Below are positions 1 to 64,000 of a DNA stretch of 64,000 nucleotides, piece by piece. The stretch is from assembly GCF_001908275.1 (NCBI RefSeq), contig NZ_CP018620.1, positions 6,448,001 through 6,512,000 on the forward strand, written 5' to 3'. The notes below the pieces were generated by a model. The model was not told where the DNA came from, did not search any database, and worked only from the letters and a program-made list of their open reading frames with translations. A program made the translations under genes and the position numbers. The DNA comes from Paenibacillus xylanexedens (GTDB lineage: Bacteria > Bacillota > Bacilli > Paenibacillales > Paenibacillaceae). The number at the start of each line of letters is the position of its first letter. Within the stretch, counting starts at the first letter, position 1.

Positions 1-240
1 TCTCCAGCAGATCCCATAATGTAACGAATCCAGCTTGGCGCTGCTGCTCCGTATCTGGTTCAATAACCGTCTCGCTCGGATTGGCGTGGGCTGGCTTCCC
101 CTATTCACATATCTTATGACTTGAGGATCGGAAAAGAGTTCCGATAATGTGCTGTAATCACTTTGACGTAATGATCGCAGGACAAGCCGCTCTGTCCACA
201 AAGCCGGCAGACCTTGAACCAGCATTTTTCGGGTAAGCAT
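1..240 (-). CDS. GNAT family N-acetyltransferase, N-terminal part
   Basis: The first 80 codons of a minus-strand gene that runs off the left edge. The start ATG at 240 follows AAAGGAGCG at a normal distance. The translation contains TERLVLRSLRQSDY and then SDPQVIRYVN, the usual opening of RimJ/RimL-type GNAT acetyltransferases, followed by RARRLLNQI and a GICW segment that fits the next helix and strand. These enzymes transfer an acetyl group from acetyl-CoA to an amine on a small molecule or protein N-terminus. The acetyl-CoA binding motif lies outside the window, so the substrate cannot be judged. Confidence 0.75.
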   Translation of the reverse strand, partial: MLTRKMLVQGLPALWTERLVLRSLRQSDYSTLSELFSDPQVIRYVNRGSQPTPIRARRLLNQIRSSSAKLDSLHYGICWR

Positions 241-349
241 GACAATCGCTCCTTTTGCCTAAACGGGCTCTAGTCCGGTAAGACAAGCATGCTCTGATGA
301 TGATCCGGCGTAATACCATTTGAACTGATCCACGAACTTTAGTATTCGC

Positions 350-379
350 ATTTTAGTATTAATATATTGCATCATTCAA
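350..379 (-). promoter_or_regulatory. Candidate SigA promoter for the GNAT gene
   Basis: On the minus strand TTGAAT (374-379) and TAAAAT (350-355) are separated by 18 bp and face the GNAT start at 240. The -10 region sits inside a short direct repeat of TTAGTATT. This is a sequence match only. Confidence 0.4.
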
Positions 380-408
380 TTCCTCACGCTAAAAGGTCCA
401 GATGCTGA

Positions 409-1140
409 CTACTCCTGCAGCCCGCGATAGATACCCGTACGAATCTCACGAATATAGAAATCCAATGCAGGAACATTCGCCGACTGTGCAACCTGTACTT
501 CTCGCTCAATATCATAAGGCACCCGCACGAATTGAACATTGAACGGGGTATTGTTATCGTTGCTGTCTTCACCCTCCAGAATACAGTAGGAAGCTTGGGG
601 AAGATCGAGTGGATTACCAACACTCCCTGCATTAAACAGTAACTTACCGTTCATATACTGCAAGTATGCGTTATGCACATCCCCATAACCTACAACATCT
701 GCAACACCTTGCTCAGGCTCATCAGCCGGAGGATCAAACATTGCCAACCTCTTTTCCATCGCGTCCCACGGCTGTACACGATGGTATACACTTTGAGGTG
801 AAGCATGGACCAGACGGATGGTGCGACCGCTCAGTTGAAATTGATGGCTGAAGGGCAGGCCCGCCAAGTACGCCAATCGTTCCTCACCCAGCCGCTCTGC
901 TTGCCACGTAAAGTTCTCGTTGTCTTGGTTAACCGCAACCAGTTCATCCCAATTGCCACGGATAACAAGTTCGCACGTCGCTCTCACCTGATCCACAACC
1001 TTGACCGGTTCTGGCCCCTTGCCCACGAGGTCACCAAGACAAAAGATTCGCTCCACGCCACGACTTCGGATATCTTTTAACACTGCTTCCCAGGCAGTCA
1101 TGTTGCCATGAATGTCGGATATAATCGCAATTCGTTCCAT
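409..1140 (-). CDS. Calcineurin-like metallophosphoesterase
   Basis: A 243-residue cytosolic phosphoesterase. The five family blocks are visible in order: SDIHGN near residue 8 (metal-binding Asp and His), GDLVGKGPEP, GNWDE, HASP and GDVHNAY, ending with GSVGNP. Members of this family (YfcE/MJ0936-like) hydrolyse phosphodiesters or phosphomonoesters with a two-metal centre. A longer reading frame begins at 1155, but that ATG overlaps the ribosome binding site. The ATG at 1140 has GGAGG eight bases upstream and gives MERIAIISDIH, the normal N-terminus. No signal peptide is seen. It is followed by no tightly linked gene, so the substrate is unknown. Confidence 0.85.
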   Translation of the reverse strand: MERIAIISDIHGNMTAWEAVLKDIRSRGVERIFCLGDLVGKGPEPVKVVDQVRATCELVIRGNWDELVAVNQDNENFTWQAERLGEERLAYLAGLPFSHQFQLSGRTIRLVHASPQSVYHRVQPWDAMEKRLAMFDPPADEPEQGVADVVGYGDVHNAYLQYMNGKLLFNAGSVGNPLDLPQASYCILEGEDSNDNNTPFNVQFVRVPYDIEREVQVAQSANVPALDFYIREIRTGIYRGLQE

Positions 1141-1197
1141 CTGGATAACCTCCATTCATGTTGAATCCTTTATGTTTTATATTCATCTTATATTCTT

Positions 1198-2172
1198 TTA
1201 TGTGGTTGATCCTTTAAGCTCAAAAATCGTTAATTCTGGTCTGCACAGAAAACGAATGGGCAGTTGAGTCATGCCAAAACCACGATTCACATACACAGGC
1301 ATCTGTGTCTGGGTGGTGTAATATACCCCCTGGACATCCGTGTAATACAATCCTTGAACATACTTGTGTGAACCTCGCGGAGTTGTCAGTGCCCCGATCC
1401 AGGGAAAACGTACCTGTCCACCATGGCTATGACCGGAAAGTTGTAATCCGAAACCATAGGGAGTGGCAATGTCGGCATAATCCGGTTCATGCATAAGTAA
1501 CAATTTCCACACATCATGATCCAATCCCTTAATGGCTTGGGCAGGATCAGGCCTGCCCGTAAGTGCGTCATCCAGACCAGCTATGGCCAGACGTTCGCCC
1601 CCTTGTTCAATCACCACATGTTCGTTCCGTAACAAAGTGAATCCAGCTTCACGGAACATGGTTGTCACTTCATTCTGCTGTCCGCCCCGATAATCATGAT
1701 TCCCCAAAACAGCAAATTTGCCATACTTCGCTTGCATGGAGGCGAGTACCGGAATACATTCACGCATCGGCTCTGCTTCCCTCTCAACTATGTCTCCGGT
1801 AAAACAAATCAAGTCCGGTCGCTGCTCCTCAATCGTTGCTGCCAGCTTCTTCAGCTCTTTCACCCCGGTATGAAAACCAAGATGGGCATCGCTGAACTGA
1901 ACGACACGCAAACCGTCAAATGCCTTTGGAAACTTCGGAAGTTTCAACTCCACTTGCTTAATCTCCAGACGACGCGGTTCCCATAACCAGGCATAACCTC
2001 CTGTAAGCAAACTGGCACCCGCCGTCATCAAAACCATGCGCAATAAGAAACTTCGGCGAGAGGGATCATGATCCTTTTCTTCCCCAGGAAACACAGACTC
2101 TTCTGCACCTGATGCTTTGTGCGAGCGCTGGGACGGCGAGTTGTTGCTGCCCTGACGCGGTGTCTCTGCCAT
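1198..2172 (-). CDS. ykuE: Tat-exported metallophosphoesterase, YkuE type
   Basis: A 324-residue phosphoesterase with a cytoplasmic lead of about 45 polar residues, then SRRSFLLRM and a hydrophobic stretch. This matches the twin-arginine (Tat) export consensus SRRxFL. The catalytic domain shows FSDAHLG, CFTGDIVE, GNHDYRGG, LLMHEPDY and GHSHGGQ, the full metal-binding set. B. subtilis YkuE is a known Tat substrate found at the cell wall, and the order of signal and domain here is the same. The start at 2172 is chosen because GAAGGAGGGG lies just before it; an upstream in-frame start at 2253 has no such site. The likely role is metal-dependent phosphoester hydrolysis outside the membrane; the substrate is unknown. 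Confidence 0.85.
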   Translation of the reverse strand: MAETPRQGSNNSPSQRSHKASGAEESVFPGEEKDHDPSRRSFLLRMVLMTAGASLLTGGYAWLWEPRRLEIKQVELKLPKFPKAFDGLRVVQFSDAHLGFHTGVKELKKLAATIEEQRPDLICFTGDIVEREAEPMRECIPVLASMQAKYGKFAVLGNHDYRGGQQNEVTTMFREAGFTLLRNEHVVIEQGGERLAIAGLDDALTGRPDPAQAIKGLDHDVWKLLLMHEPDYADIATPYGFGLQLSGHSHGGQVRFPWIGALTTPRGSHKYVQGLYYTDVQGVYYTTQTQMPVYVNRGFGMTQLPIRFLCRPELTIFELKGSTT

Positions 2173-2347
2173 ATCTCCCCCTCCTTCTACGCTCTTAATC
2201 CATCCCCTTAGTATATCATATTCTGCATGGGTAGCCCGGTTCCTCTGCTTCATTACAAAAAGAAGCCGGGATCTCCGGCATGTTGCTGCACGGGATCACG
2301 ACTTCTTCTAAGTTGCAGATTACACTTCTGCACATGTTATGACGAGA

Positions 2348-3112
2348 CTATACACCCAACCAGCGTTTGAACATATGCTTGGTCGTTTGTTTGTTCATTT
2401 CGGCAATGGAGGTTGTCAGTGGAATGCCTTTTGGACAGGATTGCACACAGTTCTGTGAGTTACCACAGCCCTCAATGCCTCCGTCTTCCATCAACGCTTC
2501 CAGACGATCGTCGGCGTTCATCTCCCCTGTTGGGTGAGCGTTGAACAGGCGCACTTGGGACAGTGCTGCTGGACCGATAAAGTCTGTTTTCTCATTGACG
2601 TTCGGACATGCCTCCAGACATACACCACATGTCATGCATTTGGACAGCTCATATGCCCACTGACGCTTCTTCTCAGGCATCCGTGGACCTGGACCGAGGT
2701 CATAGGTACCATCGATCGGAATCCATGCTTTTACTCGTTTCAGGGCGCTAAACATCCGGCTACGGTCGATGACCAAGTCACGAACCACTGGGAATGTCTT
2801 CATCGGTTCGATACGAACAGGCTGTTCGAGCTTGTCGATCAGGGCTGCACATGCTTGACGTGGCTTGCCGTTGATGACCATGGAGCAGGCACCGCAGACT
2901 TCTTCGAGACAGTTGGAATCCCAGCACACGGGAGCAATGGATTTGCCATCTGTATTGACCGGGTTCCGCTGAATCTCCATCAGGGCGCTGATCACATTCA
3001 TGTTGGGACGGTACGGAAGCTCAAACTCTTCGTTGTACGAAGATGACTCCGGGCTATCCTGACGGGTGATGATAAACTTGACGGTTTTGTTGGCTGTAGC
3101 TTGTTCCGCCAT
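2348..3112 (-). CDS. sdhB: Succinate dehydrogenase iron-sulfur subunit SdhB
   Basis: The 254-residue electron-transfer subunit of complex II, passing electrons from SdhA flavin to menaquinone at the membrane anchor SdhC. The N-terminal ferredoxin domain has the Bacillus-type 2Fe-2S motif CWDSNCLEEVCGAC. The C-terminal domain has CMTCGVCLEACP (4Fe-4S) and CGNSQNCVQSCPKG (3Fe-4S). The start has GGAGGGG eight bases upstream. It is the last gene of sdhC-sdhA-sdhB but is separated from sdhA by 478 bp that holds a structured repeat, unlike the compact Bacillus operon. Confidence 0.96.
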   Translation of the reverse strand: MAEQATANKTVKFIITRQDSPESSSYNEEFELPYRPNMNVISALMEIQRNPVNTDGKSIAPVCWDSNCLEEVCGACSMVINGKPRQACAALIDKLEQPVRIEPMKTFPVVRDLVIDRSRMFSALKRVKAWIPIDGTYDLGPGPRMPEKKRQWAYELSKCMTCGVCLEACPNVNEKTDFIGPAALSQVRLFNAHPTGEMNADDRLEALMEDGGIEGCGNSQNCVQSCPKGIPLTTSIAEMNKQTTKHMFKRWLGV

Positions 3113-3196
3113 ATCGTAGTCCCCTCCTCTGGTGACGATGATTGGTGTTGCTGATGCGCAAAGTTAATCTTTTGGTGCACGGGTGGCGCTCCGTCA

Positions 3197-3306
3197 GCGG
3201 AATGCCCCTCTGATCGCTGTTATCCCCGGATTTTTTTGATCAACCCTTCCCAGGGTTAAAATCCGGTGATAAAGGCGAGCGCTTCGCTTCTTCTGGGCAT
3301 TTCCGC
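3197..3306 (+). repeat. Structured intergenic element, copy A
   Basis: The outer stem pairs GCGGAATGCCC (3197-3207) with GGGCATTTCCGC (3295-3306). Inside it lie the conserved word GATCGCTGTTAT, an inner stem ATCCCCGGATTTT / AAAATCCGGTGAT (3222-3234 / 3258-3270) with a nested AACCCT/AGGGTT hairpin, and the conserved tail AAAGGCGAGCGCTTCGCTTC. It lies between sdhA and sdhB, antisense to their transcript. Confidence 0.85.
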
Positions 3307-3339
3307 TTCCTCCGCTACGTTGTGCACTGGGTCACTTTG

Positions 3340-3560
3340 CTGGAAACTGCACTCCAATTCATTGTGGATTGCGGTAATTTTAAATATGCAAGCTTTGCAA
3401 ATGCGTTGCTTGCTTATGAACAGGTATTTTGGCTTCCTCTGCTGCTTTGTGCACACAGAGTACCTTCGCTGAGAACCTTCACTCCATCACTTTGATGGCA
3501 GTAACTTTGAAGAAGCTTTGCTTCTCCAAAGTTCTCCTGCCTCTCCGTTCAGGTGTTTAA
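3340..3560 (+). repeat. Two degenerate units related to the structured element
   Basis: The words GATTGCGGTAAT (near 3367) and GATGGCAGTAAC (near 3503) resemble the conserved GATCGCTGTTAT of the full element. Each is followed by its own hairpin. In the second, AACTTTG and CAAAGTT enclose a smaller AGAAGC/GCTTCT pair. They fill the rest of the sdhB-sdhA gap. No gene is seen there. Confidence 0.5.
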
Positions 3561-3590
3561 CTATTCATTGCATGAATAGTGTGACACTTC

Positions 3591-5333
3591 TTAATCTTTG
3601 GAGTAATCCCGGATACGTGGTGGGATCAGGGATACGTCTACTGGCTCGTACGAGATTTTCGGGCCTTCCTTCGACCAGCTTGCGATGGTCGTTTTCAGGA
3701 ACTCTTCATCATTACGTTCCGTGAAATCCGGTTTGTAATGCGCGCCGCGGCTTTCGTTACGCAGCAGTGCGCCCAGTGTCATTGCTTCTGCCAATTCAAT
3801 CATGTTCCACAGTTGGCGAGTGAATGCTGCGCTCGGGTTATTCCAACCAGAGCTATCATACATGTTGATTTTGCCATAACGCTCTTTCAATTCCTTGATC
3901 TTGCCAATCGTGGCTTCAAGCTTGTCGTTGTAACGCACAACCGTCATGTTGGCTGTCATCCACTCGCCAAGCTCTTTATGAATGACATAGGCATTTTCCG
4001 TGCCCTGCATTTTCAAGATGCCTTCGTACTTGTCGCTTTGTTGTTTGGTGTGTTTCTCAAATACGGAAGATGGGATATCAGCGGACGATTTTTTAAGTCC
4101 TTTGATATATTCAGCCGCTTTTGGTCCAGCCACCATACCACCATAGATCGCAGATACCAGTGAGTTTGCACCCAGACGGTTCGCACCATGGTATTGATAT
4201 TCACATTCACCAGCTGCGAACAGCCCCGGAATGTTAGTCATTTGGTTGTAATCTACCCACATGCCGCCCATGGAATAATGGACTGCCGGGAAGATTTTCA
4301 TTGGGATTTTACGCGGGTCATCACCCATGAACTTCTCATAGATCTCAATGATTCCGCCGAGTTTAACATCCAGTTCCTTCGGATCTTTGTGCGACAGATC
4401 GAGATAAACCATGTTCTCGCCGTTCACACCCAGACCCATATCCACGCAGACGCTGAAGATTTCACGAGTCGCGATATCACGTGGAACCAGGTTACCGTAG
4501 GATGGATATTTTTCTTCAAGGAAGTACCAAGGTTTTCCATCTTTGTACGTCCAGATCCGTCCACCTTCACCACGCGCGGATTCAGACATGAGACGCAGCT
4601 TGTCATCCCCTGGAATGGCTGTTGGGTGAATCTGAATGAACTCCCCGTTGGCGTAATTTACACCTTGCTGATAAACCGCACTTGCCGCTGTACCTGTGTT
4701 AATTACAGAGTTGGTCGTTTTACCGAAGATGATCCCCGGACCACCGCTCGCCAGAATAACCGCTTCTGCCGGGAAGGTCTGTACCTTCATCGTTTTCAGA
4801 TCCTGAGCCACGATCCCGCGACATACGCCTTCATCATCCAAAACCGCCTGCAGGAACTCCCAGTTCTCATATTTCGTAACCAGGCCCGCTGCTTCCCAGC
4901 GACGTACCTGCTCGTCTAATGCATAGAGCAATTGTTGTCCTGTTGTCGCTCCGGCAAACGCCGTACGGTGATGCTTCGTTCCACCGAAACGACGGAAATC
5001 AAGCAAACCTTCCGGTGTCCGGTTGAACATTACGCCCATACGGTCCATCAAGTGGATGATGCCAGGTGCTGCTTCGCACATCGCTTTAACAGGAGGTTGG
5101 TTCGCAAGGAAGTCACCGCCGTATACCGTATCGTCAAAGTGTACCCATGGGGAGTCACCCTCACCCTTGGTATTTACCGCTCCGTTAATGCCGCCTTGTG
5201 CGCATACAGAGTGGGATCGTTTAACAGGAACCAGTGAAAATAAATGAACATGGACTCCGGCTTCAGCCGATTTGATCGCCGCCATCAATCCCGCGAGACC
5301 GCCGCCCACAATAATTACATTCGTTGATGCCAT
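3591..5333 (-). CDS. sdhA: Succinate dehydrogenase flavoprotein subunit SdhA
   Basis: The 580-residue catalytic subunit that oxidises succinate to fumarate in the TCA cycle. The N-terminal dinucleotide fold is GGGLAGLMAAIKSAEAG. The segment SHSVCAQGGING carries the His that bonds FAD covalently. ARGEGGRI holds the catalytic Arg region, and HGANRLGANSL the substrate and FAD contacts. The length is typical. The start at 5333 has AAGGGAG upstream, and the gene begins 43 bp after sdhC, so the two are surely cotranscribed. It works as a complex with SdhB and the haem-containing anchor SdhC. Confidence 0.97.
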   Translation of the reverse strand: MASTNVIIVGGGLAGLMAAIKSAEAGVHVHLFSLVPVKRSHSVCAQGGINGAVNTKGEGDSPWVHFDDTVYGGDFLANQPPVKAMCEAAPGIIHLMDRMGVMFNRTPEGLLDFRRFGGTKHHRTAFAGATTGQQLLYALDEQVRRWEAAGLVTKYENWEFLQAVLDDEGVCRGIVAQDLKTMKVQTFPAEAVILASGGPGIIFGKTTNSVINTGTAASAVYQQGVNYANGEFIQIHPTAIPGDDKLRLMSESARGEGGRIWTYKDGKPWYFLEEKYPSYGNLVPRDIATREIFSVCVDMGLGVNGENMVYLDLSHKDPKELDVKLGGIIEIYEKFMGDDPRKIPMKIFPAVHYSMGGMWVDYNQMTNIPGLFAAGECEYQYHGANRLGANSLVSAIYGGMVAGPKAAEYIKGLKKSSADIPSSVFEKHTKQQSDKYEGILKMQGTENAYVIHKELGEWMTANMTVVRYNDKLEATIGKIKELKERYGKINMYDSSGWNNPSAAFTRQLWNMIELAEAMTLGALLRNESRGAHYKPDFTERNDEEFLKTTIASWSKEGPKISYEPVDVSLIPPRIRDYSKD

Positions 5334-5376
5334 TGCTGTTCACTCCCTTATAAGTCAGCATTTATACGCTAAATGC

Positions 5377-6045
5377 TTAAATTAGAACTGTTTTTACTGC
5401 GTCAATCATCGAAGTAGCCGTTTGGAAATCAATGCTCCGGAAAGCAAATAGTGAAGCAATAAACATGATGGAAACAATAGCGAACAAGCTCATACATACG
5501 TAAGAGGATACACGTTGCGCACGCGGACCAACCGTAATTCCCCAGCTAACGAGGAACGACCACAGACCATTGGCAAAGTGATATGACGCCGCAACCACAC
5601 TGATCATATATATCGCAAAGGTTATCGGATTCGTCACCGCATCATGTATGACGCCGCCAATCTCTTCATGGGATACATTACCCAGCGCAATCTGTACTCG
5701 CGTCTCCCATACGTGCCAGATGACGAATACAAACGTAATAATACCGCTTACCCTCTGTAACGTGTAGCGCCAGTTGCGCTCATTACCGTAACGCCCAACA
5801 TTAGGCTTGGCCTGATAGGCAATGTAAAGACCATAAACACCGTGATAGAACAACGGCAACCAGATAAGTAATGCCTCGATCACAATAACAAGAGGCAAAC
5901 CGTTCAGAAATGCAACGGCACCGTAAAAAGCTTCTTTGCCGCCTTCAACTGCCGTGAAGTTCGTCACCAAATGCTCAACAAAAAACAAACTGAGCGGAAT
6001 GACGCCAAGCAAGGAGTGCAGCTTTCTGGAGTAAAACCCTTTCAT
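5377..6045 (-). CDS. sdhC: Succinate dehydrogenase cytochrome b558 subunit SdhC
   Basis: The membrane anchor of complex II, with five hydrophobic segments and two b-type haems. Four histidines fit the axial ligands of the Bacillus family: VEHLV, LFYHGVYG, IWHVWETR and SYHFANG. The family signature RKLHSLLGVIP sits close to the N-terminus only if translation starts at 6045 (222 residues, AAAGGGGA upstream). In-frame GTG at 6096 and ATG at 6084 would add 17 or 13 residues not expected in the family. It is the first gene of sdhCAB and diverges from a LysR regulator. Confidence 0.92.
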   Translation of the reverse strand: MKGFYSRKLHSLLGVIPLSLFFVEHLVTNFTAVEGGKEAFYGAVAFLNGLPLVIVIEALLIWLPLFYHGVYGLYIAYQAKPNVGRYGNERNWRYTLQRVSGIITFVFVIWHVWETRVQIALGNVSHEEIGGVIHDAVTNPITFAIYMISVVAASYHFANGLWSFLVSWGITVGPRAQRVSSYVCMSLFAIVSIMFIASLFAFRSIDFQTATSMIDAVKTVLI

Positions 6046-6099
6046 AAAATGTCGATCCCCTTTCGCTAAATACAACGTTTTCATAAATGATTTCACTTA

Positions 6100-6183
6100 T
6101 CATGACACGAATCCTTTTCCATGAAAAGGTTCGACAAATTGTTCCGTTTTCCCCAGGTGTGAACAACTTGTGTCACGGTTCAT
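6100..6183 (-). CDS. Possible 27-residue leader ORF before sdhC
   Basis: A short open frame that starts at ATG 6183 directly after AAAAGGAGTAAC, a better ribosome binding site than that of sdhC, and stops at 6100, 54 bp before the sdhC start. The product begins MNRDTSCSHLG and ends HGKGFVS; no domain is recognised. It could be a regulatory leader peptide for the sdh operon, or a chance frame. Position and the strong binding site are what is seen; the role is inference. Confidence 0.35.
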   Translation of the reverse strand: MNRDTSCSHLGKTEQFVEPFHGKGFVS

Positions 6184-6229
6184 GTTACTCCTTTTTTTCT
6201 TATAAGGGAATTGCAATATAATTATTAAA

Positions 6230-6251
6230 TGTTATAACCTATAGGTATAAG
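6230..6251. promoter_or_regulatory. Dyad operator candidate between sdhC and the LysR gene
   Basis: TTATAACCTATAGGTATAA is centred on the palindrome ACCTATAGGT and has the ATAA-spacer-TAT shape of LysR/CcpC-type boxes. It lies midway between the divergent sdhC and LysR starts. Confidence 0.4.
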
Positions 6252-6340
6252 CAGTGAAACATTGGGTTTACGGGCTATACAACATGGAAAACGATTGAGC
6301 AAGGGCAAGAATCACATTCATTGAAAAGAGGTTATTGTTC

Positions 6341-7264
6341 ATGTTTGAGGAGTTAAATGCATTTGCAGCGGTCGTGGAGCAGTCCAGCCTCAACCGTGCA
6401 TCCAAGTTACTGAACTTGTCCCAACCCGCACTCTCACGCAAAATTGCCAAATTGGAGGATGAACTCGGGGTTGCCCTATTCCACCGCCGTGGCAAACGGC
6501 TGGAGTTAACAAGTGTGGGCCAGTTCACCTATACCTACGCTGTAGAACAGAAACAGCAGCAACAGAAGTTCCTCACCATGCTGGCCCAGTATAAAGACGA
6601 AGAACAGAGCACCATTACACTCGGAGCCAGTCTGACGACACTTCAAACTACGTTACCACCTCTCGTCAATGCCTTTATGGAGAAACATCCAAATGCCGAA
6701 CTGAAACTGTTGACGGGAAAAACACATGAGATTGTCTCGTTTGTGCGTGATAAAAAAGCCGATGTGGGCATTGTCGCCTCCTCCATCAGCGAAGTGGGGC
6801 TTAACTGTGTGCCGCTCTTTGACGATCACCTGGAACTGGTTGTGCCACTTACACACCCCTTGTCCGGTAAGGAAGCCGGGATGGAGCATTTGCAGGATCT
6901 GCCGATGATCACGTTCTCCAAAGGCACCTGGTACCGCAAATTAACGGACGACCTCTTCCAGCGCTGTGCCGTGATGCCGGATATTCGCATGGAGATTGAT
7001 TCCTTCGAAGCGATCATCCGACTTCTGCCTTCCGCCAAAGCTGCTGCTCTATTGCCCAAGTCATATCTTCGTCCACAATTGCTCGCGGACAATGATCTTG
7101 TTTCTGTTCATTTGCCTCAATTACAGCAGACCCGCAGAACAACCTGTATGATCTATGGGGAAAAAGAGGACCTCAGCGAGACCTCCAGACAATGGGTCAA
7201 GGAGACGGCTGCACTCTTTACAGCAAAGGCGCCATTGCCCTCACGGAGGACTACGACGCCTTAG
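6341..7264 (+). CDS. LysR family transcriptional regulator
   Basis: A 307-residue LysR-type regulator. The N-terminal winged helix-turn-helix is clear (FEELNAFAAVVEQ, then ASKLLNLSQPALSRKIAKLE and LGVALFHRRGKRLELT), followed by a periplasmic-binding-protein-like effector domain. The ATG at 6341 is preferred to a TTG at 6335 because the AGAGG site is nine bases before it. It is divergent from sdhCAB, and LysR proteins usually control their divergent neighbour, so regulation of succinate dehydrogenase in response to a TCA-related effector is a reasonable inference. B. subtilis CcpC, which controls TCA genes, belongs to the same family. Confidence 0.9.
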   Translation: MFEELNAFAAVVEQSSLNRASKLLNLSQPALSRKIAKLEDELGVALFHRRGKRLELTSVGQFTYTYAVEQKQQQQKFLTMLAQYKDEEQSTITLGASLTTLQTTLPPLVNAFMEKHPNAELKLLTGKTHEIVSFVRDKKADVGIVASSISEVGLNCVPLFDDHLELVVPLTHPLSGKEAGMEHLQDLPMITFSKGTWYRKLTDDLFQRCAVMPDIRMEIDSFEAIIRLLPSAKAAALLPKSYLRPQLLADNDLVSVHLPQLQQTRRTTCMIYGEKEDLSETSRQWVKETAALFTAKAPLPSRRTTTP

Positions 7265-7278
7265 CCTTGATCTGAATC

Positions 7279-7344
7279 AGCCAGGTTCCAGCGCCTGGCT
7301 TCCATATTTAACTCACGATAATTATCAGCTCTCTTGGCTGATAA
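7279..7344. terminator. Hairpins between convergent LysR and ktrA genes
   Basis: Two hairpins are seen: AGCCAGG / CCTGGCT (7279-7300) and TTATCAGC / GGCTGATAA (7322-7344), the second overlapping the end of ktrA. Neither has a long T run, so termination is likely but not certain. Confidence 0.5.
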
Positions 7345-7996
7345 CCTCTTCTTCAAATCGGTCGATATCTGCATTATTACCAATAATGACCATGATATCC
7401 CCCATTTGAAGCGAGTCCAGTGCTGTTGGAGCAATAATGACACCAGCTTCTTTCTGTAACGCTACAATGCTGCAACCAAAACGTACACGTGCATTCAGGG
7501 TAGAAAGGGTTTTGTTGTGCAGACAGGCGGGAACCTTCATCTCGACAATACTGTAATCATTGGATAATTCAATGTAATCCAGCAAGTTTGGGGTAACCAG
7601 CTGGTGGGCAACCCGAATGCCCATATCCCGCTCAGGATAAACGACACGATCGATCCCCAGTTTATCCAATGCTCGTCCGTGAAGGACGGATATGGCCTTG
7701 GCCACGACCGTCTTGACACCCAGCTCTTTTAACAGAATCGCAGTGAGAATGCTCGTCTGGATATCATCCCCGATGGCAACGATGCAGCAGTCAAAATTTC
7801 GAATACCCAGGGAGCGCAGCACTTCCTCATCTGTGGCATCGGCTACAACGGCATGGGTGACCAATTCACTCATGTCTTCGACGACTTCTTCATTTTTATC
7901 AATCCCGAGTACCTCGTAGCCGAGTTCCATTAATTCCTGTGCCAGACTGGAGCCAAACCGCCCAAGCCCAATCACCGCAAACTGCTGTGTTTTCAT
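7325..7996 (-). CDS. ktrA: Potassium uptake regulatory subunit KtrA/KtrC
   Basis: The 223-residue cytosolic gating ring subunit of a Ktr potassium transporter. The RCK_N domain opens with FAVIGLGRFGSSLAQEL (nucleotide-binding GxGxxG) and contains DATDEEVLRSLG and NFDCCIVAIG. The RCK_C domain follows from about residue 135. In Bacillus relatives the N-domain binds ATP/ADP and the C-domain binds the second messenger c-di-AMP, which shuts the channel. It starts 17 bp after the end of the membrane subunit gene and forms an operon with it. KtrA and KtrC cannot be told apart by eye. Confidence 0.92.
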   Translation of the reverse strand: MKTQQFAVIGLGRFGSSLAQELMELGYEVLGIDKNEEVVEDMSELVTHAVVADATDEEVLRSLGIRNFDCCIVAIGDDIQTSILTAILLKELGVKTVVAKAISVLHGRALDKLGIDRVVYPERDMGIRVAHQLVTPNLLDYIELSNDYSIVEMKVPACLHNKTLSTLNARVRFGCSIVALQKEAGVIIAPTALDSLQMGDIMVIIGNNADIDRFEEEVISQES

Positions 7997-8013
7997 TGTT
8001 CTTCACGAACCCC

Positions 8014-9369
8014 TTATCCAATAATCATTTTGCCTTCCGGATACCTGTATAACTCTTTACCCTTTTTCTGCCCAAGTGCATACGCTAATGTGATCGGTCC
8101 AAGCCTTCCTGCAAACATCGTAAAACAGATCAGGAGTTTGCCCAAAGTAGTCAACTTCAGCGTCAGTCCGAGCGATAATCCGACAGTACCAAAGGCTGAT
8201 GTCGTTTCAAATAAGATCATCATAAAACTGGCGTCTTCTGTGGTACTCAGTGCCATCGTTACAGCTATGATCAACAAGAGTGCAAGCAATGTAATGGTAA
8301 GCGCCTTGAAAATCCGTTCCTGTACGAGCCGGTAGCGGAAAAATACGATATCTTCACGTCCTCGCATCATGGCGATGACCGCGCCAGCCATAATCATAAA
8401 TGTCGTTGTTTTGATCCCGCCTCCGGTAGAACCTGGCGAAGCACCAATAAACATCAGAATGATCATAAAGAACTGTGTTGCCTGTCTGAGCCCGGCAATA
8501 TCTACCGTATTGGCTCCTGCTGTTCGCGGCGTAACGGACTGGAAGAATGAACCGAGAATTTTGCCACCCCAGTTCAGGCCACCCAGTGTCCGTGGATTGC
8601 TGAATTCAAATACGAAAATGACAAGTGCACCAAACACAATCAACAATCCAGTCATTAACAGTACAACTTTGGAGTGCAGAGACAGCTTCCGCGTTTTGCG
8701 GTAATCCACCAGGTCTGACAACACCACAAAACCGATACCACCAGAGACAATCAGGAACATTGCTGTAAAATTAACCAACGGGTCATACACATAACCGGTC
8801 AGACTGCGGAAATCCCCAAACATATCAAAGCCCGCATTGTTGAACATGGAGATCGCATGCCAATAGCCATAATAGATCGCCTGTCCGACTGGCATGTCGA
8901 ACGACCAGCGGATGGCAAACAGTGTGCCACATATGCCTTCGATAATGAGTGAGTAGATCACAACTTTACGGATCAGCCGGACGATGCCCTCCATCGTGCT
9001 CTGGTTCATCGCTTCCTGTAGAATCAACCTTTCCCTGAGCGAGATCCGCCGTTTGAACGCAATGGCAACCAATGTGGACATTGTCATGAAGCCCAGTCCG
9101 CCAATCTGAATCAGAATCGCGATCACAATCTGACCCAGCACCGAGAAATGAGTCCCTGTATCGACCACAACCAACCCAGTGACACAAACAGCCGAAGTTG
9201 CTGTAAAGAGCGCATCAATAAATGCAAGACTGTCACCGTTACGGTTGGATGCCGGAAGCATTAACAGCAGTGTGCCTACCAATATGATGCCAGCAAACCC
9301 TAAGACAAGAATACGGGGTGGCGATAATCGCATCCATTGAACATTCAGTTTCACTTGAGTATCTTCCAC
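8014..9369 (-). CDS. ktrB: Potassium transporter membrane subunit KtrB/KtrD (TrkH family)
   Basis: A 451-residue membrane protein of the TrkH/KtrB superfamily with about eight to ten transmembrane segments built from four M1-P-M2 repeats. TSAVCVTGLV and SPGSTGGGIKTTTF hold the pore-loop glycines of the potassium filter. The frame opens at a GTG (9369) that lies inside the ribosome binding region; a GTG at 9354, after GAGGTGG, is an alternative start and the difference is five residues. It is followed at once by the KtrA-type gene. Upstream at 9390-9406 there is a hairpin with a T run that could attenuate the operon. Confidence 0.92.
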   Translation of the reverse strand: MEDTQVKLNVQWMRLSPPRILVLGFAGIILVGTLLLMLPASNRNGDSLAFIDALFTATSAVCVTGLVVVDTGTHFSVLGQIVIAILIQIGGLGFMTMSTLVAIAFKRRISLRERLILQEAMNQSTMEGIVRLIRKVVIYSLIIEGICGTLFAIRWSFDMPVGQAIYYGYWHAISMFNNAGFDMFGDFRSLTGYVYDPLVNFTAMFLIVSGGIGFVVLSDLVDYRKTRKLSLHSKVVLLMTGLLIVFGALVIFVFEFSNPRTLGGLNWGGKILGSFFQSVTPRTAGANTVDIAGLRQATQFFMIILMFIGASPGSTGGGIKTTTFMIMAGAVIAMMRGREDIVFFRYRLVQERIFKALTITLLALLLIIAVTMALSTTEDASFMMILFETTSAFGTVGLSLGLTLKLTTLGKLLICFTMFAGRLGPITLAYALGQKKGKELYRYPEGKMIIG

Positions 9370-9380
9370 CTCTTCTAAAA

Positions 9381-9406
9381 TGAAAATAACTCCACACCCC
9401 GTGGAG
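9381..9406 (-). terminator. Terminator-like hairpin in the ktr leader
   Basis: On the minus strand CTCCAC-GGGGT-GTGGAG is followed by TTATTTTCATTTT, only some 20 bp before the ktrB start. It has the form of an attenuator. The sequence further upstream was checked for a ydaO-type c-di-AMP riboswitch core and none was recognised. Confidence 0.45.
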
Positions 9407-9779
9407 CCTTCTTCATTTGAAATGCTGTTACCAAACGTTAAACAAGTATGATTCAGATTAAAACGACATATATAATGAAGTTGGAATATATCCTATTCGT
9501 TCCCTTGTTGGGCGAAAGACATGCGAATCATTGCACATTTGTTTCAAAATTATAAGCGCTGCGACGTTTGTAGACAAAACGTTTTTTGTGTAAATCGGAT
9601 CGAATTCAGCCAAAAAGGGAAGAACTCAGATATGGCGACGGATGGATCAGATTCTTTCGGTCCTTTTCATTCATTTTCAAGGATTCACACCTGTTTTCGT
9701 TACATCATTGGCATTCGGTGCTTGGCCTGTGCTATGTTAACTTTAATATCCATATTAGATTAAGGAGGAACACTATTAC
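9407..9779. other. Intergenic region between ktrB and the CPBP gene
   Basis: About 370 bp between divergent genes. Apart from the ktr leader hairpin and the AAGGAGG site before 9780, no RNA gene, repeat or convincing ORF was seen. Two short plus-strand frames here lack ribosome binding sites. Confidence 0.5.
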
Positions 9780-11477
9780 ATGAATCCCTTAGGGCAGCCT
9801 TTGCTACTCAAGGCTAACTTCAAGCGGCTGGGGTTGCTTGCGGCGATTGGCCTGATTCTATTTTTTGTATTTCAGATCTTTCCTGCTACCTCATCACAAA
9901 CGACAGAGATTTCGTCCACGTCCTTCATAACCAAGGAGCAGGCGAAGCAATCCGCACGATCATTCGCAGCTTCTGTGAATGACTATAAACTGCCAAATGA
10001 TGACGGAAAAACGCTGGTAACCTACCAGACACATTCGGATATCTACGGGTATATGGCCAAAACCAAACAACTTGATACCTATAACCAGAAATGGGAAACA
10101 AGCTATCCATACGATGTATTCCGCGTTCGTTTGCCTGATCAAGACAAAGGCGGATATCTTAATGTTGACGTACATATGAAAACAGGAAAAGTCGTCGGCT
10201 TCAAACGGGAACTGCCTTCTTCACTCTATACCGCCATTGAGGCGGAGCAGGTTAGTGGACGAGTGACCACATCGCAAGTACTTGCTGAAGGCAATATATC
10301 TCTGGACGAGAAACAACAGCTCGCGGCTGGCGTTCTGACCGAATTCGGTTATGAAGTGCCGGCACTTCAACTGGAGACTCGCGATGGTGAAGCGGGACTG
10401 AAGTATGTGGATTCTGAAAAAGCCATTGGAGACTCTAAGCTTGAATTGAATTTTACGTTTGAAGAGGGTGCGGTACGATCCTTCGATCCTGGCTTCTCGG
10501 TCCCTGAATCCCATACCGATTATGTGAAAGCTCAGACGCGTCAAGCCAACTGGATGACCTATGGCGGCTATGCGTTCCTGACCCTTGTTCTGGGCGTGCT
10601 GGCAATCATCTATAGCATTCTGACCCGAACACATACGTCTTTCAAACGCGGGATCATTCTCTCGGTGGTGTATTTCGCAGCTTCGGTGATTGGCACGCTG
10701 AACATGATTCCTCTGCTCCAGGCACAGGGATTCTCCAACTTCATGTTAGCGTTCCTGATGTTATTTCAGATAGGCATTACTCTGGTCATGAGTGCAACCA
10801 TCTATCTATCCCTCGTTGCCGGTGACGGCATGTGGCGTAAAATCGGTCTGAACCCTTGGCCTCGTGCCAAAGAACCGGGATACGGAAAATATGTACTTCA
10901 CAGTATGTATGCTGGTTACCTGTGGGCATTCATTCTACTGGGTGTGCAATCCATCCTGTTCTTCATACTAGAGCGAAGCATTGGCACATGGTCAACGACG
11001 TCAGCAGATCAATCTACATTTAATATGAGCTACGCATGGATCTTCCCGATTATGGCCTGGATGGCCGGTATTGGTGAAGAAGCCGTCTATCGACTGTTCG
11101 GCATTCGTATGATGCAGAAGATTGTGCGTAATACGTTTATCGCATGTCTGATCCCAACCATCATCTGGGCACTTGGACATACATTGTATCCGATCTATCC
11201 AGTAATCACCCGTCCCATTGAGCTGATGGTGATTGGATTGCTGTTTAGTCTGATCATGCTGCGTCACGGCTTCATTGCCGTTGTATTCGCTCATGTGATC
11301 TTCGACAGCTTGCTGATGGGACTCAGCTTGGTATTTATGGGCGATGCCCTGAATATGGCTGCCGGACTCTTCTGGATTGTACTGCCGGCCATCGTTGGAT
11401 ATATGGTCTACAAATTCAATCCAAAACAAAAAGAGAAGCCGTATGTTACGACTCCTCATCACGAAGTGCTGCAATAA
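9780..11477 (+). CDS. CPBP family intramembrane metalloprotease with extracellular N-domain
   Basis: A 565-residue membrane protein. One transmembrane helix (about residues 17-35) leads into an extracellular region to about residue 255 that looks like two PepSY-like alpha/beta repeats. About eight further membrane helices carry the CPBP/Rce1 protease motifs GEEAVYR (about 440), GHTLY (about 463) and FAHVIFD. These motifs supply the catalytic Glu and metal-binding His residues. The start ATG follows TAAGGAGG. The 3' end overlaps the convergent uvrC by 32 bp. The substrate is unknown; relatives process signal peptides, bacteriocins or CAAX-like proteins. Confidence 0.85.
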
Positions 11478-13533
11478 TCTGATTTGCCAACTTGTCACCA
11501 ATAGATAGAGGCCGGAAGTCTTCGACGCTGGCCTCTTTTATTTTGCGCAAAGAGCCAAAATGCTTCAACAGCAGCTTACGCCGCTTCTCTCCAATACCCG
11601 GAATGGCATCCAAACGTGATGTCACCATTGATTTTCCACGCTGTTCCCGGTGGAACGAGATCGCAAAACGGTGGACCTCTTCCTGTATCCGCTGCAACAG
11701 GTAGAATTCCTGACTATCCCGAGGCAGGGAGATGACTTCCGGTGGATTACCGATCATCAACTGTGAAGTCTTATGCTTCGCATCCTTCACCAGACCACAT
11801 ACCGGAATAAACAGCCCCAGCTCATTTTCCAAAATATCGACCGCAGCCGAAATCTGTCCTTTACCACCATCGACCACAATCAGGTCAGGCTGGGTCAGGT
11901 TTTCTTTTAATACCCGTTCGTAACGGCGACGGATGACCTCTCTCATCGTTTCATAATCATCCGGCCCTTCAACCGAACGGACCTTGTACTTCCGATATTC
12001 CTTCTTATCTGGTTTACCATCGGTAAATACAATCATGGCAGATACCGGGTTTGTACCCTGAATATTCGAGTTATCAAACGCTTCAATACGGTGAAGCTGA
12101 TCCAATCCAATAAAACGTCCCAGTCCTTCGGCAGCTTTGGATGTACGTTCTTCATTTCGCTCAATCAAACGGAACTTCTCTTCCAATGCCACTCGTGCGT
12201 TATCCACGGCCATCGTGATCATCTGGCGTTTCAATCCACGTTGCGGGATGAGCACTTTGATCTCCAACCACTCCTGTAAAGCAGCAGCAACCTGAGTTGG
12301 ATCTTCCAGTCCTGATGGAAGCTTTTCAGTTGAAGCAGTTGTATCCGTTATTGGAGCATCCTCTTGCATAGTATCAGGTTGTTCACCTTCTGCCTCAGCG
12401 GAACCTCCGTAAGCTGCACGAGCCTCAGCAACCATTGGTTGGGGAGCGTTACTGTGCTCTACAGGTCCCGTCCGATCGAACTCTAGCGTAACTGCGGCAG
12501 GCACCGATCCATCAGTATCAGATACTGTATCCAAACTGTCGTTATCCGTTGCAAGATCCTTGGGCATTTCCGGTAACAAAATTTCTTGTGGCAATGCCGG
12601 ATTATCGCTGTAATACTGTGTTACGTAAGACATGAAATCACTGTACGCCTCACCGTAAAACGGGAAGGTGGAGACATGGCGTTCGATCATTTTACCCTGA
12701 CGCATATATAGAATCTGGACACACATCCAGCCTTTATCAATGGCAAAACCAAATACATCACGGTCTCTGGCATCGGCCATCGTAATTTTCTGTTTTTCCA
12801 TCATCGCATCGATGGCGATTACCTGGTCGCGCAGTTCCTTGGCACGTTCAAAATAAAGATCCTCCGCAGCCTCTTGCATCTTACGCTGCAAATCCTTCTT
12901 GATCTCTTCGTGACCACCGCTCAGAAATGAACCAATCTCTTGGGAAATCTGGTCGTACTGCTCCTTCTCCACTTCCTTCACACAAGGGGCAAGACACTGT
13001 CCCATATGATAATACAGGCACACTTCTTTGGGCATTACACCACATTTGCGCAGTGGATACATCCGGTCGAGCAATTTTTTCGTTTGGTGTGCCGCATACG
13101 AGTTCGGATAAGGTCCGAAGTATTTGGCTTTATCTTTCAGCACACGCCGGGTTACTTCCAGCCGGGGGTGCCTTTCATTTGTAATTTTAAGATATGGGAA
13201 TGTCTTGTCATCTTTGAGCAACACGTTATAACGCGGCATATGTTTTTTGATCAAGTTACATTCCAGAATGAGTGCTTCCATGTTACTGCCCGTCACAATA
13301 TATTCGAAATCACGGATTTCGGACACCAGACGCTGGGTCTTTCCGTTATGACTGCCGATAAAATAAGAGCGTACGCGATTCTTCAGCACTTTAGCCTTAC
13401 CTACATAGATAATGGTGCCTTCACTGTTCTTCATCAGGTAACATCCAGACATGTCTGGCAGCAAAGCGAGTTTGTGACGAATCTGCTCCAATGCCTTCTC
13501 CTGATCCTGCAAATCATTCATGAATTGATCCAT
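11446..13533 (-). CDS. uvrC: Excinuclease ABC subunit C (UvrC) with an extra acidic linker
   Basis: Makes the dual incisions in nucleotide excision repair with UvrA and UvrB. The order is a GIY-YIG nuclease domain ([19 protein letters not shown]), a cysteine-rich middle, a UVR domain that binds UvrB, an RNase H-like endonuclease domain ([17 protein letters not shown] and [10 protein letters not shown]), and a C-terminal helix-hairpin-helix ([20 protein letters not shown]). At 695 residues it is about 90 longer than usual. The surplus is an acidic low-complexity stretch at about residues 318-411, between the UVR and endonuclease domains. The start at 13533 follows AAGGAGG at a long spacing; an upstream frame from 13575 is not supported. 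Confidence 0.95.
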
Positions 13534-13684
13534 AATTCTGTGAATCCTCCTTCCCGAAAAAGCTGAAATCCTCACGTTACATGAAATACTCCGACGACAG
13601 AATGACCTTTTGATCGCTGTAATACAAGAATTTTGATACCTTTTTATCAGTTAAACTAAAGATAATTCACACGAACACTACGAT
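13534..13684 (+). other. Gap upstream of uvrC with a partial repeat unit
   Basis: The sequence GATCGCTGTAATAC near 13611 matches the conserved word of the structured element but lacks the rest. No gene is seen. Confidence 0.4.
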
Positions 13685-13833
13685 AACAGAACAACCTTCC
13701 AATCGCTGTTATCCCCAGATTTTTTTGATTCCCCTTTTTAAGGGGAAAATCCGGTGATAGCCTATGCTTCCGATGCAGCTTTCTTTCAGAAAGCTTTTAG
13801 GCGAACGCTTCGCTTTTTCAGGTTTTTTCTGTT
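13685..13833 (+). repeat. Structured intergenic element, copy B, with an inserted hairpin
   Basis: The outer stem AACAGAACAACCT (13685-13697) pairs with AGGTTTTTTCTGTT (13820-13833). The inner stem ATCCCCAGATTTT / AAAATCCGGTGAT has a nested TTCCCCTT/AAGGGGAA. About 40 bp carrying an extra perfect hairpin AGCTTTCT/AGAAAGCT is inserted before the conserved GCGAACGCTTCGC tail. A degenerate unit follows to about 13960. Confidence 0.8.
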
Positions 13834-14012
13834 CTCTCCGCTATTGTGTGAGTAATTAGTGCAATACATATTAAAAGTGAAACTCGGATAAAAATTGCAA
13901 CGGCTATGCTTCTACAGTTCATTTCTGTCTTCTTCGTTAAACATGTAAATTTCCAGTTTCATTTTATATAAATAGTATACTTTATATTGTCCTATATAAA
14001 GGTATTCGACGC

Positions 14013-14042
14013 AAAACGCCCCCGGCATGTAAACCGGAGGCG
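14013..14042 (-). terminator. trxA terminator
   Basis: On the minus strand CGCCTCCGG and CCGGGGGCG form a GC-rich hairpin followed by TTTT, 19 bp after the trxA stop. Confidence 0.8.
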
Positions 14043-14060
14043 TATGTGTAAGCCTGTAAA

Positions 14061-14378
14061 TTATTGGTGTTTTGCGATAATTCCTTTGAGCGCATCTTTC
14101 GAGTTCAGACCAACCACTTTATCTACCGGTTGACCGTCTTTGAAGAAGATCAAAGTTGGAATGCTCATTACGCCAAAGCGGGAAGCTGATTCCGGATTTT
14201 CATCCACGTTAACTTTAGCAATTTTCACTGCATCGCCAACTTCTGTGGACAGCTCTTCCAGGATTGGAGCGAGCATTTTACAAGGACCACACCAAGGCGC
14301 CCAGAAATCAACAAGAACCGTTCCTTCGCCTTCTACTTCAGCGTTGAAGGATTGATCGGATACGTTAACAATAGCCAT
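14061..14378 (-). CDS. trxA: Thioredoxin
   Basis: A 105-residue thioredoxin, the general cytosolic dithiol reductant recycled by thioredoxin reductase. The active site WAPWCGPCKM is at about residues 27-36, the cis-proline loop is MSIPT, and the length is that of the classical single-domain protein. ATAAGGAGG precedes the start. It is a single transcription unit with its own terminator. Note FNAEVEGEGTVLVDFWAPW at the N-terminus, as expected. Confidence 0.97.
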   Translation of the reverse strand: MAIVNVSDQSFNAEVEGEGTVLVDFWAPWCGPCKMLAPILEELSTEVGDAVKIAKVNVDENPESASRFGVMSIPTLIFFKDGQPVDKVVGLNSKDALKGIIAKHQ

Positions 14379-14640
14379 GAAATTGTCCTCCTTATATATA
14401 CTTACGGTTTATTTTAACCTGTAACGTCGTGAACGACACTTCCAGTATAACACAGGTACGTCAAACTTGTGAATTGAACGCTGTAATGTTCATCTTCCCA
14501 ACATCAAATCTTCACAATTACAGGATGTGGGATACTAACTGCAAAATCTTTACAAACGCTTTCTTTTCCAAGTATACTAAAATTACTCCGGGTTTCAGCC
14601 CCCATACGGGCAAGCTGTTTCCCCATAAGGAGGCAATAAC

Positions 14641-14796
14641 ATGGATGCAAATGTGCGGATCAACGACCCGCGTGAACATGTGAACGAGGAACCCCGCAAC
14701 GATCTATTTGATCTGATCGCGGGTGTTGCCGGCATGGCCGGTCTGATGACAGTGATCTTTTTCGGTATGGTTATCTTCAAATTCCTCACTGAATAG
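14641..14796 (+). CDS. Small single-pass membrane protein, 51 residues
   Basis: A short gene with a perfect ribosome binding site: ATAAGGAGGCAATAAC directly before ATG at 14641. The product starts with a charged segment (MDANVRINDPREHVNEEPR) and has one hydrophobic helix from about residue 25 to the end (GVAGMAGLMTVIFFGMVIF), stopping at 14796. A strong bidirectional terminator follows 26 bp later. The topology suggests a C-terminally anchored protein. It lies divergent from trxA. No family was recognised; the binding site and terminator make it a credible real gene. Confidence 0.6.
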   Translation: MDANVRINDPREHVNEEPRNDLFDLIAGVAGMAGLMTVIFFGMVIFKFLTE

Positions 14797-14821
14797 GATG
14801 CTTCCAGGCTCACGCAGGACC

Positions 14822-14868
14822 AAAAAAGCCCGGTTTTCGCAACAATGCGAAAGCCAGGCTTTTTTTGG
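14822..14868. terminator. Bidirectional terminator
   Basis: AAAAAAGCC-GG-TTTTCGCA and its near complement TGCGAAA-GCC-GGCTTTTTTT form a long hairpin with A and T runs on both sides. It serves the 51-residue gene on the plus strand and could serve dnaI on the minus strand. Confidence 0.8.
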
Positions 14869-14975
14869 GACTACTTTAGCTTTTGATTGCAATCAGCTCA
14901 GCTTCTAAATCGTAAACTCCACCGATAATTTGAAGATTAGCCTTGTCCAGAACCATTTCGTTCAATTAGATCGGT

Positions 14976-15926
14976 TCAACGTTTGCCGCGCTGATTCTCA
15001 CCCCGAACGGAGATAACATCCACGAATGGACGAATCCGGTCCATGAGACGCTGGCCTTTATTCATTTCCTCGCCGTCCCGGTTGGTAAAGCTAAGGTGTT
15101 TCTCAAGCCCATCCAGATTGTAATTGGACGTATAGAACGTAGGTTTACGATTCATCCGATAGTTCAGAATGGACCCCATCACATGATCCCGAACCCAAGG
15201 GTTCAGATTCTCTGCCCCGATATCATCAAAGATAAGCAGATCACAACTTTTCAAAATATCCGTCATTTCCTTCAGCTTCTGCCCTTCACTGATCATGGAT
15301 TTCAGATCCTCCACAAAATCAGGCATATAAATAATGACACCCGTGTGGCCTGCAACCGCCAGTTCATGCAGCAGATAACACATCAGAAACGTCTTGCCTG
15401 TCCCGAATGTTCCTTCCAGAAACAGTCCTTGCGGAGATAATCCATTCTCCTTGGTCTCGCTAATATAACGAAGCACCTGATTTACTGCCGGAGCACGCAT
15501 CCGATCCTTGCCCATAATCTCTACATCGTTGTATCCGGCACTGAGCGCACGCTCGTCCACATAGAAACTGCGAATTCGTTGCTTAATGATATGTTCATTT
15601 TGCCGGGCGATATGTTTGGAACAAGGTGCTTTTATATCTATGATTTCGGGTTTACCGTTAAAATGTTCTACTTCCAGTTTGCAAAAGTGGCCCTGAAAAT
15701 CGTTAGGACAGTTGTCGAGTCCCGGACAATTCGCACAGTTCTTAGAGTCTTTAGCGTACTGAAACAGCTTGCTCAGATCGGTCATGAGCTGTGCATCTTG
15801 CAGTTCAGGATGACCTGCGCGGAATTCACGTACGTACGGATTTTCCATCAATTCCGCCGCAATCCGCCGCGATTGCTCACGAAAGGCAGGGTTCAGCTGC
15901 TGAAGCAGTCCTCCCAAGGATTCCAT
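14976..15926 (-). CDS. dnaI: Primosomal helicase loader DnaI
   Basis: A 316-residue AAA+ ATPase that loads the replicative helicase DnaC at origins and restart sites together with DnaB and DnaD. The N-terminal region has the zinc-binding cysteines CANCPGLDNCP and GHFC that contact the helicase. The AAA+ core has Walker A GTFGTGKT, Walker B LLIFDDIG and the arginine-finger segment RLMDRIRPF. The start at 15926 (MESLGGLLQ) follows AAGGGGG and gives the family length; the frame extends open to 16019. Its usual partner gene dnaB is not next to it but at 48864-50399, same strand. Confidence 0.93.
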   Translation of the reverse strand: MESLGGLLQQLNPAFREQSRRIAAELMENPYVREFRAGHPELQDAQLMTDLSKLFQYAKDSKNCANCPGLDNCPNDFQGHFCKLEVEHFNGKPEIIDIKAPCSKHIARQNEHIIKQRIRSFYVDERALSAGYNDVEIMGKDRMRAPAVNQVLRYISETKENGLSPQGLFLEGTFGTGKTFLMCYLLHELAVAGHTGVIIYMPDFVEDLKSMISEGQKLKEMTDILKSCDLLIFDDIGAENLNPWVRDHVMGSILNYRMNRKPTFYTSNYNLDGLEKHLSFTNRDGEEMNKGQRLMDRIRPFVDVISVRGENQRGKR

Positions 15927-15952
15927 GGCTTCAAGCCCCCTTAATGTTTCAA

Positions 15953-16038
15953 TATAGAATGAACAATGAAGTGTACCCCTGACCATCTTGATGGCATAGG
16001 AACTTTCGATCATTTGCAATTCTACTGTTCATTCTATA
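15953..16038 (-). promoter_or_regulatory. Inverted repeat in the dnaI leader
   Basis: TATAGAATGAACA (15953-15965) and TGTTCATTCTATA (16026-16038) are perfect inverted copies 60 bp apart, ending 27 bp before the dnaI start. They could form a long stem in the leader or bind a dimeric protein. A TATAGA box in the distal arm could be a -10 element. Confidence 0.45.
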
Positions 16039-16189
16039 GAAAAACAACCAATAACTCAACTCATAGATCTGGTAAATAGCGTAACCCTTCCGCCACCGTA
16101 CGTAATGCCTAGTTTAGAGCATACTTGCAGTTCTGTACCTTTTACTGTGTGTTCAAAAGTCTGTTTTTCGGCTCTTCAAACAACTTTTA

Positions 16190-18973
16190 TCAGCGGCGCA
16201 AGCCGACAGTAACGATCTCGCATGAACCTGTCTGTATGTTCCATTCCTTGCTGGCAAATGATAATGTTGATGCCTCTTCTATGCTGTTGAGATGAAGTAT
16301 TTCGCCCTCTTCCTCCAGTATGTTGCTCTTGTACGCCGTTTCGAATGACTGTGCATTCGCTTGCGAAGCAGCAAGCTTCAACGTGGCAGAGTCGGTGGTC
16401 ATATTGAACCAGCGTAGCATGACATCGCCGGAATCCTCATTTACCTTGAGTGAGGAAAATGCTAAACCGTCTCCTTGCCATGCAAACGGTGTGTTGTTAG
16501 GTGTCAGATAACCCGTGTGTACTTCGGTTTGTGCCAGCGTCCAAGGAACCTGGAACTGATAGGCCTCGATATATGCACCTGACGCTGCACCATTGCCATC
16601 ATGCGGAATGATCTCGATCTGAAATGTATGTTCACCAAGGCATTGTGCTTCAGGTGTCGGGAACAAACCCCAGTCTCCGAGTTCGCCTACAGCACGAAGC
16701 AGCGTAACCGCGATGGTGTTGCGACCATCCTGAAGGACTTCATATTCATTCAGGCCCAGATTGGCAACGACCAATCCGGCGTCCTTTTCACTCACATCCA
16801 CAAAATTCTGTTGATGCTGTGTATTGCTTGGATTTTGCCACTCCGGTGCAGGCTTGTTATCACGCGTTGCAATTTCGAACATGGAATCCACATGATGAAC
16901 AGCAGATACAAGATCCGTTGGGAAAAGAGCACGCACCCGATGATCCTTCGCCTGATTGTTGAAGGTTGTTTCCATTTGTACTCCTTTTCCATTACAACTC
17001 AGTGATATCACTGTACGAATCTGGAGCGGAATCATTTTAGTTGAACGCTGGGCTTTGCGATGTGGATAATAAATCAGTTCTCGCTGTTCCTGATCCAGCA
17101 TCTCATCCGCAGACTCCGGTATTTCCCAATGATGAATCACTTCGAACGAGGCAGAGTACGATGTATCCTCAAGGATTCGAATCTCAGCCTGAAGTGCTTC
17201 AGTTGTCCGTGCCACTTCGTTCTCTGGCTGCTTGAACATGTATTCATTACCGATATCACCCACATTTTCGTACACGCCAAGGTCCTTATAAGTCCGGCCT
17301 GTTCGTTTGTCTGTGATTGTGAATGAACCGTTGTCTGCAATCGTGACGATCATATATTGATTTTCCATACCACGTTCACCACGCAACAGCGTAGTCGTTT
17401 TCGACGGAGTACCACTCTTAGCATCATCCGCAACGTTGACCAATGCATAGGTTTTCAGGCCAAATGCAGCTACATTCTCTGTTTCAAAACGAATACGAAC
17501 GCGCCGACAGCTATACGGTTGGCGGAAGCGATCATCCGGCAGATCATAGCCGAATTGCAGACCCAGATCCTCCACCGTACATGGAATGTGGTTACCATTT
17601 TCATCTACAAGTACGCGGTCTGACAGGTCAACGGCTTTCATCTGCGTCGCCATCTCTTCCAACGTATGTCCATCCCGGAAATACAACCGAGCCGCGTCCA
17701 GTTCCATCTGAACTACACCGCTGCGTTCCCAACCCGTTGTATTAAATACCACAACAGGTCGAGCCTGCTCGCCGTAACGCTCAAATATGGAGGTATCGAC
17801 AGCTGTAGTAATCTGGCTGGTGCTCTCTTCAATTAAAGCCTCTGCTACATGACGGCTCTTATCAAACCGTGTCACCATCTCGCGATGCACCTCGTCCACA
17901 CTGCATCCACAGATGCTGTCATGCGGGTGATTCTGCATCAGCGTTTTCCAGGCATAGGTCAGTTGATCATGTGGATAGGCATGCCCAAGCAGATAGGCAT
18001 AGGTTGCCAGGGGTTCAGCCACTTTTTCCAGGATCGTCTGGCCCAGCTGGTTCATCTGTTTCAGATACACACGAGCCGAAGCCGTGTTCACCAGAGTTCC
18101 CCAGCCATCGGTACGCTGGCTGCGCAGTTCGCCTTTGACCGTGGACAGTTCATGTTCAGACGATGCTCTCAAAGCTTCCAGATAATCCGGAAAGTTCGAG
18201 TGAATGAACTCGATATCGGGATACAATTGTTCAGCCATGCGAATAGCTTCTGGCAGGTCTCGCTGAATCGGTTGGTGATCACATCCGTTCATGTACAGCA
18301 GCTCATTGGTTGATGCATATTTCTCGGCATCTGCAAGCTTGGTTTCCCAGAACTTGCGGGCCGATTCCTCACCTACTGGAACTTCATTTCCGTTGGAGTA
18401 CCAGTTGGCAAACAATACGCCGAGCACTTTCGATCCGTCTGGTCCTTCCCACATCAGCTCCGAGAAGCTTGATTCATATCCGGCATCCGATACCGTATTA
18501 TTAAATCCCGTAGGCTTCACACCACGCCCAAAGAATACATTATCAATGCCTGATTGTTGCATCAGCTGCGGAGTCTGCCCAACCAATCCAAATGTATCGG
18601 GAAAGTAACCAATCTTCGAAGGGGTTCCATGACGCTTGGCGTCCTTATGTCCAACCTGCATGTTGCGCACATTGGCTTCTCCACTCGTCAGAAACGCATC
18701 CTGCAAGATGTACCATGGTCCAATCACAATCCGTCCATTGCGGATATGCTTCTCCAGTCGTTCCTTCTGCTCCGGGCGAACCTGAAGATAGTCATCGATG
18801 ATAATCGTTTGTCCATCCAAATAAAAGCTTTTATAGTCTGATCCTTCATCCAGCTGATCCAACAGTGAATCGACGAGCTGAACAAGACGCATATGATGCT
18901 TCTCATACGGCAAGTACCATTCCCGATCCCAGTGGGTATGCGAAATAATATGTGCTCTCTTTTTCTTGGTCAT
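16190..18973 (-). CDS. GH38 alpha-mannosidase (SpGH38/MngB-like)
   Basis: A 927-residue cytosolic retaining alpha-mannosidase. HTHWDREWY (residues 12-20) gives zinc-binding His and Asp. GYFPDTFG carries the nucleophile Asp126, and NHPHDSICGCSVDEVHREM the other zinc His. The N-terminal domain begins at once, as in the short bacterial type related to Streptococcus SpGH38 and E. coli MngB. No signal peptide. Its ATG overlaps the stop of the upstream gene by four bases (ATGA), so translation is coupled. In the locus it would remove alpha-1,3- or alpha-1,2-mannose from imported N-glycan fragments. Confidence 0.92.
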   Translation of the reverse strand: MTKKKRAHIISHTHWDREWYLPYEKHHMRLVQLVDSLLDQLDEGSDYKSFYLDGQTIIIDDYLQVRPEQKERLEKHIRNGRIVIGPWYILQDAFLTSGEANVRNMQVGHKDAKRHGTPSKIGYFPDTFGLVGQTPQLMQQSGIDNVFFGRGVKPTGFNNTVSDAGYESSFSELMWEGPDGSKVLGVLFANWYSNGNEVPVGEESARKFWETKLADAEKYASTNELLYMNGCDHQPIQRDLPEAIRMAEQLYPDIEFIHSNFPDYLEALRASSEHELSTVKGELRSQRTDGWGTLVNTASARVYLKQMNQLGQTILEKVAEPLATYAYLLGHAYPHDQLTYAWKTLMQNHPHDSICGCSVDEVHREMVTRFDKSRHVAEALIEESTSQITTAVDTSIFERYGEQARPVVVFNTTGWERSGVVQMELDAARLYFRDGHTLEEMATQMKAVDLSDRVLVDENGNHIPCTVEDLGLQFGYDLPDDRFRQPYSCRRVRIRFETENVAAFGLKTYALVNVADDAKSGTPSKTTTLLRGERGMENQYMIVTIADNGSFTITDKRTGRTYKDLGVYENVGDIGNEYMFKQPENEVARTTEALQAEIRILEDTSYSASFEVIHHWEIPESADEMLDQEQRELIYYPHRKAQRSTKMIPLQIRTVISLSCNGKGVQMETTFNNQAKDHRVRALFPTDLVSAVHHVDSMFEIATRDNKPAPEWQNPSNTQHQQNFVDVSEKDAGLVVANLGLNEYEVLQDGRNTIAVTLLRAVGELGDWGLFPTPEAQCLGEHTFQIEIIPHDGNGAASGAYIEAYQFQVPWTLAQTEVHTGYLTPNNTPFAWQGDGLAFSSLKVNEDSGDVMLRWFNMTTDSATLKLAASQANAQSFETAYKSNILEEEGEILHLNSIEEASTLSFASKEWNIQTGSCEIVTVGLRR

Positions 18974-21900
18974 CGTGTGATCCCACCTCTTTCATCTTGT
19001 TGTACAATCTCAACCTCATCAGGGCGATACACCGCAGTCAACTTTCCGGAAGCATCTGTGGCAAACAGCACCGAACGATTTTTTTCCAGTTGGAACGCAT
19101 ACGATAGACCTGTACGTTGATCTCTCACGTGAACCTCATGGTTCAAGGCAAACTCCGATACGAATACATAGAGATTTCCTCTTGGAAAACTCAGCTTCCG
19201 CCCGTAGATTCCTGCGACATCCCCGCCAGATATCCATTCCAACTCCTGTTCGATGCCAGCAATCTCAGTGGCGTAACGATACAATTCAGCGAGTGGTTCA
19301 TCCCGTCCGTTTAACTCGAGCGGCAGCGGGGTCCAGATTAATTTCCCTTTGCCCAAAGGCAGAACGTGTACTTCATCTGGTGTACCAATATCGCCATGAA
19401 GCAACGTCTCCTTCGCCACCTCGGCGATACGTCGCCGTCCATAGGTCACTCGGTGATTCACTCCATTAATATTCAGCAATTCCTCCCGCTGCACGTTACC
19501 CAGACTGCGTTTGCCTACAATATGATCTGCCCGGTCAGTTGCCTTCCAGTATGCATCCAGCCCCAGCGGTCCAGTGATGAGCAGACTTGTGCCTTCCTTC
19601 TCTGTAAACGTGAGCAATTGATGCAGTGCATCGCTGTCCATATTATGCGGACTCGGCACGATAATCAGCTTAGGTGGCTGCTGCTCCAACGCTTCCAGAT
19701 GATATTCGGATAACGCACGGAATGGCAATTTCAGATCATAGGACATCACGCGAGTAAGCTTTATTGTGGCATCATAGGCCAGGGCACGGTTGGAGAAGTC
19801 ATTGGAATACGGGAACACCACTGCAATATCCTCCAGCTCGCGGTCTTCAAAGAGATCACGAATGCCATGCATGAATCGGCCAAAATCATAAGACACATCC
19901 GCCTCTGGCTTCTCCGTACCATCTGCACGAAGGGCTCCGATATGAGACTCATTGGCGTTATCCATATAAAAGTTGGTGTTCCAGATCCATTGCATCGCTC
20001 CTGCGCCGCCTGTCGAGAAAGCATACGCGTACTTGCGTTCGAGAATGCCACGAAGCTCTTCTTCCGTACGTTTGGCTCGCCCATCCGGGGTTTCCACATA
20101 CATGATGCCCGTCTCCTGAATGAGATTTGGTTTGTTTGGCGTTTTAGCGAAAATGCCGTCCCAGATCAGATCATCGTTTAACCACCAGGAATGCACGGTT
20201 GTATAATCCACTTCACGTTCATAGAAGAACGGTGACGGACGCTGCGCACCAAGCGCTTCGTCCTGCCCAACGGTAACGAGATGATCGGGAACTATATCTT
20301 TGATTGTACTTACAAGCTCTCCAGCCCATATATTGTGCATTTCCATGGAGAAAAGACAATAATCAAGCCAGCGCGTTCCTTTTTTGGCCTTGTGCATGTC
20401 CTGTACATCAAAATTAATCTCTTCTGGCTCAGGGATGACCGCGGCTGCAAAGTTCGGAAGCTGCTTCGGTGACATGTTCCATGCCTCCTGCAACGCTTCA
20501 ATCGTCTGATGCCGCTGCTCAAGCCAAGTGATATAAGCCTGCTGTTCATATGAATCCCTTGCCGAGCGTGGGCCAGCCGAGAAGATGCGCATCGGATCAA
20601 ACATGGATGGCTCGTTAATCAGATCCCAGTCCACATGGGTTGTATGCGTGTGACGACTGACGATGCTGCGGATGAAACGTTTCTGTGCTTCGACACTCTG
20701 CGGGTCCAAATACGGATTCGTGCCTTCCCATGTCTCCGGTGTAAAGGAGAAGAAGGTGAACGTGACCTGTAAGCCATGCCGTTTCGCCGTTAAAATAAAT
20801 GCATCAATGGCACGAAGCACATCCTCTGCCATATGTCCGTCCACCTGCATCATGTTGCGATAGGCGGTCCAGATTCCCGTCCGAATCCAGTTAATACCGG
20901 CTTTCGCCATCTGAGCCATATCTCGATCCCAAACATCAGCGTTCGGCAAAAACAGAAATTTCCGTGCCACATCGGAGGTCATGTAGGTCATGCCCACAAC
21001 AGGCAGAGGACGTCCGTCTTTTACAAAATAGTCTCTGCTGCGGGTAATCACTTCCCCTTCTGCCAGCAATGCTGCATCCTGTCCCCAGAAGCCTTGACGC
21101 AAGGTTCGAACTTCTCCATCAGGTGCCTGCGCTTGGCATATGATCCGATACAGCCCACTTTCAATGGAAACCGGGAGAAGTATACGTTCGAAACGCTGCT
21201 CACCGGAAAGTTCCATCTCCAGTCGATGGCTCCATACCTTCTCCGTCGTGCCACTTGTGCGATCTTCATGCTCCACTGTTATGTCGAATGCCCACAGCTC
21301 GGATTCGGTAAGTCTATTGCCTGCTCGCTGTAAAATCTGGACTTGAAGTGTGAGTACAGCCCGTTCATCTGGCTCATACGAAGCATAATTCGTTTTCAGG
21401 GATAACTCAGTTACACCTTGCGCACAGAATTGCGCCCACTTCACAATCTCAGCAGCGCCATCCTGCGTCCAGAATGAGGTGGTCAGTGGTAAATGCACAA
21501 ACATCCAGCGTGAACCAACGAAAGTCCCGCGGGAGTTTTCCCACAGAACGACCGGAGCGGCGATGCTGCGTCCGTCCTTACTCATGCCACAAAGTAATGG
21601 GTAAATCTGCGTACTCATCGGGCCGGATGAACCCATCTGATGAGGCAGATCACTTGTTTTGGTTGTATGTGGAACCAGATTCCATGTATCTGCCTTCTCA
21701 AACAGCCCCTCTTTCCCAGTGAGAAGCGGGAGCTGTTCGGATGAAGTGTAGGATTGTACGCCAGCAGAAGATACGTTCAACGCCTCATGAATATAGAGTT
21801 CCTGATGATACGCGGTCTGCTCGGACTCTACAACCCAAGCCCCATTCTCATATCGAACCGGACGTTTGAAGGGTGCGCCCCCCACACTGATCAGGCTTCC

Positions 21901-22149
21901 GCCCTGATGCAAGTAAGCTGCAATCTCCGTCCAGGCGGACTTGGGAAAATAGGGTGCATGCAGATTGACCAGACATCCTTCACCTGCTGTAGTCTTCAAA
22001 GTCTCTGCGAGTTCTTCGGCGTTTACAACGGTGATCTCTTCGACTGCTTTCCATGTATTCAGGGCCTCCTGAGTTGGAGAAGCACCTTCCATTGGAAACG
22101 CAGGATCAGCGAAGATAATCAGCTTTTTATCATTAGGTTGGATACTCAT
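18970..22149 (-). CDS. Large clan-A glycoside hydrolase, GH42/GH164-like, candidate beta-mannosidase
   Basis: A 1059-residue cytosolic protein without a signal peptide. The first 250 residues form a GATase-like fold and a beta-rich region. A TIM barrel at about 385-750 contains WDLINEPSMF (acid/base Glu after Asn) and LIQETGIMY (candidate nucleophile Glu). A second Rossmann-like domain at about 790-880 resembles the GH42 trimerisation domain, and a beta domain ends it. The order resembles GH42 beta-galactosidases and GH164 beta-mannosidases but the match by eye is weak. It overlaps both neighbours by ATGA. In this locus a beta-mannosidase acting on Man-beta-1,4-GlcNAc would complete the pathway; that is inference. 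Confidence 0.6.
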   Translation of the reverse strand: MSIQPNDKKLIIFADPAFPMEGASPTQEALNTWKAVEEITVVNAEELAETLKTTAGEGCLVNLHAPYFPKSAWTEIAAYLHQGGSLISVGGAPFKRPVRYENGAWVVESEQTAYHQELYIHEALNVSSAGVQSYTSSEQLPLLTGKEGLFEKADTWNLVPHTTKTSDLPHQMGSSGPMSTQIYPLLCGMSKDGRSIAAPVVLWENSRGTFVGSRWMFVHLPLTTSFWTQDGAAEIVKWAQFCAQGVTELSLKTNYASYEPDERAVLTLQVQILQRAGNRLTESELWAFDITVEHEDRTSGTTEKVWSHRLEMELSGEQRFERILLPVSIESGLYRIICQAQAPDGEVRTLRQGFWGQDAALLAEGEVITRSRDYFVKDGRPLPVVGMTYMTSDVARKFLFLPNADVWDRDMAQMAKAGINWIRTGIWTAYRNMMQVDGHMAEDVLRAIDAFILTAKRHGLQVTFTFFSFTPETWEGTNPYLDPQSVEAQKRFIRSIVSRHTHTTHVDWDLINEPSMFDPMRIFSAGPRSARDSYEQQAYITWLEQRHQTIEALQEAWNMSPKQLPNFAAAVIPEPEEINFDVQDMHKAKKGTRWLDYCLFSMEMHNIWAGELVSTIKDIVPDHLVTVGQDEALGAQRPSPFFYEREVDYTTVHSWWLNDDLIWDGIFAKTPNKPNLIQETGIMYVETPDGRAKRTEEELRGILERKYAYAFSTGGAGAMQWIWNTNFYMDNANESHIGALRADGTEKPEADVSYDFGRFMHGIRDLFEDRELEDIAVVFPYSNDFSNRALAYDATIKLTRVMSYDLKLPFRALSEYHLEALEQQPPKLIIVPSPHNMDSDALHQLLTFTEKEGTSLLITGPLGLDAYWKATDRADHIVGKRSLGNVQREELLNINGVNHRVTYGRRRIAEVAKETLLHGDIGTPDEVHVLPLGKGKLIWTPLPLELNGRDEPLAELYRYATEIAGIEQELEWISGGDVAGIYGRKLSFPRGNLYVFVSEFALNHEVHVRDQRTGLSYAFQLEKNRSVLFATDASGKLTAVYRPDEVEIVQQDERGGITR

Positions 22150-23465
22150 AACAGGCCATCCTTCATGGATTTATAGACCAACTGGGAGAACAGGCTGTTG
22201 GACCATGCAAACCATTTTCGTGTAAAAATCGTCGGATCATCAGCGTGGAAGCCTTCATGCATATAACCTGTATCCGCATCCGTCGCTTCAAGCATGCGAA
22301 TAATCTCCAGTTTCTCCTCGGCAGACTGCGCAGTCAGTCCCTGCATGGATAAGCCCATATGCCAGATATAATCTGGTGGTGTGTGCGGGCTACCGATTCC
22401 TTTGGCAACCTTGCCCTCATAATAGAACGGGTTCTCTTTGCTCAGGGCAAAACGGCGCGTATTCTGGTAGATCGGATCATCCGCTGTGACGTAACCCAGA
22501 TATGGAATGGACATGAGTCCTGGTGTACCCGCATCGTCCATGAGACAGTGGTTGCCATAACCGTCCGTCTCGTACGCATAGATCGGTCCAAATTCGGGAT
22601 GACGATAAATCCCGTACAGCTGAATGCCGTGATCTACGTCCTGCTCCAGATCCTTCAATTCCTGCAAAAGTTCCATATCCCGGAACACCCACTCGGCAAA
22701 CTCCTGCATTTGGCGCAGAGCTACAACCGCGAACATGTTGCCAGGGATATTGTAGTGGAAATCACACGCATCATCACTGGAACGGAAACCGGACCAGATC
22801 ATACCCGTGTAGTTGACTGGCATGCCTTTTCCGTGATTGCGCAGGGAATCTGTTGGGATACCGTTATTGCGAGTGAAGCGATATGGAGATTGTTCCATGT
22901 GATGCTGTTCGACTTTGAACAGGTCCACAATTTTACGCATCGCTGCTTTGAAGCTTGAATCAAAAATGTCGGTCAGCTCGGTTTCCTTCCAATATAAATA
23001 AGCCAAACGTACAACAAAACATAATGAGTCAATCTCAAATTTGCGTTCCCACACCCAAGGCGACATCTCGGTCTCGTCCGTGGTATTCCAGTGCCAGTCA
23101 TTCGCCGTCTCATTGAAGGCATTGGCATAGGGATCGATGTGAACATATTGGATATGACGTTTGATCAGCCCACCAATGATGCGTTGCAGGTCCTCGTCTT
23201 CTTTTGCAAACGGAATGTAATGTACTACCTGCTCCACGGAATCACGCAGCCAGGAAGCCGGAATATCTCCTGTGATAACAAAAGTCGTACCGTCCTCCAT
23301 CAACTTGGTTGTTGTTTCGATAGTGTTGGGGAAGCAGTTTTTGAATAATTGAAGCAGTTTTGGTCGGTGAGCCAGTTTCTGTTCTGCTTCTTCGAGCACA
23401 GCCTGAATGGATTGTGGCAAAGCAACAGGTGGCATGGGTATTTTGGGTAATCTGAACTGTTCCAT
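22146..23465 (-). CDS. GH125 exo-alpha-1,6-mannosidase
   Basis: A 440-residue metal-independent inverting alpha-mannosidase of the (alpha/alpha)6 type. Family segments are visible: FVITGDIPASWLRDS, VHIDPYANAFNE, WERKFEIDSLC and CHTPPDYIWHMGL-like SPHTPPDYIWHMGLSMQ, and near the end ADTGYMHEGFH. GH125 enzymes from Streptococcus and Clostridium remove alpha-1,6-mannose from N-glycan cores. The start at 23465 (MEQFRLPKIP) follows AAGGAG at a long spacing; the frame is open to 23540. It leads a tightly coupled set GH125, clan-A GH, GH38. Confidence 0.92.
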   Translation of the reverse strand: MEQFRLPKIPMPPVALPQSIQAVLEEAEQKLAHRPKLLQLFKNCFPNTIETTTKLMEDGTTFVITGDIPASWLRDSVEQVVHYIPFAKEDEDLQRIIGGLIKRHIQYVHIDPYANAFNETANDWHWNTTDETEMSPWVWERKFEIDSLCFVVRLAYLYWKETELTDIFDSSFKAAMRKIVDLFKVEQHHMEQSPYRFTRNNGIPTDSLRNHGKGMPVNYTGMIWSGFRSSDDACDFHYNIPGNMFAVVALRQMQEFAEWVFRDMELLQELKDLEQDVDHGIQLYGIYRHPEFGPIYAYETDGYGNHCLMDDAGTPGLMSIPYLGYVTADDPIYQNTRRFALSKENPFYYEGKVAKGIGSPHTPPDYIWHMGLSMQGLTAQSAEEKLEIIRMLEATDADTGYMHEGFHADDPTIFTRKWFAWSNSLFSQLVYKSMKDGLL

Positions 23466-23545
23466 GGATGAGTGCAACTCCTTAAACAAATTGAATGGTG
23501 TAGCTATACAGGATGAAACAAAAAATTTACACGGGACCACTGCGC

Positions 23546-23659
23546 GGTCAGAAATATCCTCCGATCGCTGTTATCCCCAGATTTTTTTGATTCCCTTTTC
23601 TAAAGGGTAAAATCTGGGGATAAAGGCGAACGCTTCGCTTCTTCGAATTCTTTCTGTCC
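23546..23659 (+). repeat. Structured intergenic element, copy C
   Basis: The outer stem is GGTCAGAAA (23546-23554) with TTTCTGTCC (23651-23659). The inner stem TTATCCCCAGATTTT / AAAATCTGGGGATAA is perfect, with a nested CCCTTT/AAAGGG. The tail GCGAACGCTTCGC follows. It separates the second GH38 gene from GH125. Confidence 0.85.
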
Positions 23660-23720
23660 TCTCCGTTATCGTGTAAATTTTTAGTTGAACATGTATAGCT
23701 CAAAAATATTTCAAAAAGGT

Positions 23721-26700
23721 TTACCGCAGTAGCACGGTTTGTATTTGGTAAGGTTTAAAAGATAGTGTAATCTGGCCATTGGTATGGGCCAGTGGTTGGA
23801 CGGGTTCTTCCAGTGCATTGGAGTGGTACGCTTGCTCAAAGGCATGCGGCCATTGCAATGTGATGGTTTCGCGTTTGCCTGATGATTCATAGAAACGAAG
23901 GACTGTTCCGTGCCCCTCCTCTGCCATTTTGATCGTATCGAGAATGACGTGATTACTATTAAAGTTAATCCAGGAGCCTGTTGCTGGACGTACAGGTGCC
24001 GCATGAGTAGTTGCATCTGCGGTTGGATCGACTCCAGCTCCTAGACTTTGGTGTACTTGATGCCTCTGTTGTACCTGCTCCATCTGTTGCACTTGCTGCG
24101 ACTGTTGCCCTTGGTTCACCTGCTGTACCGTCACCTCATGATTCAGCTCGGCAGCCTGACGTACGGTGTGTGCAGTTCGCCAGTCTCCGTCATGCGGATA
24201 AAGGGAATAGGTGAATTCATGTTCTCCCAGATCGGCTGTACGATCAGGCCATTTGGGTGCACGCAGTAGGGACAAACGAATGGTACTTCCCTGCACGTCG
24301 TACCCATATTTGCAGTCATTGAGCAGGCTCACGCCGTATCCATATTCGGATACATCCGCGAAGCGATGTCCACAGACTTCATACTGGGCTTGCTCCCAGC
24401 TTGTGTTGCGATGTGTTGGACGTTCCAGTGCGCCAAATGGAATCTCAAATGTGGCCTTGGAGGTCACCACATCAATTGGGAAACCAACTTTCAGAAGTTT
24501 GTGATCTTCATTCCAGTTCACCTGTGTCTGGAAGTCAATTCGCCGTGAGTCATGATAAAAGACGATATCTTGTGTAATCACCGATTGATGAAGCTTCCAG
24601 CGGAAGCGCAAGACATCTTTCGTTGTACCCGCCAATACCAGCTTTTTCTCCAACAGTTCCACTTCGCCAGCAATCTGTTCTTCATAACGACTGTCGATAT
24701 CCCATGCATCCCAGAGCGTTGGTCGATCGTGGAAGAAGTGAAGTTGATTGCCACGTTCACCCGGCTTCAGCATCTCACGCTCCGCGGTTTTATCCCACAG
24801 GCGGATGATCTCCCCACGTTTGTTGAACTGCACATGATAAAAGGCGGTATCCCATGTATCATTAAAGGTTGATTGTGCGGCAAGGGTGGTCATTTCCCGT
24901 ACATTCGTTTCCCTTGTATTTTCCGGTACCAGCCAAATCGTCTTATATCCAAACGCCGGAATGTCTGTCACAAGAATAGACATGCTGCCATCCTCCCGAT
25001 CCATCCGCAAGCGCTGGCCCTCTTCATCAATGCCGTAACGATCAAAGCCATCCTGCACAGGAAGTTGAACGACTGCACTGCGTTTCCAGCCCAAGCTGTT
25101 GAATACAACATAGGCTACTGAACCTTCTGGCCCCTGTGTGTTGATACCCGTTGTCAATGCTGCAACGCCTTGATTCAATCCAGTTCTACCCAATTTAAAT
25201 ACCTGTACATATTCCTCATTTGAAGTCACGTAGGATTCCGTAATCGCCGATCCCGGTATAATATCGTGGAATTGATTCAGCAAAATTAATTTCCAGCCGT
25301 CATGCAGATTCGAACGTACTTCAGCTTCGGCGTCCGTCTCCATATCTGGTTGAGCAAGTGTATTCCACAGCTCAGCTTCACGATACAGAACCTCCGCTTT
25401 CCGATTGTTGCGCTTATTGCGCGCATGTGTCGTGTAGGTTCCCCGATGTAACTCCAGATACAGATCGCCATGCCACTTCGGAAGTACAGGTTGCTCCTTT
25501 TCAATTCCGGCAAAGAAAGCTCCAGCTGTGCTATAACGGCTCGCAGGCTGTCCAACCATCAGGTCTGCGCGATCCACATACTCCAGCATCTCGCGTGTTA
25601 CGCCACCGCCGCCATCTCCGTGTCCGTATAGAAGCATATGCTCCGGATGAGCCGCTTTCTCACGGTAGGACTGCCAGTGATCATGAATGTCCTTCGGCAG
25701 GGTGTGTTCGTTAACACCATGATTGAGGTAGGACAGGATCGGTGTGCCGTCAATACCCACCCAGTGGAAGAGATCATATGGAAACACATTTGTGTCATTC
25801 CATCCGAGCTTTGTTGTCATGAAATACTCCACATTGCCATGCTTCAAAATCTGCGGCAGGGAGGCACAGTACCCAAACGTATCCGGCAGCCATTCAATCT
25901 GTGATGTCTTGCCAAACTCCTCCATATAGAAACGCTGACCATATAACATCTGGCGAATCAGGGACTCCCCGCTTGGGATATTCAGATCGGGTTCAACCCA
26001 CATGCCGCCCACCAGCTCCCAGCGACCTTCTACAATCCGCTGCTTCACCCGCGCGTACAGCTCGGGATCATGCTCCTTCAGAAATGCATATAGTAAGGGT
26101 TGGCTCTGGGAATAAACATAGTCCGGATATTCATTCATGAGTGCATCCACGGTGGAGAAAGTACGGCTCGTTTTGCGTACCGTCTCACGTACAGGCCACA
26201 GCCAGGCAATATCAATATGGGATTGTCCTACCATATGCTCCAGACCTTCCGCGTTTCCGCCAATCTCACGCACATGATGCTTCAGATTATTTTCAATCTG
26301 ACGAATACCCTCTCCCTGCTCAATCTCTTCTGCTGACATGCCTACAAATTGATCCATCGCACGATACACCAGTTCTAACAGGCGAACCCGCCGAAAGTCA
26401 CTTTCCGGTAGCAACACAGCCGAATCACGGACAATAATGACGGTATACATCAGACTACGAACCGCTTCATTGGGTCTCACCAGCAAGCTCGTAATTGATG
26501 TGATTGGCGGCTGAATAACCGCCTGTTGATTCAACGGGTCTACAGGTTCAGGTACCGGATCAAACATCTCGATCTCCAGTTCTGGAGCGTTTCCGACTTT
26601 GGATGGATCAAGCGTGACGTAGGTATGATTGCGGTCAAGGCCCTGATAAGAGTTCCCATTTACCCGAAGCAAGCCTTCTCCGCCTGTCTCAAATACAAGC

Positions 26701-26936
26701 CCATAAGGTGCTTGCTGCCATGTAGCAGGGATCTCCAAACGTGTTCTGAAAAAATAAGTCGTTCCCTGTTTGCTCGGAAAACGCTCAAAATCTTGCCCTT
26801 CGGGGTACTCACCCTGATCCTCATACTGTCCTGGCACATGATAATAAGCGCGGGTAATGCCCCAGCTGCGCAGCTGTAATTGCTCCAGCCACTGATGTTC
26901 GGACAACTCGCGAATAAATCGTCTGATACGTTCCAA
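23721..26936 (-). CDS. GH38 alpha-mannosidase, long type, with a Gln-rich insert
   Basis: A 1071-residue cytosolic alpha-mannosidase of the long type related to class-II mannosidases such as yeast Ams1. An N-terminal beta domain of about 230 residues comes first. Then come GQSHIDIAWLWP (zinc site, about residue 240), WLPDTFGY (nucleophile Asp, about 350) and NQFHDIIPGS (zinc His). Near the C-terminus (about 925-985) a Gln-rich low-complexity insert interrupts the beta domain. The TTG start at 26936 has GGGAGG nine bases upstream; only 4 bp separate it from the GH3 stop. Likely substrate: alpha-1,2/1,3/1,6-mannose on imported glycans. Confidence 0.92.
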   Translation of the reverse strand: MERIRRFIRELSEHQWLEQLQLRSWGITRAYYHVPGQYEDQGEYPEGQDFERFPSKQGTTYFFRTRLEIPATWQQAPYGLVFETGGEGLLRVNGNSYQGLDRNHTYVTLDPSKVGNAPELEIEMFDPVPEPVDPLNQQAVIQPPITSITSLLVRPNEAVRSLMYTVIIVRDSAVLLPESDFRRVRLLELVYRAMDQFVGMSAEEIEQGEGIRQIENNLKHHVREIGGNAEGLEHMVGQSHIDIAWLWPVRETVRKTSRTFSTVDALMNEYPDYVYSQSQPLLYAFLKEHDPELYARVKQRIVEGRWELVGGMWVEPDLNIPSGESLIRQMLYGQRFYMEEFGKTSQIEWLPDTFGYCASLPQILKHGNVEYFMTTKLGWNDTNVFPYDLFHWVGIDGTPILSYLNHGVNEHTLPKDIHDHWQSYREKAAHPEHMLLYGHGDGGGGVTREMLEYVDRADLMVGQPASRYSTAGAFFAGIEKEQPVLPKWHGDLYLELHRGTYTTHARNKRNNRKAEVLYREAELWNTLAQPDMETDAEAEVRSNLHDGWKLILLNQFHDIIPGSAITESYVTSNEEYVQVFKLGRTGLNQGVAALTTGINTQGPEGSVAYVVFNSLGWKRSAVVQLPVQDGFDRYGIDEEGQRLRMDREDGSMSILVTDIPAFGYKTIWLVPENTRETNVREMTTLAAQSTFNDTWDTAFYHVQFNKRGEIIRLWDKTAEREMLKPGERGNQLHFFHDRPTLWDAWDIDSRYEEQIAGEVELLEKKLVLAGTTKDVLRFRWKLHQSVITQDIVFYHDSRRIDFQTQVNWNEDHKLLKVGFPIDVVTSKATFEIPFGALERPTHRNTSWEQAQYEVCGHRFADVSEYGYGVSLLNDCKYGYDVQGSTIRLSLLRAPKWPDRTADLGEHEFTYSLYPHDGDWRTAHTVRQAAELNHEVTVQQVNQGQQSQQVQQMEQVQQRHQVHQSLGAGVDPTADATTHAAPVRPATGSWINFNSNHVILDTIKMAEEGHGTVLRFYESSGKRETITLQWPHAFEQAYHSNALEEPVQPLAHTNGQITLSFKPYQIQTVLLR

Positions 26937-26940
26937 CGTC

Positions 26941-29367
26941 TTACGCCTCCCTTACGGTCAGTTCGGTTATTTGCGTATCGTTTACGCTGCTGCCGATATG
27001 AATATGGAATTGTCCCGGTTCAACGACAGACTTCAAATCACGACCAATATACTGCAGCTGCTCGGCCCCGATGTGGAATTCCACGGTCTGTGTCTCTCCT
27101 GGCTCCAGGTTCACTTTTGCAAACCCCTTCAGTTCCTTGGCCGGACGAGTCAAAGAGCTAACCACGTCAGAGATGTACATCTGTACAACTTCTGCACCTG
27201 CATAACGGCCAGTGTTGGTCACATTCACCGATACCGTAACTGAATCATCAGTTGTCATGGATGCAGCACTCAGCTGCGGTTCACTGTACTCAAATGTGGT
27301 ATAACTCAGTCCGTATCCAAATGCATAACGTGGCTGCAAATCCTCCTCGAGGTAACGCTTGCCTCGGGAACGTTTGCCGTTATAATAGATCGGTAATTGG
27401 CCGACATGCTTTGGAATGGAGATCGTCAATTTACCCGATGGATTCACATCACCGAATAAAATATCTGCAATGGCATGCCCGCCCTCTTGACCCGGATACC
27501 ACGCCTCCAGAATGGCATCGGCATGTTCATCCACCCAAGGTTCAGTGATGGGACGACCATTAATGTAAACAACGACAAGTTTCTTGCCGAGCTTGTGAAT
27601 CTCCTGAATGAGTTCCAACTGTACTCCGGCAAGCCCCAACGTCATCCGGTCGATCCCTTCGCCACACTCCATATCATTCCAGGAGTTATCTGATACATTG
27701 GAAGCGCCCGTCTTCAGATCAATCGTTCCTTCTCCAAAGTCACGTGCACTGGAGCCGCCAACCACCATAATGACCGTATCTGCCTGGCTGGCAACTTCAA
27801 GGGCACGCTCGAATCCTTCTTTCGAATCACCTTTAATCCGGCAGCCTGGTGCATAGAGTACCTCGGAAGCATCACGCTCTATATCGCTTGCCCCATTCAT
27901 CGCAGCATGATGATCTCCATATCTAGCCGGGTGGCTATCCTCATCCTGCATTCCATGACCATGACGATCAGCGACCTCATTTGCTTGCTCAAGCACACGA
28001 CTAGCCAGCTTACTACGAACACCATCCAGCACCGTTGACACTTTGGATTTAGGTTGTGGTGATGTGTAATCGCCCAGTTGATTGTAAGCTTGGTCTGCAT
28101 TGGGACCAATGACGGCAATCCGGCCCACATTTGTTATCGATAGAGGTAACGTGTCAGCCTCATTTTTGAGAAGTACAATGCCTTCCGCAGCCAACTGGCG
28201 TGCCAGTTGAATATGCGCTTCACTTCCAATTACTTCTGCTGCCCGATCGGCATCCACATAAGGTTGTTCGAATAAGCCCAGTCTGAACTTCAACGCCAGC
28301 ACGCGAGAAGCAGCCTGATCCAGAACCTGCACATCAAGCTTGCCTTCTGCCACCGCCTGCACCAGATATTGCCCAAACATCTCACCGGACATCTCCATAT
28401 CGATGCCTGCCTCAATCGCCTGTACGGAAGCTGCCATTCCATCCGCCGCGACATCATGCCCACTTGCCAGCATGTTGATCGCACCACAATCCGTAATGAC
28501 CAGACCGTCAAAGCCCCATTCCTTACGCAAAACATCTTCCAGCAATTCCGTATTCACGGTGCAAGGCGTGCCATCAATTTCGTTATATGCTGGCATGATC
28601 GACGCAGCGCCAGCTTCCACCGCTTTGCGGAATGGATAGAGATCCACTTCCAGCAGTTCGCGCCAGCCCATATGTACAGGCCCTGCATTACGTCCGCCTT
28701 CTGAGCTGCCATAACCAACAAAATGTTTCAGCGTTGCCGCTACTGTATCTCCACGGTCCAGACTTTCACCCTGAAGCCCTTCCACGGAAGCAACTGCCAG
28801 CTCTCCAATGAGAAACGGATCTTCACCGAAACATTCCTCGGTACGTCCCCAGCGCGGATCACGCACAACATCCAGTACCGGAGAATAGGTGACCGCGCCA
28901 CCTTGAGCACGTGTCTCCCTTGCTACTGCCTGGCACATCTCCCGATACAGATCCACATTCCAGGTGCTCCCCAGTAAAAGGGGGACAGGATAGACCGTTC
29001 CGTCAATAGCCATATGACCATGCGAGCACTCTTCCCCGATCAGAATGGGAATCCCCAGTCTGGAATGTTCTATTGCATAACGTTGAATCAGATTGACCGC
29101 CTCAGCGCCTTCTCTGGCGGATAGTCCATTTTCCAGCGTAACGCCCGTCCACGGATCTGCGCGAAGTGCACCATAGAGGGAGCCGATGCCCCCATTTTCC
29201 ACTTGCTGTTTAAAGGAATCATTTAACGTGATGTTCCCTTGATCATTCGTATATGTTTGCCAGCCAAATGGCTGCGTAAGTTGGCCTACCTTTTCTTCCG
29301 TAGTCATCAGGCTAAGCAGGTGTTGTACCCGTTCCTCTACGGATTTGCTTTGGTCCTTATAAGTCAT
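26941..29367 (-). CDS. GH3 beta-glycosidase
   Basis: An 808-residue retaining beta-glycosidase of the GH3 beta-glucosidase/xylosidase group. The first domain is a TIM barrel with DPRWGRTEECFGEDP, the substrate loop KHFVGYG, and the nucleophile in VITDCGAI. The second domain holds PGQEGG and SGKLTISIPKHVGQLPIYYN. A fibronectin III-like domain closes the protein. No signal peptide, so cytosolic. The start at 29367 (MTYKDQSK) follows GGAGAG; an in-frame TTG at 29385 overlaps that site. The specificity cannot be read from sequence; the locus suggests a role on glucosyl or other beta-linked sugars of the imported glycan. Confidence 0.9.
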   Translation of the reverse strand: MTYKDQSKSVEERVQHLLSLMTTEEKVGQLTQPFGWQTYTNDQGNITLNDSFKQQVENGGIGSLYGALRADPWTGVTLENGLSAREGAEAVNLIQRYAIEHSRLGIPILIGEECSHGHMAIDGTVYPVPLLLGSTWNVDLYREMCQAVARETRAQGGAVTYSPVLDVVRDPRWGRTEECFGEDPFLIGELAVASVEGLQGESLDRGDTVAATLKHFVGYGSSEGGRNAGPVHMGWRELLEVDLYPFRKAVEAGAASIMPAYNEIDGTPCTVNTELLEDVLRKEWGFDGLVITDCGAINMLASGHDVAADGMAASVQAIEAGIDMEMSGEMFGQYLVQAVAEGKLDVQVLDQAASRVLALKFRLGLFEQPYVDADRAAEVIGSEAHIQLARQLAAEGIVLLKNEADTLPLSITNVGRIAVIGPNADQAYNQLGDYTSPQPKSKVSTVLDGVRSKLASRVLEQANEVADRHGHGMQDEDSHPARYGDHHAAMNGASDIERDASEVLYAPGCRIKGDSKEGFERALEVASQADTVIMVVGGSSARDFGEGTIDLKTGASNVSDNSWNDMECGEGIDRMTLGLAGVQLELIQEIHKLGKKLVVVYINGRPITEPWVDEHADAILEAWYPGQEGGHAIADILFGDVNPSGKLTISIPKHVGQLPIYYNGKRSRGKRYLEEDLQPRYAFGYGLSYTTFEYSEPQLSAASMTTDDSVTVSVNVTNTGRYAGAEVVQMYISDVVSSLTRPAKELKGFAKVNLEPGETQTVEFHIGAEQLQYIGRDLKSVVEPGQFHIHIGSSVNDTQITELTVREA

Positions 29368-29403
29368 CAATCTGCATCTCTCCAATCCTATAACGTGATC
29401 CGA

Positions 29404-30324
29404 TTATTCTTTGACCGCGCCCACCGTCAGACCCTGTACGAAATAACGCTGGAAGAACGGATAAGCGAATATAATTGGCAACGTAGCAAGCACAACCATC
29501 GCCATTCGGGACGTATCCTGCGGAATGGACTGCATGGCTGCCAGACTCATCGAACTGTTAGCAGAGTTCTGCTGGATAAACTGGATGCTCGACTCAATCC
29601 GCATCAGCATGGATTGCAACGGTACCAAATTCGGATTATCGATGTATAATAACGCATTGAACCAATCATTCCAGTAACCGAGTGTACTGAACAACCCGAT
29701 GGTTGCAAGCCCCGGCAAGGAGAGTGGAACCACGATTTTCATAAAGGTATAGAACTCACCGGCGCCATCAATCTTCGCCGATTCAATGACTGCATCCGGT
29801 ACACTGGTGGAGTAGAATGTACGCAGGATCATAATATAGAAGGCATTCATCGCCAGCGGCAGAATCAGTGCCCATAACGTATCTTTCAACCCAAGCAGCT
29901 GGGATACGACCATATAGGTTGGAATCATCCCGCCGTTGAACAGCATGGTAAGAATTGCAAAGATGGAGAAAAATCTTCGATATCTGAAGCTCTTGCGGGA
30001 AACCGCATACGCATACAGCGACATGAGAATCAGACTGATGATGGTACCAAGTACCGTCACCAGGATGGTAACTCCATACGCCCGCAGCAGCGTGTCCCCA
30101 CTCTGCCAGACAAACTGATATGCCGCGAGACTCCATTCTGCCGGAATCAGACGATACCCATCACGGGCCAGTGCTTTCTCGTCTGTAAACGAGATGATAA
30201 CTACAAATATAAAAGGAAATACACAGATCAGAGCGAATAGACCGGCGATGATGTTCATGATCACGTTCCAGCCGCTGGATACGTGGTGGAAGTCGCGTTT
30301 TTTAACGAGCCTTGCTTGAGCCAT
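29404..30324 (-). CDS. Sugar ABC transporter permease, LplC/YtcP type
   Basis: A 306-residue inner-membrane permease with six hydrophobic segments and the ATPase-contact loop ESAKIDGAGEFYTFMKIVVP (EAA motif). The C-terminal end YFVQGLTVGAVKE is typical of the LplC/YtcP branch of CUT1 importers. AAAGGAG precedes the start. It lies between the GH3 gene and the second permease, in one operon. With the lipoprotein at 31355 it forms an importer like the N-glycan transporter Ngt of Streptococcus pneumoniae. Confidence 0.93.
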   Translation of the reverse strand: MAQARLVKKRDFHHVSSGWNVIMNIIAGLFALICVFPFIFVVIISFTDEKALARDGYRLIPAEWSLAAYQFVWQSGDTLLRAYGVTILVTVLGTIISLILMSLYAYAVSRKSFRYRRFFSIFAILTMLFNGGMIPTYMVVSQLLGLKDTLWALILPLAMNAFYIMILRTFYSTSVPDAVIESAKIDGAGEFYTFMKIVVPLSLPGLATIGLFSTLGYWNDWFNALLYIDNPNLVPLQSMLMRIESSIQFIQQNSANSSMSLAAMQSIPQDTSRMAMVVLATLPIIFAYPFFQRYFVQGLTVGAVKE

Positions 30325-30347
30325 AGTGGTTCACTCCTTTCCCTGTC

Positions 30348-31277
30348 CTAGAATAGGCTACTGTCTTTATCTACTTTGCGAACAACATAGTTGGAGATAA
30401 TAACAAGCACAAAGCCCACCACGGATTGATACAATCCCGCTGCTGTACTCATGCCAATCTCACCACTAGTTTTCAAACCTCGATATACATACGTATCAAT
30501 AACATTTGTCACGGAATAAAGCGTACCCGAATCCCTTGGCACCTGATAGAAGAGTCCAAAGTCGGCATAGAAAATGCGGCCTACGGCCAGCAAGGTCATA
30601 ATCGTGATGATGGGTGACAGCAACGGAATCGTAATATTGCGAATCTGCTGCCATTTGCTTGCTCCATCAATCATGGCTGCTTCATACAGTGATTTATCAA
30701 TTCCCAGTATGGAAGCCAGATAGACAACGCTGCTATAACCGATGGTTTTCCATAACGCTACGAATACCAGAATATACGGCCAATATTTCGCCTCAGAGTA
30801 CCACTGAATTGGTTCCATCCCAAACCAGCCGATAATCTGATTCAACATCCCGCGGTCCATGCTCAAGAAGCTGAATGCGAAGTAACCAACGATAACCCAG
30901 GATAGAAAATACGGCAGAAACATGCCGGTTTGATACAGTTTGGCGAGTCGTTTATTCACTAGTTCCGAGAGCAGGATTGCCAATGCCACAGCAAATACCA
31001 GTCCCAGGAAGATAATGGCGATGTTATAAAAGAGGGTGTTGCGTGTAATGAGCCATGCGTCACTTGTGCTGAACAGGAATTTGAAATTGTCCCAGCCAAC
31101 CCATTCACTCTTCATCAGACTTGCCCAGAACCCTTCACGGCTGAACCGATATTCTTTGAAAGCAGCCACTGTACCCACGAGTGGCAAGTAGGAGAAGAAG
31201 AAGAACCAGATGGCGCCTGGCAGCACCATGAGCAGCATGACTCGGTTTCTAATCAGGTTTTTCAAAAATGTAGTCAT
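30348..31277 (-). CDS. Sugar ABC transporter permease, LplB/YteP type
   Basis: A 309-residue permease with six transmembrane helices, the first being VMLLMVLPGAIWFFFFSYLP. The EAA motif is AAMIDGASKWQQIRNITIPL. This N-terminus and the ending NYVVRKVDKDSSLF mark the LplB/YteP branch. GAAGGAGG precedes the start. It is 23 bp upstream of the partner permease gene. No ATP-binding subunit is encoded anywhere in the locus, so a shared ATPase of the MsmX/MsmK kind is probably used. Confidence 0.93.
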   Translation of the reverse strand: MTTFLKNLIRNRVMLLMVLPGAIWFFFFSYLPLVGTVAAFKEYRFSREGFWASLMKSEWVGWDNFKFLFSTSDAWLITRNTLFYNIAIIFLGLVFAVALAILLSELVNKRLAKLYQTGMFLPYFLSWVIVGYFAFSFLSMDRGMLNQIIGWFGMEPIQWYSEAKYWPYILVFVALWKTIGYSSVVYLASILGIDKSLYEAAMIDGASKWQQIRNITIPLLSPIITIMTLLAVGRIFYADFGLFYQVPRDSGTLYSVTNVIDTYVYRGLKTSGEIGMSTAAGLYQSVVGFVLVIISNYVVRKVDKDSSLF

Positions 31278-31354
31278 TGTGGAGATCCTCCTTCAGGCTT
31301 GAATGAAAAAGGACCGGACGCGATAAGCAGCCGCCCGATCCTTACGATGTACTG

Positions 31355-32827
31355 TTACTTGTTTTCCGCTCTCCAGGCATCCAGCTGGCTTTGGGCTTCA
31401 GCCATTACTTTCTCCAGTCCGGCTTGATTGAACTTCTCAATCACTTGATCCAGATTGGCTGCCGGGTCCAATGTACCTGTCATCAGTGCTGCCCAATATT
31501 GCTCTTTCACGTTCTGTACCGCCGTCAGTTCGGACGATACATTGCTTGCATCAAAGTTAAAGCTGAGGATCGGGGAATTGACACCTTCAGCGTTAAACTT
31601 CTTGAACTCATCCCATTTGTTATCCGGGTCATTGCTGTTCAGATAGAGCAGCATGTTGTTCCCAAGGGAGTATGAAGGCATATCGTAGTTTTTCGATTCA
31701 GGCAGATTTTCCATATGCGTGTCATCCACTTTTTTGTAGTGTGTGCCCTCAATACCGGAGTCCACCATATTACGCAGCACAGGATCTGTATTGAGCAGGT
31801 TCAGGAATTCCATCGCTTTCTCCGGATATTCCGAGTTGGCCGAGATGGCCATGATGGAACCTTGTACAGATGTATTCGTTATAATTGCTTCACTTGCAGG
31901 TGTTGAAACGACTTGATAACCGTAACTTGCAGACCATTGATTGTCCGCGAGCGGCTGAGTCTGTGCACGATCCAGGAACCAGTTGCCCGATGTTGTCAGG
32001 TCGTTCGTGGAACCTGTTGTTGCCGCTTCTGCCGATACATAACCAGCCTTGTAGTATTTGTGCATTGTGGTAAGTGCTTCTTTCATTTCAGGTGTTTCCA
32101 GTATGTTTACAAGCTTATAGTCTGTTGTATCCAGCTTGATTGCCATTGGCAGATTCTGAATGACATAGTCATAAGGCACGTAAGGAACATAGTTTTTATC
32201 CATGGCAAATGGTGTTACACTCGCCTCGTTTTCCTTAATTGTTTTGAGCAGAGGCTCCAGACTGTCTAACGTACGAACGCCAGAGATGTCCAGCTTGTAT
32301 TTATCAACCAGCATTTGGTTAAAGCGCCATACCTCTTGTTGTGGCAACTCTTTGTTGGCTGGAATTCCGTAATTGTGTCCATCTACCTTGGAACCGCTGA
32401 GGAATGCAGGATCGATGGTCTTGGTAAGATCCTGACCGTATTCAGCAAGCAGGTCATCCAGTTCGAGGAATGCACCTTTTCTGGCATTTTGTACATAATC
32501 GAATCCACCAGAAGAAGTGAACAGAATGTCCATTGGCTCACCGGATGCTACGTTAACCTGCATCTTCTGCGGGTAGTCACCCCAGTCAACCATCTTCATC
32601 GTTACCGTGGCATTAATTTTCTCTTTGGTATACTTGCTCACTTCTTCCATCACTTTGTTGACGTCTTTCTGAGGGGTACCGATGGTATACCAGATCAACT
32701 CTACCGCGTCATCTCCAGCTCCCCCCGATTCTGAAGCATCTTTGCTTCCTCCACAGGCACTAAGAACAAGTGTAACGGCCATTAACAATGCAAGAACGAG
32801 TGAGAAGCGTTTTCTTTGTTTACTCAT
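31355..32827 (-). CDS. Extracellular solute-binding lipoprotein, LplA/NgtS type
   Basis: A 490-residue lipoprotein. The signal peptide FSLVLALLMAVTLVLSACGG has the lipobox LSAC with a Cys near residue 25, so the protein is anchored to the outer face of the membrane. The mature part reads as a type 1 extracellular solute-binding protein (DAVELIWYTIGTPQKDVNKV at its start). It presents captured oligosaccharide to the two permeases encoded just downstream. The size and class match the lipoproteins that bind complex oligosaccharides such as N-glycans. GGGAGG precedes the start. Two cre-like sites and an inverted repeat lie upstream. Confidence 0.92.
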   Translation of the reverse strand: MSKQRKRFSLVLALLMAVTLVLSACGGSKDASESGGAGDDAVELIWYTIGTPQKDVNKVMEEVSKYTKEKINATVTMKMVDWGDYPQKMQVNVASGEPMDILFTSSGGFDYVQNARKGAFLELDDLLAEYGQDLTKTIDPAFLSGSKVDGHNYGIPANKELPQQEVWRFNQMLVDKYKLDISGVRTLDSLEPLLKTIKENEASVTPFAMDKNYVPYVPYDYVIQNLPMAIKLDTTDYKLVNILETPEMKEALTTMHKYYKAGYVSAEAATTGSTNDLTTSGNWFLDRAQTQPLADNQWSASYGYQVVSTPASEAIITNTSVQGSIMAISANSEYPEKAMEFLNLLNTDPVLRNMVDSGIEGTHYKKVDDTHMENLPESKNYDMPSYSLGNNMLLYLNSNDPDNKWDEFKKFNAEGVNSPILSFNFDASNVSSELTAVQNVKEQYWAALMTGTLDPAANLDQVIEKFNQAGLEKVMAEAQSQLDAWRAENK

Positions 32828-32892
32828 TTCTTTGATCCTCCCTTTTCGTGTTCCCTTAGGCTCTACTTACTAACTGCTTTAACCTTATCGAA

Positions 32893-32906
32893 TGAAAGCA
32901 TTTACA
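32893..32906 (-). promoter_or_regulatory. cre-like CcpA site upstream of the importer operon
   Basis: On the minus strand TGTAAATGCTTTCA matches the cre consensus TGWAANCGNTNNCA except for T in place of C at the centre. It lies 66 bp upstream of the lipoprotein start, just downstream of a possible promoter (TTGTAC, 16 bp, TATCTT). Confidence 0.5.
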
Positions 32907-32932
32907 AAAAGAAGATAAACTTAAGTTTTCGA

Positions 32933-32977
32933 GGTACAAATTAAAGAGAAATCGTCCTTGGGCAACTATTTTGTACC
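32933..32977 (-). promoter_or_regulatory. Inverted repeat upstream of the importer operon
   Basis: GGTACAAA (32933-32940) and TTTGTACC (32970-32977) are perfect inverted copies with centres about 37 bp apart. This is a possible binding site for the AraC-type response regulator encoded next door. Confidence 0.4.
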
Positions 32978-32984
32978 TATTTAA

Positions 32985-32998
32985 ATAAATCGCTTACA
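32985..32998 (-). promoter_or_regulatory. Second cre-like site upstream of the importer operon
   Basis: On the minus strand TGTAAGCGATTTAT fits the left half and core of the cre consensus. Confidence 0.45.
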
Positions 32999-33001
32999 TG
33001 A

Positions 33002-33073
33002 AAGAGACATGCCGGGTAACGTATGCCATGATTTTCATCCATGCCATTCCTGTTCCCGATATGTCTCTTGGCT
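33002..33073 (-). terminator. Long hairpin after the response regulator
   Basis: AAGAGACAT and ATGTCTCTT (plus GGG/CCC inside) are complementary across about 50 bp. It lies between the end of the two-component genes and the importer promoter region, and probably limits read-through. Confidence 0.4.
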
Positions 33074-33108
33074 CTCTGTCCGCATGGTTGGATCTACCCG
33101 TCACCGAA

Positions 33109-34623
33109 TTAACCAAACACCTTGAAATCAGTCGGTGAAATCCCCACATATTTGCGGAACTGTTTATAGAAATACCCCGTCTCCCAATACCCTACATTTC
33201 GGGCGATCTCATGTACCTTCAGATTGGAATTGCGTAGTTGCTCCTTCGCACGTTCAATCCGGTATTTGTTGATATATTCGGCAAACGTCTCCCCTGTCTC
33301 CTTATGGAACAATTGTCCCAAATAGACCGGATGCAGATGATAATGGGCACCCAATAGCTTCAAGGAGAGCTCTTCTGCGTAGTGTTTGTCGATATGCTGA
33401 AGCACCTGGTTCACAATCGGATTTTTCAAATCCTGCAATAGGGATTGGATGGTCTGTGACCCAACCTGCTGAAGTGCCAGCACGAGCTCATCAAAAGTGC
33501 CACTGTCCAGCACAAGTTGAAGCCCCTGTTGGTATATCGCAGACTCATCCGAGTGTTTGATGCTTTCCAGCTCCATTTTGAAGCGAATCACAACTTCCAA
33601 TGCGGTGTTCTGTAACTCCCCAGGTGTAAGCCCATCGCGATGCTGTTCAAAATCCATGCGAATCCGGTCGGCAAGTTGTTCTGTATTGCGGGACAGAATG
33701 AGTTTGGCATACTCCCTCCATTCAATGAAAAAGGTCGCCGTTGAATTTCCGCACCTTTCCAACATGGCATGGTCGATCACTTTAAGGTCGGGATAAATCA
33801 TCACATACTGGAGTGCTTTTTTGGCCTCCGCATAACTGGTCGGCGCTTGGTATAACCCTTTCATCAATCTGCCTGCTCCAATGCGTGCCGCCGGATGGGT
33901 TACGGTTATCTCATCAGATAATGCCTGCAAGCCATCCATCAACTTCTGTTCCTCGTCACTCGTACCCTGAATATTGGCAATAATGACGATGTCTCCATCG
34001 ATATCATGAAATACGTTCAGATGGCGTCTGTCTCTAAGCATCTCTTCTACACGTTCAAACATACCGGGTACTTGTCCTTTGTCACGTAGAATGGCCACAG
34101 CAACGTCCGGTGCATCCAGCGAAAGGTTCATAAACTGGGCGCGTTCTTCAAATTCAGTAGCTGCAATCTGTCCCGTAAGCCATCGATGAAGAATGTTATC
34201 TTTCAGAATCTGGATGCCATACGCATCATCGGCTTGAGGTGATACCATATGATCCAGCTTGGACGCGGTGTTGCTCAGCGTGGATTCCAGTTCCTCTACA
34301 TTAATCGGTTTGAGCAGATAGTTTTCGATCCCCAATTGCATGCCTTCCTTCAGATATTCGAACTCATTGAAACCACTCAGGATAATGACCTTAATCTCAG
34401 GTTGTACACGCCTTGCTTCCCGAATCAGATCGAGACCATTCATGAGTGGCATGGATATATCCGTAATCAGAATGTCCACAGGCTGAGAAGAGAGCGCCTG
34501 TAACGCTGCTTGCCCATTACCTGCATGACTCACAATTTCCATACCAAATGAAGACCAATCCACAATATCGTATAAACCTTCAATGATGAATGGCTCATCG
34601 TCCACAATAAACACCTTGTACAT
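33109..34623 (-). CDS. AraC-type response regulator, YesN family
   Basis: A 504-residue cytosolic regulator. The receiver domain at 1-120 has FIVDDEP, the phospho-acceptor in ILITDISMP and the LLKPIN lysine. A long linker follows. The last 100 residues are two AraC helix-turn-helix motifs (LGAHYHLHPVYLGQLFHKET and ARNVGYWETGYFYKQFRKY). Its ATG comes one base after the stop of the sensor kinase gene, so the two are translated together. Regulators of this family activate nearby sugar-import and glycoside hydrolase genes. The start at 34623 (MYKVFIVDDEP) is chosen over an extended frame to 34683 that overlaps the kinase gene. Confidence 0.93.
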   Translation of the reverse strand: MYKVFIVDDEPFIIEGLYDIVDWSSFGMEIVSHAGNGQAALQALSSQPVDILITDISMPLMNGLDLIREARRVQPEIKVIILSGFNEFEYLKEGMQLGIENYLLKPINVEELESTLSNTASKLDHMVSPQADDAYGIQILKDNILHRWLTGQIAATEFEERAQFMNLSLDAPDVAVAILRDKGQVPGMFERVEEMLRDRRHLNVFHDIDGDIVIIANIQGTSDEEQKLMDGLQALSDEITVTHPAARIGAGRLMKGLYQAPTSYAEAKKALQYVMIYPDLKVIDHAMLERCGNSTATFFIEWREYAKLILSRNTEQLADRIRMDFEQHRDGLTPGELQNTALEVVIRFKMELESIKHSDESAIYQQGLQLVLDSGTFDELVLALQQVGSQTIQSLLQDLKNPIVNQVLQHIDKHYAEELSLKLLGAHYHLHPVYLGQLFHKETGETFAEYINKYRIERAKEQLRNSNLKVHEIARNVGYWETGYFYKQFRKYVGISPTDFKVFG

Positions 34624-34624
34624 G

Positions 34625-36454
34625 TTAAACACCTGTCCCTTCTGTATGTGGATAACGCACCCTGATCCGTGTTCCTTCTCCAAGGGTACTCTCTATGGTG
34701 ATACCGAACTCTGGCCCGTACAGGAAGCGCAATCGACTATGGACACTGCGCAGCCCAAACATCTGACCAGACTCTTCAGGACGTTCCAGTTCTTCAAGGA
34801 TTTCCGTCAGGCGTGCCGGATCAATGCCTTTGCCATTATCTTTGACTTCCACTTGCACCACATCATCTGTCTCTTCCACAACAATCGATAATCGGTTATC
34901 CGAACGTTCTGTCTGAATGCCGTGTACGACATAGTTCTCAATGATGGGTTGCAGCGAAAGTTTCACCACCGGGTGTTGATAATAAGCAGCGTCGATCTGG
35001 ATCGTATATATAAAAATATCCTTGTAGCGGATTCGGAATAACTCCAGATACAAACGGCAAGCTTCCATCTCATCCTTCAGCGTATAATTTTTCTTCTGCT
35101 GTACCAGGCTCTTGAACAATACGGATAGACTATAGATCATCTCGCCAACATCTCTCGCCCCCTGGGATATGGCCCTCATCCGAATCACCTCAAGTGTATT
35201 GTAGAGAAAGTGAGGATTGATACGCGCCTGTAATGCAACCAGCTCGGTCTCCTTCTGTTTGATCTCGGCTTTGTAGACCCGTTCAATATACAGATTCAGC
35301 TCGTCCAGCATGTCGTTGAAGCTATGTGAGATCTGCCCCAGTTCATCATCACGCGGATCGTCGATGCGAGCCGTGAAGTTGCCGTATTTTACTTTCTGGG
35401 TGAAGCGAATAATTCGACGGGTTCGTTTGGCAAAGTTAATAATGAAAAATGCCGGAACCAGCACGGCAAACAAAATACATACGATACTGATCGAGATAAT
35501 GGTATTGCGAATGCCCGCATAGGTTTCAGCCATCTCTTCTACCGGAACGGTGCCAATGACCACATACCCCTGATCGGCGGAGACAAACTTGTTCACGTAC
35601 ATGTTCTGCTCCTTTTTCATTGAATCCATATCCGTCTGATCAAACAGGGAATCGGCCACATTCACGTAGGGATACTTCTTCCCGTAATAATGATTGTTGG
35701 AGTCAAATAACACTGTCCCTTTCGCCGATAACACCACGATGTCTCCCTTGAGATTACTCTCGTAGTTATCCAGCGCATTACCGATTCCTTCTGAGTCAAA
35801 GAAGACAAGAAATTGGCCCAGATTCCGAAGAGTCTGTGTATTGTTAATCGGTACGCGGATGGAGTAGAGCGCAGGGTCCCATTGATTAATCTCTTTGCGA
35901 ATCCAGTAGTTGGGTGCACTGATATTGGGCGTTTCCATCGCCATCACGTCCGGAATATAGGAATGAGCTACATTGGCGTCCAGCTTGCGGAACTGCTTGT
36001 GTTGATTAAAGGTAGACAGATCCTGCTGTTCGGCGCTATACAACATGAGTTGATTAATCTGCGAATTGCGATCCATAATATTTTGAAAATGTTTCAATAC
36101 ATCGGCCGAATAGTCATCCTGATTGGCGTAATATCCATTGGTCATGTGCTGAACATATTCAGCGTACGAATGATTCATCAGGTACGTAATGTTGGCGGAC
36201 AGCGCCTCATTCTGATGCATGTCCCTCACCATGTTTTGTACCGATTCATACTGCTGATGAATGTACCGGTCCACATGTTCCATCGCCGCTTTCTGGATCG
36301 CCAGTTCCCGGCGAATCGTGGAGTCGGACACCGACAGGAAGATGATATAAGACAATGTAATGATCGTGACAATGGATATCATCGAGAAAATCAGGAGCAT
36401 TTTCATAAACATATTATTTTTGAAGAAATTATTGTAAACGCTAACAATTTTCAA
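34625..36454 (-). CDS. Sensor histidine kinase, YesM family
   Basis: A 609-residue membrane sensor. Two transmembrane helices (about 18-40 and 320-345) enclose an extracellular sensing domain of about 280 residues. Then come HAMP, the YesM-type phospho-acceptor segment QARINPHFLYNTLE, and an ATPase domain with QPIIENYVVHGI, DNGKGID and FGLRSVHSRL. Translation starts at a TTG (36454) ten bases after GGAGGG. An ATG lies in between in another frame and reads only six codons, which could lower initiation. It likely senses glycan or glycan-loaded lipoprotein outside the cell. Confidence 0.93.
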   Translation of the reverse strand: MKIVSVYNNFFKNNMFMKMLLIFSMISIVTIITLSYIIFLSVSDSTIRRELAIQKAAMEHVDRYIHQQYESVQNMVRDMHQNEALSANITYLMNHSYAEYVQHMTNGYYANQDDYSADVLKHFQNIMDRNSQINQLMLYSAEQQDLSTFNQHKQFRKLDANVAHSYIPDVMAMETPNISAPNYWIRKEINQWDPALYSIRVPINNTQTLRNLGQFLVFFDSEGIGNALDNYESNLKGDIVVLSAKGTVLFDSNNHYYGKKYPYVNVADSLFDQTDMDSMKKEQNMYVNKFVSADQGYVVIGTVPVEEMAETYAGIRNTIISISIVCILFAVLVPAFFIINFAKRTRRIIRFTQKVKYGNFTARIDDPRDDELGQISHSFNDMLDELNLYIERVYKAEIKQKETELVALQARINPHFLYNTLEVIRMRAISQGARDVGEMIYSLSVLFKSLVQQKKNYTLKDEMEACRLYLELFRIRYKDIFIYTIQIDAAYYQHPVVKLSLQPIIENYVVHGIQTERSDNRLSIVVEETDDVVQVEVKDNGKGIDPARLTEILEELERPEESGQMFGLRSVHSRLRFLYGPEFGITIESTLGEGTRIRVRYPHTEGTGV

Positions 36455-36576
36455 TTCGCATGTTCCCTCCGATGCTGTTTTCCTGACTTGAATTATACCA
36501 TCAGGCTTCTGACATTAACTTGTCACCTGCAACTTTTCTTTAGTTTATATCTGTGTTTCTTTAATTTCACCCTATT

Positions 36577-36590
36577 TAAAAACGCTTTCA
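36577..36590. promoter_or_regulatory. cre site upstream of the GH85 gene
   Basis: Read on the minus strand, TGAAAGCGTTTTTA is a close match to the CcpA cre consensus. It lies 77 bp before the GH85 start, in the region shared with the divergent sensor kinase gene. Confidence 0.6.
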
Positions 36591-36666
36591 TCCACTATCG
36601 TTAACCATAAGTTTAGCTTTGTGTAAAAGAATACCTTACATTCATTCCACTTGAAGGAGGAACAGC

Positions 36667-39483
36667 ATGACACGCAAACTCAAACGAAAAGCCCTCATTC
36701 CCAAGGTAACCGCCATGATCCTGACTACGGCTCTGCTTGGACAAGTTGTTGCATCATCCGTTTATGCCGGAGACACGCTCCCTTACACCGGTGAAAGTGC
36801 CAAAGGGGTGAATCAGCCCTATCAACATGGATACACCTCGGCCCAGATTCTGAACTGGACACCGGAAAGTGATATCCATGGCGATTTACTTCGTGCCCAT
36901 GTTCCCTTGCAGCCCCGTAATGAAGCGTTCGCTGCCACACAGGCTTATCCTGAGCTTAGTCCGGACACCCAGTTATTCACAATGAGTGGCGATTACGGCA
37001 ATGCATTCTTCGATAGCACACCTTATACCAATGAATTCAGCCAGTATCTATTTAATTATTGGCAATATACAGACTACTACAGCTATTGGCACGGCATGGC
37101 CTCTGCGGGAGTACCTGAGGAGCTGTACGATCCGAGTAAAGAGTGGACGGAGAAATACTTCGAGTTTGGCATTTTGAACATTCCGAATCCGGCCTACACC
37201 AATGCAGCCCACAAGAACGGCGTTAAGTCCATTGCTAACATCTTTTTCTCGGACAATGACCGTGGCCCACAAACCTATAAACAAATGCTGATCCAGGATG
37301 AAAACGGTAATTTTCCTGTGGCCGAGAAATTGGCCGAGATGGCAGAATACTACAACTACGATGGATATTTCTTCAATCAGGAAGAAGTTGCCCGGGGTGT
37401 AGCCCCTGAAGATATCGCATCCTACAAGAAATTCATGAAATATCTAAGAGATAAAGGCCTGTACGTTCAGTGGTATGATTCCACCATCAATACAACAGGC
37501 AAAATTCAATACCAGAACCAATTCAATGGGCTCAACAGCCCCTTTGTACAAGATTCCGTTCTCGGCAGAGTCTCGGATTCCATCTTCCTGAACTATGTGT
37601 GGAACCACAAGATGCTCCGCGACTCCCGTGATCATGCCCTTAGCCTGGGACTGGATCCACTGGAAACCGTATTTGCTGGTGTCGAAGGTGGACATGACAA
37701 ATTCGGCCGCTGGAAGCAATCCTATGACCTGCGCCATAACCTGGATGAGAACGGTCAACCCATGAACAGCATCGCGACATTAGGTGCCGACTTCACCCAC
37801 AACGCTCTGGATGAAGAGATGGGCGATGGCAGCACCAATCATCGTGCGGAAGATGAGTACCAGTGGATGACCTTTGTACGTGATCGTGCCTGGTGGTCTG
37901 GTCCAAATCAAGACCCGACAGATGCACGTCGTAATGCGTCTGCCGATCTGTTGGATGTGTATGCTTCCGGTGCAAATTGGGATGGAATCGCCGCTTATCT
38001 TACCGAGCGATCCGTCATCAACGGCTCCAATTTTGCGACCAACTTCAATACGGGCCACGGCCTGAAATATTATGAAGACGGGGCTGTCTCGAACGATAAA
38101 GAATGGTCAAATATCAACATTCAGGATATCCCTATCACTTGGCAATGGTGGATGGATAGTGAAGGAGACCAGCTCAGTGTTGATTTTGACTATGGTCCCT
38201 CTTATGAGAAAGGCGCAAGGTACAACTATGACTCCATTGGTGCGTTTAATGGCGGCAGCTCTCTCGTGGTGAACGGCACACTGAACGCGGAGAACTTCCT
38301 GCGCCTGTACAAGACCGACCTGTCCGTCAACGGACAATCGAAACTGGAACTGACGTATAACAAACCGTCGACTAGTGACGCTTCCTCCCTGCATGTTGGG
38401 TTGATCTTCGAAGATGATCCATTCAACGTGGTCAATGTGGAAGTGCCTCAGTCAGGCCAGCATACTACAGGTTGGAAGACAACTTCGCTGGATTTGAGTG
38501 CATATCATGGCAAAACCATTGCCGCTATGGGATTATCCTTCGACCCGAATGGCAAGGAGATTGAGAATTACCAGATGAATATAGGCGAGATCCGTATGTC
38601 CGACGGTTCAGCGGCTGTACCGGATGCACCGACCGGATTCCATATTGCCAAAGCACTGACCAACACCGATGAACTGGTTGTTGCATGGGACATGAAGGAC
38701 TATTCAGAGGTCAAACAATACAATTTATATGAAAATGGTGCCTATGTTGGCGGCGTGTATGATTCCACTTTTTATATCAAATCGCTAAAACAGCCTTCTG
38801 GTGAACTGTCCATTCGTGCTGTTGGTGCAGATGGTACCGAAAGTGAAGCAACCGTCCTGCCTTACGATCTGAATACAGCTGTTCAGAATATTGATGTGAA
38901 ATTCAAAAAGAATGGCGATGCTATTGTAAGCTGGAAAAACCCGAAAAAAACGAAAGATACGGGCAAAGATAAAGATAAGAATACCGGTAAAGACAAGGAT
39001 AAAAATAAAGACAAAGGTAACGAGTCAATTCAGCTCACACTAGAAACAGAATACACAAAAGAGCCCTTCACCAAGTCGCTTCAGGTCAAAAAAGGAAAAC
39101 AATCTGCCGTCCTGACCGGACTTCCGACCAACGGTGAGCATTACGTGCTGAACATCGCCATTGGCGGGCAGAACCCGGTAACCCATACCGGACAGCTCGC
39201 AGATCTTCAGATTACACCATACGCCAAGGAAAAGGTCACGGTAAAAGATGGAAAGTACACATTGGCCCTCCCGGATCTGGAGGACTGGTACAAGATCTAT
39301 GTATATGAAAACGGGGTGCCACGCGAGTTCGGAGTCACTTACGTTTCGCAGAAATTCCCGTATATCATTCGGGGAAGAACAAAGCTGAGCGAACTGACTT
39401 TCACGCCAGCTTCCAGCAACAGCTCTTTGAAGCTGGTCATTGAGGATTATGCAGGCAATCAGGCCAGTACGATTTTGAGGTAA
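36667..39483 (+). CDS. Secreted GH85 endo-beta-N-acetylglucosaminidase (ENGase)
   Basis: A 938-residue secreted enzyme that cuts between the two core GlcNAc residues of N-linked glycans. The signal peptide ends near VVASSVYAGD. The GH85 barrel shows DGYFFNQEE with Asn237 and Glu239 as the catalytic pair, plus YVQWYDS, FLNYVW and FAGVEGG. The catalytic part is followed by a jelly-roll domain (about 485-645) and fibronectin-like segments. A Lys/Asp-rich linker lies at about 759-783. No LPXTG sorting signal. It is the only glycoside hydrolase of the 16-39 kb locus with a signal peptide, so it is the extracellular step. GAAGGAGG precedes the start and a terminator follows. Confidence 0.94.
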   Translation: MTRKLKRKALIPKVTAMILTTALLGQVVASSVYAGDTLPYTGESAKGVNQPYQHGYTSAQILNWTPESDIHGDLLRAHVPLQPRNEAFAATQAYPELSPDTQLFTMSGDYGNAFFDSTPYTNEFSQYLFNYWQYTDYYSYWHGMASAGVPEELYDPSKEWTEKYFEFGILNIPNPAYTNAAHKNGVKSIANIFFSDNDRGPQTYKQMLIQDENGNFPVAEKLAEMAEYYNYDGYFFNQEEVARGVAPEDIASYKKFMKYLRDKGLYVQWYDSTINTTGKIQYQNQFNGLNSPFVQDSVLGRVSDSIFLNYVWNHKMLRDSRDHALSLGLDPLETVFAGVEGGHDKFGRWKQSYDLRHNLDENGQPMNSIATLGADFTHNALDEEMGDGSTNHRAEDEYQWMTFVRDRAWWSGPNQDPTDARRNASADLLDVYASGANWDGIAAYLTERSVINGSNFATNFNTGHGLKYYEDGAVSNDKEWSNINIQDIPITWQWWMDSEGDQLSVDFDYGPSYEKGARYNYDSIGAFNGGSSLVVNGTLNAENFLRLYKTDLSVNGQSKLELTYNKPSTSDASSLHVGLIFEDDPFNVVNVEVPQSGQHTTGWKTTSLDLSAYHGKTIAAMGLSFDPNGKEIENYQMNIGEIRMSDGSAAVPDAPTGFHIAKALTNTDELVVAWDMKDYSEVKQYNLYENGAYVGGVYDSTFYIKSLKQPSGELSIRAVGADGTESEATVLPYDLNTAVQNIDVKFKKNGDAIVSWKNPKKTKDTGKDKDKNTGKDKDKNKDKGNESIQLTLETEYTKEPFTKSLQVKKGKQSAVLTGLPTNGEHYVLNIAIGGQNPVTHTGQLADLQITPYAKEKVTVKDGKYTLALPDLEDWYKIYVYENGVPREFGVTYVSQKFPYIIRGRTKLSELTFTPASSNSSLKLVIEDYAGNQASTILR

Positions 39484-39535
39484 CACTACAAGGTATTTTC
39501 TCGCCCGCCTGCATACCAATTGAGATAAAAACGTA

Positions 39536-39576
39536 CAGCCCTTCAATTCCAAAAGGAAGTTGAAGGGCTGTTCTTG
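39536..39576. terminator. Terminator after the GH85 gene
   Basis: CAGCCCTTCAA (39536-39546) and TTGAAGGGCTG (39560-39570) form an 11 bp stem followed by TTCTTGTT. Confidence 0.8.
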
Positions 39577-39626
39577 TTGATCTAACAATAAATATTCTGC
39601 CCAACAGCTATTAAACAGCATTCCCG

Positions 39627-41205
39627 TTAGCATAGTCCTTCGGATAAAATTGAGGATAGATGCTTGCGCAACTTCTTTTTGTCTATTTTATCCACGGCTG
39701 TTCTCGGCAAAGTATCCACAATGAACAGTTGAGTCGGCCATTTGTACGGAGCAAGGTGTGGCTCACAAAACGCCCGCATCCGCGTCAGATCCATACTTTC
39801 ACCATCCTGTAACACTATGAAAGCGACGAGTTCCTCTCCTTCGTCAGGAAGAGAATGTCCGATTACGGCCGCCTCGCTTACCGACTCATGGCTCACAATA
39901 ACATGCTCCACTTCGGCGCAAAACACATTGGAACCGCCCACAATAACCATATCCTTCAAGCGATCAAACACATAAAGGTAACCTTCGGCATCCAGACAAC
40001 CGACATCCCCAGTTCGAATCCAGCCATCGGACATGGTCTCGGCAGTAGCCTCCAACTGGAGCCAATACCCCAGCATGGTCTGTGCACCCCGAACAACGAT
40101 TTCTCCAGCCTCGCCCGTAACTGTCTCACTTCCGTCCGTATCTAATATCCGAACTTCGAAGGCCTGCTCACCTTGGGCTAGCCAAGTCAGCAGGACGACC
40201 TACGGATCGAAGGCGATGAGGATCGCCCATATACTGAGCAGGAAAAAGGCGGCTTATGGACATTCCACATTCCGCTTGTGAGTAGTTGTTCACAATGATA
40301 ACTTCAGGAAATTGCGATACGACCTCCTGTAGTGTATCCGGAGAAATAATGGACCCTCCGCAGCCAATAAGCGATAGACTCTTCAAGTTTCTACCTCCTA
40401 CGGATGCCTCGCGGGTAAGATCACAAAGCAGTTGGCCTACTGTGCTGAGTTGTGTAATCTGATCACGTTCAATAGCTTCCATAATGCGGTGTACATCCGC
40501 TGGGTATTCGTCTAGAAATACAAGACAGCCTCCGGCAGCCATGGTCGCCCACAGCTGGAACTGACCCACCAGATGGGATAAGTTGAGCACTAACACACGA
40601 CGCTTGAGATCATGACCGAAGCCTGCAGAAGGCGTAAGTTGATTCCAAGCAGCCATACCACGATGCGAATGCATGACCCCTTTTGGCCGACCAGTTGTCC
40701 CCCCCGTATAAATCAGGACTGCCGTATCGTCTACACTTCGTTTGAAATGGTCTTTTGGAGAGAACGCGGGTTCCTGCTGTAAAAGAGCAGCGAGCGAACT
40801 GTTATTCGTCGCTTCTTCGTCTGTCGTGAACAGTTTTGGACAATACCCAAGAAGCTTTACCGTGGCAATAGCTGCTTTAGCATGTTGGTCATCATGAATA
40901 ACCATATGGGGTTCTGCATCCTGAAATATCGCAGCGAGTTCAGGCACTGTTAGCAAAGGAGACGGCACGAGCGGTATAGCGCCGATCCCAACTGCTGCAT
41001 AAAACGCAACAACGAGCTGGGGATCTGGATCACCTAAAAGGGCAAAGCGATCACCGGCCCGGAGTCCTTCAACATACAGGGCATGACTGAGTCTTTCAAT
41101 TAGACCGTAAAGCTCCCCATAACTCATCGTTTGCCCATGTCGCATTAACGCAGGTTCCTCAGGGTACAGACTTGCTGCAATTGGCAATCGTTCGGATAGA
41201 AGCAA
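39627..41205 (-). pseudogene. Acyl-CoA synthetase / AMP-binding protein, frameshifted
   Basis: Two consecutive frames read as one AMP-dependent ligase. The part from 41205 to 40168 has the start of the adenylation domain and the ATP loop LIYTGGTTGRPKGVMHSH, ending VGRPADLASPR and a stop. The rest continues in another frame from about 40185 (QAFEVRILDTDGSE, VVRGAQTMLGYW) and then DGWIRTGDVG, VFDRLKDMVIVGGSNVF and the catalytic Lys near DKIDKKKLRKHL. A single-base indel at about 40170-40190 would restore about 525 residues. The first codon is TTG after GGGGG. It is either a recent pseudogene or a sequencing error. Substrate unknown. Confidence 0.8.
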
Positions 41206-41482
41206 GCAATTACCCCCAACATTTAAATTTCCATTTCTCCGTTAAGAAAACTATGGAATAAAAAGAGAGTAGCATATATCTGGAATAATAAGTAATCATT
41301 ATCCCCTATTAAACTCATAAATTCTGCTGATATTACAGTTCTGCCCACAGACGATCCTTGCCGTTAACCTCCTTGCTAGCTTAATTAGGCAGATCAAATT
41401 GGGCTGCTTTTTAAACTGAAATCCAACATTTCTCGTTATCATTACGTTTATTTAGGAAACGAGTACCAAGGAGGGTATTGTC
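41206..41482 (+). other. AT-rich intergenic region
   Basis: About 280 bp without a gene. GCTAGCTTAAT at 41375-41385 belongs to the short GCTAACG/GCTAGC palindrome family that recurs at 42193, 44614 and 45301. Nothing else is seen. Confidence 0.4.
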
Positions 41483-41497
41483 ATAAAGTTAAAGAAA

Positions 41498-41983
41498 ATG
41501 CATTTTATTCTCAGTGTTGTAGCGTTATTTTTACTATCAGCTTGCGCAGGTGGTGTTACTGGCTCTAGTCAGCAGAATGAACTAGGTGAACCTTATCGTA
41601 TGGCGTTGGAGGAGTTAATTTCAACAGATACGGCTCTTAATGAAAACATGGAGTATATCTCATTAGATTTTGATAAAGGAATTCCATTAAAGGATTCTGA
41701 TAAGAAAAGCATTGAGGATTACCTTCACAGCAAATATAACGTAAAAATTTATAACCTAACCTATGAAGAATTGATTGAAGAAGGACTGTCTGAACAGTCT
41801 GATAATACGCTAAAAGGGATTTTACTGAAAATTGAAAAGCAGGAGAATGAATCAGATAATAACATTGCCATAGAGGTCAGTAAGTATCGTGCCAATGAGG
41901 GGTCGCTCTCTGCAAAAATAACTTTAACCTATGAGGAAGGTAAATGGAAAGTTGCTACTCATACTCCTACAAGGGAAAGTTAA
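41498..41983 (+). CDS. Small lipoprotein of unknown function
   Basis: A 161-residue lipoprotein. The signal peptide FILSVVALFLLSACAGG has the lipobox LSAC. The mature part is acidic with no recognised family (ISTDTALNENMEYISLDFD, then a C-terminal beta segment ITLTYEEGKWKVATH). The start is unclear. The ATG at 41498 lies 22 bases after AAGGAGGG, too far, while ATA at 41483 is at the ideal distance and would add a positively charged KLKK start typical of signal peptides. Either an AUA start is used or an ancestral ATG has been lost. A terminator follows at 42047. Confidence 0.65.
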   Translation: MHFILSVVALFLLSACAGGVTGSSQQNELGEPYRMALEELISTDTALNENMEYISLDFDKGIPLKDSDKKSIEDYLHSKYNVKIYNLTYEELIEEGLSEQSDNTLKGILLKIEKQENESDNNIAIEVSKYRANEGSLSAKITLTYEEGKWKVATHTPTRES

Positions 41984-42046
41984 AGGAAATAATTTCTTTT
42001 ACCAACGAGAGTGCTAGGAAAAGTTTATTATGACAATTATGGAAGT

Positions 42047-42067
42047 AGCCCTTTTGGGCTTTTTTTT
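42047..42067 (+). terminator. Lipoprotein gene terminator
   Basis: AGCCC-TTTT-GGGCT followed by seven T. Confidence 0.8.
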
Positions 42068-42096
42068 GTCCGTATTTTCTGGAGTACATCCCCCCT

Positions 42097-42160
42097 AAAG
42101 GTATACCAATAAGGATTGTTAGCATTTTTGCAACGATCCCTATTGTCATCCGTTAGTTGT
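42097..42160 (+). repeat. Hairpin repeat R1, left copy of a direct pair
   Basis: CAATAAGGATTGTT and AACGATCCCTATTG are near-perfect inverted arms around AGCATTTTTGC. The same about 60 bp sequence occurs again at 45374-45442 in the same orientation, about 90 percent identical by eye. Confidence 0.7.
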
Positions 42161-42595
42161 AAACCGCAGTTGATTACGTTGATTCTTTGAGCATTAAGCT
42201 AACGTTTCTCGTTAGTATAATGAATTTCAATTATGCATTTGAATAATTAATCGAGACCACTCCTGGTTAACTACGGAACGAAGGAGTACCCCAAGTACCC
42301 GAAGAAGAACTTCGGCTCGAGCTCCTAGTTTGTGTCCTCCCATAGTTGAACGAAAAAAAGTATCTTATATACTAAAAGTGAGACCTTTACATCTAAAGTA
42401 ATCTTCAACTTGTTTAATTCTTTTCCAATATACTTAACAAAAAGTTCATAACGTCTTTTTAACCATTCAAATGATCTATTCATGATGTTTGTAATTATAC
42501 ATGTATGAGCGATCCGCTAGGACGTCCAAATTTTTTTTAAAATAATCCCAACCTTTATTTCGCCTGGCACACTATATAATTGTCAGGAATTACAG
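42161..42595. other. Non-coding accessory region
   Basis: Contains the palindrome AGCTAACGTTTCTCGTTAG (42197-42215), a hairpin CCGAAG-AAGAA-CTTCGG near 42303, and a minus-strand frame of 52 codons (42325-42483) without a ribosome binding site. No supported gene. Confidence 0.4.
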
Positions 42596-42616
42596 ATGCA
42601 ACTATGGAGGCAAAAG

Positions 42617-44262
42617 ATGGATTCAATTGGTAAAAACGGAAAAGAAGCGGCGGAAGCAATTCGGAGCTATGTCAAACCGATCTTCGGTTTTGCGTTAAAC
42701 CGGGTCAAGCAACGGGCCGAGGCGGAGGATCTGGCTCAGGAGATTATGCTGCAGTTGTTGAAATCCTTCTCCGGGGTGCGGGACATTAGAAGCCTTGACG
42801 CTTACGTATGGACGGTTGCCCGATACACTTGGGTGAATTGGTTGAAAAAGCGTGCACACGCTCCCCAAGCGATCGAAATCAACGGCATGTCCGAACTGTC
42901 GGCCGCCCCTTCTCGGGAGCCGCTTGACCGGTTGCTGGTAACCGAAGCTTACCGCGAGCTGCGCCGAGAAGTCGCGTTTCTGTCCGACATCCATCGCCGG
43001 ATCGTGGTCATGCATTACTACGACGAGCTTAAAATCGGCGATATCGCGATTGCTCTGAACATTCCTGTCAACACGGTGAAGTGGCATTTGAGCGAGGCCA
43101 AAAAGAAGTTACGGAAAGGGATGAAACGTATGCGTGCAACAGGAACTTTAAGTGTCAATCCGGTCAGCATGGGGGAAATGGGCCATTCCGGTTCGGCCGG
43201 CAGCCTGGGCGAAACCAACGATTTTCTTGGACGCGCCTTGGCGCAAAATATCGTTTACACGGCTTATCATAAGGCGCGTACCGTACATCAAATCGCGGAG
43301 GAGCTCGGAATGCCGCCGTCTTTGCTGGAAGGCGAAGTCCGGCACCTGGCCGATTACAATTTTCTCATCCAAACCTCTCCCGGCAAATATCAAAGCAATA
43401 CCATCGTCTGGGACCTCTTCGAGTTAGCCGTAGCTGGTCATCAATTCTGGCAAGATTGCGCCGCCGAAGTGGCCGATGTTCATTTCGACGCGTTAATGGA
43501 AGTTCGCCGGCAAGTCGAGGAAGCGGAGTGTACGTTCCGGACGGCGACTATAACTTCCTGCTCTGGACCTTGCTGCCCAAGAACGTCGAGGAGCAATCTT
43601 GGCGGAGCATGCCGGCGGGCGACAACTTCGATGCGGTCGCACCAATGCGAAAGGACGGAGGTCAGTATATTGCCTATGCGGCGTTGAACACGAGCAGCAA
43701 TGCCGATCCGGGTTTTGATTTGAGTAGTTACATCACCTTCGGTCCGTCGCTCCGCTACGTCGAAGACAGCCCCTTATACTTGTGGCAATTCAATACGTAC
43801 TGGAGCGACCGCCAGGTGGATTGGCGTTCCCTGGAATACCGGAATGTCGAGATTTGTCATGCGTTCCAACAAGGAGAACTGCCCGACAACGAAGAGAACA
43901 GCGAGCAATATTCGTTCCTGCTGGAGAAGGGGTACATCCGCAAGACGGAGGAGGGGTACAAGTTCAATGCGGTCTGGATCGACTCTCCGCAAACGTTGGA
44001 TCGGTTGAACAAGGCAATGCCGGATTTGTCTGCTCTGTATGCGCCTGCTGTCGGCAAGCTCTACGATAAAATGCTCAAGCTGTTCCTGCAAAATCAGCCG
44101 AAGCATTTGGAGCCGCAGCTTGCTTACATGGTGAGAGGCAACACCGGCGGAGGCCGGCTTGTCGCTTATATTTTGAAGCATTTGATCGATAACGGGAAGT
44201 TAAAACCGCCGTTGCCGCACCAGCAGAAGACGATTTCAACCTGGATGGGGCCGGTCAAGTAA
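42617..44262 (+). pseudogene. Sigma-70 family factor with long C-terminal extension, frameshifted
   Basis: The first frame (from ATG 42617, after GGAGG) encodes an ECF-like sigma factor: region 2 AEDLAQEIMLQLLKSF and region 4 LKIGDIAIALNIPVNTVKWH. A second, winged-helix-like segment follows (TVHQIAEELGMPPSLLEGEV). Near 43527-43532 the frame breaks: the sense continues in another frame as VYVPDGDYNFLLWTLLPKN and runs to 44262. Together they would give about 548 residues. The segment is clearly GC-richer than both flanks, pointing to transfer from another genome. Intact relatives may sense something through the long C-terminal part; here it is broken or mis-sequenced. Confidence 0.75.
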
Positions 44263-44393
44263 GTCAGTTCGGAAATGTATACGAAGAATAGTCGTTCCCG
44301 GGCGGTGGCCATTTTTACACAAAACTCTGTCTGTCCAACGAAGTGATTAGGTCATCGCTATTTCACACGGCCCCCTCCTGAACGTATGGAAAT

Positions 44394-44441
44394 GATTAAA
44401 AACTACCCATGACGCATATGCGTCATGGGTAGTTTTTAATC
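44394..44441. terminator. Perfect 48-bp palindrome, bidirectional terminator
   Basis: Two 24-base arms, starting GATTAAAAACTACCCATGAC, are exact reverse complements with no spacer. The A5 and T5 tracts at the ends give terminator form on both strands. It lies between the sigma pseudogene and the deaminase gene. Confidence 0.75.
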
Positions 44442-44574
44442 GCAATTGTATCTGCCAGATTTCTCCTCTACCTTACGATTTTTATCTTTCTTGTCCGCCA
44501 CCAACCGTGAGAGGCCAGATGCTCCACATACTCAGCAGATCTATTCAGCAAAACTGCCCGTTAGTTGAGTAAAA

Positions 44575-44604
44575 GCAGCTAATCACAATGATCAGCTGCT
44601 TTCT
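44575..44604. terminator. Bidirectional terminator near the deaminase gene
   Basis: GCAGCTAATCA and TGATCAGCTGC pair around CAA, with T or A runs on both sides. Confidence 0.65.
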
Positions 44605-44613
44605 TGTTGTTAT

Positions 44614-44640
44614 TGAGCTAACGTTTCCCGTTAGCTTAAT
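44614..44640. repeat. Short palindromic repeat GCTAACG
   Basis: AGCTAACGTTTCCCGTTAGCT is nearly identical to the copy at 42197 and related to 45303 and 41375. Confidence 0.5.
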
Positions 44641-44664
44641 ACATCAGGCGCAAAGTTTCATTTA

Positions 44665-45204
44665 TTATTGAACAATTTCATTTACTAATTCATCATTCCA
44701 ATGATTATCGGTATACCCACGGCTGTTGTTCCATTCTGCTAACATTTTTCTTTGTCTCAATTCTAAATCTCTGTAAGGGGCTGCAACAAACTCGATGTCG
44801 TGGAACAAATCATTATAAATAGGTAATTCGCTATTTAATTCCTTGAATTTTTTAAATGCACCTATATCCTTATCATTTGCAGCCCAAACCACTTTTTTAA
44901 TCAAAGACAATACGATTGTACCTGTGCACATGGGACAAGGCTCACAGGTAGTATATAAGGTAAGTTCGTTCTTAGGAATGAATTTCTTGCTCTCAAGATG
45001 AAGTATAACATTTCCAGCTTTTCTTATAGCGTCCACTTCGGCGTGAGCTGTAGAATCACAGCTTGAAAAAACTCTGTTCCTACCTCGGCTTACAACTGAA
45101 CCATCTGCATCAACAATAATTGCACCGATAGAAAAAGTACCCTCATCTCTAGCCTTTTCTGCTTCTTCAAAAGCTAACAGAAGGTTTTGGTAATGCTTGT
45201 CCAT
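44665..45204 (-). CDS. CMP/dCMP-type nucleoside deaminase
   Basis: A 179-residue zinc-dependent deaminase of the guanine/cytidine/tRNA-adenosine superfamily. The zinc site is complete: HAEVDAI (His and catalytic Glu) and CEPCPMCTG (two Cys). The N-terminal part LLLAFEEAEKARDEGTFSIGAIIVDADG is typical. It probably deaminates a free base or nucleoside in the cytosol; the exact substrate is unclear. An upstream in-frame GTG at 45213 would add three residues; the ATG at 45204 is preferred. Codon use is AT-rich, unlike the broken sigma gene beside it. Confidence 0.85.
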   Translation of the reverse strand: MDKHYQNLLLAFEEAEKARDEGTFSIGAIIVDADGSVVSRGRNRVFSSCDSTAHAEVDAIRKAGNVILHLESKKFIPKNELTLYTTCEPCPMCTGTIVLSLIKKVVWAANDKDIGAFKKFKELNSELPIYNDLFHDIEFVAAPYRDLELRQRKMLAEWNNSRGYTDNHWNDELVNEIVQ

Positions 45205-45300
45205 ATTATACACATCCCATCTCAGTAATTCCCAATAATAATATATTCCAAAAATATACTGCTACTCCTTCTCCCATAATGCTAATTTTTTCTTGTATGG

Positions 45301-45331
45301 CTAAGCTAATCTGCCCGCTAGCTTAATAAGG
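45301..45331. repeat. Short palindromic repeat, variant
   Basis: CTAAGCTAATCTGCCCGCTAG is a diverged member of the GCTAACG palindrome family. Confidence 0.4.
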
Positions 45332-45373
45332 AGCTCATCATCCTAATATAATTTTCCTGTTCTCTACTTTCTA

Positions 45374-45442
45374 TAAAGCTATACCAATAAGAATCGTTAG
45401 CATTTTGGCAACGATCCCTATTGTCAGTCCACTAGTTGAAAT
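45374..45442 (+). repeat. Hairpin repeat R1, right copy of a direct pair
   Basis: It matches 42097-42160 closely, with inverted arms CAATAAGAATCGTT / AACGATCCCTATTG. One T-G pair of the left copy is a C-G pair here. The two copies flank the sigma pseudogene and the deaminase. Confidence 0.7.
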
Positions 45443-45544
45443 AAGCAACTGATCACTTCGATACCCTGCCGACTATAAGTCCTAGGGATATTAAGATTGC
45501 ATCTGTTTACAAACAGTATTCTAATCATAGAAAGGAGACCTGAG

Positions 45545-45622
45545 ATGATTCGCCTGTTAGCCTTGATTTTATACATCAAAAGGAATTACTTATGTAAGGT
45601 CACAGCCACTCACCCTAATTAG
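45545..45622 (+). CDS. Possible 25-residue ORF
   Basis: ATG at 45545 follows AAAGGAGACCTGAG, a strong binding site at ideal spacing. The product starts MIRLLALILYIKRNYL (hydrophobic then basic) and ends CKVTATHPN. It overlaps the end of the convergent gene at 45619 by four bases. It may be a small membrane peptide or the stub of a lost gene. Confidence 0.3.
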   Translation: MIRLLALILYIKRNYLCKVTATHPN

Positions 45623-46284
45623 AGCGTCTCAACCAACTTCTGAATCTTTGAGTGGGAAATTAAATATACAGGACCCATTGTTTCTATTTTTCCGTCCTTT
45701 ACACGTATAGCGCTCTCCTGTTCTGCCGCATAAACATCAATCTCTTCAGACAAGGGGAACAGGTAGCCTTGAACAAACGTGGCGTAATCGCGTTGAGAAT
45801 GAGATTCGTAGGCAAAATGATCAAAGCCAATACCATCATAAATAATACTTGTTTCAACTTCATCAGTGTTATTCAAGCTTAACCATTTTGCAGCCATGTT
45901 TAACGCACCGGCGCTGGCCCCCAGGATAACGGCATTGCTATTCTTAATCGCATTCGATAATTCATAATCCAACAAAAAATCGTTCTGCAGAACAGGATAT
46001 CCACCGCATAAAAAAATGACAGAAGCGTTCTGAATGAATCGCTGAGCATCTTCTTTCTGCATGCGGTAATCAATGAAATGATATTCATCAAAAATAATGT
46101 TAGCCTGATTCAACCAGGTCCATTCAGAAATATCATCCATGTTAATTTGCTCATCTGTATAACCAGACGGATCAGCACTAATCATAACAAGCGATTTTCT
46201 CTCTTGTATATCCTCCTGCAAATAATGGACCAGCTTCTCAGGAAAGAAATGATTAAACCAACTGAAATAGTAGTGAGTTTTCAA
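45619..46284 (-). CDS. Type 1 glutamine amidotransferase-like / peptidase S51 protein
   Basis: A 221-residue protein of the dipeptidase E / cyanophycinase-like group. FLCGGYP precedes the nucleophile elbow ILGASAGALNMA, with the Ser in ASAG. FDHFAYESHSQRDY and VYAAEQESAIRVKDGK follow as in the family. No signal peptide; cytosolic. It probably cleaves small peptides or an amide. The TTG start at 46284 follows GGAGG by nine bases. The context is an AT-rich accessory region with no linked operon partner. Confidence 0.8.
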   Translation of the reverse strand: MKTHYYFSWFNHFFPEKLVHYLQEDIQERKSLVMISADPSGYTDEQINMDDISEWTWLNQANIIFDEYHFIDYRMQKEDAQRFIQNASVIFLCGGYPVLQNDFLLDYELSNAIKNSNAVILGASAGALNMAAKWLSLNNTDEVETSIIYDGIGFDHFAYESHSQRDYATFVQGYLFPLSEEIDVYAAEQESAIRVKDGKIETMGPVYLISHSKIQKLVETL

Positions 46285-46410
46285 ACTTGATTACCTCCAT
46301 ATGTATTCTTTACGTTCATCCATAGGATTCATAGACAACCTCTTTTTATATACATTATACAAAATAACCCAATTTATTGATAGTGCATTTACCATAGCTA
46401 TAACCACGTT

Positions 46411-46437
46411 AAAAAGAGCCCGGTTCTTCCCCCGGGC
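46411..46437 (-). terminator. Terminator of the sigma-fusion gene
   Basis: On the minus strand GCCCGG-GGGAAGAA-CCGGGC is followed by TCTTTTT. Confidence 0.8.
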
Positions 46438-46457
46438 AACATACATTTTTGTATAAG

Positions 46458-47681
46458 TCATTTACTTATAAACTCTACCATCTTCTGATGCAATTCCTTC
46501 TCGGAACATTGAAAGATACCATTAAAATCCTGGGGGTTACGGATCAATTTGTTTAACTGGTCTATTCCATATTGTTGAACAACAAACTCCACAAATAGGA
46601 ACGAAAACTGAAAACCCTTCATCGTTTCGAATTCCCAGGTATCATTATCTAATTGTTCGAACGTTGGGATCTCTAAATTGTGAATAGACTCTTCTGTTGA
46701 ACCTTCAATAAAGTCCTGAGTCATCCCCTTGGCTTCATATCCACCAATTCCTTGCCTTATCCATTTCGGAGCCTTCGGATTGATTTCACTTATTAGCCAC
46801 ATGGTGAACAAGTGAACCGTACCTTTAAGAATCGATTGATAGGTATGCTCCGGTCCTGGATTTAATGGAGATACAATTTTAAGAATACTCCCTTCATAGG
46901 TACCCATGAACCAATTCGGAGCATCTGCCTCTCCGACCGCTTGGTGAAACGATGGCATATCAGGATATACTTCAATCGTTACTTTTCGCGATGGATGATA
47001 ATTGTACTTTAACGAGATTCGTTCAATATGATCACTTAGTTCATTGAACAAATCATGGTGTACTTTATTAGGCGTATTGTTCAATCCCTCGTTTTCACCC
47101 TTATTAACAATTGAAATCAAATCTTGAATAGACATGATCGTAACGCCTCCCCATTCTTTCAGTTCCTTTTTAAGTTTTTCCAAAGCTCTATAGAGTCTGT
47201 TCTTGACTGCACTCTCACGCATCCCTACAATCTTAGAAATTTCAAGCAATGTACAGTCCACAAAAAAGCGTAATGCAATGATTTCCTGGTCGGTTTCATT
47301 TAACTTTTTCAGCGCAACTCCGATATCAATTCGAAAATCAACATACTTCGTAAATTCAAGGGAGATCGACTGTGATTCATATCCCGTAAAATCAAACGGC
47401 GTTTCTTTTTTTCGCGATAATCTTCGATATTCGTTTTTCACTGTATTCTGAGCAATCTTGAATATCCACGTGAATAAATTTGATTTCCCTTGGAATCGGT
47501 GAAGATTCTCGACTGCTTTTAAAAACACCTGTTGAGTCAAATCATCTGCAACCATCGGGTTCAATTTCAGGGAAAAGTAGTTGCAAATTCTTTGACGATA
47601 CAGCTCATAAGTGTTTTCAAAGTTAGTGATACTTTCCTGTTTATCCGGATAAACAGGTTTTGTGTCATGAGCTCCTGACAT
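46458..47681 (-). CDS. ECF sigma factor fused to a degenerate peptidase-like domain
   Basis: A 407-residue protein. Residues 1-185 are an ECF sigma factor: region 2 DLTQQVFLKAVENL and FTWIFKIAQNTVKNEYRR, region 4 CTLLEISKIVGMRESAVKNR. Residues about 200-407 resemble the MA-type metallopeptidase fold, with an amphipathic strand region (VTIEVYPDMPSFHQAVG) and PKWIRQGIGGYEAKG, which is like the PxWLxEGLAxY motif of that family. The place of the HExxH zinc helix reads ILKGTVHLFTMWL, so no zinc site remains. It could be a sensor or self-inhibitory domain. GAGGAGG precedes the start. It is divergent from a secreted beta-propeller-like protein. Confidence 0.75.
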   Translation of the reverse strand: MSGAHDTKPVYPDKQESITNFENTYELYRQRICNYFSLKLNPMVADDLTQQVFLKAVENLHRFQGKSNLFTWIFKIAQNTVKNEYRRLSRKKETPFDFTGYESQSISLEFTKYVDFRIDIGVALKKLNETDQEIIALRFFVDCTLLEISKIVGMRESAVKNRLYRALEKLKKELKEWGGVTIMSIQDLISIVNKGENEGLNNTPNKVHHDLFNELSDHIERISLKYNYHPSRKVTIEVYPDMPSFHQAVGEADAPNWFMGTYEGSILKIVSPLNPGPEHTYQSILKGTVHLFTMWLISEINPKAPKWIRQGIGGYEAKGMTQDFIEGSTEESIHNLEIPTFEQLDNDTWEFETMKGFQFSFLFVEFVVQQYGIDQLNKLIRNPQDFNGIFQCSEKELHQKMVEFISK

Positions 47682-47935
47682 GGTAAGAACCTCCTCTTGA
47701 TTTACAATGAATTAGACACCAGAGAGAGTCAGAAGGCCACATAAATATAAAATAAATATGTATTCAATCTTTCAGGTTTGTTACTTACAGGACTAATCAC
47801 CTTTTTGAAATCTCACTTCATATCATCTCTATGATTTCATATCTTTACAAATTTATAATGATAAGCAAAGATTGGAATAGTTCGGGAGGGAATCACATCA
47901 TGTACCCGCCTTCCCAAAATGAAGGAGAGATAATA

Positions 47936-48754
47936 ATGAAATACACTAATGTTTTATTATCAAGCGTCATTGTTTTAGGTAGCTTAGGCACGTTATCAAC
48001 TGCATCATCTTCACTTCATACTTCAGATAAAATAGCACATATTGTTGCTAACTCAACATCTGTGAACTCTTCGACATACCAGAGTATATCTAAGTTTGAA
48101 AAAACAAAAGGCTCAAACAAAATTGTCTGGAGAGGTGACGACATCACGATAACCGCGAACACCTTAAAGCTAGATGTTGCAGCTGATTTTGAGCAAAACA
48201 TCATTGACACCATTGTAGTTACTCATGGTAAAGAAAAGCACACCCTACAAACGGGAGATTTTGAAGTTAAATTATTGGATATCACTAGTGTTGCTGAATC
48301 TCCATCGAATGAATGGATTACTATCCAAGTAGAAAAAAGTGCTGGCAGCAACCTCATTCTCATGAACCTTAAAACAGGAAAGTACACGATTATAAACGAA
48401 CGTCTTGAAAAAGCAGGTAAACAAAATGTAGAAACCATTTCATCATATAATTGGTCACCAAAAGAAGACATCATTGCATTTTCTTATGGAAGTACGGATA
48501 AAAGCACATTAGCAATATACGACACTAAGAAAGACAGTGTTGTTTATCTCCCTCGGGCAACCAACTATATTAGTACAGGTCTAATATTATGGCATAAGAA
48601 CGGAAAAAGTATTGATTATATTAGTGAGTATCCTTCAGATCAATGGATTCTTTTCAGATACGATACAGAAAGCAAAAAAGTTAAGCCTGTAAAAAAAATC
48701 ACAAAAAAAGAATTTCAGCAGTGGTTTAAATTAGATAAATATCCTACAAAATAA
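47936..48754 (+). CDS. Secreted protein with beta-propeller-like repeats
   Basis: A 272-residue protein with signal peptide MKYTNVLLSSVIVLGSLGTL and a cleavage region near STASSS. The mature part has TolB/WD40-like strands such as YNWSPKEDIIAFSYGS and ILWHKNGKSIDYISEY, typical of six- or seven-bladed propeller fragments. The start at 47936 follows AAGGAGAG; the frame is open upstream to 47831. It is divergent from the sigma-fusion gene, which makes it a candidate target of that factor. Function unknown. A strong bidirectional terminator follows. Confidence 0.7.
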   Translation: MKYTNVLLSSVIVLGSLGTLSTASSSLHTSDKIAHIVANSTSVNSSTYQSISKFEKTKGSNKIVWRGDDITITANTLKLDVAADFEQNIIDTIVVTHGKEKHTLQTGDFEVKLLDITSVAESPSNEWITIQVEKSAGSNLILMNLKTGKYTIINERLEKAGKQNVETISSYNWSPKEDIIAFSYGSTDKSTLAIYDTKKDSVVYLPRATNYISTGLILWHKNGKSIDYISEYPSDQWILFRYDTESKKVKPVKKITKKEFQQWFKLDKYPTK

Positions 48755-48802
48755 TAAAAAAAATGGATTAAACGTAAAATACGTTTCTTCAGTTCAACTT
48801 AT

Positions 48803-48853
48803 ATAGCAAAAAGGCGAGTCTCCATTAATCGGGGGACTCGCCTTTTTGCTATA
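48803..48853. terminator. Bidirectional terminator between the beta-propeller gene and dnaB
   Basis: Arms TATAGCAAAAAGGCGAGTC and GACTCGCCTTTTTGCTATA are perfect complements of 19 bp with A and T runs. It ends dnaB transcription 11 bp after its stop. Confidence 0.9.
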
Positions 48854-48863
48854 TAATAAATAT

Positions 48864-50399
48864 TTAAGAAGTTCCTTTTTGTTTACTCGCCTGCATCTGC
48901 TGGGCAAATCTCATCATCTCTTCGAACTCTTCCTCAGATACGGCATCCCCATCGGTGCTTATGTCTTGTACAATCGGAATTTCGGGCTTGGCTTTGGTTC
49001 CTTTGCCGTATGTACGGGTACGGGTTCCAGCTGCACCAGCAGCCTGTTTGCCTTTGACCTTGGCCTGATCACGAATATATTGAACAGCTTTCTCATATGA
49101 GTTTACCTGTTTAAGCAGCATGTTGGAGGCGATTGCCTCAACAAAGTTACGGTTAATCCGCTGCTCTCCGCCGGATACAAGCAATGCCATCAAATAATGA
49201 ATCAATACATTGATGACTTCACCAGGCAACTTGTAGCTCAGATCAATTTTCTCAAATATATCGATCAGATTGTCTGGTACTGCACCTGGGAAGAACGTCT
49301 GCAGCAGACGCGTATACGGCTCATTCCGCAACATCATATTGTATTGATGAATATCACACTTGGTCATAAATTGCGGAGGTACTTCGACGTAATATTCCAT
49401 CTGCACTCCATGCTCAACAGGTGGTTCACCAGAGTCCTCTTTCCGTTCAGGCTCCTCCATATGCTGTCTCAGTGCCACGACCTTGGCTGCCTGTACAGTC
49501 TGTTGCTCATGGCGCTTCTTGGTCTGCCTGAACTGCATGCTCGCCTTATGCTGAAGATCATCCAGAATCAGCTGGCCCTGTGGGCTGAAGATATCATCTT
49601 CGTCCAGGAGTCGGCATACATCCTGCACACTGAGATTAAACTTGTTCACTACATAATTTACAATGCCCAGTTGTTCATGATCGAATCGCAATTGTTCCAC
49701 ATGACGACGATTGACCGACTCCCGCGGGAAACGCAAAATAATGTCGGCATAGTTCAAACTGTTTTCTTCCGCTGCATCATTCGTGCCTGTCCGCTGAGCC
49801 GTAGTTGATACTTCCGACAAAGCCTGCTCCAACTCGTAATCAATCACATGGGTATTCAATTCAAATATATCGTAAAAGGGAACGGAAATATTCTCTTTAT
49901 TGGCTGCCGGATAAGGTGCGTCCCCATTTTCCACTGCCGAGAAACCCGAACGCAGGGAAAGGACGGCGAATTTGCCTATCTTGTCACGAAGCAGCAGTGT
50001 CAAATGCTGTGTCCGGAAAAACTCTGCCGGAGAGAGCGGCGGTTGCAGCTCATATTCGTAGATGTAATCATCATTTTCCGGTATATATAACCGTGAAGTC
50101 TGAAGTAGCCCCACTGCCTCAAGCTTGGATGTCTGCTCTAACATATATTTGCGCCCCTTCTCACTTGGCTCCAAGCCAAGCGTCATGAACAGCCTCCGTT
50201 GCTGTTCAAGCGGCGAATAACCGACCTGTTCACCGGGAAGATGCTGAAACAACAGCCGATACAAGCCAACCGCAAAAGCACCTACCATGGGCTGATATGC
50301 TCCTGTAAGCATACGGTCATCCAGGGCGCTAAGTCCAAACTCCCTGTATACGCAGTAGCGATGATGTTCAGTATAATGGTGCAGATTCTTCATGCGCAT
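48864..50399 (-). CDS. dnaB: Replication initiation and membrane attachment protein DnaB
   Basis: A 511-residue Firmicutes primosome protein (unrelated to the E. coli helicase of the same name). It acts with DnaD and DnaI to load the replicative helicase and tether the origin. The opening HHRYCVYREFGLSALDDRMLTGAYQPMVG and the DnaD-like domains are as in the family; the first winged-helix region includes YMLEQTSKLEAVGLLQT, and the second includes INVLIHYLMALL near residue 415. The Lys-rich linker and acidic C-terminus are usual. GAAGGAGATC precedes the start. In most Firmicutes dnaI follows directly; here a terminator follows and dnaI is 33 kb away. Confidence 0.92.
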   Translation of the reverse strand: MRMKNLHHYTEHHRYCVYREFGLSALDDRMLTGAYQPMVGAFAVGLYRLLFQHLPGEQVGYSPLEQQRRLFMTLGLEPSEKGRKYMLEQTSKLEAVGLLQTSRLYIPENDDYIYEYELQPPLSPAEFFRTQHLTLLLRDKIGKFAVLSLRSGFSAVENGDAPYPAANKENISVPFYDIFELNTHVIDYELEQALSEVSTTAQRTGTNDAAEENSLNYADIILRFPRESVNRRHVEQLRFDHEQLGIVNYVVNKFNLSVQDVCRLLDEDDIFSPQGQLILDDLQHKASMQFRQTKKRHEQQTVQAAKVVALRQHMEEPERKEDSGEPPVEHGVQMEYYVEVPPQFMTKCDIHQYNMMLRNEPYTRLLQTFFPGAVPDNLIDIFEKIDLSYKLPGEVINVLIHYLMALLVSGGEQRINRNFVEAIASNMLLKQVNSYEKAVQYIRDQAKVKGKQAAGAAGTRTRTYGKGTKAKPEIPIVQDISTDGDAVSEEEFEEMMRFAQQMQASKQKGTS

Positions 50400-50783
50400 A
50401 GCCTGATCTCCTTCTCCCCAAAAGTATGTTTATCTATTCTATCATAAATGTCTGATCCTCAAATGCTCAAAAACAGGTAAAAAGATGGCCTGTTCTCGCT
50501 CCGTTTCATCCTAGGTCGACATCATTCACGTTTTCGCCGAATTCAGCAATTTCTAAAATAAAAATGTCGAGAGCCGCTAGAATACTATAAAAGCTCTAGC
50601 CGCAGAATACAAGGGAATATCTGAAGAGAATGTTCTCCAGATGTATATGAAGTACAACTGTACAATAATCCTTCTAATATAAATGAATAGCAAAAAAGCC
50701 TTCCCTTTGTACTCGTAAGCGTTTACGACAAAGACAAGACTTTCACGCGATTACAGTGGCATGTTCTACCTCTTTCCAACAAT
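50400..50783. other. Dyad-rich non-coding region upstream of dnaB
   Basis: About 380 bp with no gene. Seen are CGTAAGCGTTTACG (50714-50727, cre-like), GTACAACTGTAC near 50666, and an imperfect dyad around GAGAATGTTCTC near 50638. A repeated GCCGCTAG / CTAGCCGC pair lies near 50574 and 50600. The dnaB promoter should lie here but is not clear. Confidence 0.45.
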
Positions 50784-51077
50784 CTAAAACATTCTGTACC
50801 CACCCAAACGCAACTTCTGGATCGTCCAGCCACTGATTACCGCACCAGCCAGTCCAGCGATGCCCGTCATATAGTCTACAAGCTGGAAAGAACCCAGATG
50901 TGACATCAGAGATGACGAATGATCCCATAGAGAGTACACGACGACAGGCAAAATTACAATAATGAACAGATAGGAAGGAAACCAGGTTGTCTTCATCAGC
51001 ATGTTCAGAATGAAACCGATACCAAACATCATAACGAAAAATAATACCATCAATACCAACACAGGTATAAATTGCAT
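50784..51077 (-). CDS. yuiB: YuiB-type membrane protein
   Basis: A 97-residue protein with three hydrophobic helices: MQFIPVLVLMVLFFVMMFGI, then a segment around SYLFIIVILPVVVYSLW, and a C-terminal helix with GIAGLAGAVISGW. Length and opening (GFILNMLMKTTW) fit B. subtilis YuiB, and the neighbourhood supports this because ndh/yumB and yumC are close, as in Bacillus. The start at 51077 is the first residue of the hydrophobic region. Upstream in-frame starts and another frame from 51087 are less likely. Function unknown. Confidence 0.65.
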   Translation of the reverse strand: MQFIPVLVLMVLFFVMMFGIGFILNMLMKTTWFPSYLFIIVILPVVVYSLWDHSSSLMSHLGSFQLVDYMTGIAGLAGAVISGWTIQKLRLGGYRMF

Positions 51078-51259
51078 CGGGCGACATTCACCTCTTCTTT
51101 CACACATTCAGGTTTCACTTCTGGATAGTAGTTAGTGTACCGCAAAAAATGTGGCGAAGCAACGAACTTTCTGGACAAATTTCCCTATATTTATACTCTG
51201 TTCATTTGCCCTTCTGCTTCATGTTGGGATACAATGTAAACGATAAAGCAATCACCCGT

Positions 51260-51492
51260 CCCTTATAGTGCGTGTTCAAAAAGACTGGTTTTCAGTACCG
51301 AGAAGATGGAATGAAGTTAGAAATGGAGCAGCGGAGCGTAGATAGAGCTACGTGAGCAACTACAATGTTTCCGAAGGAAACATACTTCGTAAGCATCCAC
51401 TTATTTCGGCTGAATGCCATATTTGATGTTGATGATGCCACCAGGCATGATTCGTAATCAAAAGCGGACTTTTTGAACAACCTCTTATAGGG
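51260..51492. mobile_element. MITE-like element, about 230 bp
   Basis: Terminal inverted repeats begin CCCT. Their best part is TGTTCAAAAAGACTGGTTTT at the left (51273-51292) and, read from the right end, TGTTCAAAAAGTCCGCTTTT (51460-51479). There is no coding capacity for a transposase, and TGTTTCC-GAA-GGAAACA forms an internal hairpin. It lies between yuiB and hemQ. Confidence 0.6.
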
Positions 51493-51527
51493 ATTTGGAA
51501 ATATACCTTGCAGGAGGAACACAACCA

Positions 51528-52274
51528 ATGAACGAAGCCGCATCAACACTGGAGGGCTGGTACGCCCTGCATGATTTTCGCTCGATTAACTGGGCCGCCT
51601 GGAAAGCAGCAGATGATGAAGAACGCGCTGTAGCACTGGACGAGCTTCAGGAATTCTGGAAAGAATGGAAAGAAGTCGAGGATTCATCCAAAGGAAGTAC
51701 CGTTGTATATACGGTTGTAGGTCAAAAAGCAGACCTCGTCATGATGCACCTGCGTGAAACGCTGGAAGATCTGAAGGCTGTTGAGAACGCGTTTAACAAA
51801 ACGATGTTTGCCCAGTACACAACTAAGTCGTATTCCTACGTTAGTGTAGTGGAACTGAGCAACTACCTTGGCAAAGAAGGCGAAGACCCGATGCAGAATC
51901 CGGATATTATCGCCCGTCTGAAACCTGTTCTGCCACAACGACAATACATCTGCTTCTATCCGATGAACAAAAAACGTGAGCTGAATGACAACTGGTACAT
52001 GCTGTCCATGGACGAGCGTCGCACCATGATGCGTAGTCACGGCATGATTGGCCGCAGCTATGCGGGTAAAGTAAAACAGATCATTACCGGCTCTGTCGGT
52101 TTCGACGATTGGGAATGGGGCGTTACGCTATTTGCGGATGACGCACTTCAGTTCAAGAAACTTGTCTATGAGATGCGTTTCGATGAAGTTAGCGCCCGTT
52201 ATGGCGAATTCGGTTCGTTCTATGTGGGAAGTCTGTTGAACGAAGGAACACTGGAAGACATGCTTAAGCTGTAG
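51528..52274 (+). CDS. hemQ: Coproheme decarboxylase HemQ
   Basis: A 248-residue member of the chlorite dismutase fold that performs the last step of the coproporphyrin-dependent haem pathway, converting coproheme III to haem b with hydrogen peroxide. [15 protein letters not shown] is the usual N-terminus. [11 protein letters not shown] carries the catalytic Tyr region, and MRSHGMIGR the proximal His ligand. [10 protein letters not shown] and [13 protein letters not shown] are conserved in Gram-positive HemQ. GCAGGAGG lies before ATG 51528; an earlier ATG at 51495 is rejected on spacing. A terminator follows. Confidence 0.95.
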
Positions 52275-52290
52275 AAATAGCACAAAGCAC

Positions 52291-52342
52291 AATAAAGCAC
52301 CGCGACATCTCCTGTAAAGGATACTGTCTGCGGTGCTTTATT
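52291..52342. terminator. hemQ terminator
   Basis: AATAAAGCACCGC (52291-52303) and GCGGTGCTTTATT (52330-52342) are perfect complements with T-rich flank. Confidence 0.8.
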
Positions 52343-52414
52343 ATCTATCAATATTCTAATACCTCAAGCTTGATTTAGATCTATATTGTTTGAACTATTT
52401 ATTTACACAAAAAC

Positions 52415-52533
52415 GGAAAGGACAGAAAAAAACTGAAAAAGCGAAGCGTTCGCCTTTATCACCGGATTTTCCCTTTAACAAAAGGGAATCAAAAAAATCT
52501 GGGGATAACAGCGATTGGAAGGTTATGTCTCTA
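52415..52533 (-). repeat. Structured intergenic element, copy D, reverse orientation
   Basis: On the minus strand it reads AATCGCTGTTATCCCCAG, the inner stem with nested TTCCCTTT/AAAGGGAA, AAAATCCGGTGAT and GCGAACGCTTCGC. The outer stem is weaker than in other copies. Its edge overlaps the stop codon of the gene at 52531. Confidence 0.8.
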
Positions 52534-52785
52534 ATCCTCGTCCTCATCATCTACCGCTTTCAGCGATTCGAGGAATTCGGCTGTGGCCCGGTCACGGTCA
52601 CGACCCTTCTCTTTAAGCCGCTCAATCGCAGGCATAATGAGAATATCCACTTCTTTCTGCACGATGTAGGCCAGATCATATTGATCCTGTTCCTCGAGAT
52701 AACCACCGACCTGCATCAGGGCGTTGTATCGATCCAGCTCTTCACGCGTTAATAGTCCCCGGACCTGAACACTGCAATGTCTCAT
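52531..52785 (-). CDS. Small acidic protein translated with Ndh
   Basis: An 84-residue cytosolic protein. Its ATG overlaps the ndh stop (ATGA), so it is translationally coupled to the NADH dehydrogenase. The sequence is helical and charged (REELDRYNALMQVGGYLEEQ, IERLKEKGRDRDRATAEF) and ends in an acidic tail DDEDED. No family is recognised. The coupling suggests a role linked to Ndh, but this is inference. The stop codon lies in repeat copy D. Confidence 0.7.
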   Translation of the reverse strand: MRHCSVQVRGLLTREELDRYNALMQVGGYLEEQDQYDLAYIVQKEVDILIMPAIERLKEKGRDRDRATAEFLESLKAVDDEDED

Positions 52786-53975
52786 CCAAAAAACCGCCCT
52801 TTCTTCAGGACTAGCGGAATACCACCAATGATGAACAGATAACGCAGATCAACCAGCTTCTTCAGCTGAGCCGCTTTCCAGCCTTTGTATTTCTTGCCGC
52901 CTACAACGGCAATAGCTTCACCTTTACCCAGTGATGCAACCGTGCCTTTGCTCGTAAATACAAAAGGTTGTGGCTGTTTCTTGCGAATGGATGCCACGAC
53001 GTTCTTGGCGCAGTTCACACCCTGCTGCATCGCAATCTGGGCTGTTGGCGGATAAGGCCGCCCTTCCGCGTTGAACACAAGTGAATTATCACCAATGACA
53101 TAAACATGCTCATGTCCAGGGGCACGCAGATAATCATCTACTTTCACACGTCCTCGCATCACTTCAAGACCTGCCTGTTCAAGCAATGAGTTACCGCGAA
53201 TGCCGCCGGTCCATACGACTGTAGCCGCATCGAGCTTTTCACCCTCACCCACAATAACCCCGTCCGGGAGACATTGCTTGATTGGAACACCAATTTTGAA
53301 AGTAACGCCCTTCTTCTTGAGCACATTCATCGCATGCTCTACCAGTTCTGGATCAAATCCAGGCAAAGCCGAAGGTGCTGCCTCTACATTGTAGATATGC
53401 ACGTGTTTCGGATTCACGTCGAACTCCTTGCACAGCTGTGGAATGCGATCTGCAAGTTCAGCTACGAATTCAACGCCACTGAAACCCGCTCCACCTACGA
53501 CAAACCGAATACGATTTCGTTTGTTATCGTTTTTGTACATCGCAAATTGATATTCGATGTGTTCTCGAATCAGTCTGACCGAGTTAATGCTGCGGATCGT
53601 CATGGCGTGATCGAGCATCCCCGGAATGCCGAAGGTCTCAGGCTCACCGCCTAGTCCAATAATCAGATAATCATAGGATAACGTGCCATCCTCCAGAATA
53701 ATCTTTCGATCCTGCAGACGAATCTCCTTCACGGAAGACTTGACCAGATCAATCTTGAACTCATCAATCAGCTTCGAAATAGGGACTCTTGCATGCTCAA
53801 TGGTATCCGTGCCGGCTGCCGGCATATGTAGATGTGTAGTAATATAATGATAATCATGCCGGTTCACCAATGTGACATCGGCCTCGTTATAGTTCAATTC
53901 CTTCTGCAGCCGCTGGGCTGTCAGAATCCCGCCATAGCCCGCGCCGAGGATGACGATTTTGGGAATACTGCTCAT
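52782..53975 (-). CDS. ndh: Type II NADH dehydrogenase (Ndh/YumB)
   Basis: A 397-residue peripheral membrane flavoprotein that passes electrons from NADH to menaquinone without proton pumping. The FAD fold is IVILGAGYGGILTAQRL. The NADH fold is RFVVGGAGFSGVEFVAEL. VYVIGDNSLV contacts FAD, and the family AIVTTQQ-like segment PPTAQIAMQQG contacts quinone. The start at 53975 follows GGAAGGGG; the longer frame to 54068 has no binding site. A Rex-like operator lies at 54256-54273. The small gene downstream is coupled. Confidence 0.93.
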   Translation of the reverse strand: MSSIPKIVILGAGYGGILTAQRLQKELNYNEADVTLVNRHDYHYITTHLHMPAAGTDTIEHARVPISKLIDEFKIDLVKSSVKEIRLQDRKIILEDGTLSYDYLIIGLGGEPETFGIPGMLDHAMTIRSINSVRLIREHIEYQFAMYKNDNKRNRIRFVVGGAGFSGVEFVAELADRIPQLCKEFDVNPKHVHIYNVEAAPSALPGFDPELVEHAMNVLKKKGVTFKIGVPIKQCLPDGVIVGEGEKLDAATVVWTGGIRGNSLLEQAGLEVMRGRVKVDDYLRAPGHEHVYVIGDNSLVFNAEGRPYPPTAQIAMQQGVNCAKNVVASIRKKQPQPFVFTSKGTVASLGKGEAIAVVGGKKYKGWKAAQLKKLVDLRYLFIIGGIPLVLKKGRFFG

Positions 53976-54068
53976 GTCTATACCCCTTCCGGTTTCACTT
54001 GCATCAGCCCGATCTTGGGTGAGATGCAAAATGCACATACTTACAAATATTGATGAGGTCTTGCCCAT

Positions 54069-54602
54069 TATGACGACAAATGTTAACTTCGCGAATTTAT
54101 TTAAACGTTTGCATCAATTTCATAACTCACTAAAAATGGATTTTATGAAACTAGATATCGACATATCGAACCGTTTTGATCTATATCTAGACTTGATTGA
54201 AGCAACTAAAGGGTTTATGAAATTGATACGTTTGCACGCAAGTTATCGTTTCAAGTTGTGAAATTAACCACAAGATTCTACAAAACACGGGATCTGTCTT
54301 CATATTACATATTGACTCTAAATTAGACAAAAAAACACATAGTACAGGTCAAGGATATCTGTATTTCTAGTAAAGATCAAGGTTTTTTTTGTTATTTTTC
54401 ATAACCTTTCATTTCCAATTTCATCCTATTCTCATCTGATCTTCATCAATTGTTCCCAGTTTCGTGACGCCGCTAACTTTGCAACCCTGAATACACCGTT
54501 TATAATAGGAAAGACAGTTCAGCACCAATGCCGGTTACGATACGTAGCCTGCACATTCTTTCTGTTAACTACCTATTAAAATATGAAAGGTGTTGTTGAT
54601 TC
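54069..54602. other. Intergenic region between ndh and yumC
   Basis: About 630 bp separate the divergent ndh (53975) and yumC (54603) starts. The Rex-like site is in it. A 63-codon plus-strand frame at 54070-54261 has no convincing binding site. No other gene is seen. Confidence 0.45.
54256..54273. promoter_or_regulatory. Rex-like operator upstream of ndh
   Basis: TTGTGAAATTAACCACAA matches 16 of 18 positions of the Rex box TTGTGAANNNNTTCACAA. In B. subtilis the NADH-sensing repressor Rex controls ndh, so the site and gene agree. Confidence 0.55.
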
Positions 54603-55604
54603 TTGACTGCACAAAATTCCAGTCATGATATGACTGATTTACTTATTATCGGTGGAGGCCCTGCGGGTCTGTTCGCCGCGTTTTATGGTGGGATGCGTCA
54701 GGCATCCGTTACACTGGTTGAAAGTATGCCACAGCTTGGCGGACAGCTTGCCGCTCTTTACCCGGAGAAATACATCTATGATGTAGCCGGATTCCCGAAA
54801 GTAACAGCTCAGGAACTGGTGAATAACCTGGTTGAGCAAATGAGTCATTTTAACCCGAACATCCGCCTTGAAGAAAAGGTTGTATCGGTGGAGAAAAAGG
54901 ATGAGCAACATTTCGTCGTGAAGACGGATGAGAATGAATATCATGCCAAAGCCGTCATTATTACAGCTGGTGTAGGTGCATTCGAACCACGTCGCCTGGA
55001 GCTTGAAGGTGCTGCCAAGTTCGAGAAGAGCAACCTGCACTACTTCATCAGTGATCTGAATGCCTTCGCTGGCAAAAAAGTACTGATCAGTGGCGGCGGT
55101 GACTCCGCGGTAGACTGGGCACTCATGCTGGAGCCTATCGCTGAGCAAGTGACACTGATCCATCGCCGGGACAAGTTCCGTGCACATGAGCACAGTGTCG
55201 AAAACCTGATGAATTCCAAGGTGAATGTCGTTACACCGACCGAAATCACGGAACTTCATGGGGATGACACGATTACCAAGGTAACCCTTTCTCATGTGAA
55301 AACCAAAGAAACTCAGGAAATCGAAGTAGATGACGTGATCGTTAACTTCGGATTTGTCTCTTCTCTCGGACCGATTGCCGAGTGGGGTATCGAAATTGAT
55401 AGCAACTCCATCGTTGTTGATTCCCGCATGGAAACATCTATTCCAGGAATCTTCGCTGCCGGAGATATCACAACATATCCGGGTAAACTGAAGCTGATCG
55501 CTGTCGGATTCGGCGAAGCTCCAACAGCCGTCAACAATGCGAAGGTATACTTCGATCCGGATGCCAAGTTGTCCCCAGGACACAGCAGTAACATGAAACG
55601 CTAG
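54603..55604 (+). CDS. yumC: Ferredoxin/flavodoxin-NADP+ reductase, YumC type
   Basis: A 333-residue thioredoxin-reductase-like flavoprotein that exchanges electrons between NADPH and ferredoxin. FAD binding: [21 protein letters not shown]. The segment [23 protein letters not shown] is highly typical of YumC. NADPH binding: [17 protein letters not shown] with [10 protein letters not shown]. The C-terminal FAD contact is [12 protein letters not shown], then [13 protein letters not shown]. There is no CxxC redox pair, unlike thioredoxin reductase. The start is TTG (54603) after AAAGGTG. Divergent from ndh. Confidence 0.94.
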
Positions 55605-55635
55605 TTTTGCTGAAATAACATATATTGATACAAAA

Positions 55636-55682
55636 AAGGGTATCTTACTCCTGAGTGAATCCATATCAGGAGGGATACCCTT
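55636..55682 (+). promoter_or_regulatory. Hairpin sequestering a ribosome binding site and TTG start
   Basis: AAGGGTATC (55636-55644) pairs with GATACCCTT (55674-55682), and CTCCTGA (55648-55654) with TCAGGAG (55666-55672). The loop is GTGAATCCATA. The paired right arm contains AGGAG and the first two bases of the start codon of the next gene, so translation would be blocked unless the hairpin opens. Lack of a T run argues against a simple yumC terminator. Confidence 0.65.
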
Positions 55683-55932
55683 GTCTTATATATGCCCGCT
55701 GTGTAACGGTCTGGTTGTACCGGAGCAGGCTTGCCCCCACTGCCTTCAGGGACTGTTAGAATGCGGCAAATTGGATGATTACACCGGACCATACAGCCCC
55801 TACGTATTCCAACCTTCCTCTGACACGGCAGACGAAGTCGAAAACGTTTGCAATCATGTGATGTACTGTCACCATTGTCAGACGAGCACGCCATGGCCAG
55901 TCTCACTATGGGACTTGTCCGGAAACCTGTAA
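55681..55932 (+). CDS. Small zinc-ribbon-like protein
   Basis: An 83-residue cytosolic protein with three Cys pairs: CPLC (residues 5-8), CPHC (18-21) and CHHC near residue 63, suggesting one or two zinc sites. The middle reads LDDYTGPYSPYVFQPSS. The TTG start at 55681 is seven bases after AGGAGG. Both are inside a strong hairpin, so translation is probably controlled. It follows yumC by 76 bp on the same strand and may be cotranscribed. Family not recognised. Confidence 0.65.
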   Translation: MSYICPLCNGLVVPEQACPHCLQGLLECGKLDDYTGPYSPYVFQPSSDTADEVENVCNHVMYCHHCQTSTPWPVSLWDLSGNL

Positions 55933-55953
55933 CATTGCCTGCAATGAGGATCT

Positions 55954-56097
55954 CTAGTGAAGAATGGCAGATACGTCGGTACCCAGTTTGCGCTTATGGA
56001 TTTCTGCCAACAGCAGTGCGATGAAATCTCTTTCGAGATTCAACTCAATCGCTTTATGGTAGGAATCCAACAACATCTCATCGGATAACATAGCCAT
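55954..56097 (-). CDS. sda: Sporulation checkpoint inhibitor Sda
   Basis: A 47-residue protein. LSDEMLLDSYHKAIELNLER and DFIALLLAEIHKRKLG match the helical hairpin of B. subtilis Sda, which binds the histidine kinase KinA and blocks sporulation when replication is disturbed. A longer frame to 56139 is ruled out because its start lies inside the -10 element TATGAT. M15 of that frame (56097) is chosen. The promoter (56135-56163) and a group of DnaA boxes are just upstream, as expected for a gene controlled by DnaA. Confidence 0.9.
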   Translation of the reverse strand: MAMLSDEMLLDSYHKAIELNLERDFIALLLAEIHKRKLGTDVSAILH

Positions 56098-56134
56098 TTC
56101 CCGCCACAACCTTTCCTTTTTTTTCCTCAAAACT

Positions 56135-56163
56135 ATCATATCAGAGATTTATATAGAGAACAA
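56135..56163 (-). promoter_or_regulatory. sda promoter
   Basis: On the minus strand TTGTTC (56158-56163), a 17 bp spacer and TATGAT (56135-56140) form a good SigA promoter, 38 bp before the sda start. Confidence 0.65.
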
Positions 56164-56172
56164 GCGTTCTTG

Positions 56173-56272
56173 TTATCCACAACGATATGTGGAAATCCTG
56201 TGCATAGTTTGTTGATAAATGGAAAAAATGTAGAGTAATCAACGTGTATAGTGTGGACAATATTTATGCACA
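56173..56272. promoter_or_regulatory. DnaA box cluster upstream of sda
   Basis: TTATCCACA (56173-56181, exact consensus), TTATCAACA (56210-56218, complement), TTGTCCACA (56252-56260, complement) and TTATGCACA (56264-56272) lie within 100 bp. In B. subtilis sda is transcribed under DnaA control from such boxes. Confidence 0.75.
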
Positions 56273-56452
56273 GGGAGTTTGTACTACTGTCAGAACGTTT
56301 ATCAGCGTATTTTTTTCGGAATAAATTCATAGTTTCAAGACTTGTTGCGAGTAAATTACCCGGTAATGTAAAATTTCAAACGGTTTTCATACCGTTTTCT
56401 TTTATATATTATCGGTTTTTCTTGAATTTTCTTGAGTTTTCCCATTCATTTT

Positions 56453-57112
56453 CTATTGGGGTCTGGTATTCACTTCCAGAATCCAGATCTTGCCTGAATA
56501 ATCCAGTCCATAATCAAATCCAAGCTGACCTACACCAGGGAACTGACTTTCCATAATGTACGTACATGTCATTGTAAGGGAACGCATCTCCCGGCGTTTG
56601 TGCCGACCGGATATATGTGGCAGGGATAAACCAAGAGCTCGCCTTCCTGATAACATGGTGCCACCCTTGCTCAGATTCGTCACACAGAGTCCGGGACGAG
56701 CGAGTCGTCCTACTAAGGAACGGAATACCCAGCCTCGTTGGGTTTTGACAACTTTGACTCTGTAATCAACAGGTCTCCCTTGAATTGTTGCCAGATGAAT
56801 GCCTTGCTGGATCAAGTACTTGCGTCTAGCCTTTACACGCACCAGAGAGCGATACATCTGGCTGAAACTGGCGAAAGAACGGGTTGTTTTCATATGGGTG
56901 TATCGATAAGCCCCACCGCTGGCCGATACCCGGATAACACCGTAACCTCCGCCTCCTACAATAGGTTTGACATACACCATTCCATAACGACTGAGCATTT
57001 GCAGCAGATTACCCGAGTTGAATGCCTTGGTCTGTGGGATATGGACAGCAGCTACCGGGTATTTCATCAGAGCCGCTGTCTTCCGCCATTTGCTTGCAAG
57101 TTGTCTCGACAT
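56453..57112 (-). CDS. YheC/YheD family spore-coat-type ATP-grasp protein
   Basis: A 219-residue cytosolic protein of the YheC/D group associated with endospore coat in Bacillus. It has the ATP-grasp core: VYVKPIVGGGGYGVIRVS (ATP-binding loop), YLIQQGI, DYRVKVVKTQRGW and the metal-binding end GFDYGLDYSGKIWILEVNTRPQ-like segment around LEVNTRP. It stops right after that motif, so the C-terminal helix seen in longer relatives is missing or short. GAAGGAG precedes the start. Its target is unknown; it may ligate or bind small molecules for spores. Confidence 0.85.
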   Translation of the reverse strand: MSRQLASKWRKTAALMKYPVAAVHIPQTKAFNSGNLLQMLSRYGMVYVKPIVGGGGYGVIRVSASGGAYRYTHMKTTRSFASFSQMYRSLVRVKARRKYLIQQGIHLATIQGRPVDYRVKVVKTQRGWVFRSLVGRLARPGLCVTNLSKGGTMLSGRRALGLSLPHISGRHKRREMRSLTMTCTYIMESQFPGVGQLGFDYGLDYSGKIWILEVNTRPQ

Positions 57113-57349
57113 GGGTTGATCTCCTTCCTTGAAACAATAGTCCTTCCTTATACATACTCAACAGAAGCCTTGCTTTCTTGGATGTCTGTCCACGGCAAAG
57201 GCCCCTTTTCCATGTAACCTGTCCCAGGGTGATGGCGGAAACGGGAACACGCGCCCGGTTTACTTTTCAAACAAGTCAATCTGTCGTATGCTACTAAGGA
57301 ATGGCTTGGAAGGGCTTAAATATGAGGATCTAAGGAGCGTTAAGAACAA
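57113..57349. other. Intergenic region between divergent genes
   Basis: About 240 bp. Only the binding site CTAAGGAG before 57350 is recognised. Confidence 0.4.
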
Positions 57350-57604
57350 ATGGAAGCATTTTTCAAATCACTTTATGGCGTAGCCTATTTTGCAATGTCG
57401 ATCGTTCTGGTAGCTGTTACGGTACTTCTCTTTGTCACAGGTATTCGACTGTTTATGCAAAAGCGTAATCGCGGCTTTGCCGTGAGTTGTCTTATATTTG
57501 CCTGTTTCATCGTCTTTATCATTGTTGTTATGTTAACTACGCCCTTCTCTGCCACACCGCCGGGTTCACCGGAAGCCATGGCTGCCCTTCTTCACTTCGG
57601 GTAG
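57350..57604 (+). CDS. Small two-helix membrane protein
   Basis: An 84-residue protein with two transmembrane helices (about residues 10-35, AYFAMSIVLVAVTVLLFVTG, and 45-62, CLIFACFIVFIIVVMLTT) linked by a basic loop FMQKRNRGF. The C-terminus is Pro/Ala-rich. AAGGAG lies 12 bases before the start, a long spacing. It ends 26 bp before ppx and could be cotranscribed with it. No family recognised. Confidence 0.6.
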   Translation: MEAFFKSLYGVAYFAMSIVLVAVTVLLFVTGIRLFMQKRNRGFAVSCLIFACFIVFIIVVMLTTPFSATPPGSPEAMAALLHFG

Positions 57605-57630
57605 TTGAACCTCTGTAGAAGGAGATGCTT

Positions 57631-59160
57631 ATGACACGTACTAATGAAACCTTAGGAATTATTGATATCGGCTCGAACTCCATTCGTCTGGTTATCTATG
57701 AACTGGACCAGGACGAAGCCTATCGCATCATTCATGAAGACAAATACGCCGCTCGTCTGAGCAGCGTTGTTGAGTCCGATGGAACCATTCTGCGCCATTC
57801 TCTGGATAAAGCCATCACCATCTTGAGTCAATTCAAAGCGACCTGTGAAGCGTATCAGACCAAACTGATTCGCGCAGCAGCTACCGCAGCTATTCGTAAT
57901 GCAAGCAATGTCCTGGAGATTATTGAATGGCTGGAGACCGAGACGGGGCTTACCATTGAATGTGTATCGGGAGATCGGGAGGCCTATTATGGGTTCCTTG
58001 GTGTCACTCAATCCATTGATCTGGCAGACGGTTACGTCGTGGATATTGGAGGCGGCAGCACAGAGATCACGGTCTTTCGGGATCGGAAAAGGTTACATAG
58101 CATCTCCCTCCCTATTGGTGCTGTGAATTCACATGCCCGTTACGGGGGCGAAGATCAGTGGACTGAGGAGAATGCAAATGCATTATGCAACGAAGTCACT
58201 GAGGCTCTCCGTGGACAGAATTGGATTCGTGAGCATCCTGGTCTGCCACTCATCGGACTTGGCGGCACAATGCGTACACTCGCCAAAGTGGAACAGAAGC
58301 GCACCCAGTATTCTTTGCCTGTCAGCCATCATTATGAGATCAGTGAGGAAGCGATGGAGAACATCGCTCGCTCCTTGCCACATCTCACCTCGGCACAGCG
58401 CAAAAAGGTACCTGGGCTCGCCAAAGATCGCGCTGACATCATTGTGCCCGGCGTACTGATCCTACGAACTGTCTTCCAGATAATACAGGGAGATCGTTAT
58501 GTGGTTAGTGGCGCGGGTCTACGAGACGGGTTGTTGCGTGATTACATGGCTGGAGGGCAGCCGGTCGTTCCAGACGCGCTGAAGGACAGTATCCGCAACT
58601 TTATCCATTTTGGTCCACCTATTCCAGAGAATCGTCTGCAACGGATTCATCAGGATATGGTTACCCTGTATACAGCATTACAAGGTACCCCTCCTGATCA
58701 AGCAGATGCCCGAATCCTGTATGCATCCTCCATGCTGCACATGGCTGGTAAACAGATTAACTATTTCCGTTATACACAGCACTCGGCCTATTGGATCATG
58801 AATTCAAGCATTTATGGACTTTCTCATCGGGAGACCATTCTAAGTGCCAGTGCAGCTGATTATCATCCCAAAAAAAGAACGCCCCAGCTGCTGAATAAGC
58901 ACCGGGACATTCTGAAAAACTCGGATGAGCGGCATGCTCATCGTTTAGGCTCTCTGCTCCGCGTAGCTGAAGCCATCAATCGATCCGAGAGCATCGCTGC
59001 GATCAAAGCAACAAAAGAAAACGACTCGCTGAAGGTGCAATTCACCTGTACAGCTGAGCCGTTACTGGAACTTGATGGCCTGGAAGAGGCCGTCAAGGAT
59101 CTGAAGGAAGCCTGGGGAGTTACGTTAACGCACTCCATTCAGCAGGCTTCCAAGGGATAA
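57631..59160 (+). CDS. ppx: Exopolyphosphatase, Ppx/GppA family
   Basis: A 509-residue cytosolic enzyme that removes phosphate from the ends of polyphosphate, and may hydrolyse pppGpp. The actin-like ATPase-fold domain has GIIDIGSNSIRLV, VSGDREAYYGFLG and VVDIGGGSTEI. The C-terminal half is an HD-type helical domain (SSMLHMAGKQINYF, HSAYWIMNSSIYGLSHRE). The start is ATG 57631, seven bases after AAGGAG; ATG 57625 touches that site and is rejected. The 3' end overlaps the convergent ppk by 41 bp. Product and neighbour form a degrade/synthesise pair. Confidence 0.93.
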   Translation: MTRTNETLGIIDIGSNSIRLVIYELDQDEAYRIIHEDKYAARLSSVVESDGTILRHSLDKAITILSQFKATCEAYQTKLIRAAATAAIRNASNVLEIIEWLETETGLTIECVSGDREAYYGFLGVTQSIDLADGYVVDIGGGSTEITVFRDRKRLHSISLPIGAVNSHARYGGEDQWTEENANALCNEVTEALRGQNWIREHPGLPLIGLGGTMRTLAKVEQKRTQYSLPVSHHYEISEEAMENIARSLPHLTSAQRKKVPGLAKDRADIIVPGVLILRTVFQIIQGDRYVVSGAGLRDGLLRDYMAGGQPVVPDALKDSIRNFIHFGPPIPENRLQRIHQDMVTLYTALQGTPPDQADARILYASSMLHMAGKQINYFRYTQHSAYWIMNSSIYGLSHRETILSASAADYHPKKRTPQLLNKHRDILKNSDERHAHRLGSLLRVAEAINRSESIAAIKATKENDSLKVQFTCTAEPLLELDGLEEAVKDLKEAWGVTLTHSIQQASKG

Positions 59161-61201
59161 TACCCATGGCCTCCGTCTGACTTCTCAGCGGGGGCTTTTC
59201 ATTTTCTACAAATACATAATTGCCACCAGGCATAAGTTGTCTCGCTTTGACATTATCCATAAGGGACAGATTAAGGATATCCACTAGCATTTTCTTCAGC
59301 TCTGGATCAAATACGGGACACATCAGTTCAATTCTTCGATTCAGGTTACGTGTCATCCAGTCTGCACTGGAGATGAATACATCCGGGTTGCCGCTATTTT
59401 CAAAATAAAACAACCGTGAATGCTCCAGAAAACGATCCACAATGCTAATGACCCGAATATTCTCACTGAGCCCCTCTACCCCCGGACGCAGACAACATAC
59501 ACCACGCACAATCAGATCGATCTGCACGCCGGCTTGAGAAGCCTCGTACAATTCATCAATCATTTCCTGATGGGATAAGGAGTTGATCTTGGCAATGATT
59601 CTGGAAGGTTTGCCTTTCAGCGCGTGCTCTGTTTCTCTACGAATCAGTGCAAACAACTCATCCTTCATACCATCCGGAGCTACACGGAACGCCTGCAATG
59701 CCTTCGGACCGGAGTATCCGGTAATCTCATTGAACAATTCGGATGCATCTTCCCCAATAATTGGATTAGAGGTGAACAGTCCCACGTCCGTATACACTTT
59801 GGCTGTACTCTCATTATAGTTACCGGTTCCTACATGAACATAACGTCTCAGCCCCTGCTGTTCCCTGCGTACAACAAGAATGATTTTGGCATGGGTCTTC
59901 AGTCCAACCAGTCCATAAACCACGTGACAACCGGCTTTCTCCAGCTTACGCGCCCAAGCAATGTTGCGCTCTTCATCAAACCGTGCTTTCAGTTCCACCA
60001 CCACCGTGACCTGCTTACCACTCTCAGCTGCAAGTGCAAGTGCCGGAATAAGGCGTGAATCGCCATTGACCCGATATAATGTCATCTTGATGGCCAGAAC
60101 TCTTGGATCTTCCGAAGCCTCCAATATAAAATCAGTGACTGGTTCAAACGATTCGTATGGATGATGCACCAGTACATCGCGTTTGCGCAGCAGCTCAAAA
60201 TGACTTTCTCTGGGTAGGAACTCCAGTGGATACACAGGTTTCACCGGACTGTACTTCAGATGCGAGAAACTTTCCAGACTGTCCACGAATCCAGCCAGAA
60301 AACTCAAATCAAGTGGTCCATCAATTTCGTATACCGGGTCCTGAATATCAAATTCATCCTGCAATTCCAATAAGGCATCCGGACGAAAATCCTTACAAAC
60401 TTCCAGTCGTACAGGAGCCCCGCGGCGTCTGCGTCGCAATTCTTTTTCAATAGCCTCAAGCAGATCTTCCGCTTCTTCTTCATTAATGAACAGATCCGCA
60501 TTACGGGTCACTCTGAATTCCTGTGCAGCAAGCGAGATATATCCGCTGAAGAGCGTATGGATATGATGTTTGATAAGATCTTCAATCAGTATGAATGTTT
60601 TCTTTTTGCTATTCGCCCGAATGGGAGCCTGAACTACCCGCGGCAGATTGGAAGGTACCTGAACAATAGCCATAAACGGCTCGCCCTCTTGCTCCCCTTC
60701 CTTCTGTAACATCACGGACAGATAGACAGACTTGTTGTGTACCAGTGGGAACGGACGACTCTGGTCAATCGCCATCGGTGTGAGTACCGGAAAAATAATT
60801 TCATGAAAGTACTGGTCCATTGCGCGCTGCTGTGTCACATTAAGATCTGTATATTCCTGAATGTTCACGCCTTTCTTGGCGAGTAGACGAATGAGTTCAC
60901 GATACGTTTTATACTGTTCGGCGACCATGGTCCCGGTTCGTTTAATCAATCTGCGGTACAACCCTGCAGGCGTGTATCCTGTAAAATCTTTTTGCGTGAA
61001 TCCGGCTTTGATCTTCTCTTTTGTCTCTGCCACCCTTACACTGACGAACTCGTCCAGATTACTAGCGACAATGCCGAGAAATCTCATGCGTTCCAGCAGA
61101 GGCGTTGTTGGATCCTGGGCCTCCTGAAGTACGCGCCGATTAAATTCAACCCAACTCAAATCACGATTAACGTAGTTACCTGTTTTGACGTCTCTATGCA
61201 T
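59120..61201 (-). CDS. ppk: Polyphosphate kinase PPK1
   Basis: A 693-residue enzyme that makes polyphosphate from ATP. Four domains: N-terminal helical (NRDLSWVEFNRRVLQEAQD), head, and two phospholipase-D-like domains. KTHAKIILV holds the phosphorylated catalytic His, GTGNYNESTAKVYTDVGLF the conserved loop and DVFISSADWMTRNLNRRIE the second active-site region. The start at 61201 follows GGAGG by six bases; an upstream ATG at 61225 has none. It converges with ppx. Polyphosphate is a stress and energy store. Confidence 0.96.
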   Translation of the reverse strand: MHRDVKTGNYVNRDLSWVEFNRRVLQEAQDPTTPLLERMRFLGIVASNLDEFVSVRVAETKEKIKAGFTQKDFTGYTPAGLYRRLIKRTGTMVAEQYKTYRELIRLLAKKGVNIQEYTDLNVTQQRAMDQYFHEIIFPVLTPMAIDQSRPFPLVHNKSVYLSVMLQKEGEQEGEPFMAIVQVPSNLPRVVQAPIRANSKKKTFILIEDLIKHHIHTLFSGYISLAAQEFRVTRNADLFINEEEAEDLLEAIEKELRRRRRGAPVRLEVCKDFRPDALLELQDEFDIQDPVYEIDGPLDLSFLAGFVDSLESFSHLKYSPVKPVYPLEFLPRESHFELLRKRDVLVHHPYESFEPVTDFILEASEDPRVLAIKMTLYRVNGDSRLIPALALAAESGKQVTVVVELKARFDEERNIAWARKLEKAGCHVVYGLVGLKTHAKIILVVRREQQGLRRYVHVGTGNYNESTAKVYTDVGLFTSNPIIGEDASELFNEITGYSGPKALQAFRVAPDGMKDELFALIRRETEHALKGKPSRIIAKINSLSHQEMIDELYEASQAGVQIDLIVRGVCCLRPGVEGLSENIRVISIVDRFLEHSRLFYFENSGNPDVFISSADWMTRNLNRRIELMCPVFDPELKKMLVDILNLSLMDNVKARQLMPGGNYVFVENEKPPLRSQTEAMGIIPWKPAEWSALT

Positions 61202-61449
61202 GTATGGCCTCCGAATGTGTTGCATATCTATTCTTGGTTAGAAGTTCTCCTATAATTGTACTATTCGTAATCAACATCAAGCGTCAGCGCAGTGTAAACG
61301 CTACGTAAAATTTATGTAAATGATACCTCATGGGCGCAACTTTTTCCATCCCTTTACAAAGGTCAATAGACAGAGTAAAGTGAAGTACAGTGTGATTTGG
61401 TCCGGTTGCTTGTTCTCATTCCAAATATAGTTGATCAAAGGAGTATATA

Positions 61450-61677
61450 ATGAAATCCAACAAACCTAGAACATTACAAAAAAATATAGAGTTTTTCACG
61501 GCTGCACTATCCCAATGTATGGTAAGCGCATGGCAGGAAGACCCGGCTGGCGTCTATTGCGAGGTCGGTTGTGGCATTGTGGAGCGGATCAGTGAAGACA
61601 GCGTGCGCATTCGAAACAATGACGGAACCAAGAGCCATTATGCACGAGATATCACGATGTTCCAGACTGAAAAATAA
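61450..61677 (+). CDS. Hypothetical small protein
   Basis: A 75-residue cytosolic protein with a strong start (AAAGGAGTATATA before ATG). The N-terminal half is helical (LQKNIEFFTAALSQCMVSAW) and the C-terminal half forms beta strands (GCGIVERISEDSVRIRNNDG). No known family. It stands alone between ppk and the GH53 leader. Probably real because of its start site and normal composition. Confidence 0.6.
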   Translation: MKSNKPRTLQKNIEFFTAALSQCMVSAWQEDPAGVYCEVGCGIVERISEDSVRIRNNDGTKSHYARDITMFQTEK

Positions 61678-61725
61678 TTTGGCTTAAATACGAAAAAAAG
61701 ACTAGCTTTCCGAAACAAGGTGTTG

Positions 61726-61900
61726 TATACTCTTGCCACAAGGAAAGGAGGTGCGTCAACATTTCTAATGTCATGTTGAACGTGTCCCTTACCCGATCCA
61801 CTAGCTCAAATTAAAAGAGTCTGGTGGAGGCGCGGGATACGGATCAATGTTTCAAAAAGCGCCACGGGTAGAAAAGCCGTCTTCGGACGGCTTTTTGTTT
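61726..61900 (+). ncRNA. Structured leader or small RNA ending in a UUCG terminator
   Basis: After a -10 TATACT (61726) come three stems: GTCAACAT/ATGTTGAAC (61755-61781), TCCAC/GTGGA (61797-61828) and GGCGC/GCGCC (61829-61863), then the terminator GCCGTC-TTCG-GACGGC with TTTTTG (61872-61896). A strong GGAAAGGAGG at 61742 could serve a short leader peptide. It lies directly before the GH53 gene. No known riboswitch class was recognised. Confidence 0.5.
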
Positions 61901-62024
61901 TCTCATTTTCTGTAGAGAGGTTGAGAAAACACCCAAAATATTGGAAATAGACCCTTTAGTAGAGCAAACCAGGATGGCTATAATGAAGATGCAACTCAAC
62001 CTAAATCCGAGGAGGCATCTTGTA

Positions 62025-63074
62025 ATGTTCAAAAATGTAAGGGGTTTCAAGATATCCATCATGTTGGCTTTTGTTTTGTTATTCACCTCCATCATGTTGC
62101 CCGCAGGTCAGCATGCTAGCGCAGCACCAAGTTTCGCCAAAGGAGCCGACATCAGTTGGGTTCCCGGAATGGAAGCTCAAGGCTACAAATGGAAAGATAA
62201 AAACGGCGTACAGCGCGACATCATTGATATTTTGAAAAAAGACTATCAAATCAACTCCGTTCGCATTCGGGTATTCGTTAATCCTTCGAATGATTATGGG
62301 AACGGTTACATGAATAAGGATCGTGCGGCTGCACTCGCACAACGTGCCAAGAATGCTGGCATGAGTGTAATGCTTACCCTGCACTACAGCGATTCCTGGG
62401 CAGACCCTGGTCAACAAACCAAACCAGCTGCCTGGAAAAACTATACGTTCCAACAGCTCATGGATGCGGTATGGAACCACACTCGTGAAGTTATGACGGC
62501 GATGCAAAGCAAAGGCGTTACCCCGGACTGGGTACAGATCGGTAATGAAACAAGCAACGGCATGTTATGGGAAGATGGTAAAGCATCCACCAACATGAAA
62601 AACTATGCGTGGCTGGTGAATACAGGCCATAACGCAGTGAAATCCCTGAGCAGCGGTACCAAAACCATTGTGCATCTGGCAGGTGGAGATGATAACGCCC
62701 TCTATGTATGGAACATTGGTGGTCTGATTAATAACGGAGCTAACTTTGACATGATTGCCATGTCTCTCTATCCTTCAGCTTCCGGCTGGAACACCGCTGT
62801 GACAAATACGGTAAACAACGCAAAGGATATGATCAACCGTTATGGCAAAGAGATCATCATCTCCGAAATTGGCATGGACAATAACCAGGCAGCCGCTGGT
62901 AAAAGTTTTGTTGCCGCGATGAAAAACCAAATCCGCAATCTGCCAAATGGCAAAGGTAAAGGTGTATTCTACTGGGAGCCTCAGGCTACACCAGGTTATA
63001 ACAGTGGATATGGTAAGGGCGCTTGGCAGTCGAATATGATGCCAACTGTTGTCATGGAAGGATTTATTGACTAG
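62025..63074 (+). CDS. Secreted GH53 arabinogalactan endo-beta-1,4-galactanase
   Basis: A 349-residue secreted enzyme that cuts beta-1,4-galactan of pectin side chains. Signal peptide: ISIMLAFVLLFTSIMLPAG with cleavage near ASAAP. The GH53 TIM barrel starts FAKGADISWVPGMEAQGYKW. Acid/base Glu lies in QIGNETSNGML and nucleophile Glu in ISEIGMDNN. LHYSDSWADPGQQTKP is highly typical. ATG 62025 follows GAGGAGG; the frame is open upstream to 61941. A structured leader with a terminator precedes it. No carbohydrate-binding module is seen. Confidence 0.94.
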   Translation: MFKNVRGFKISIMLAFVLLFTSIMLPAGQHASAAPSFAKGADISWVPGMEAQGYKWKDKNGVQRDIIDILKKDYQINSVRIRVFVNPSNDYGNGYMNKDRAAALAQRAKNAGMSVMLTLHYSDSWADPGQQTKPAAWKNYTFQQLMDAVWNHTREVMTAMQSKGVTPDWVQIGNETSNGMLWEDGKASTNMKNYAWLVNTGHNAVKSLSSGTKTIVHLAGGDDNALYVWNIGGLINNGANFDMIAMSLYPSASGWNTAVTNTVNNAKDMINRYGKEIIISEIGMDNNQAAAGKSFVAAMKNQIRNLPNGKGKGVFYWEPQATPGYNSGYGKGAWQSNMMPTVVMEGFID

Positions 63075-63120
63075 GTACGGTGGGTAGAAGTGTATTGGTG
63101 GGAGCAGTGGTGGGCGTTCC

Positions 63121-63238
63121 GGGGTCGGATCGTTCTTATGATCGCTGTTATCCCCAGATTTTTATGAATTCCCCTTATTGGGGGAAAATCCGGGGATAAA
63201 GGCGAACGCTCCGCTTCTTCAGAATCGATTCCGCCCCC
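63121..63238 (+). repeat. Structured intergenic element, copy E
   Basis: The outer arms are GGGGTCGGATCGTTCT and AGAATCGATTCCGCCCC. The inner stem ATCCCCAGATTTT / AAAATCCGGGGAT has nested TTCCCC/GGGGAA. Nearly identical to copy F 254 bp away, flanks included. Confidence 0.85.
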
Positions 63239-63311
63239 TCCACTACGTTGCTGCTCCTTGAGACACTTCTAAAACCGTGTGTAGGCAAGTTATTAGGGTA
63301 ATGAAGAGCGG

Positions 63312-63344
63312 AAGGCGCTATTCCTGGTGGGAGTAGCGCCTTTT
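63312..63344. terminator. Terminator between repeat copies E and F
   Basis: AAGGCGCTA and TAGCGCCTT form a stem followed by TTTT; it could end the GH53 transcript. Confidence 0.6.
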
Positions 63345-63374
63345 GTGTGTTTGCGGACAGCGTGCTGGGCGCTC

Positions 63375-63491
63375 GGGGGCGGATCGTTCTTATGATCGCT
63401 GTTATCCCCAGATTTTATGAATTCCCCTGATAAGGGGAAAATCCGGGGATAAAGGCGACCGCTCCGCTTCTTCAGAATCGATTCCGCCCCC
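63375..63491 (+). repeat. Structured intergenic element, copy F
   Basis: The outer arms GGGGGCGGATCGTTCT (63375-63390) and AGAATCGATTCCGCCCCC (63474-63491) are almost perfectly complementary. The inner stem is as in copy E. Confidence 0.85.
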
Positions 63492-63662
63492 TCCACTACC
63501 TTGCTGCTCCTGATCGGGCACTCCTAAAGCGTGTCGCAATCAATCGAGGAGGGGTTCATCACTCGGGCTGGAGACTGATGTTCTTTTGGCTTACATATGA
63601 ATATAATAAGTTTATTGAGATAACACATAGGATCAACTTCTAATTGGAGAGGAGGCATAAGG

Positions 63663-64000
63663 ATGAGTTTTTTAAAAGGGATCGGTCAGTTAGCTGGGGA
63701 AGTTACCGGAAAAGTGTTGGGCGGCAGCGTGAGGGTTGTTGGTGAAATCGCGGGAAGCCCCTTTATCAAAGAAATCGGAAACGGCGTAGAGAAAGCTACG
63801 ATTAATACAGGCAAAACCGTTGGACAACTGGCTAGTGGTACATATGATCTTGCCAGTGGTGCAATTCGAAAAGATGATACCGCCATAGACGCGGGGCTTG
63901 CCGATATTGGAGGTGCTGTAACCAATACTGCAAAAGGTGTAGCGATATCAGCCAAGTATGTATATAACAGCGGTAAAGATGTTGTTGTGGGCATGAAAGA
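63663..64000 (+). CDS. Hypothetical Gly/Ala/Val-rich protein, N-terminal part
   Basis: The first 112 codons of a gene that runs off the right edge. GAGAGGAGG precedes ATG 63663. The product opens MSFLKGIGQLAGEVTGKVLG and has repeating small-residue amphipathic segments (GSVRVVGEIAGSPFIKEIGN, KTVGQLASGTYDLASGAI, GGAVTNTAKGVAISAK) without a signal peptide or transmembrane span. The pattern suggests helices that coat a membrane or pack together. No family recognised; the C-terminal domain is outside the window. Confidence 0.65.
   Translation, partial: MSFLKGIGQLAGEVTGKVLGGSVRVVGEIAGSPFIKEIGNGVEKATINTGKTVGQLASGTYDLASGAIRKDDTAIDAGLADIGGAVTNTAKGVAISAKYVYNSGKDVVVGMK

Follow-up and report, generated by a model that had tools for sequence, protein, structure and literature searches.

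The stretch of DNA analyzed here (the window) comprises 64,000 nucleotides of Paenibacillus xylanexedens and holds, at 16190-39483, a block of eleven genes in the order GH38, clan-A glycosidase, GH125, GH38, GH3, two permeases, lipoprotein, response regulator, sensor kinase and GH85. This raises the question of whether the bacterium can harvest N-glycans and, if so, which enzyme would break the last mannose bond. A first-pass annotation had proposed such a locus, and each of the eleven genes was found in its place and of the family claimed, with Pfam matches above the curated cut-offs, the clan-A member being weakly assigned. We favor reading the locus as an EndoD/Ngt-type system for N-glycan harvesting, at a probability of roughly 0.7. 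Its new part seems to be the clan-A enzyme, which we propose for the last mannose bond. The features, in window coordinates, are as follows.

16190..18973, minus strand: GH38a alpha-mannosidase (Pfam GH38 domains; PDB 3lvt, E 2.6e-284, and 2wyh, E 1.5e-255)
18970..22149, minus strand: clan-A glycosidase, candidate core beta-mannosidase (putative acid/base E513 and nucleophile E679)
22146..23540, minus strand: GH125 exo-alpha-1,6-mannosidase (Pfam PF06824, 522 bits; PDB 2nvp/6rqk, E 5.5e-156)
23721..26936, minus strand: GH38b, second GH38, yeast Ams1/cytosolic type (Pfam GH38, 277 bits; PDB Ams1 7vqo, E 1.4e-147)
26941..29385, minus strand: GH3, beta-xylosidase/beta-glucosidase type (Pfam GH3 N, C and Fn3; PDB 7zb3)
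29404..30324, minus strand: ABC permease P2 (PF00528, BPD_transp_1)
30348..31277, minus strand: ABC permease P1 (PF00528, BPD_transp_1)
31355..32827, minus strand: NgtS-like solute-binding lipoprotein (SBP_bac_1 and DUF3502; PDB NgtS 5swa/5swb, E 4.5e-83)
32892..32906, plus strand: cre-like catabolite repression site (one mismatch)
32917..32946, minus strand: predicted response-regulator operator, 90 bp 5' of the importer operon (exact match)
33109..34683, minus strand: response regulator with AraC-type DNA-binding domain (PF00072, PF17853, PF12833)
34625..36454, minus strand: sensor histidine kinase (PF06580, PF02518, PF00672; His_kinase and HAMP)
36538..36567, plus strand: second copy of the predicted operator, 100 bp 5' of GH85 (exact match)
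36576..36590, plus strand: cre-like site 5' of GH85 (sequence match)
36667..39483, plus strand: GH85 endo-beta-N-acetylglucosaminidase, predicted to be secreted (PF03644, 230 bits; EndoD/EndoA-type PDB matches; N-terminus)

Proposed harvest, import and removal of alpha-mannose

The annotation's secreted endo-beta-N-acetylglucosaminidase is borne out at the level of sequence. Asn-x-Glu is the catalytic pair of GH85 enzymes, and N237/E239 align, as N-Q-E, with the chains of EndoD (PDB match at E 8.3e-54) and an EndoA-type enzyme (3fha, E 2.7e-53); the PF03644 match scores 229.7 bits (cut-off, 22.2). Signal peptides were judged by hydropathy and eye. No other glycosidase of the block has so hydrophobic an N-terminus as GH85 (1.87; four of the rest range from -0.20 to 0.95), and this end looks signal-like, as had been claimed. 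GH125 as called scores 1.34, but the stretch responsible precedes its true start, probably an ATG 25 codons into the called gene. The binding protein carries a lipobox.

The import claim is likewise supported: among solved structures, the nearest relative of the binding protein is NgtS, a pneumococcal N-glycan binder whose crystal structure shows it with Man5GlcNAc bound. Among the genome's five DUF3502 proteins, this one matches NgtS best. NgtS Trp81 is kept and Trp386 is replaced by Tyr, a comparison that does not discriminate, as Trp81 occurs in 2/4 paralogues and an aromatic residue at 386 in 4/4.

In the pathway that we propose, GH85 would cut between the two core GlcNAc residues, as its family and catalytic pair suggest, and the lipoprotein and two permeases would, by analogy with NgtS, import Man(n)GlcNAc, a shared ATPase encoded elsewhere being assumed. 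In the cytosol, GH38b, GH125 and GH38a would remove the alpha-mannose, after which the clan-A enzyme would probably split Man-beta-1,4-GlcNAc into mannose and GlcNAc. GH3 might take an extra beta-linked sugar, conceivably core xylose. The kinase/regulator pair would sense the glycan and, through paired CTTWARTTT sites to which binding is predicted, jointly activate GH85 and the import operon. The closest solved relatives of GH38a are bacterial GH38 enzymes, and one of them, 2WYH, is SpGH38 of S. pyogenes, which acts on alpha-1,3 and alpha-1,6 linkages according to PMC6160142; one PDB entry matched by GH125 is named alpha-1,6-mannosidase. The annotation had all mannoses removed in the cytosol, and the alpha-mannosidases support part of this, but GH38 and GH125 are unable to take the last, beta-linked mannose, and the clan-A protein had been given no role.

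The arrangement recalls Streptococcus pneumoniae with its EndoD, NgtS-P1-P2, CPL and TCS07. An external GH85, an NgtS-type importer and internal GH38 and GH125 are described there (PMC5215778, PMC7075642), and the window holds an NgtS-type binding protein with two permeases, GH38 with GH125 and, by Pfam domains, a two-component regulator. GH85 and importer are under two-component control in S. pneumoniae (PMC7075642) and, as predicted, here. To treat such control as a departure from streptococci, as the annotation did, was wrong: TCS07 governs EndoD, NgtS-P1-P2, GH38 and GH125 (PMC7075642), and the same paper describes its co-localization with these genes in several further streptococci. The other departure it named, a second GH38 and a GH3, is real, both being present here and extra to the streptococcal system. 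Compared with S. pneumoniae, this Paenibacillus has all its genes in one locus, a tandem pair as operator and, in addition, an Ams1-type second GH38, a GH3 and the clan-A enzyme. The pneumococcal CPL carries GH38, GH125, GH92 and GH20, its GH92 being external (PMC5215778), whereas whole-genome searches at E 0.001 gave no match here for GH92 (3/14 control genomes positive) or for GH20 (4/14 positive), so that the absence of GH20 noted for the locus extends genome-wide at that threshold. The lack of a GH92 match is a difference that the annotation had passed over. By this analysis, the locus is predicted to work like the EndoD/Ngt/CPL system but is not classed with it as one locus type, since GH92 was not found. 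Should this be right, a genus that is common in soil and associated with plants would live on the sugars of glycoproteins by means of a complete set so far described mainly in bacteria of the gut and airways.

Predicted operator

The predicted operator consists of paired CTTWARTTT in tandem with a 20- or 21-bp period, and exactly two exact copies occur in the 7.1-Mb genome, one 5' of the importer operon and one 5' of GH85. By eye, the half-site CTTTAATTTG looks similar to CT-W6-AG, the candidate RR07 motif of S. pneumoniae (PMC11034029). The pattern was fitted on the very loci counted here, having come from the window and its near relatives. Both places keep exact matches in 8/13 relatives. 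Of 38 distant loci, 33 have a related form ahead of the binding-protein gene, against about 0.03 expected, a count that is partly circular, as are the 19 importer sites given below, because D at position 6 and an 11-base gap were added after the distant loci had been viewed. There are 28 exact sites in 42 of 50 genomes (a backward control gave 4), and, with places assigned by hand from coordinates, 19 precede the binding-protein gene and 5 precede GH85 (4 linked, 1 unlinked); 3 adjoin the kinase in GH85-less genomes and 1 lies elsewhere. As those three GH85-less genomes keep the second site, the second operator may also serve the kinase gene.

Unlinked GH85 genes were scanned at 17 of 33 places (one, L128, already known, and 16 blind), together with 20 hand-picked genes each from clan-A-bearing and clan-A-less genomes. 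A sense operator precedes 9/37 unlinked GH85 genes of clan-A-bearing genomes (5/17 unlinked places and 4/20 picks) and 0/20 clan-A-less picks; shuffles gave none. Antisense sites numbered 0/17, 1/20 and 5/20, respectively; they occupy much the same position in the GH85 promoter, and homologous regions, 87-93% identical, account for 4 of the 5. A link of the operator at GH85 to clan-A-bearing genomes is not upheld: the sense-only comparison (8/36 versus 0/20; Fisher 0.021, a value that ignores descent among related genomes) fails once both orientations are counted (10/37 versus 5/20). The antisense sites in clan-A-less regions suggest that the operator may mark GH85 promoters generally. All nine sense-site genes belong to a lower-scoring, window-like GH85 class and 18/20 clan-A-less genes to a higher-scoring one, so class and genome type are confounded. 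The predicted operator could help in asking which GH85 genes elsewhere share the pathway. Cre-like sites in the window amount to 10 matches at 7 places, versus 3.07 matches expected.

The clan-A enzyme and the last mannose bond

The streptococcal model, as set out in PMC7075642, stops at ManGlcNAc, and Man-beta-1,4-GlcNAc cleavage is credited, in the account of a 2023 review (PMC10154615), to GH2, GH5_18 and GH130 only. The two GH130 genes of this genome are in a GH113 beta-mannan-type locus. The clan-A gene, encoding 1059 aa, overlaps both neighboring mannosidase genes by 4 bp, and it lies between GH125 and GH38 in 73/80 named loci. By aligned fold together with sequence profile, its product is nearest to a GH164 beta-mannosidase. 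The gene overlaps, the adjacency, the lean of fold and profile and the placement of GH130 elsewhere incline us, with modest confidence, toward the clan-A enzyme as a candidate core beta-mannosidase that would cut Man-beta-1,4-GlcNAc.

The GH164 profile matches at E 1.3e-5, but the match is confined to profile positions 793-940, in the domain that follows the barrel, and identity to the GH164 enzyme Bs164 of Bacteroides salyersiae is ~12% in the aligned part. NCBIfam gave no match for the protein, and the best single-sequence PDB match has E 0.11. Its model shows the clan GH-A barrel pattern of Glu after strands 4 and 7, with E513 following strand 506-512 and E679 closing strand 675-679, and both residues are invariant in 55 sequences. 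A GH42-like barrel and a trimerization-like domain are shared with Bs164 and the GH5 enzyme Op5Man5; Bs164 also has a C-terminal sheet domain, and its catalytic Glu residues are placed, as in the model, on strands 4 and 7. Unlike Bs164, the clan-A protein has an extra N-terminal part of ~360 residues and alpha-mannosidase gene neighbors, and PMC7105311 interprets GH164 loci as beta-mannan loci. The proposed order of steps also resembles that of the GH38/GH5_18 loci of Cutibacterium acnes and Bifidobacterium, where, once alpha-mannose has been removed in the cytosol, Man-beta-1,4-GlcNAc is cut by a dedicated mannosidase whose gene neighbors GH38 (PMC6160142, PMC10154615, PMC8233224), but the candidate here is a 1059-aa multidomain protein of another lineage.

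The clan-A protein occurs in 6/398 phylum genomes, all in the window's own family, Paenibacillaceae, and its gene is present in 177/295 family genomes searched. It is conceivable, at slightly under even odds, that it founds a glycoside hydrolase family, to date known from Paenibacillaceae alone, which solves the Man-beta-1,4-GlcNAc step independently of GH2, GH5_18 and GH130, and that it is part of a widespread Paenibacillus N-glycan regulon marked by the tandem CTTWARTTT operator, also found 5' of some unlinked GH85 genes. If so, a family labelled beta-galactosidase would be an N-glycan core beta-mannosidase and a useful tool enzyme.

Conservation of the cluster and alternative substrates

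The comparison across Paenibacillus that the annotation had proposed upholds the cluster: GH85 and the clan-A gene are 15.6-18.8 kb apart in 28/29 GH85-bearing genomes of the genus, the 29th being unplaced, and a second genus also has all 11 genes in this order, which argues that the grouping is not due to chance. The clan-A/GH125/GH38 core is also found in genomes without GH85 (19/50 named genomes), and its substrate therefore need not come from GH85. GH38b and GH3 are gained or lost together, with GH3 in 32/33 GH38b loci, and GH85 is linked in 9/20 loci with this module and 0/30 without it, as hand-read from coordinates with descent ignored.

Galactose is one alternative to the beta-linked mannose as the clan-A target. 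The Pfam GH42 match (28.1 bits, cut-off 21, spanning 92 residues), the first rank of GH42 beta-galactosidases in a Foldseek search with the model (E 1e-22) and the beta-galactosidase label given by NCBI to most named homologues would suit a GH42-like beta-galactosidase in a locus that trims galactose-bearing, complex or hybrid glycans, the last Man-GlcNAc bond being cut by an enzyme encoded elsewhere. We regard this as unlikely. Rather doubtful, too, is the proposal that the GH38b and GH3 module adapts the core to xylosylated glycans of the plant or mollusc type, rather than plain high-mannose ones, with GH3 as a beta-1,2-xylosidase. The top two PDB matches of GH3 are both beta-xylosidases (best, 7zb3, E 4.5e-174), a GH3 beta-1,2-xylosidase of Bacteroides massiliensis acts on plant N-glycans according to PMC9522356, and the co-occurrence and GH85 linkage of the module are in keeping with it; but NCBIfam scores beta-xylosidase/arabinosidase (589 bits) and BglX (575 bits) nearly equally, both below cut-off, and, in the account of PMC10154615, plant N-glycans were up to 2023 not a described substrate of any GH18 or GH85 enzyme. 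The specialization for high-mannose glycans claimed by the annotation fits the absence of GH20 but is not established, since the xylosidase matches make xylose-bearing glycans possible.

A role of the locus in the use of alpha-mannan or mannoprotein fragments from fungi, or of other alpha-mannosides, with GH85 a passenger in the genus, is in our judgment quite improbable. Such a role would agree with the core operons that stand without GH85 and with the action of GH38 and GH125 on yeast mannan as well (PMC10154615), but the binding protein is NgtS-like, GH76 and GH99 are not among the eleven genes, and one operator type is found at GH85, at the importer and at some unlinked GH85 genes. In a core variant of four genomes, moreover, alpha-fucosidase genes adjoin the core (two in three loci, one recognized in the fourth), which fits core-fucosylated N-glycans.

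Gene block and conservation

The block at 16190-39483 of the window consists, as the first-pass annotation had proposed, of eleven genes; none has an internal stop. The genome comprises 7.10 Mb on two contigs. Ten lie on the minus strand, in order from the sensor kinase: kinase, regulator, binding lipoprotein, two permeases, GH3, GH38b, GH125, clan-A glycosidase and GH38a. The GH85 gene, on the plus strand, is divergent from these ten, and the clan-A gene shares four bases with each of its neighbours, GH125 and GH38a. Our interest centres on the clan-A enzyme, a putative core beta-mannosidase of unassigned family, and on a predicted operator common to GH85 and the importer.

16190..18973, minus strand: GH38a
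18970..22149, minus strand: clan-A glycosidase, 1059 aa, named beta-galactosidase in databases
23721..26936, minus strand: GH38b
32917..32946, minus strand: predicted operator before the importer operon
36538..36567, plus strand: predicted operator before GH85

Clan-A homologues with 95-96% identity come from Paenibacillus strains, some of them assigned to P. amylolyticus, P. xylanexedens or P. polymyxa by name. Of the best 80 of 227 loci carrying the gene, 76 contain all three of GH125, clan-A and GH38a, which are adjacent and in that order in 73; both permeases are recognised in 73. GH38b occurs in 33 and GH3 in 32 of these 80, and as every GH3 locus also has GH38b, the two form an optional module. 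In the window's genus (44 genomes), GH85 is found in 29 and the clan-A gene in 33; all 29 have both, 15.6-18.8 kb apart in 28. Beyond this genus the linkage is rarer, with GH85 at the locus, by coordinates, in 9 of 50 clan-A genomes, and 19 of the 50 have no GH85 match. One genome of another genus, G013, carries on one strand, in order, GH85, kinase, regulator, binding protein, permeases, GH3, GH38b, GH125, clan-A and GH38a. Its GH85 (1712 aa; L098 1215-6353) has S-layer and Ig-like domains and is therefore probably surface-anchored, unlike that of the window.

Importer and glycosidases

The lipoprotein has NgtS, known in complex with Man5GlcNAc (PMC5215778), as its best solved relative (E 4.5e-83, PDB). 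Among five DUF3502 proteins in the genome it matches NgtS best (36%, E 1e-91; runner-up 34%, E 2e-75). NgtS Trp81 is matched by Trp and Trp386, which stacks on Man-GlcNAc, by Tyr, a check that does not discriminate, as two of four paralogues share the first Trp and all four have an aromatic residue at the second place. A second NgtS-like binding protein, 39% identical to the first, is encoded in G000 (C1 3218272-3219831; L096 8273-9832) accompanied by permeases and two-component genes of its own; in the surrounding 20 kb, BLAST found no relative of the glycosidases in the window.

GH85 (230 bits, Pfam) can be aligned to EndoD and EndoA-type chains, with N237/E239 as its Asn-x-Glu pair. The nearest solved relatives are bacterial GH38 chains, SpGH38 among them, for GH38a, Ams1 for GH38b and alpha-1,6-mannosidases for GH125. 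Hydropathy agrees with the earlier claim that GH85 alone among the glycosidases has a signal peptide, the GH125 result depending on the start codon chosen. Pfam searches of the whole genome, positive in some control genomes, found no GH92 and no GH20.

The locus resembles the pneumococcal EndoD/Ngt/CPL/TCS07 system in how it works and in its kind of control (PMC7075642). Two-component control, wrongly listed as a difference in the first-pass annotation, is thus common to both systems, whereas the extra, Ams1-type GH38 and the GH3 do set the locus apart, together with the clan-A enzyme, the lack of GH92 and GH20 in the genome and the gathering of the set in one locus. According to PMC5215778, pneumococcal EndoD is inactive on glycans bearing alpha-1,2-mannose, so that GH92 acts first, outside. 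Without GH92, the Paenibacillus GH85 would have to tolerate alpha-1,2-mannose, which would then be removed inside the cell; we infer that the Ams1-type GH38b is the candidate for this step. The presence of GH3 may indicate glycans that bear xylose (PMC9522356), and the proposed specialisation for high-mannose glycans is therefore unproven.

Predicted operator at the importer and GH85

Aligning upstream regions of 13 relatives and the window yielded CTTWARTTT-N12-CTTWARTTT, a directly repeated motif located 90 bp ahead of the gene for the binding protein and 100 bp ahead of GH85; in 8 of these relatives both positions carry an exact copy. The 7.1-Mb genome contains no exact match other than the two in the window. 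When up to two mismatches are allowed, 0.02 matches are expected within the window, and genome-wide the pattern is unenriched (14 versus 37 in the backward control), which leaves the exact form alone as informative. Exact searches of whole genomes, covering 42 of the 50 clan-A genomes, gave 28 sites versus 4 for backward controls; 27 of the 28, placed by hand, map to the importer, to a GH85 or next to the kinase, and in G311 one precedes a GH85 away from the operon. Where regulators are less than 60% identical, CTTTADTTT-N11-CTTWARTTT (at least 16 of 18) precedes the binding-protein gene in 33 of 38 loci, against about 0.03 in shuffles for that gap. The half-site is similar to CT-W6-AG, a candidate motif for RR07 that was put forward on the basis of pneumococcal endoD (PMC11034029). 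In L125, L126 and L127 (G301, G302 and G305, genomes without a GH85 match), the second operator copy is kept upstream of the kinase; it may be either a relic of a lost GH85 or a site also serving the kinase gene.

At unlinked GH85 genes of clan-A-bearing genomes, a sense-strand site (at least 16) occurs in 9 of 37 scanned (8 of 36 if the first to be found is set aside), at a distance of 599-696 bases from the GH85-side end of the region; shuffled regions gave none. Genomes lacking clan-A have a sense site at 0 of 20 GH85 genes, yet this control is not clean, as an antisense site occurs at roughly the same position in five of the 20, four of these being in homologous regions. Reverse-orientation sites lie in regions L145, L146, L153, L158 and L156. 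Counted in both orientations, sites occur at 10 of 37 and 5 of 20 genes, and so in GH85 promoters of several genera; these counts do not establish specificity for clan-A-bearing genomes. Where both GH85 and the importer have the predicted site, the sequence pattern supports common control.

Cre-like sites at 32892-32906, 36432-36446 (inside the start of the kinase gene) and 36576-36590 lie at or near both promoter regions and operators, which suggests that the locus is under glucose repression.

Variant loci and surroundings

Four loci (L037, L046, L054 and L060) place GH29 fucosidase genes beside GH125, clan-A and GH38a, two each in the first three and one recognised in L060, where GH38a was not found. 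They also encode an approximately 880-aa transglutaminase-core protein without an obvious signal peptide. Pfam was applied to GH29 in L037 and to the transglutaminase domain in L037 and L060, other assignments being by clustering. As PNGases have the same fold, this protein could conceivably be an internal glycopeptide deglycosylase.

Adjoining GH85, an AMP-binding ligase gene (39627-41205) is broken into two frames (345 and 149 aa); in the relative L100 it is one 525-aa open reading frame. Directly past the cluster, the genes at 42596-43687 and 46458-47681 both encode sigma-70 domains of regions 2 and 4; they are ECF-like and, as far as seen, unrelated to it. The cluster and a further 9 kb or so are flanked by dnaI (14976-16019) and a dnaB-like gene (48864-50399; DnaB_2 21.6 bits, slightly below the cut-off of 22), which elsewhere adjoin each other. 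In two relatives the dnaB-like gene adjoins the kinase end of the cluster, and in a third it lies one open reading frame away.
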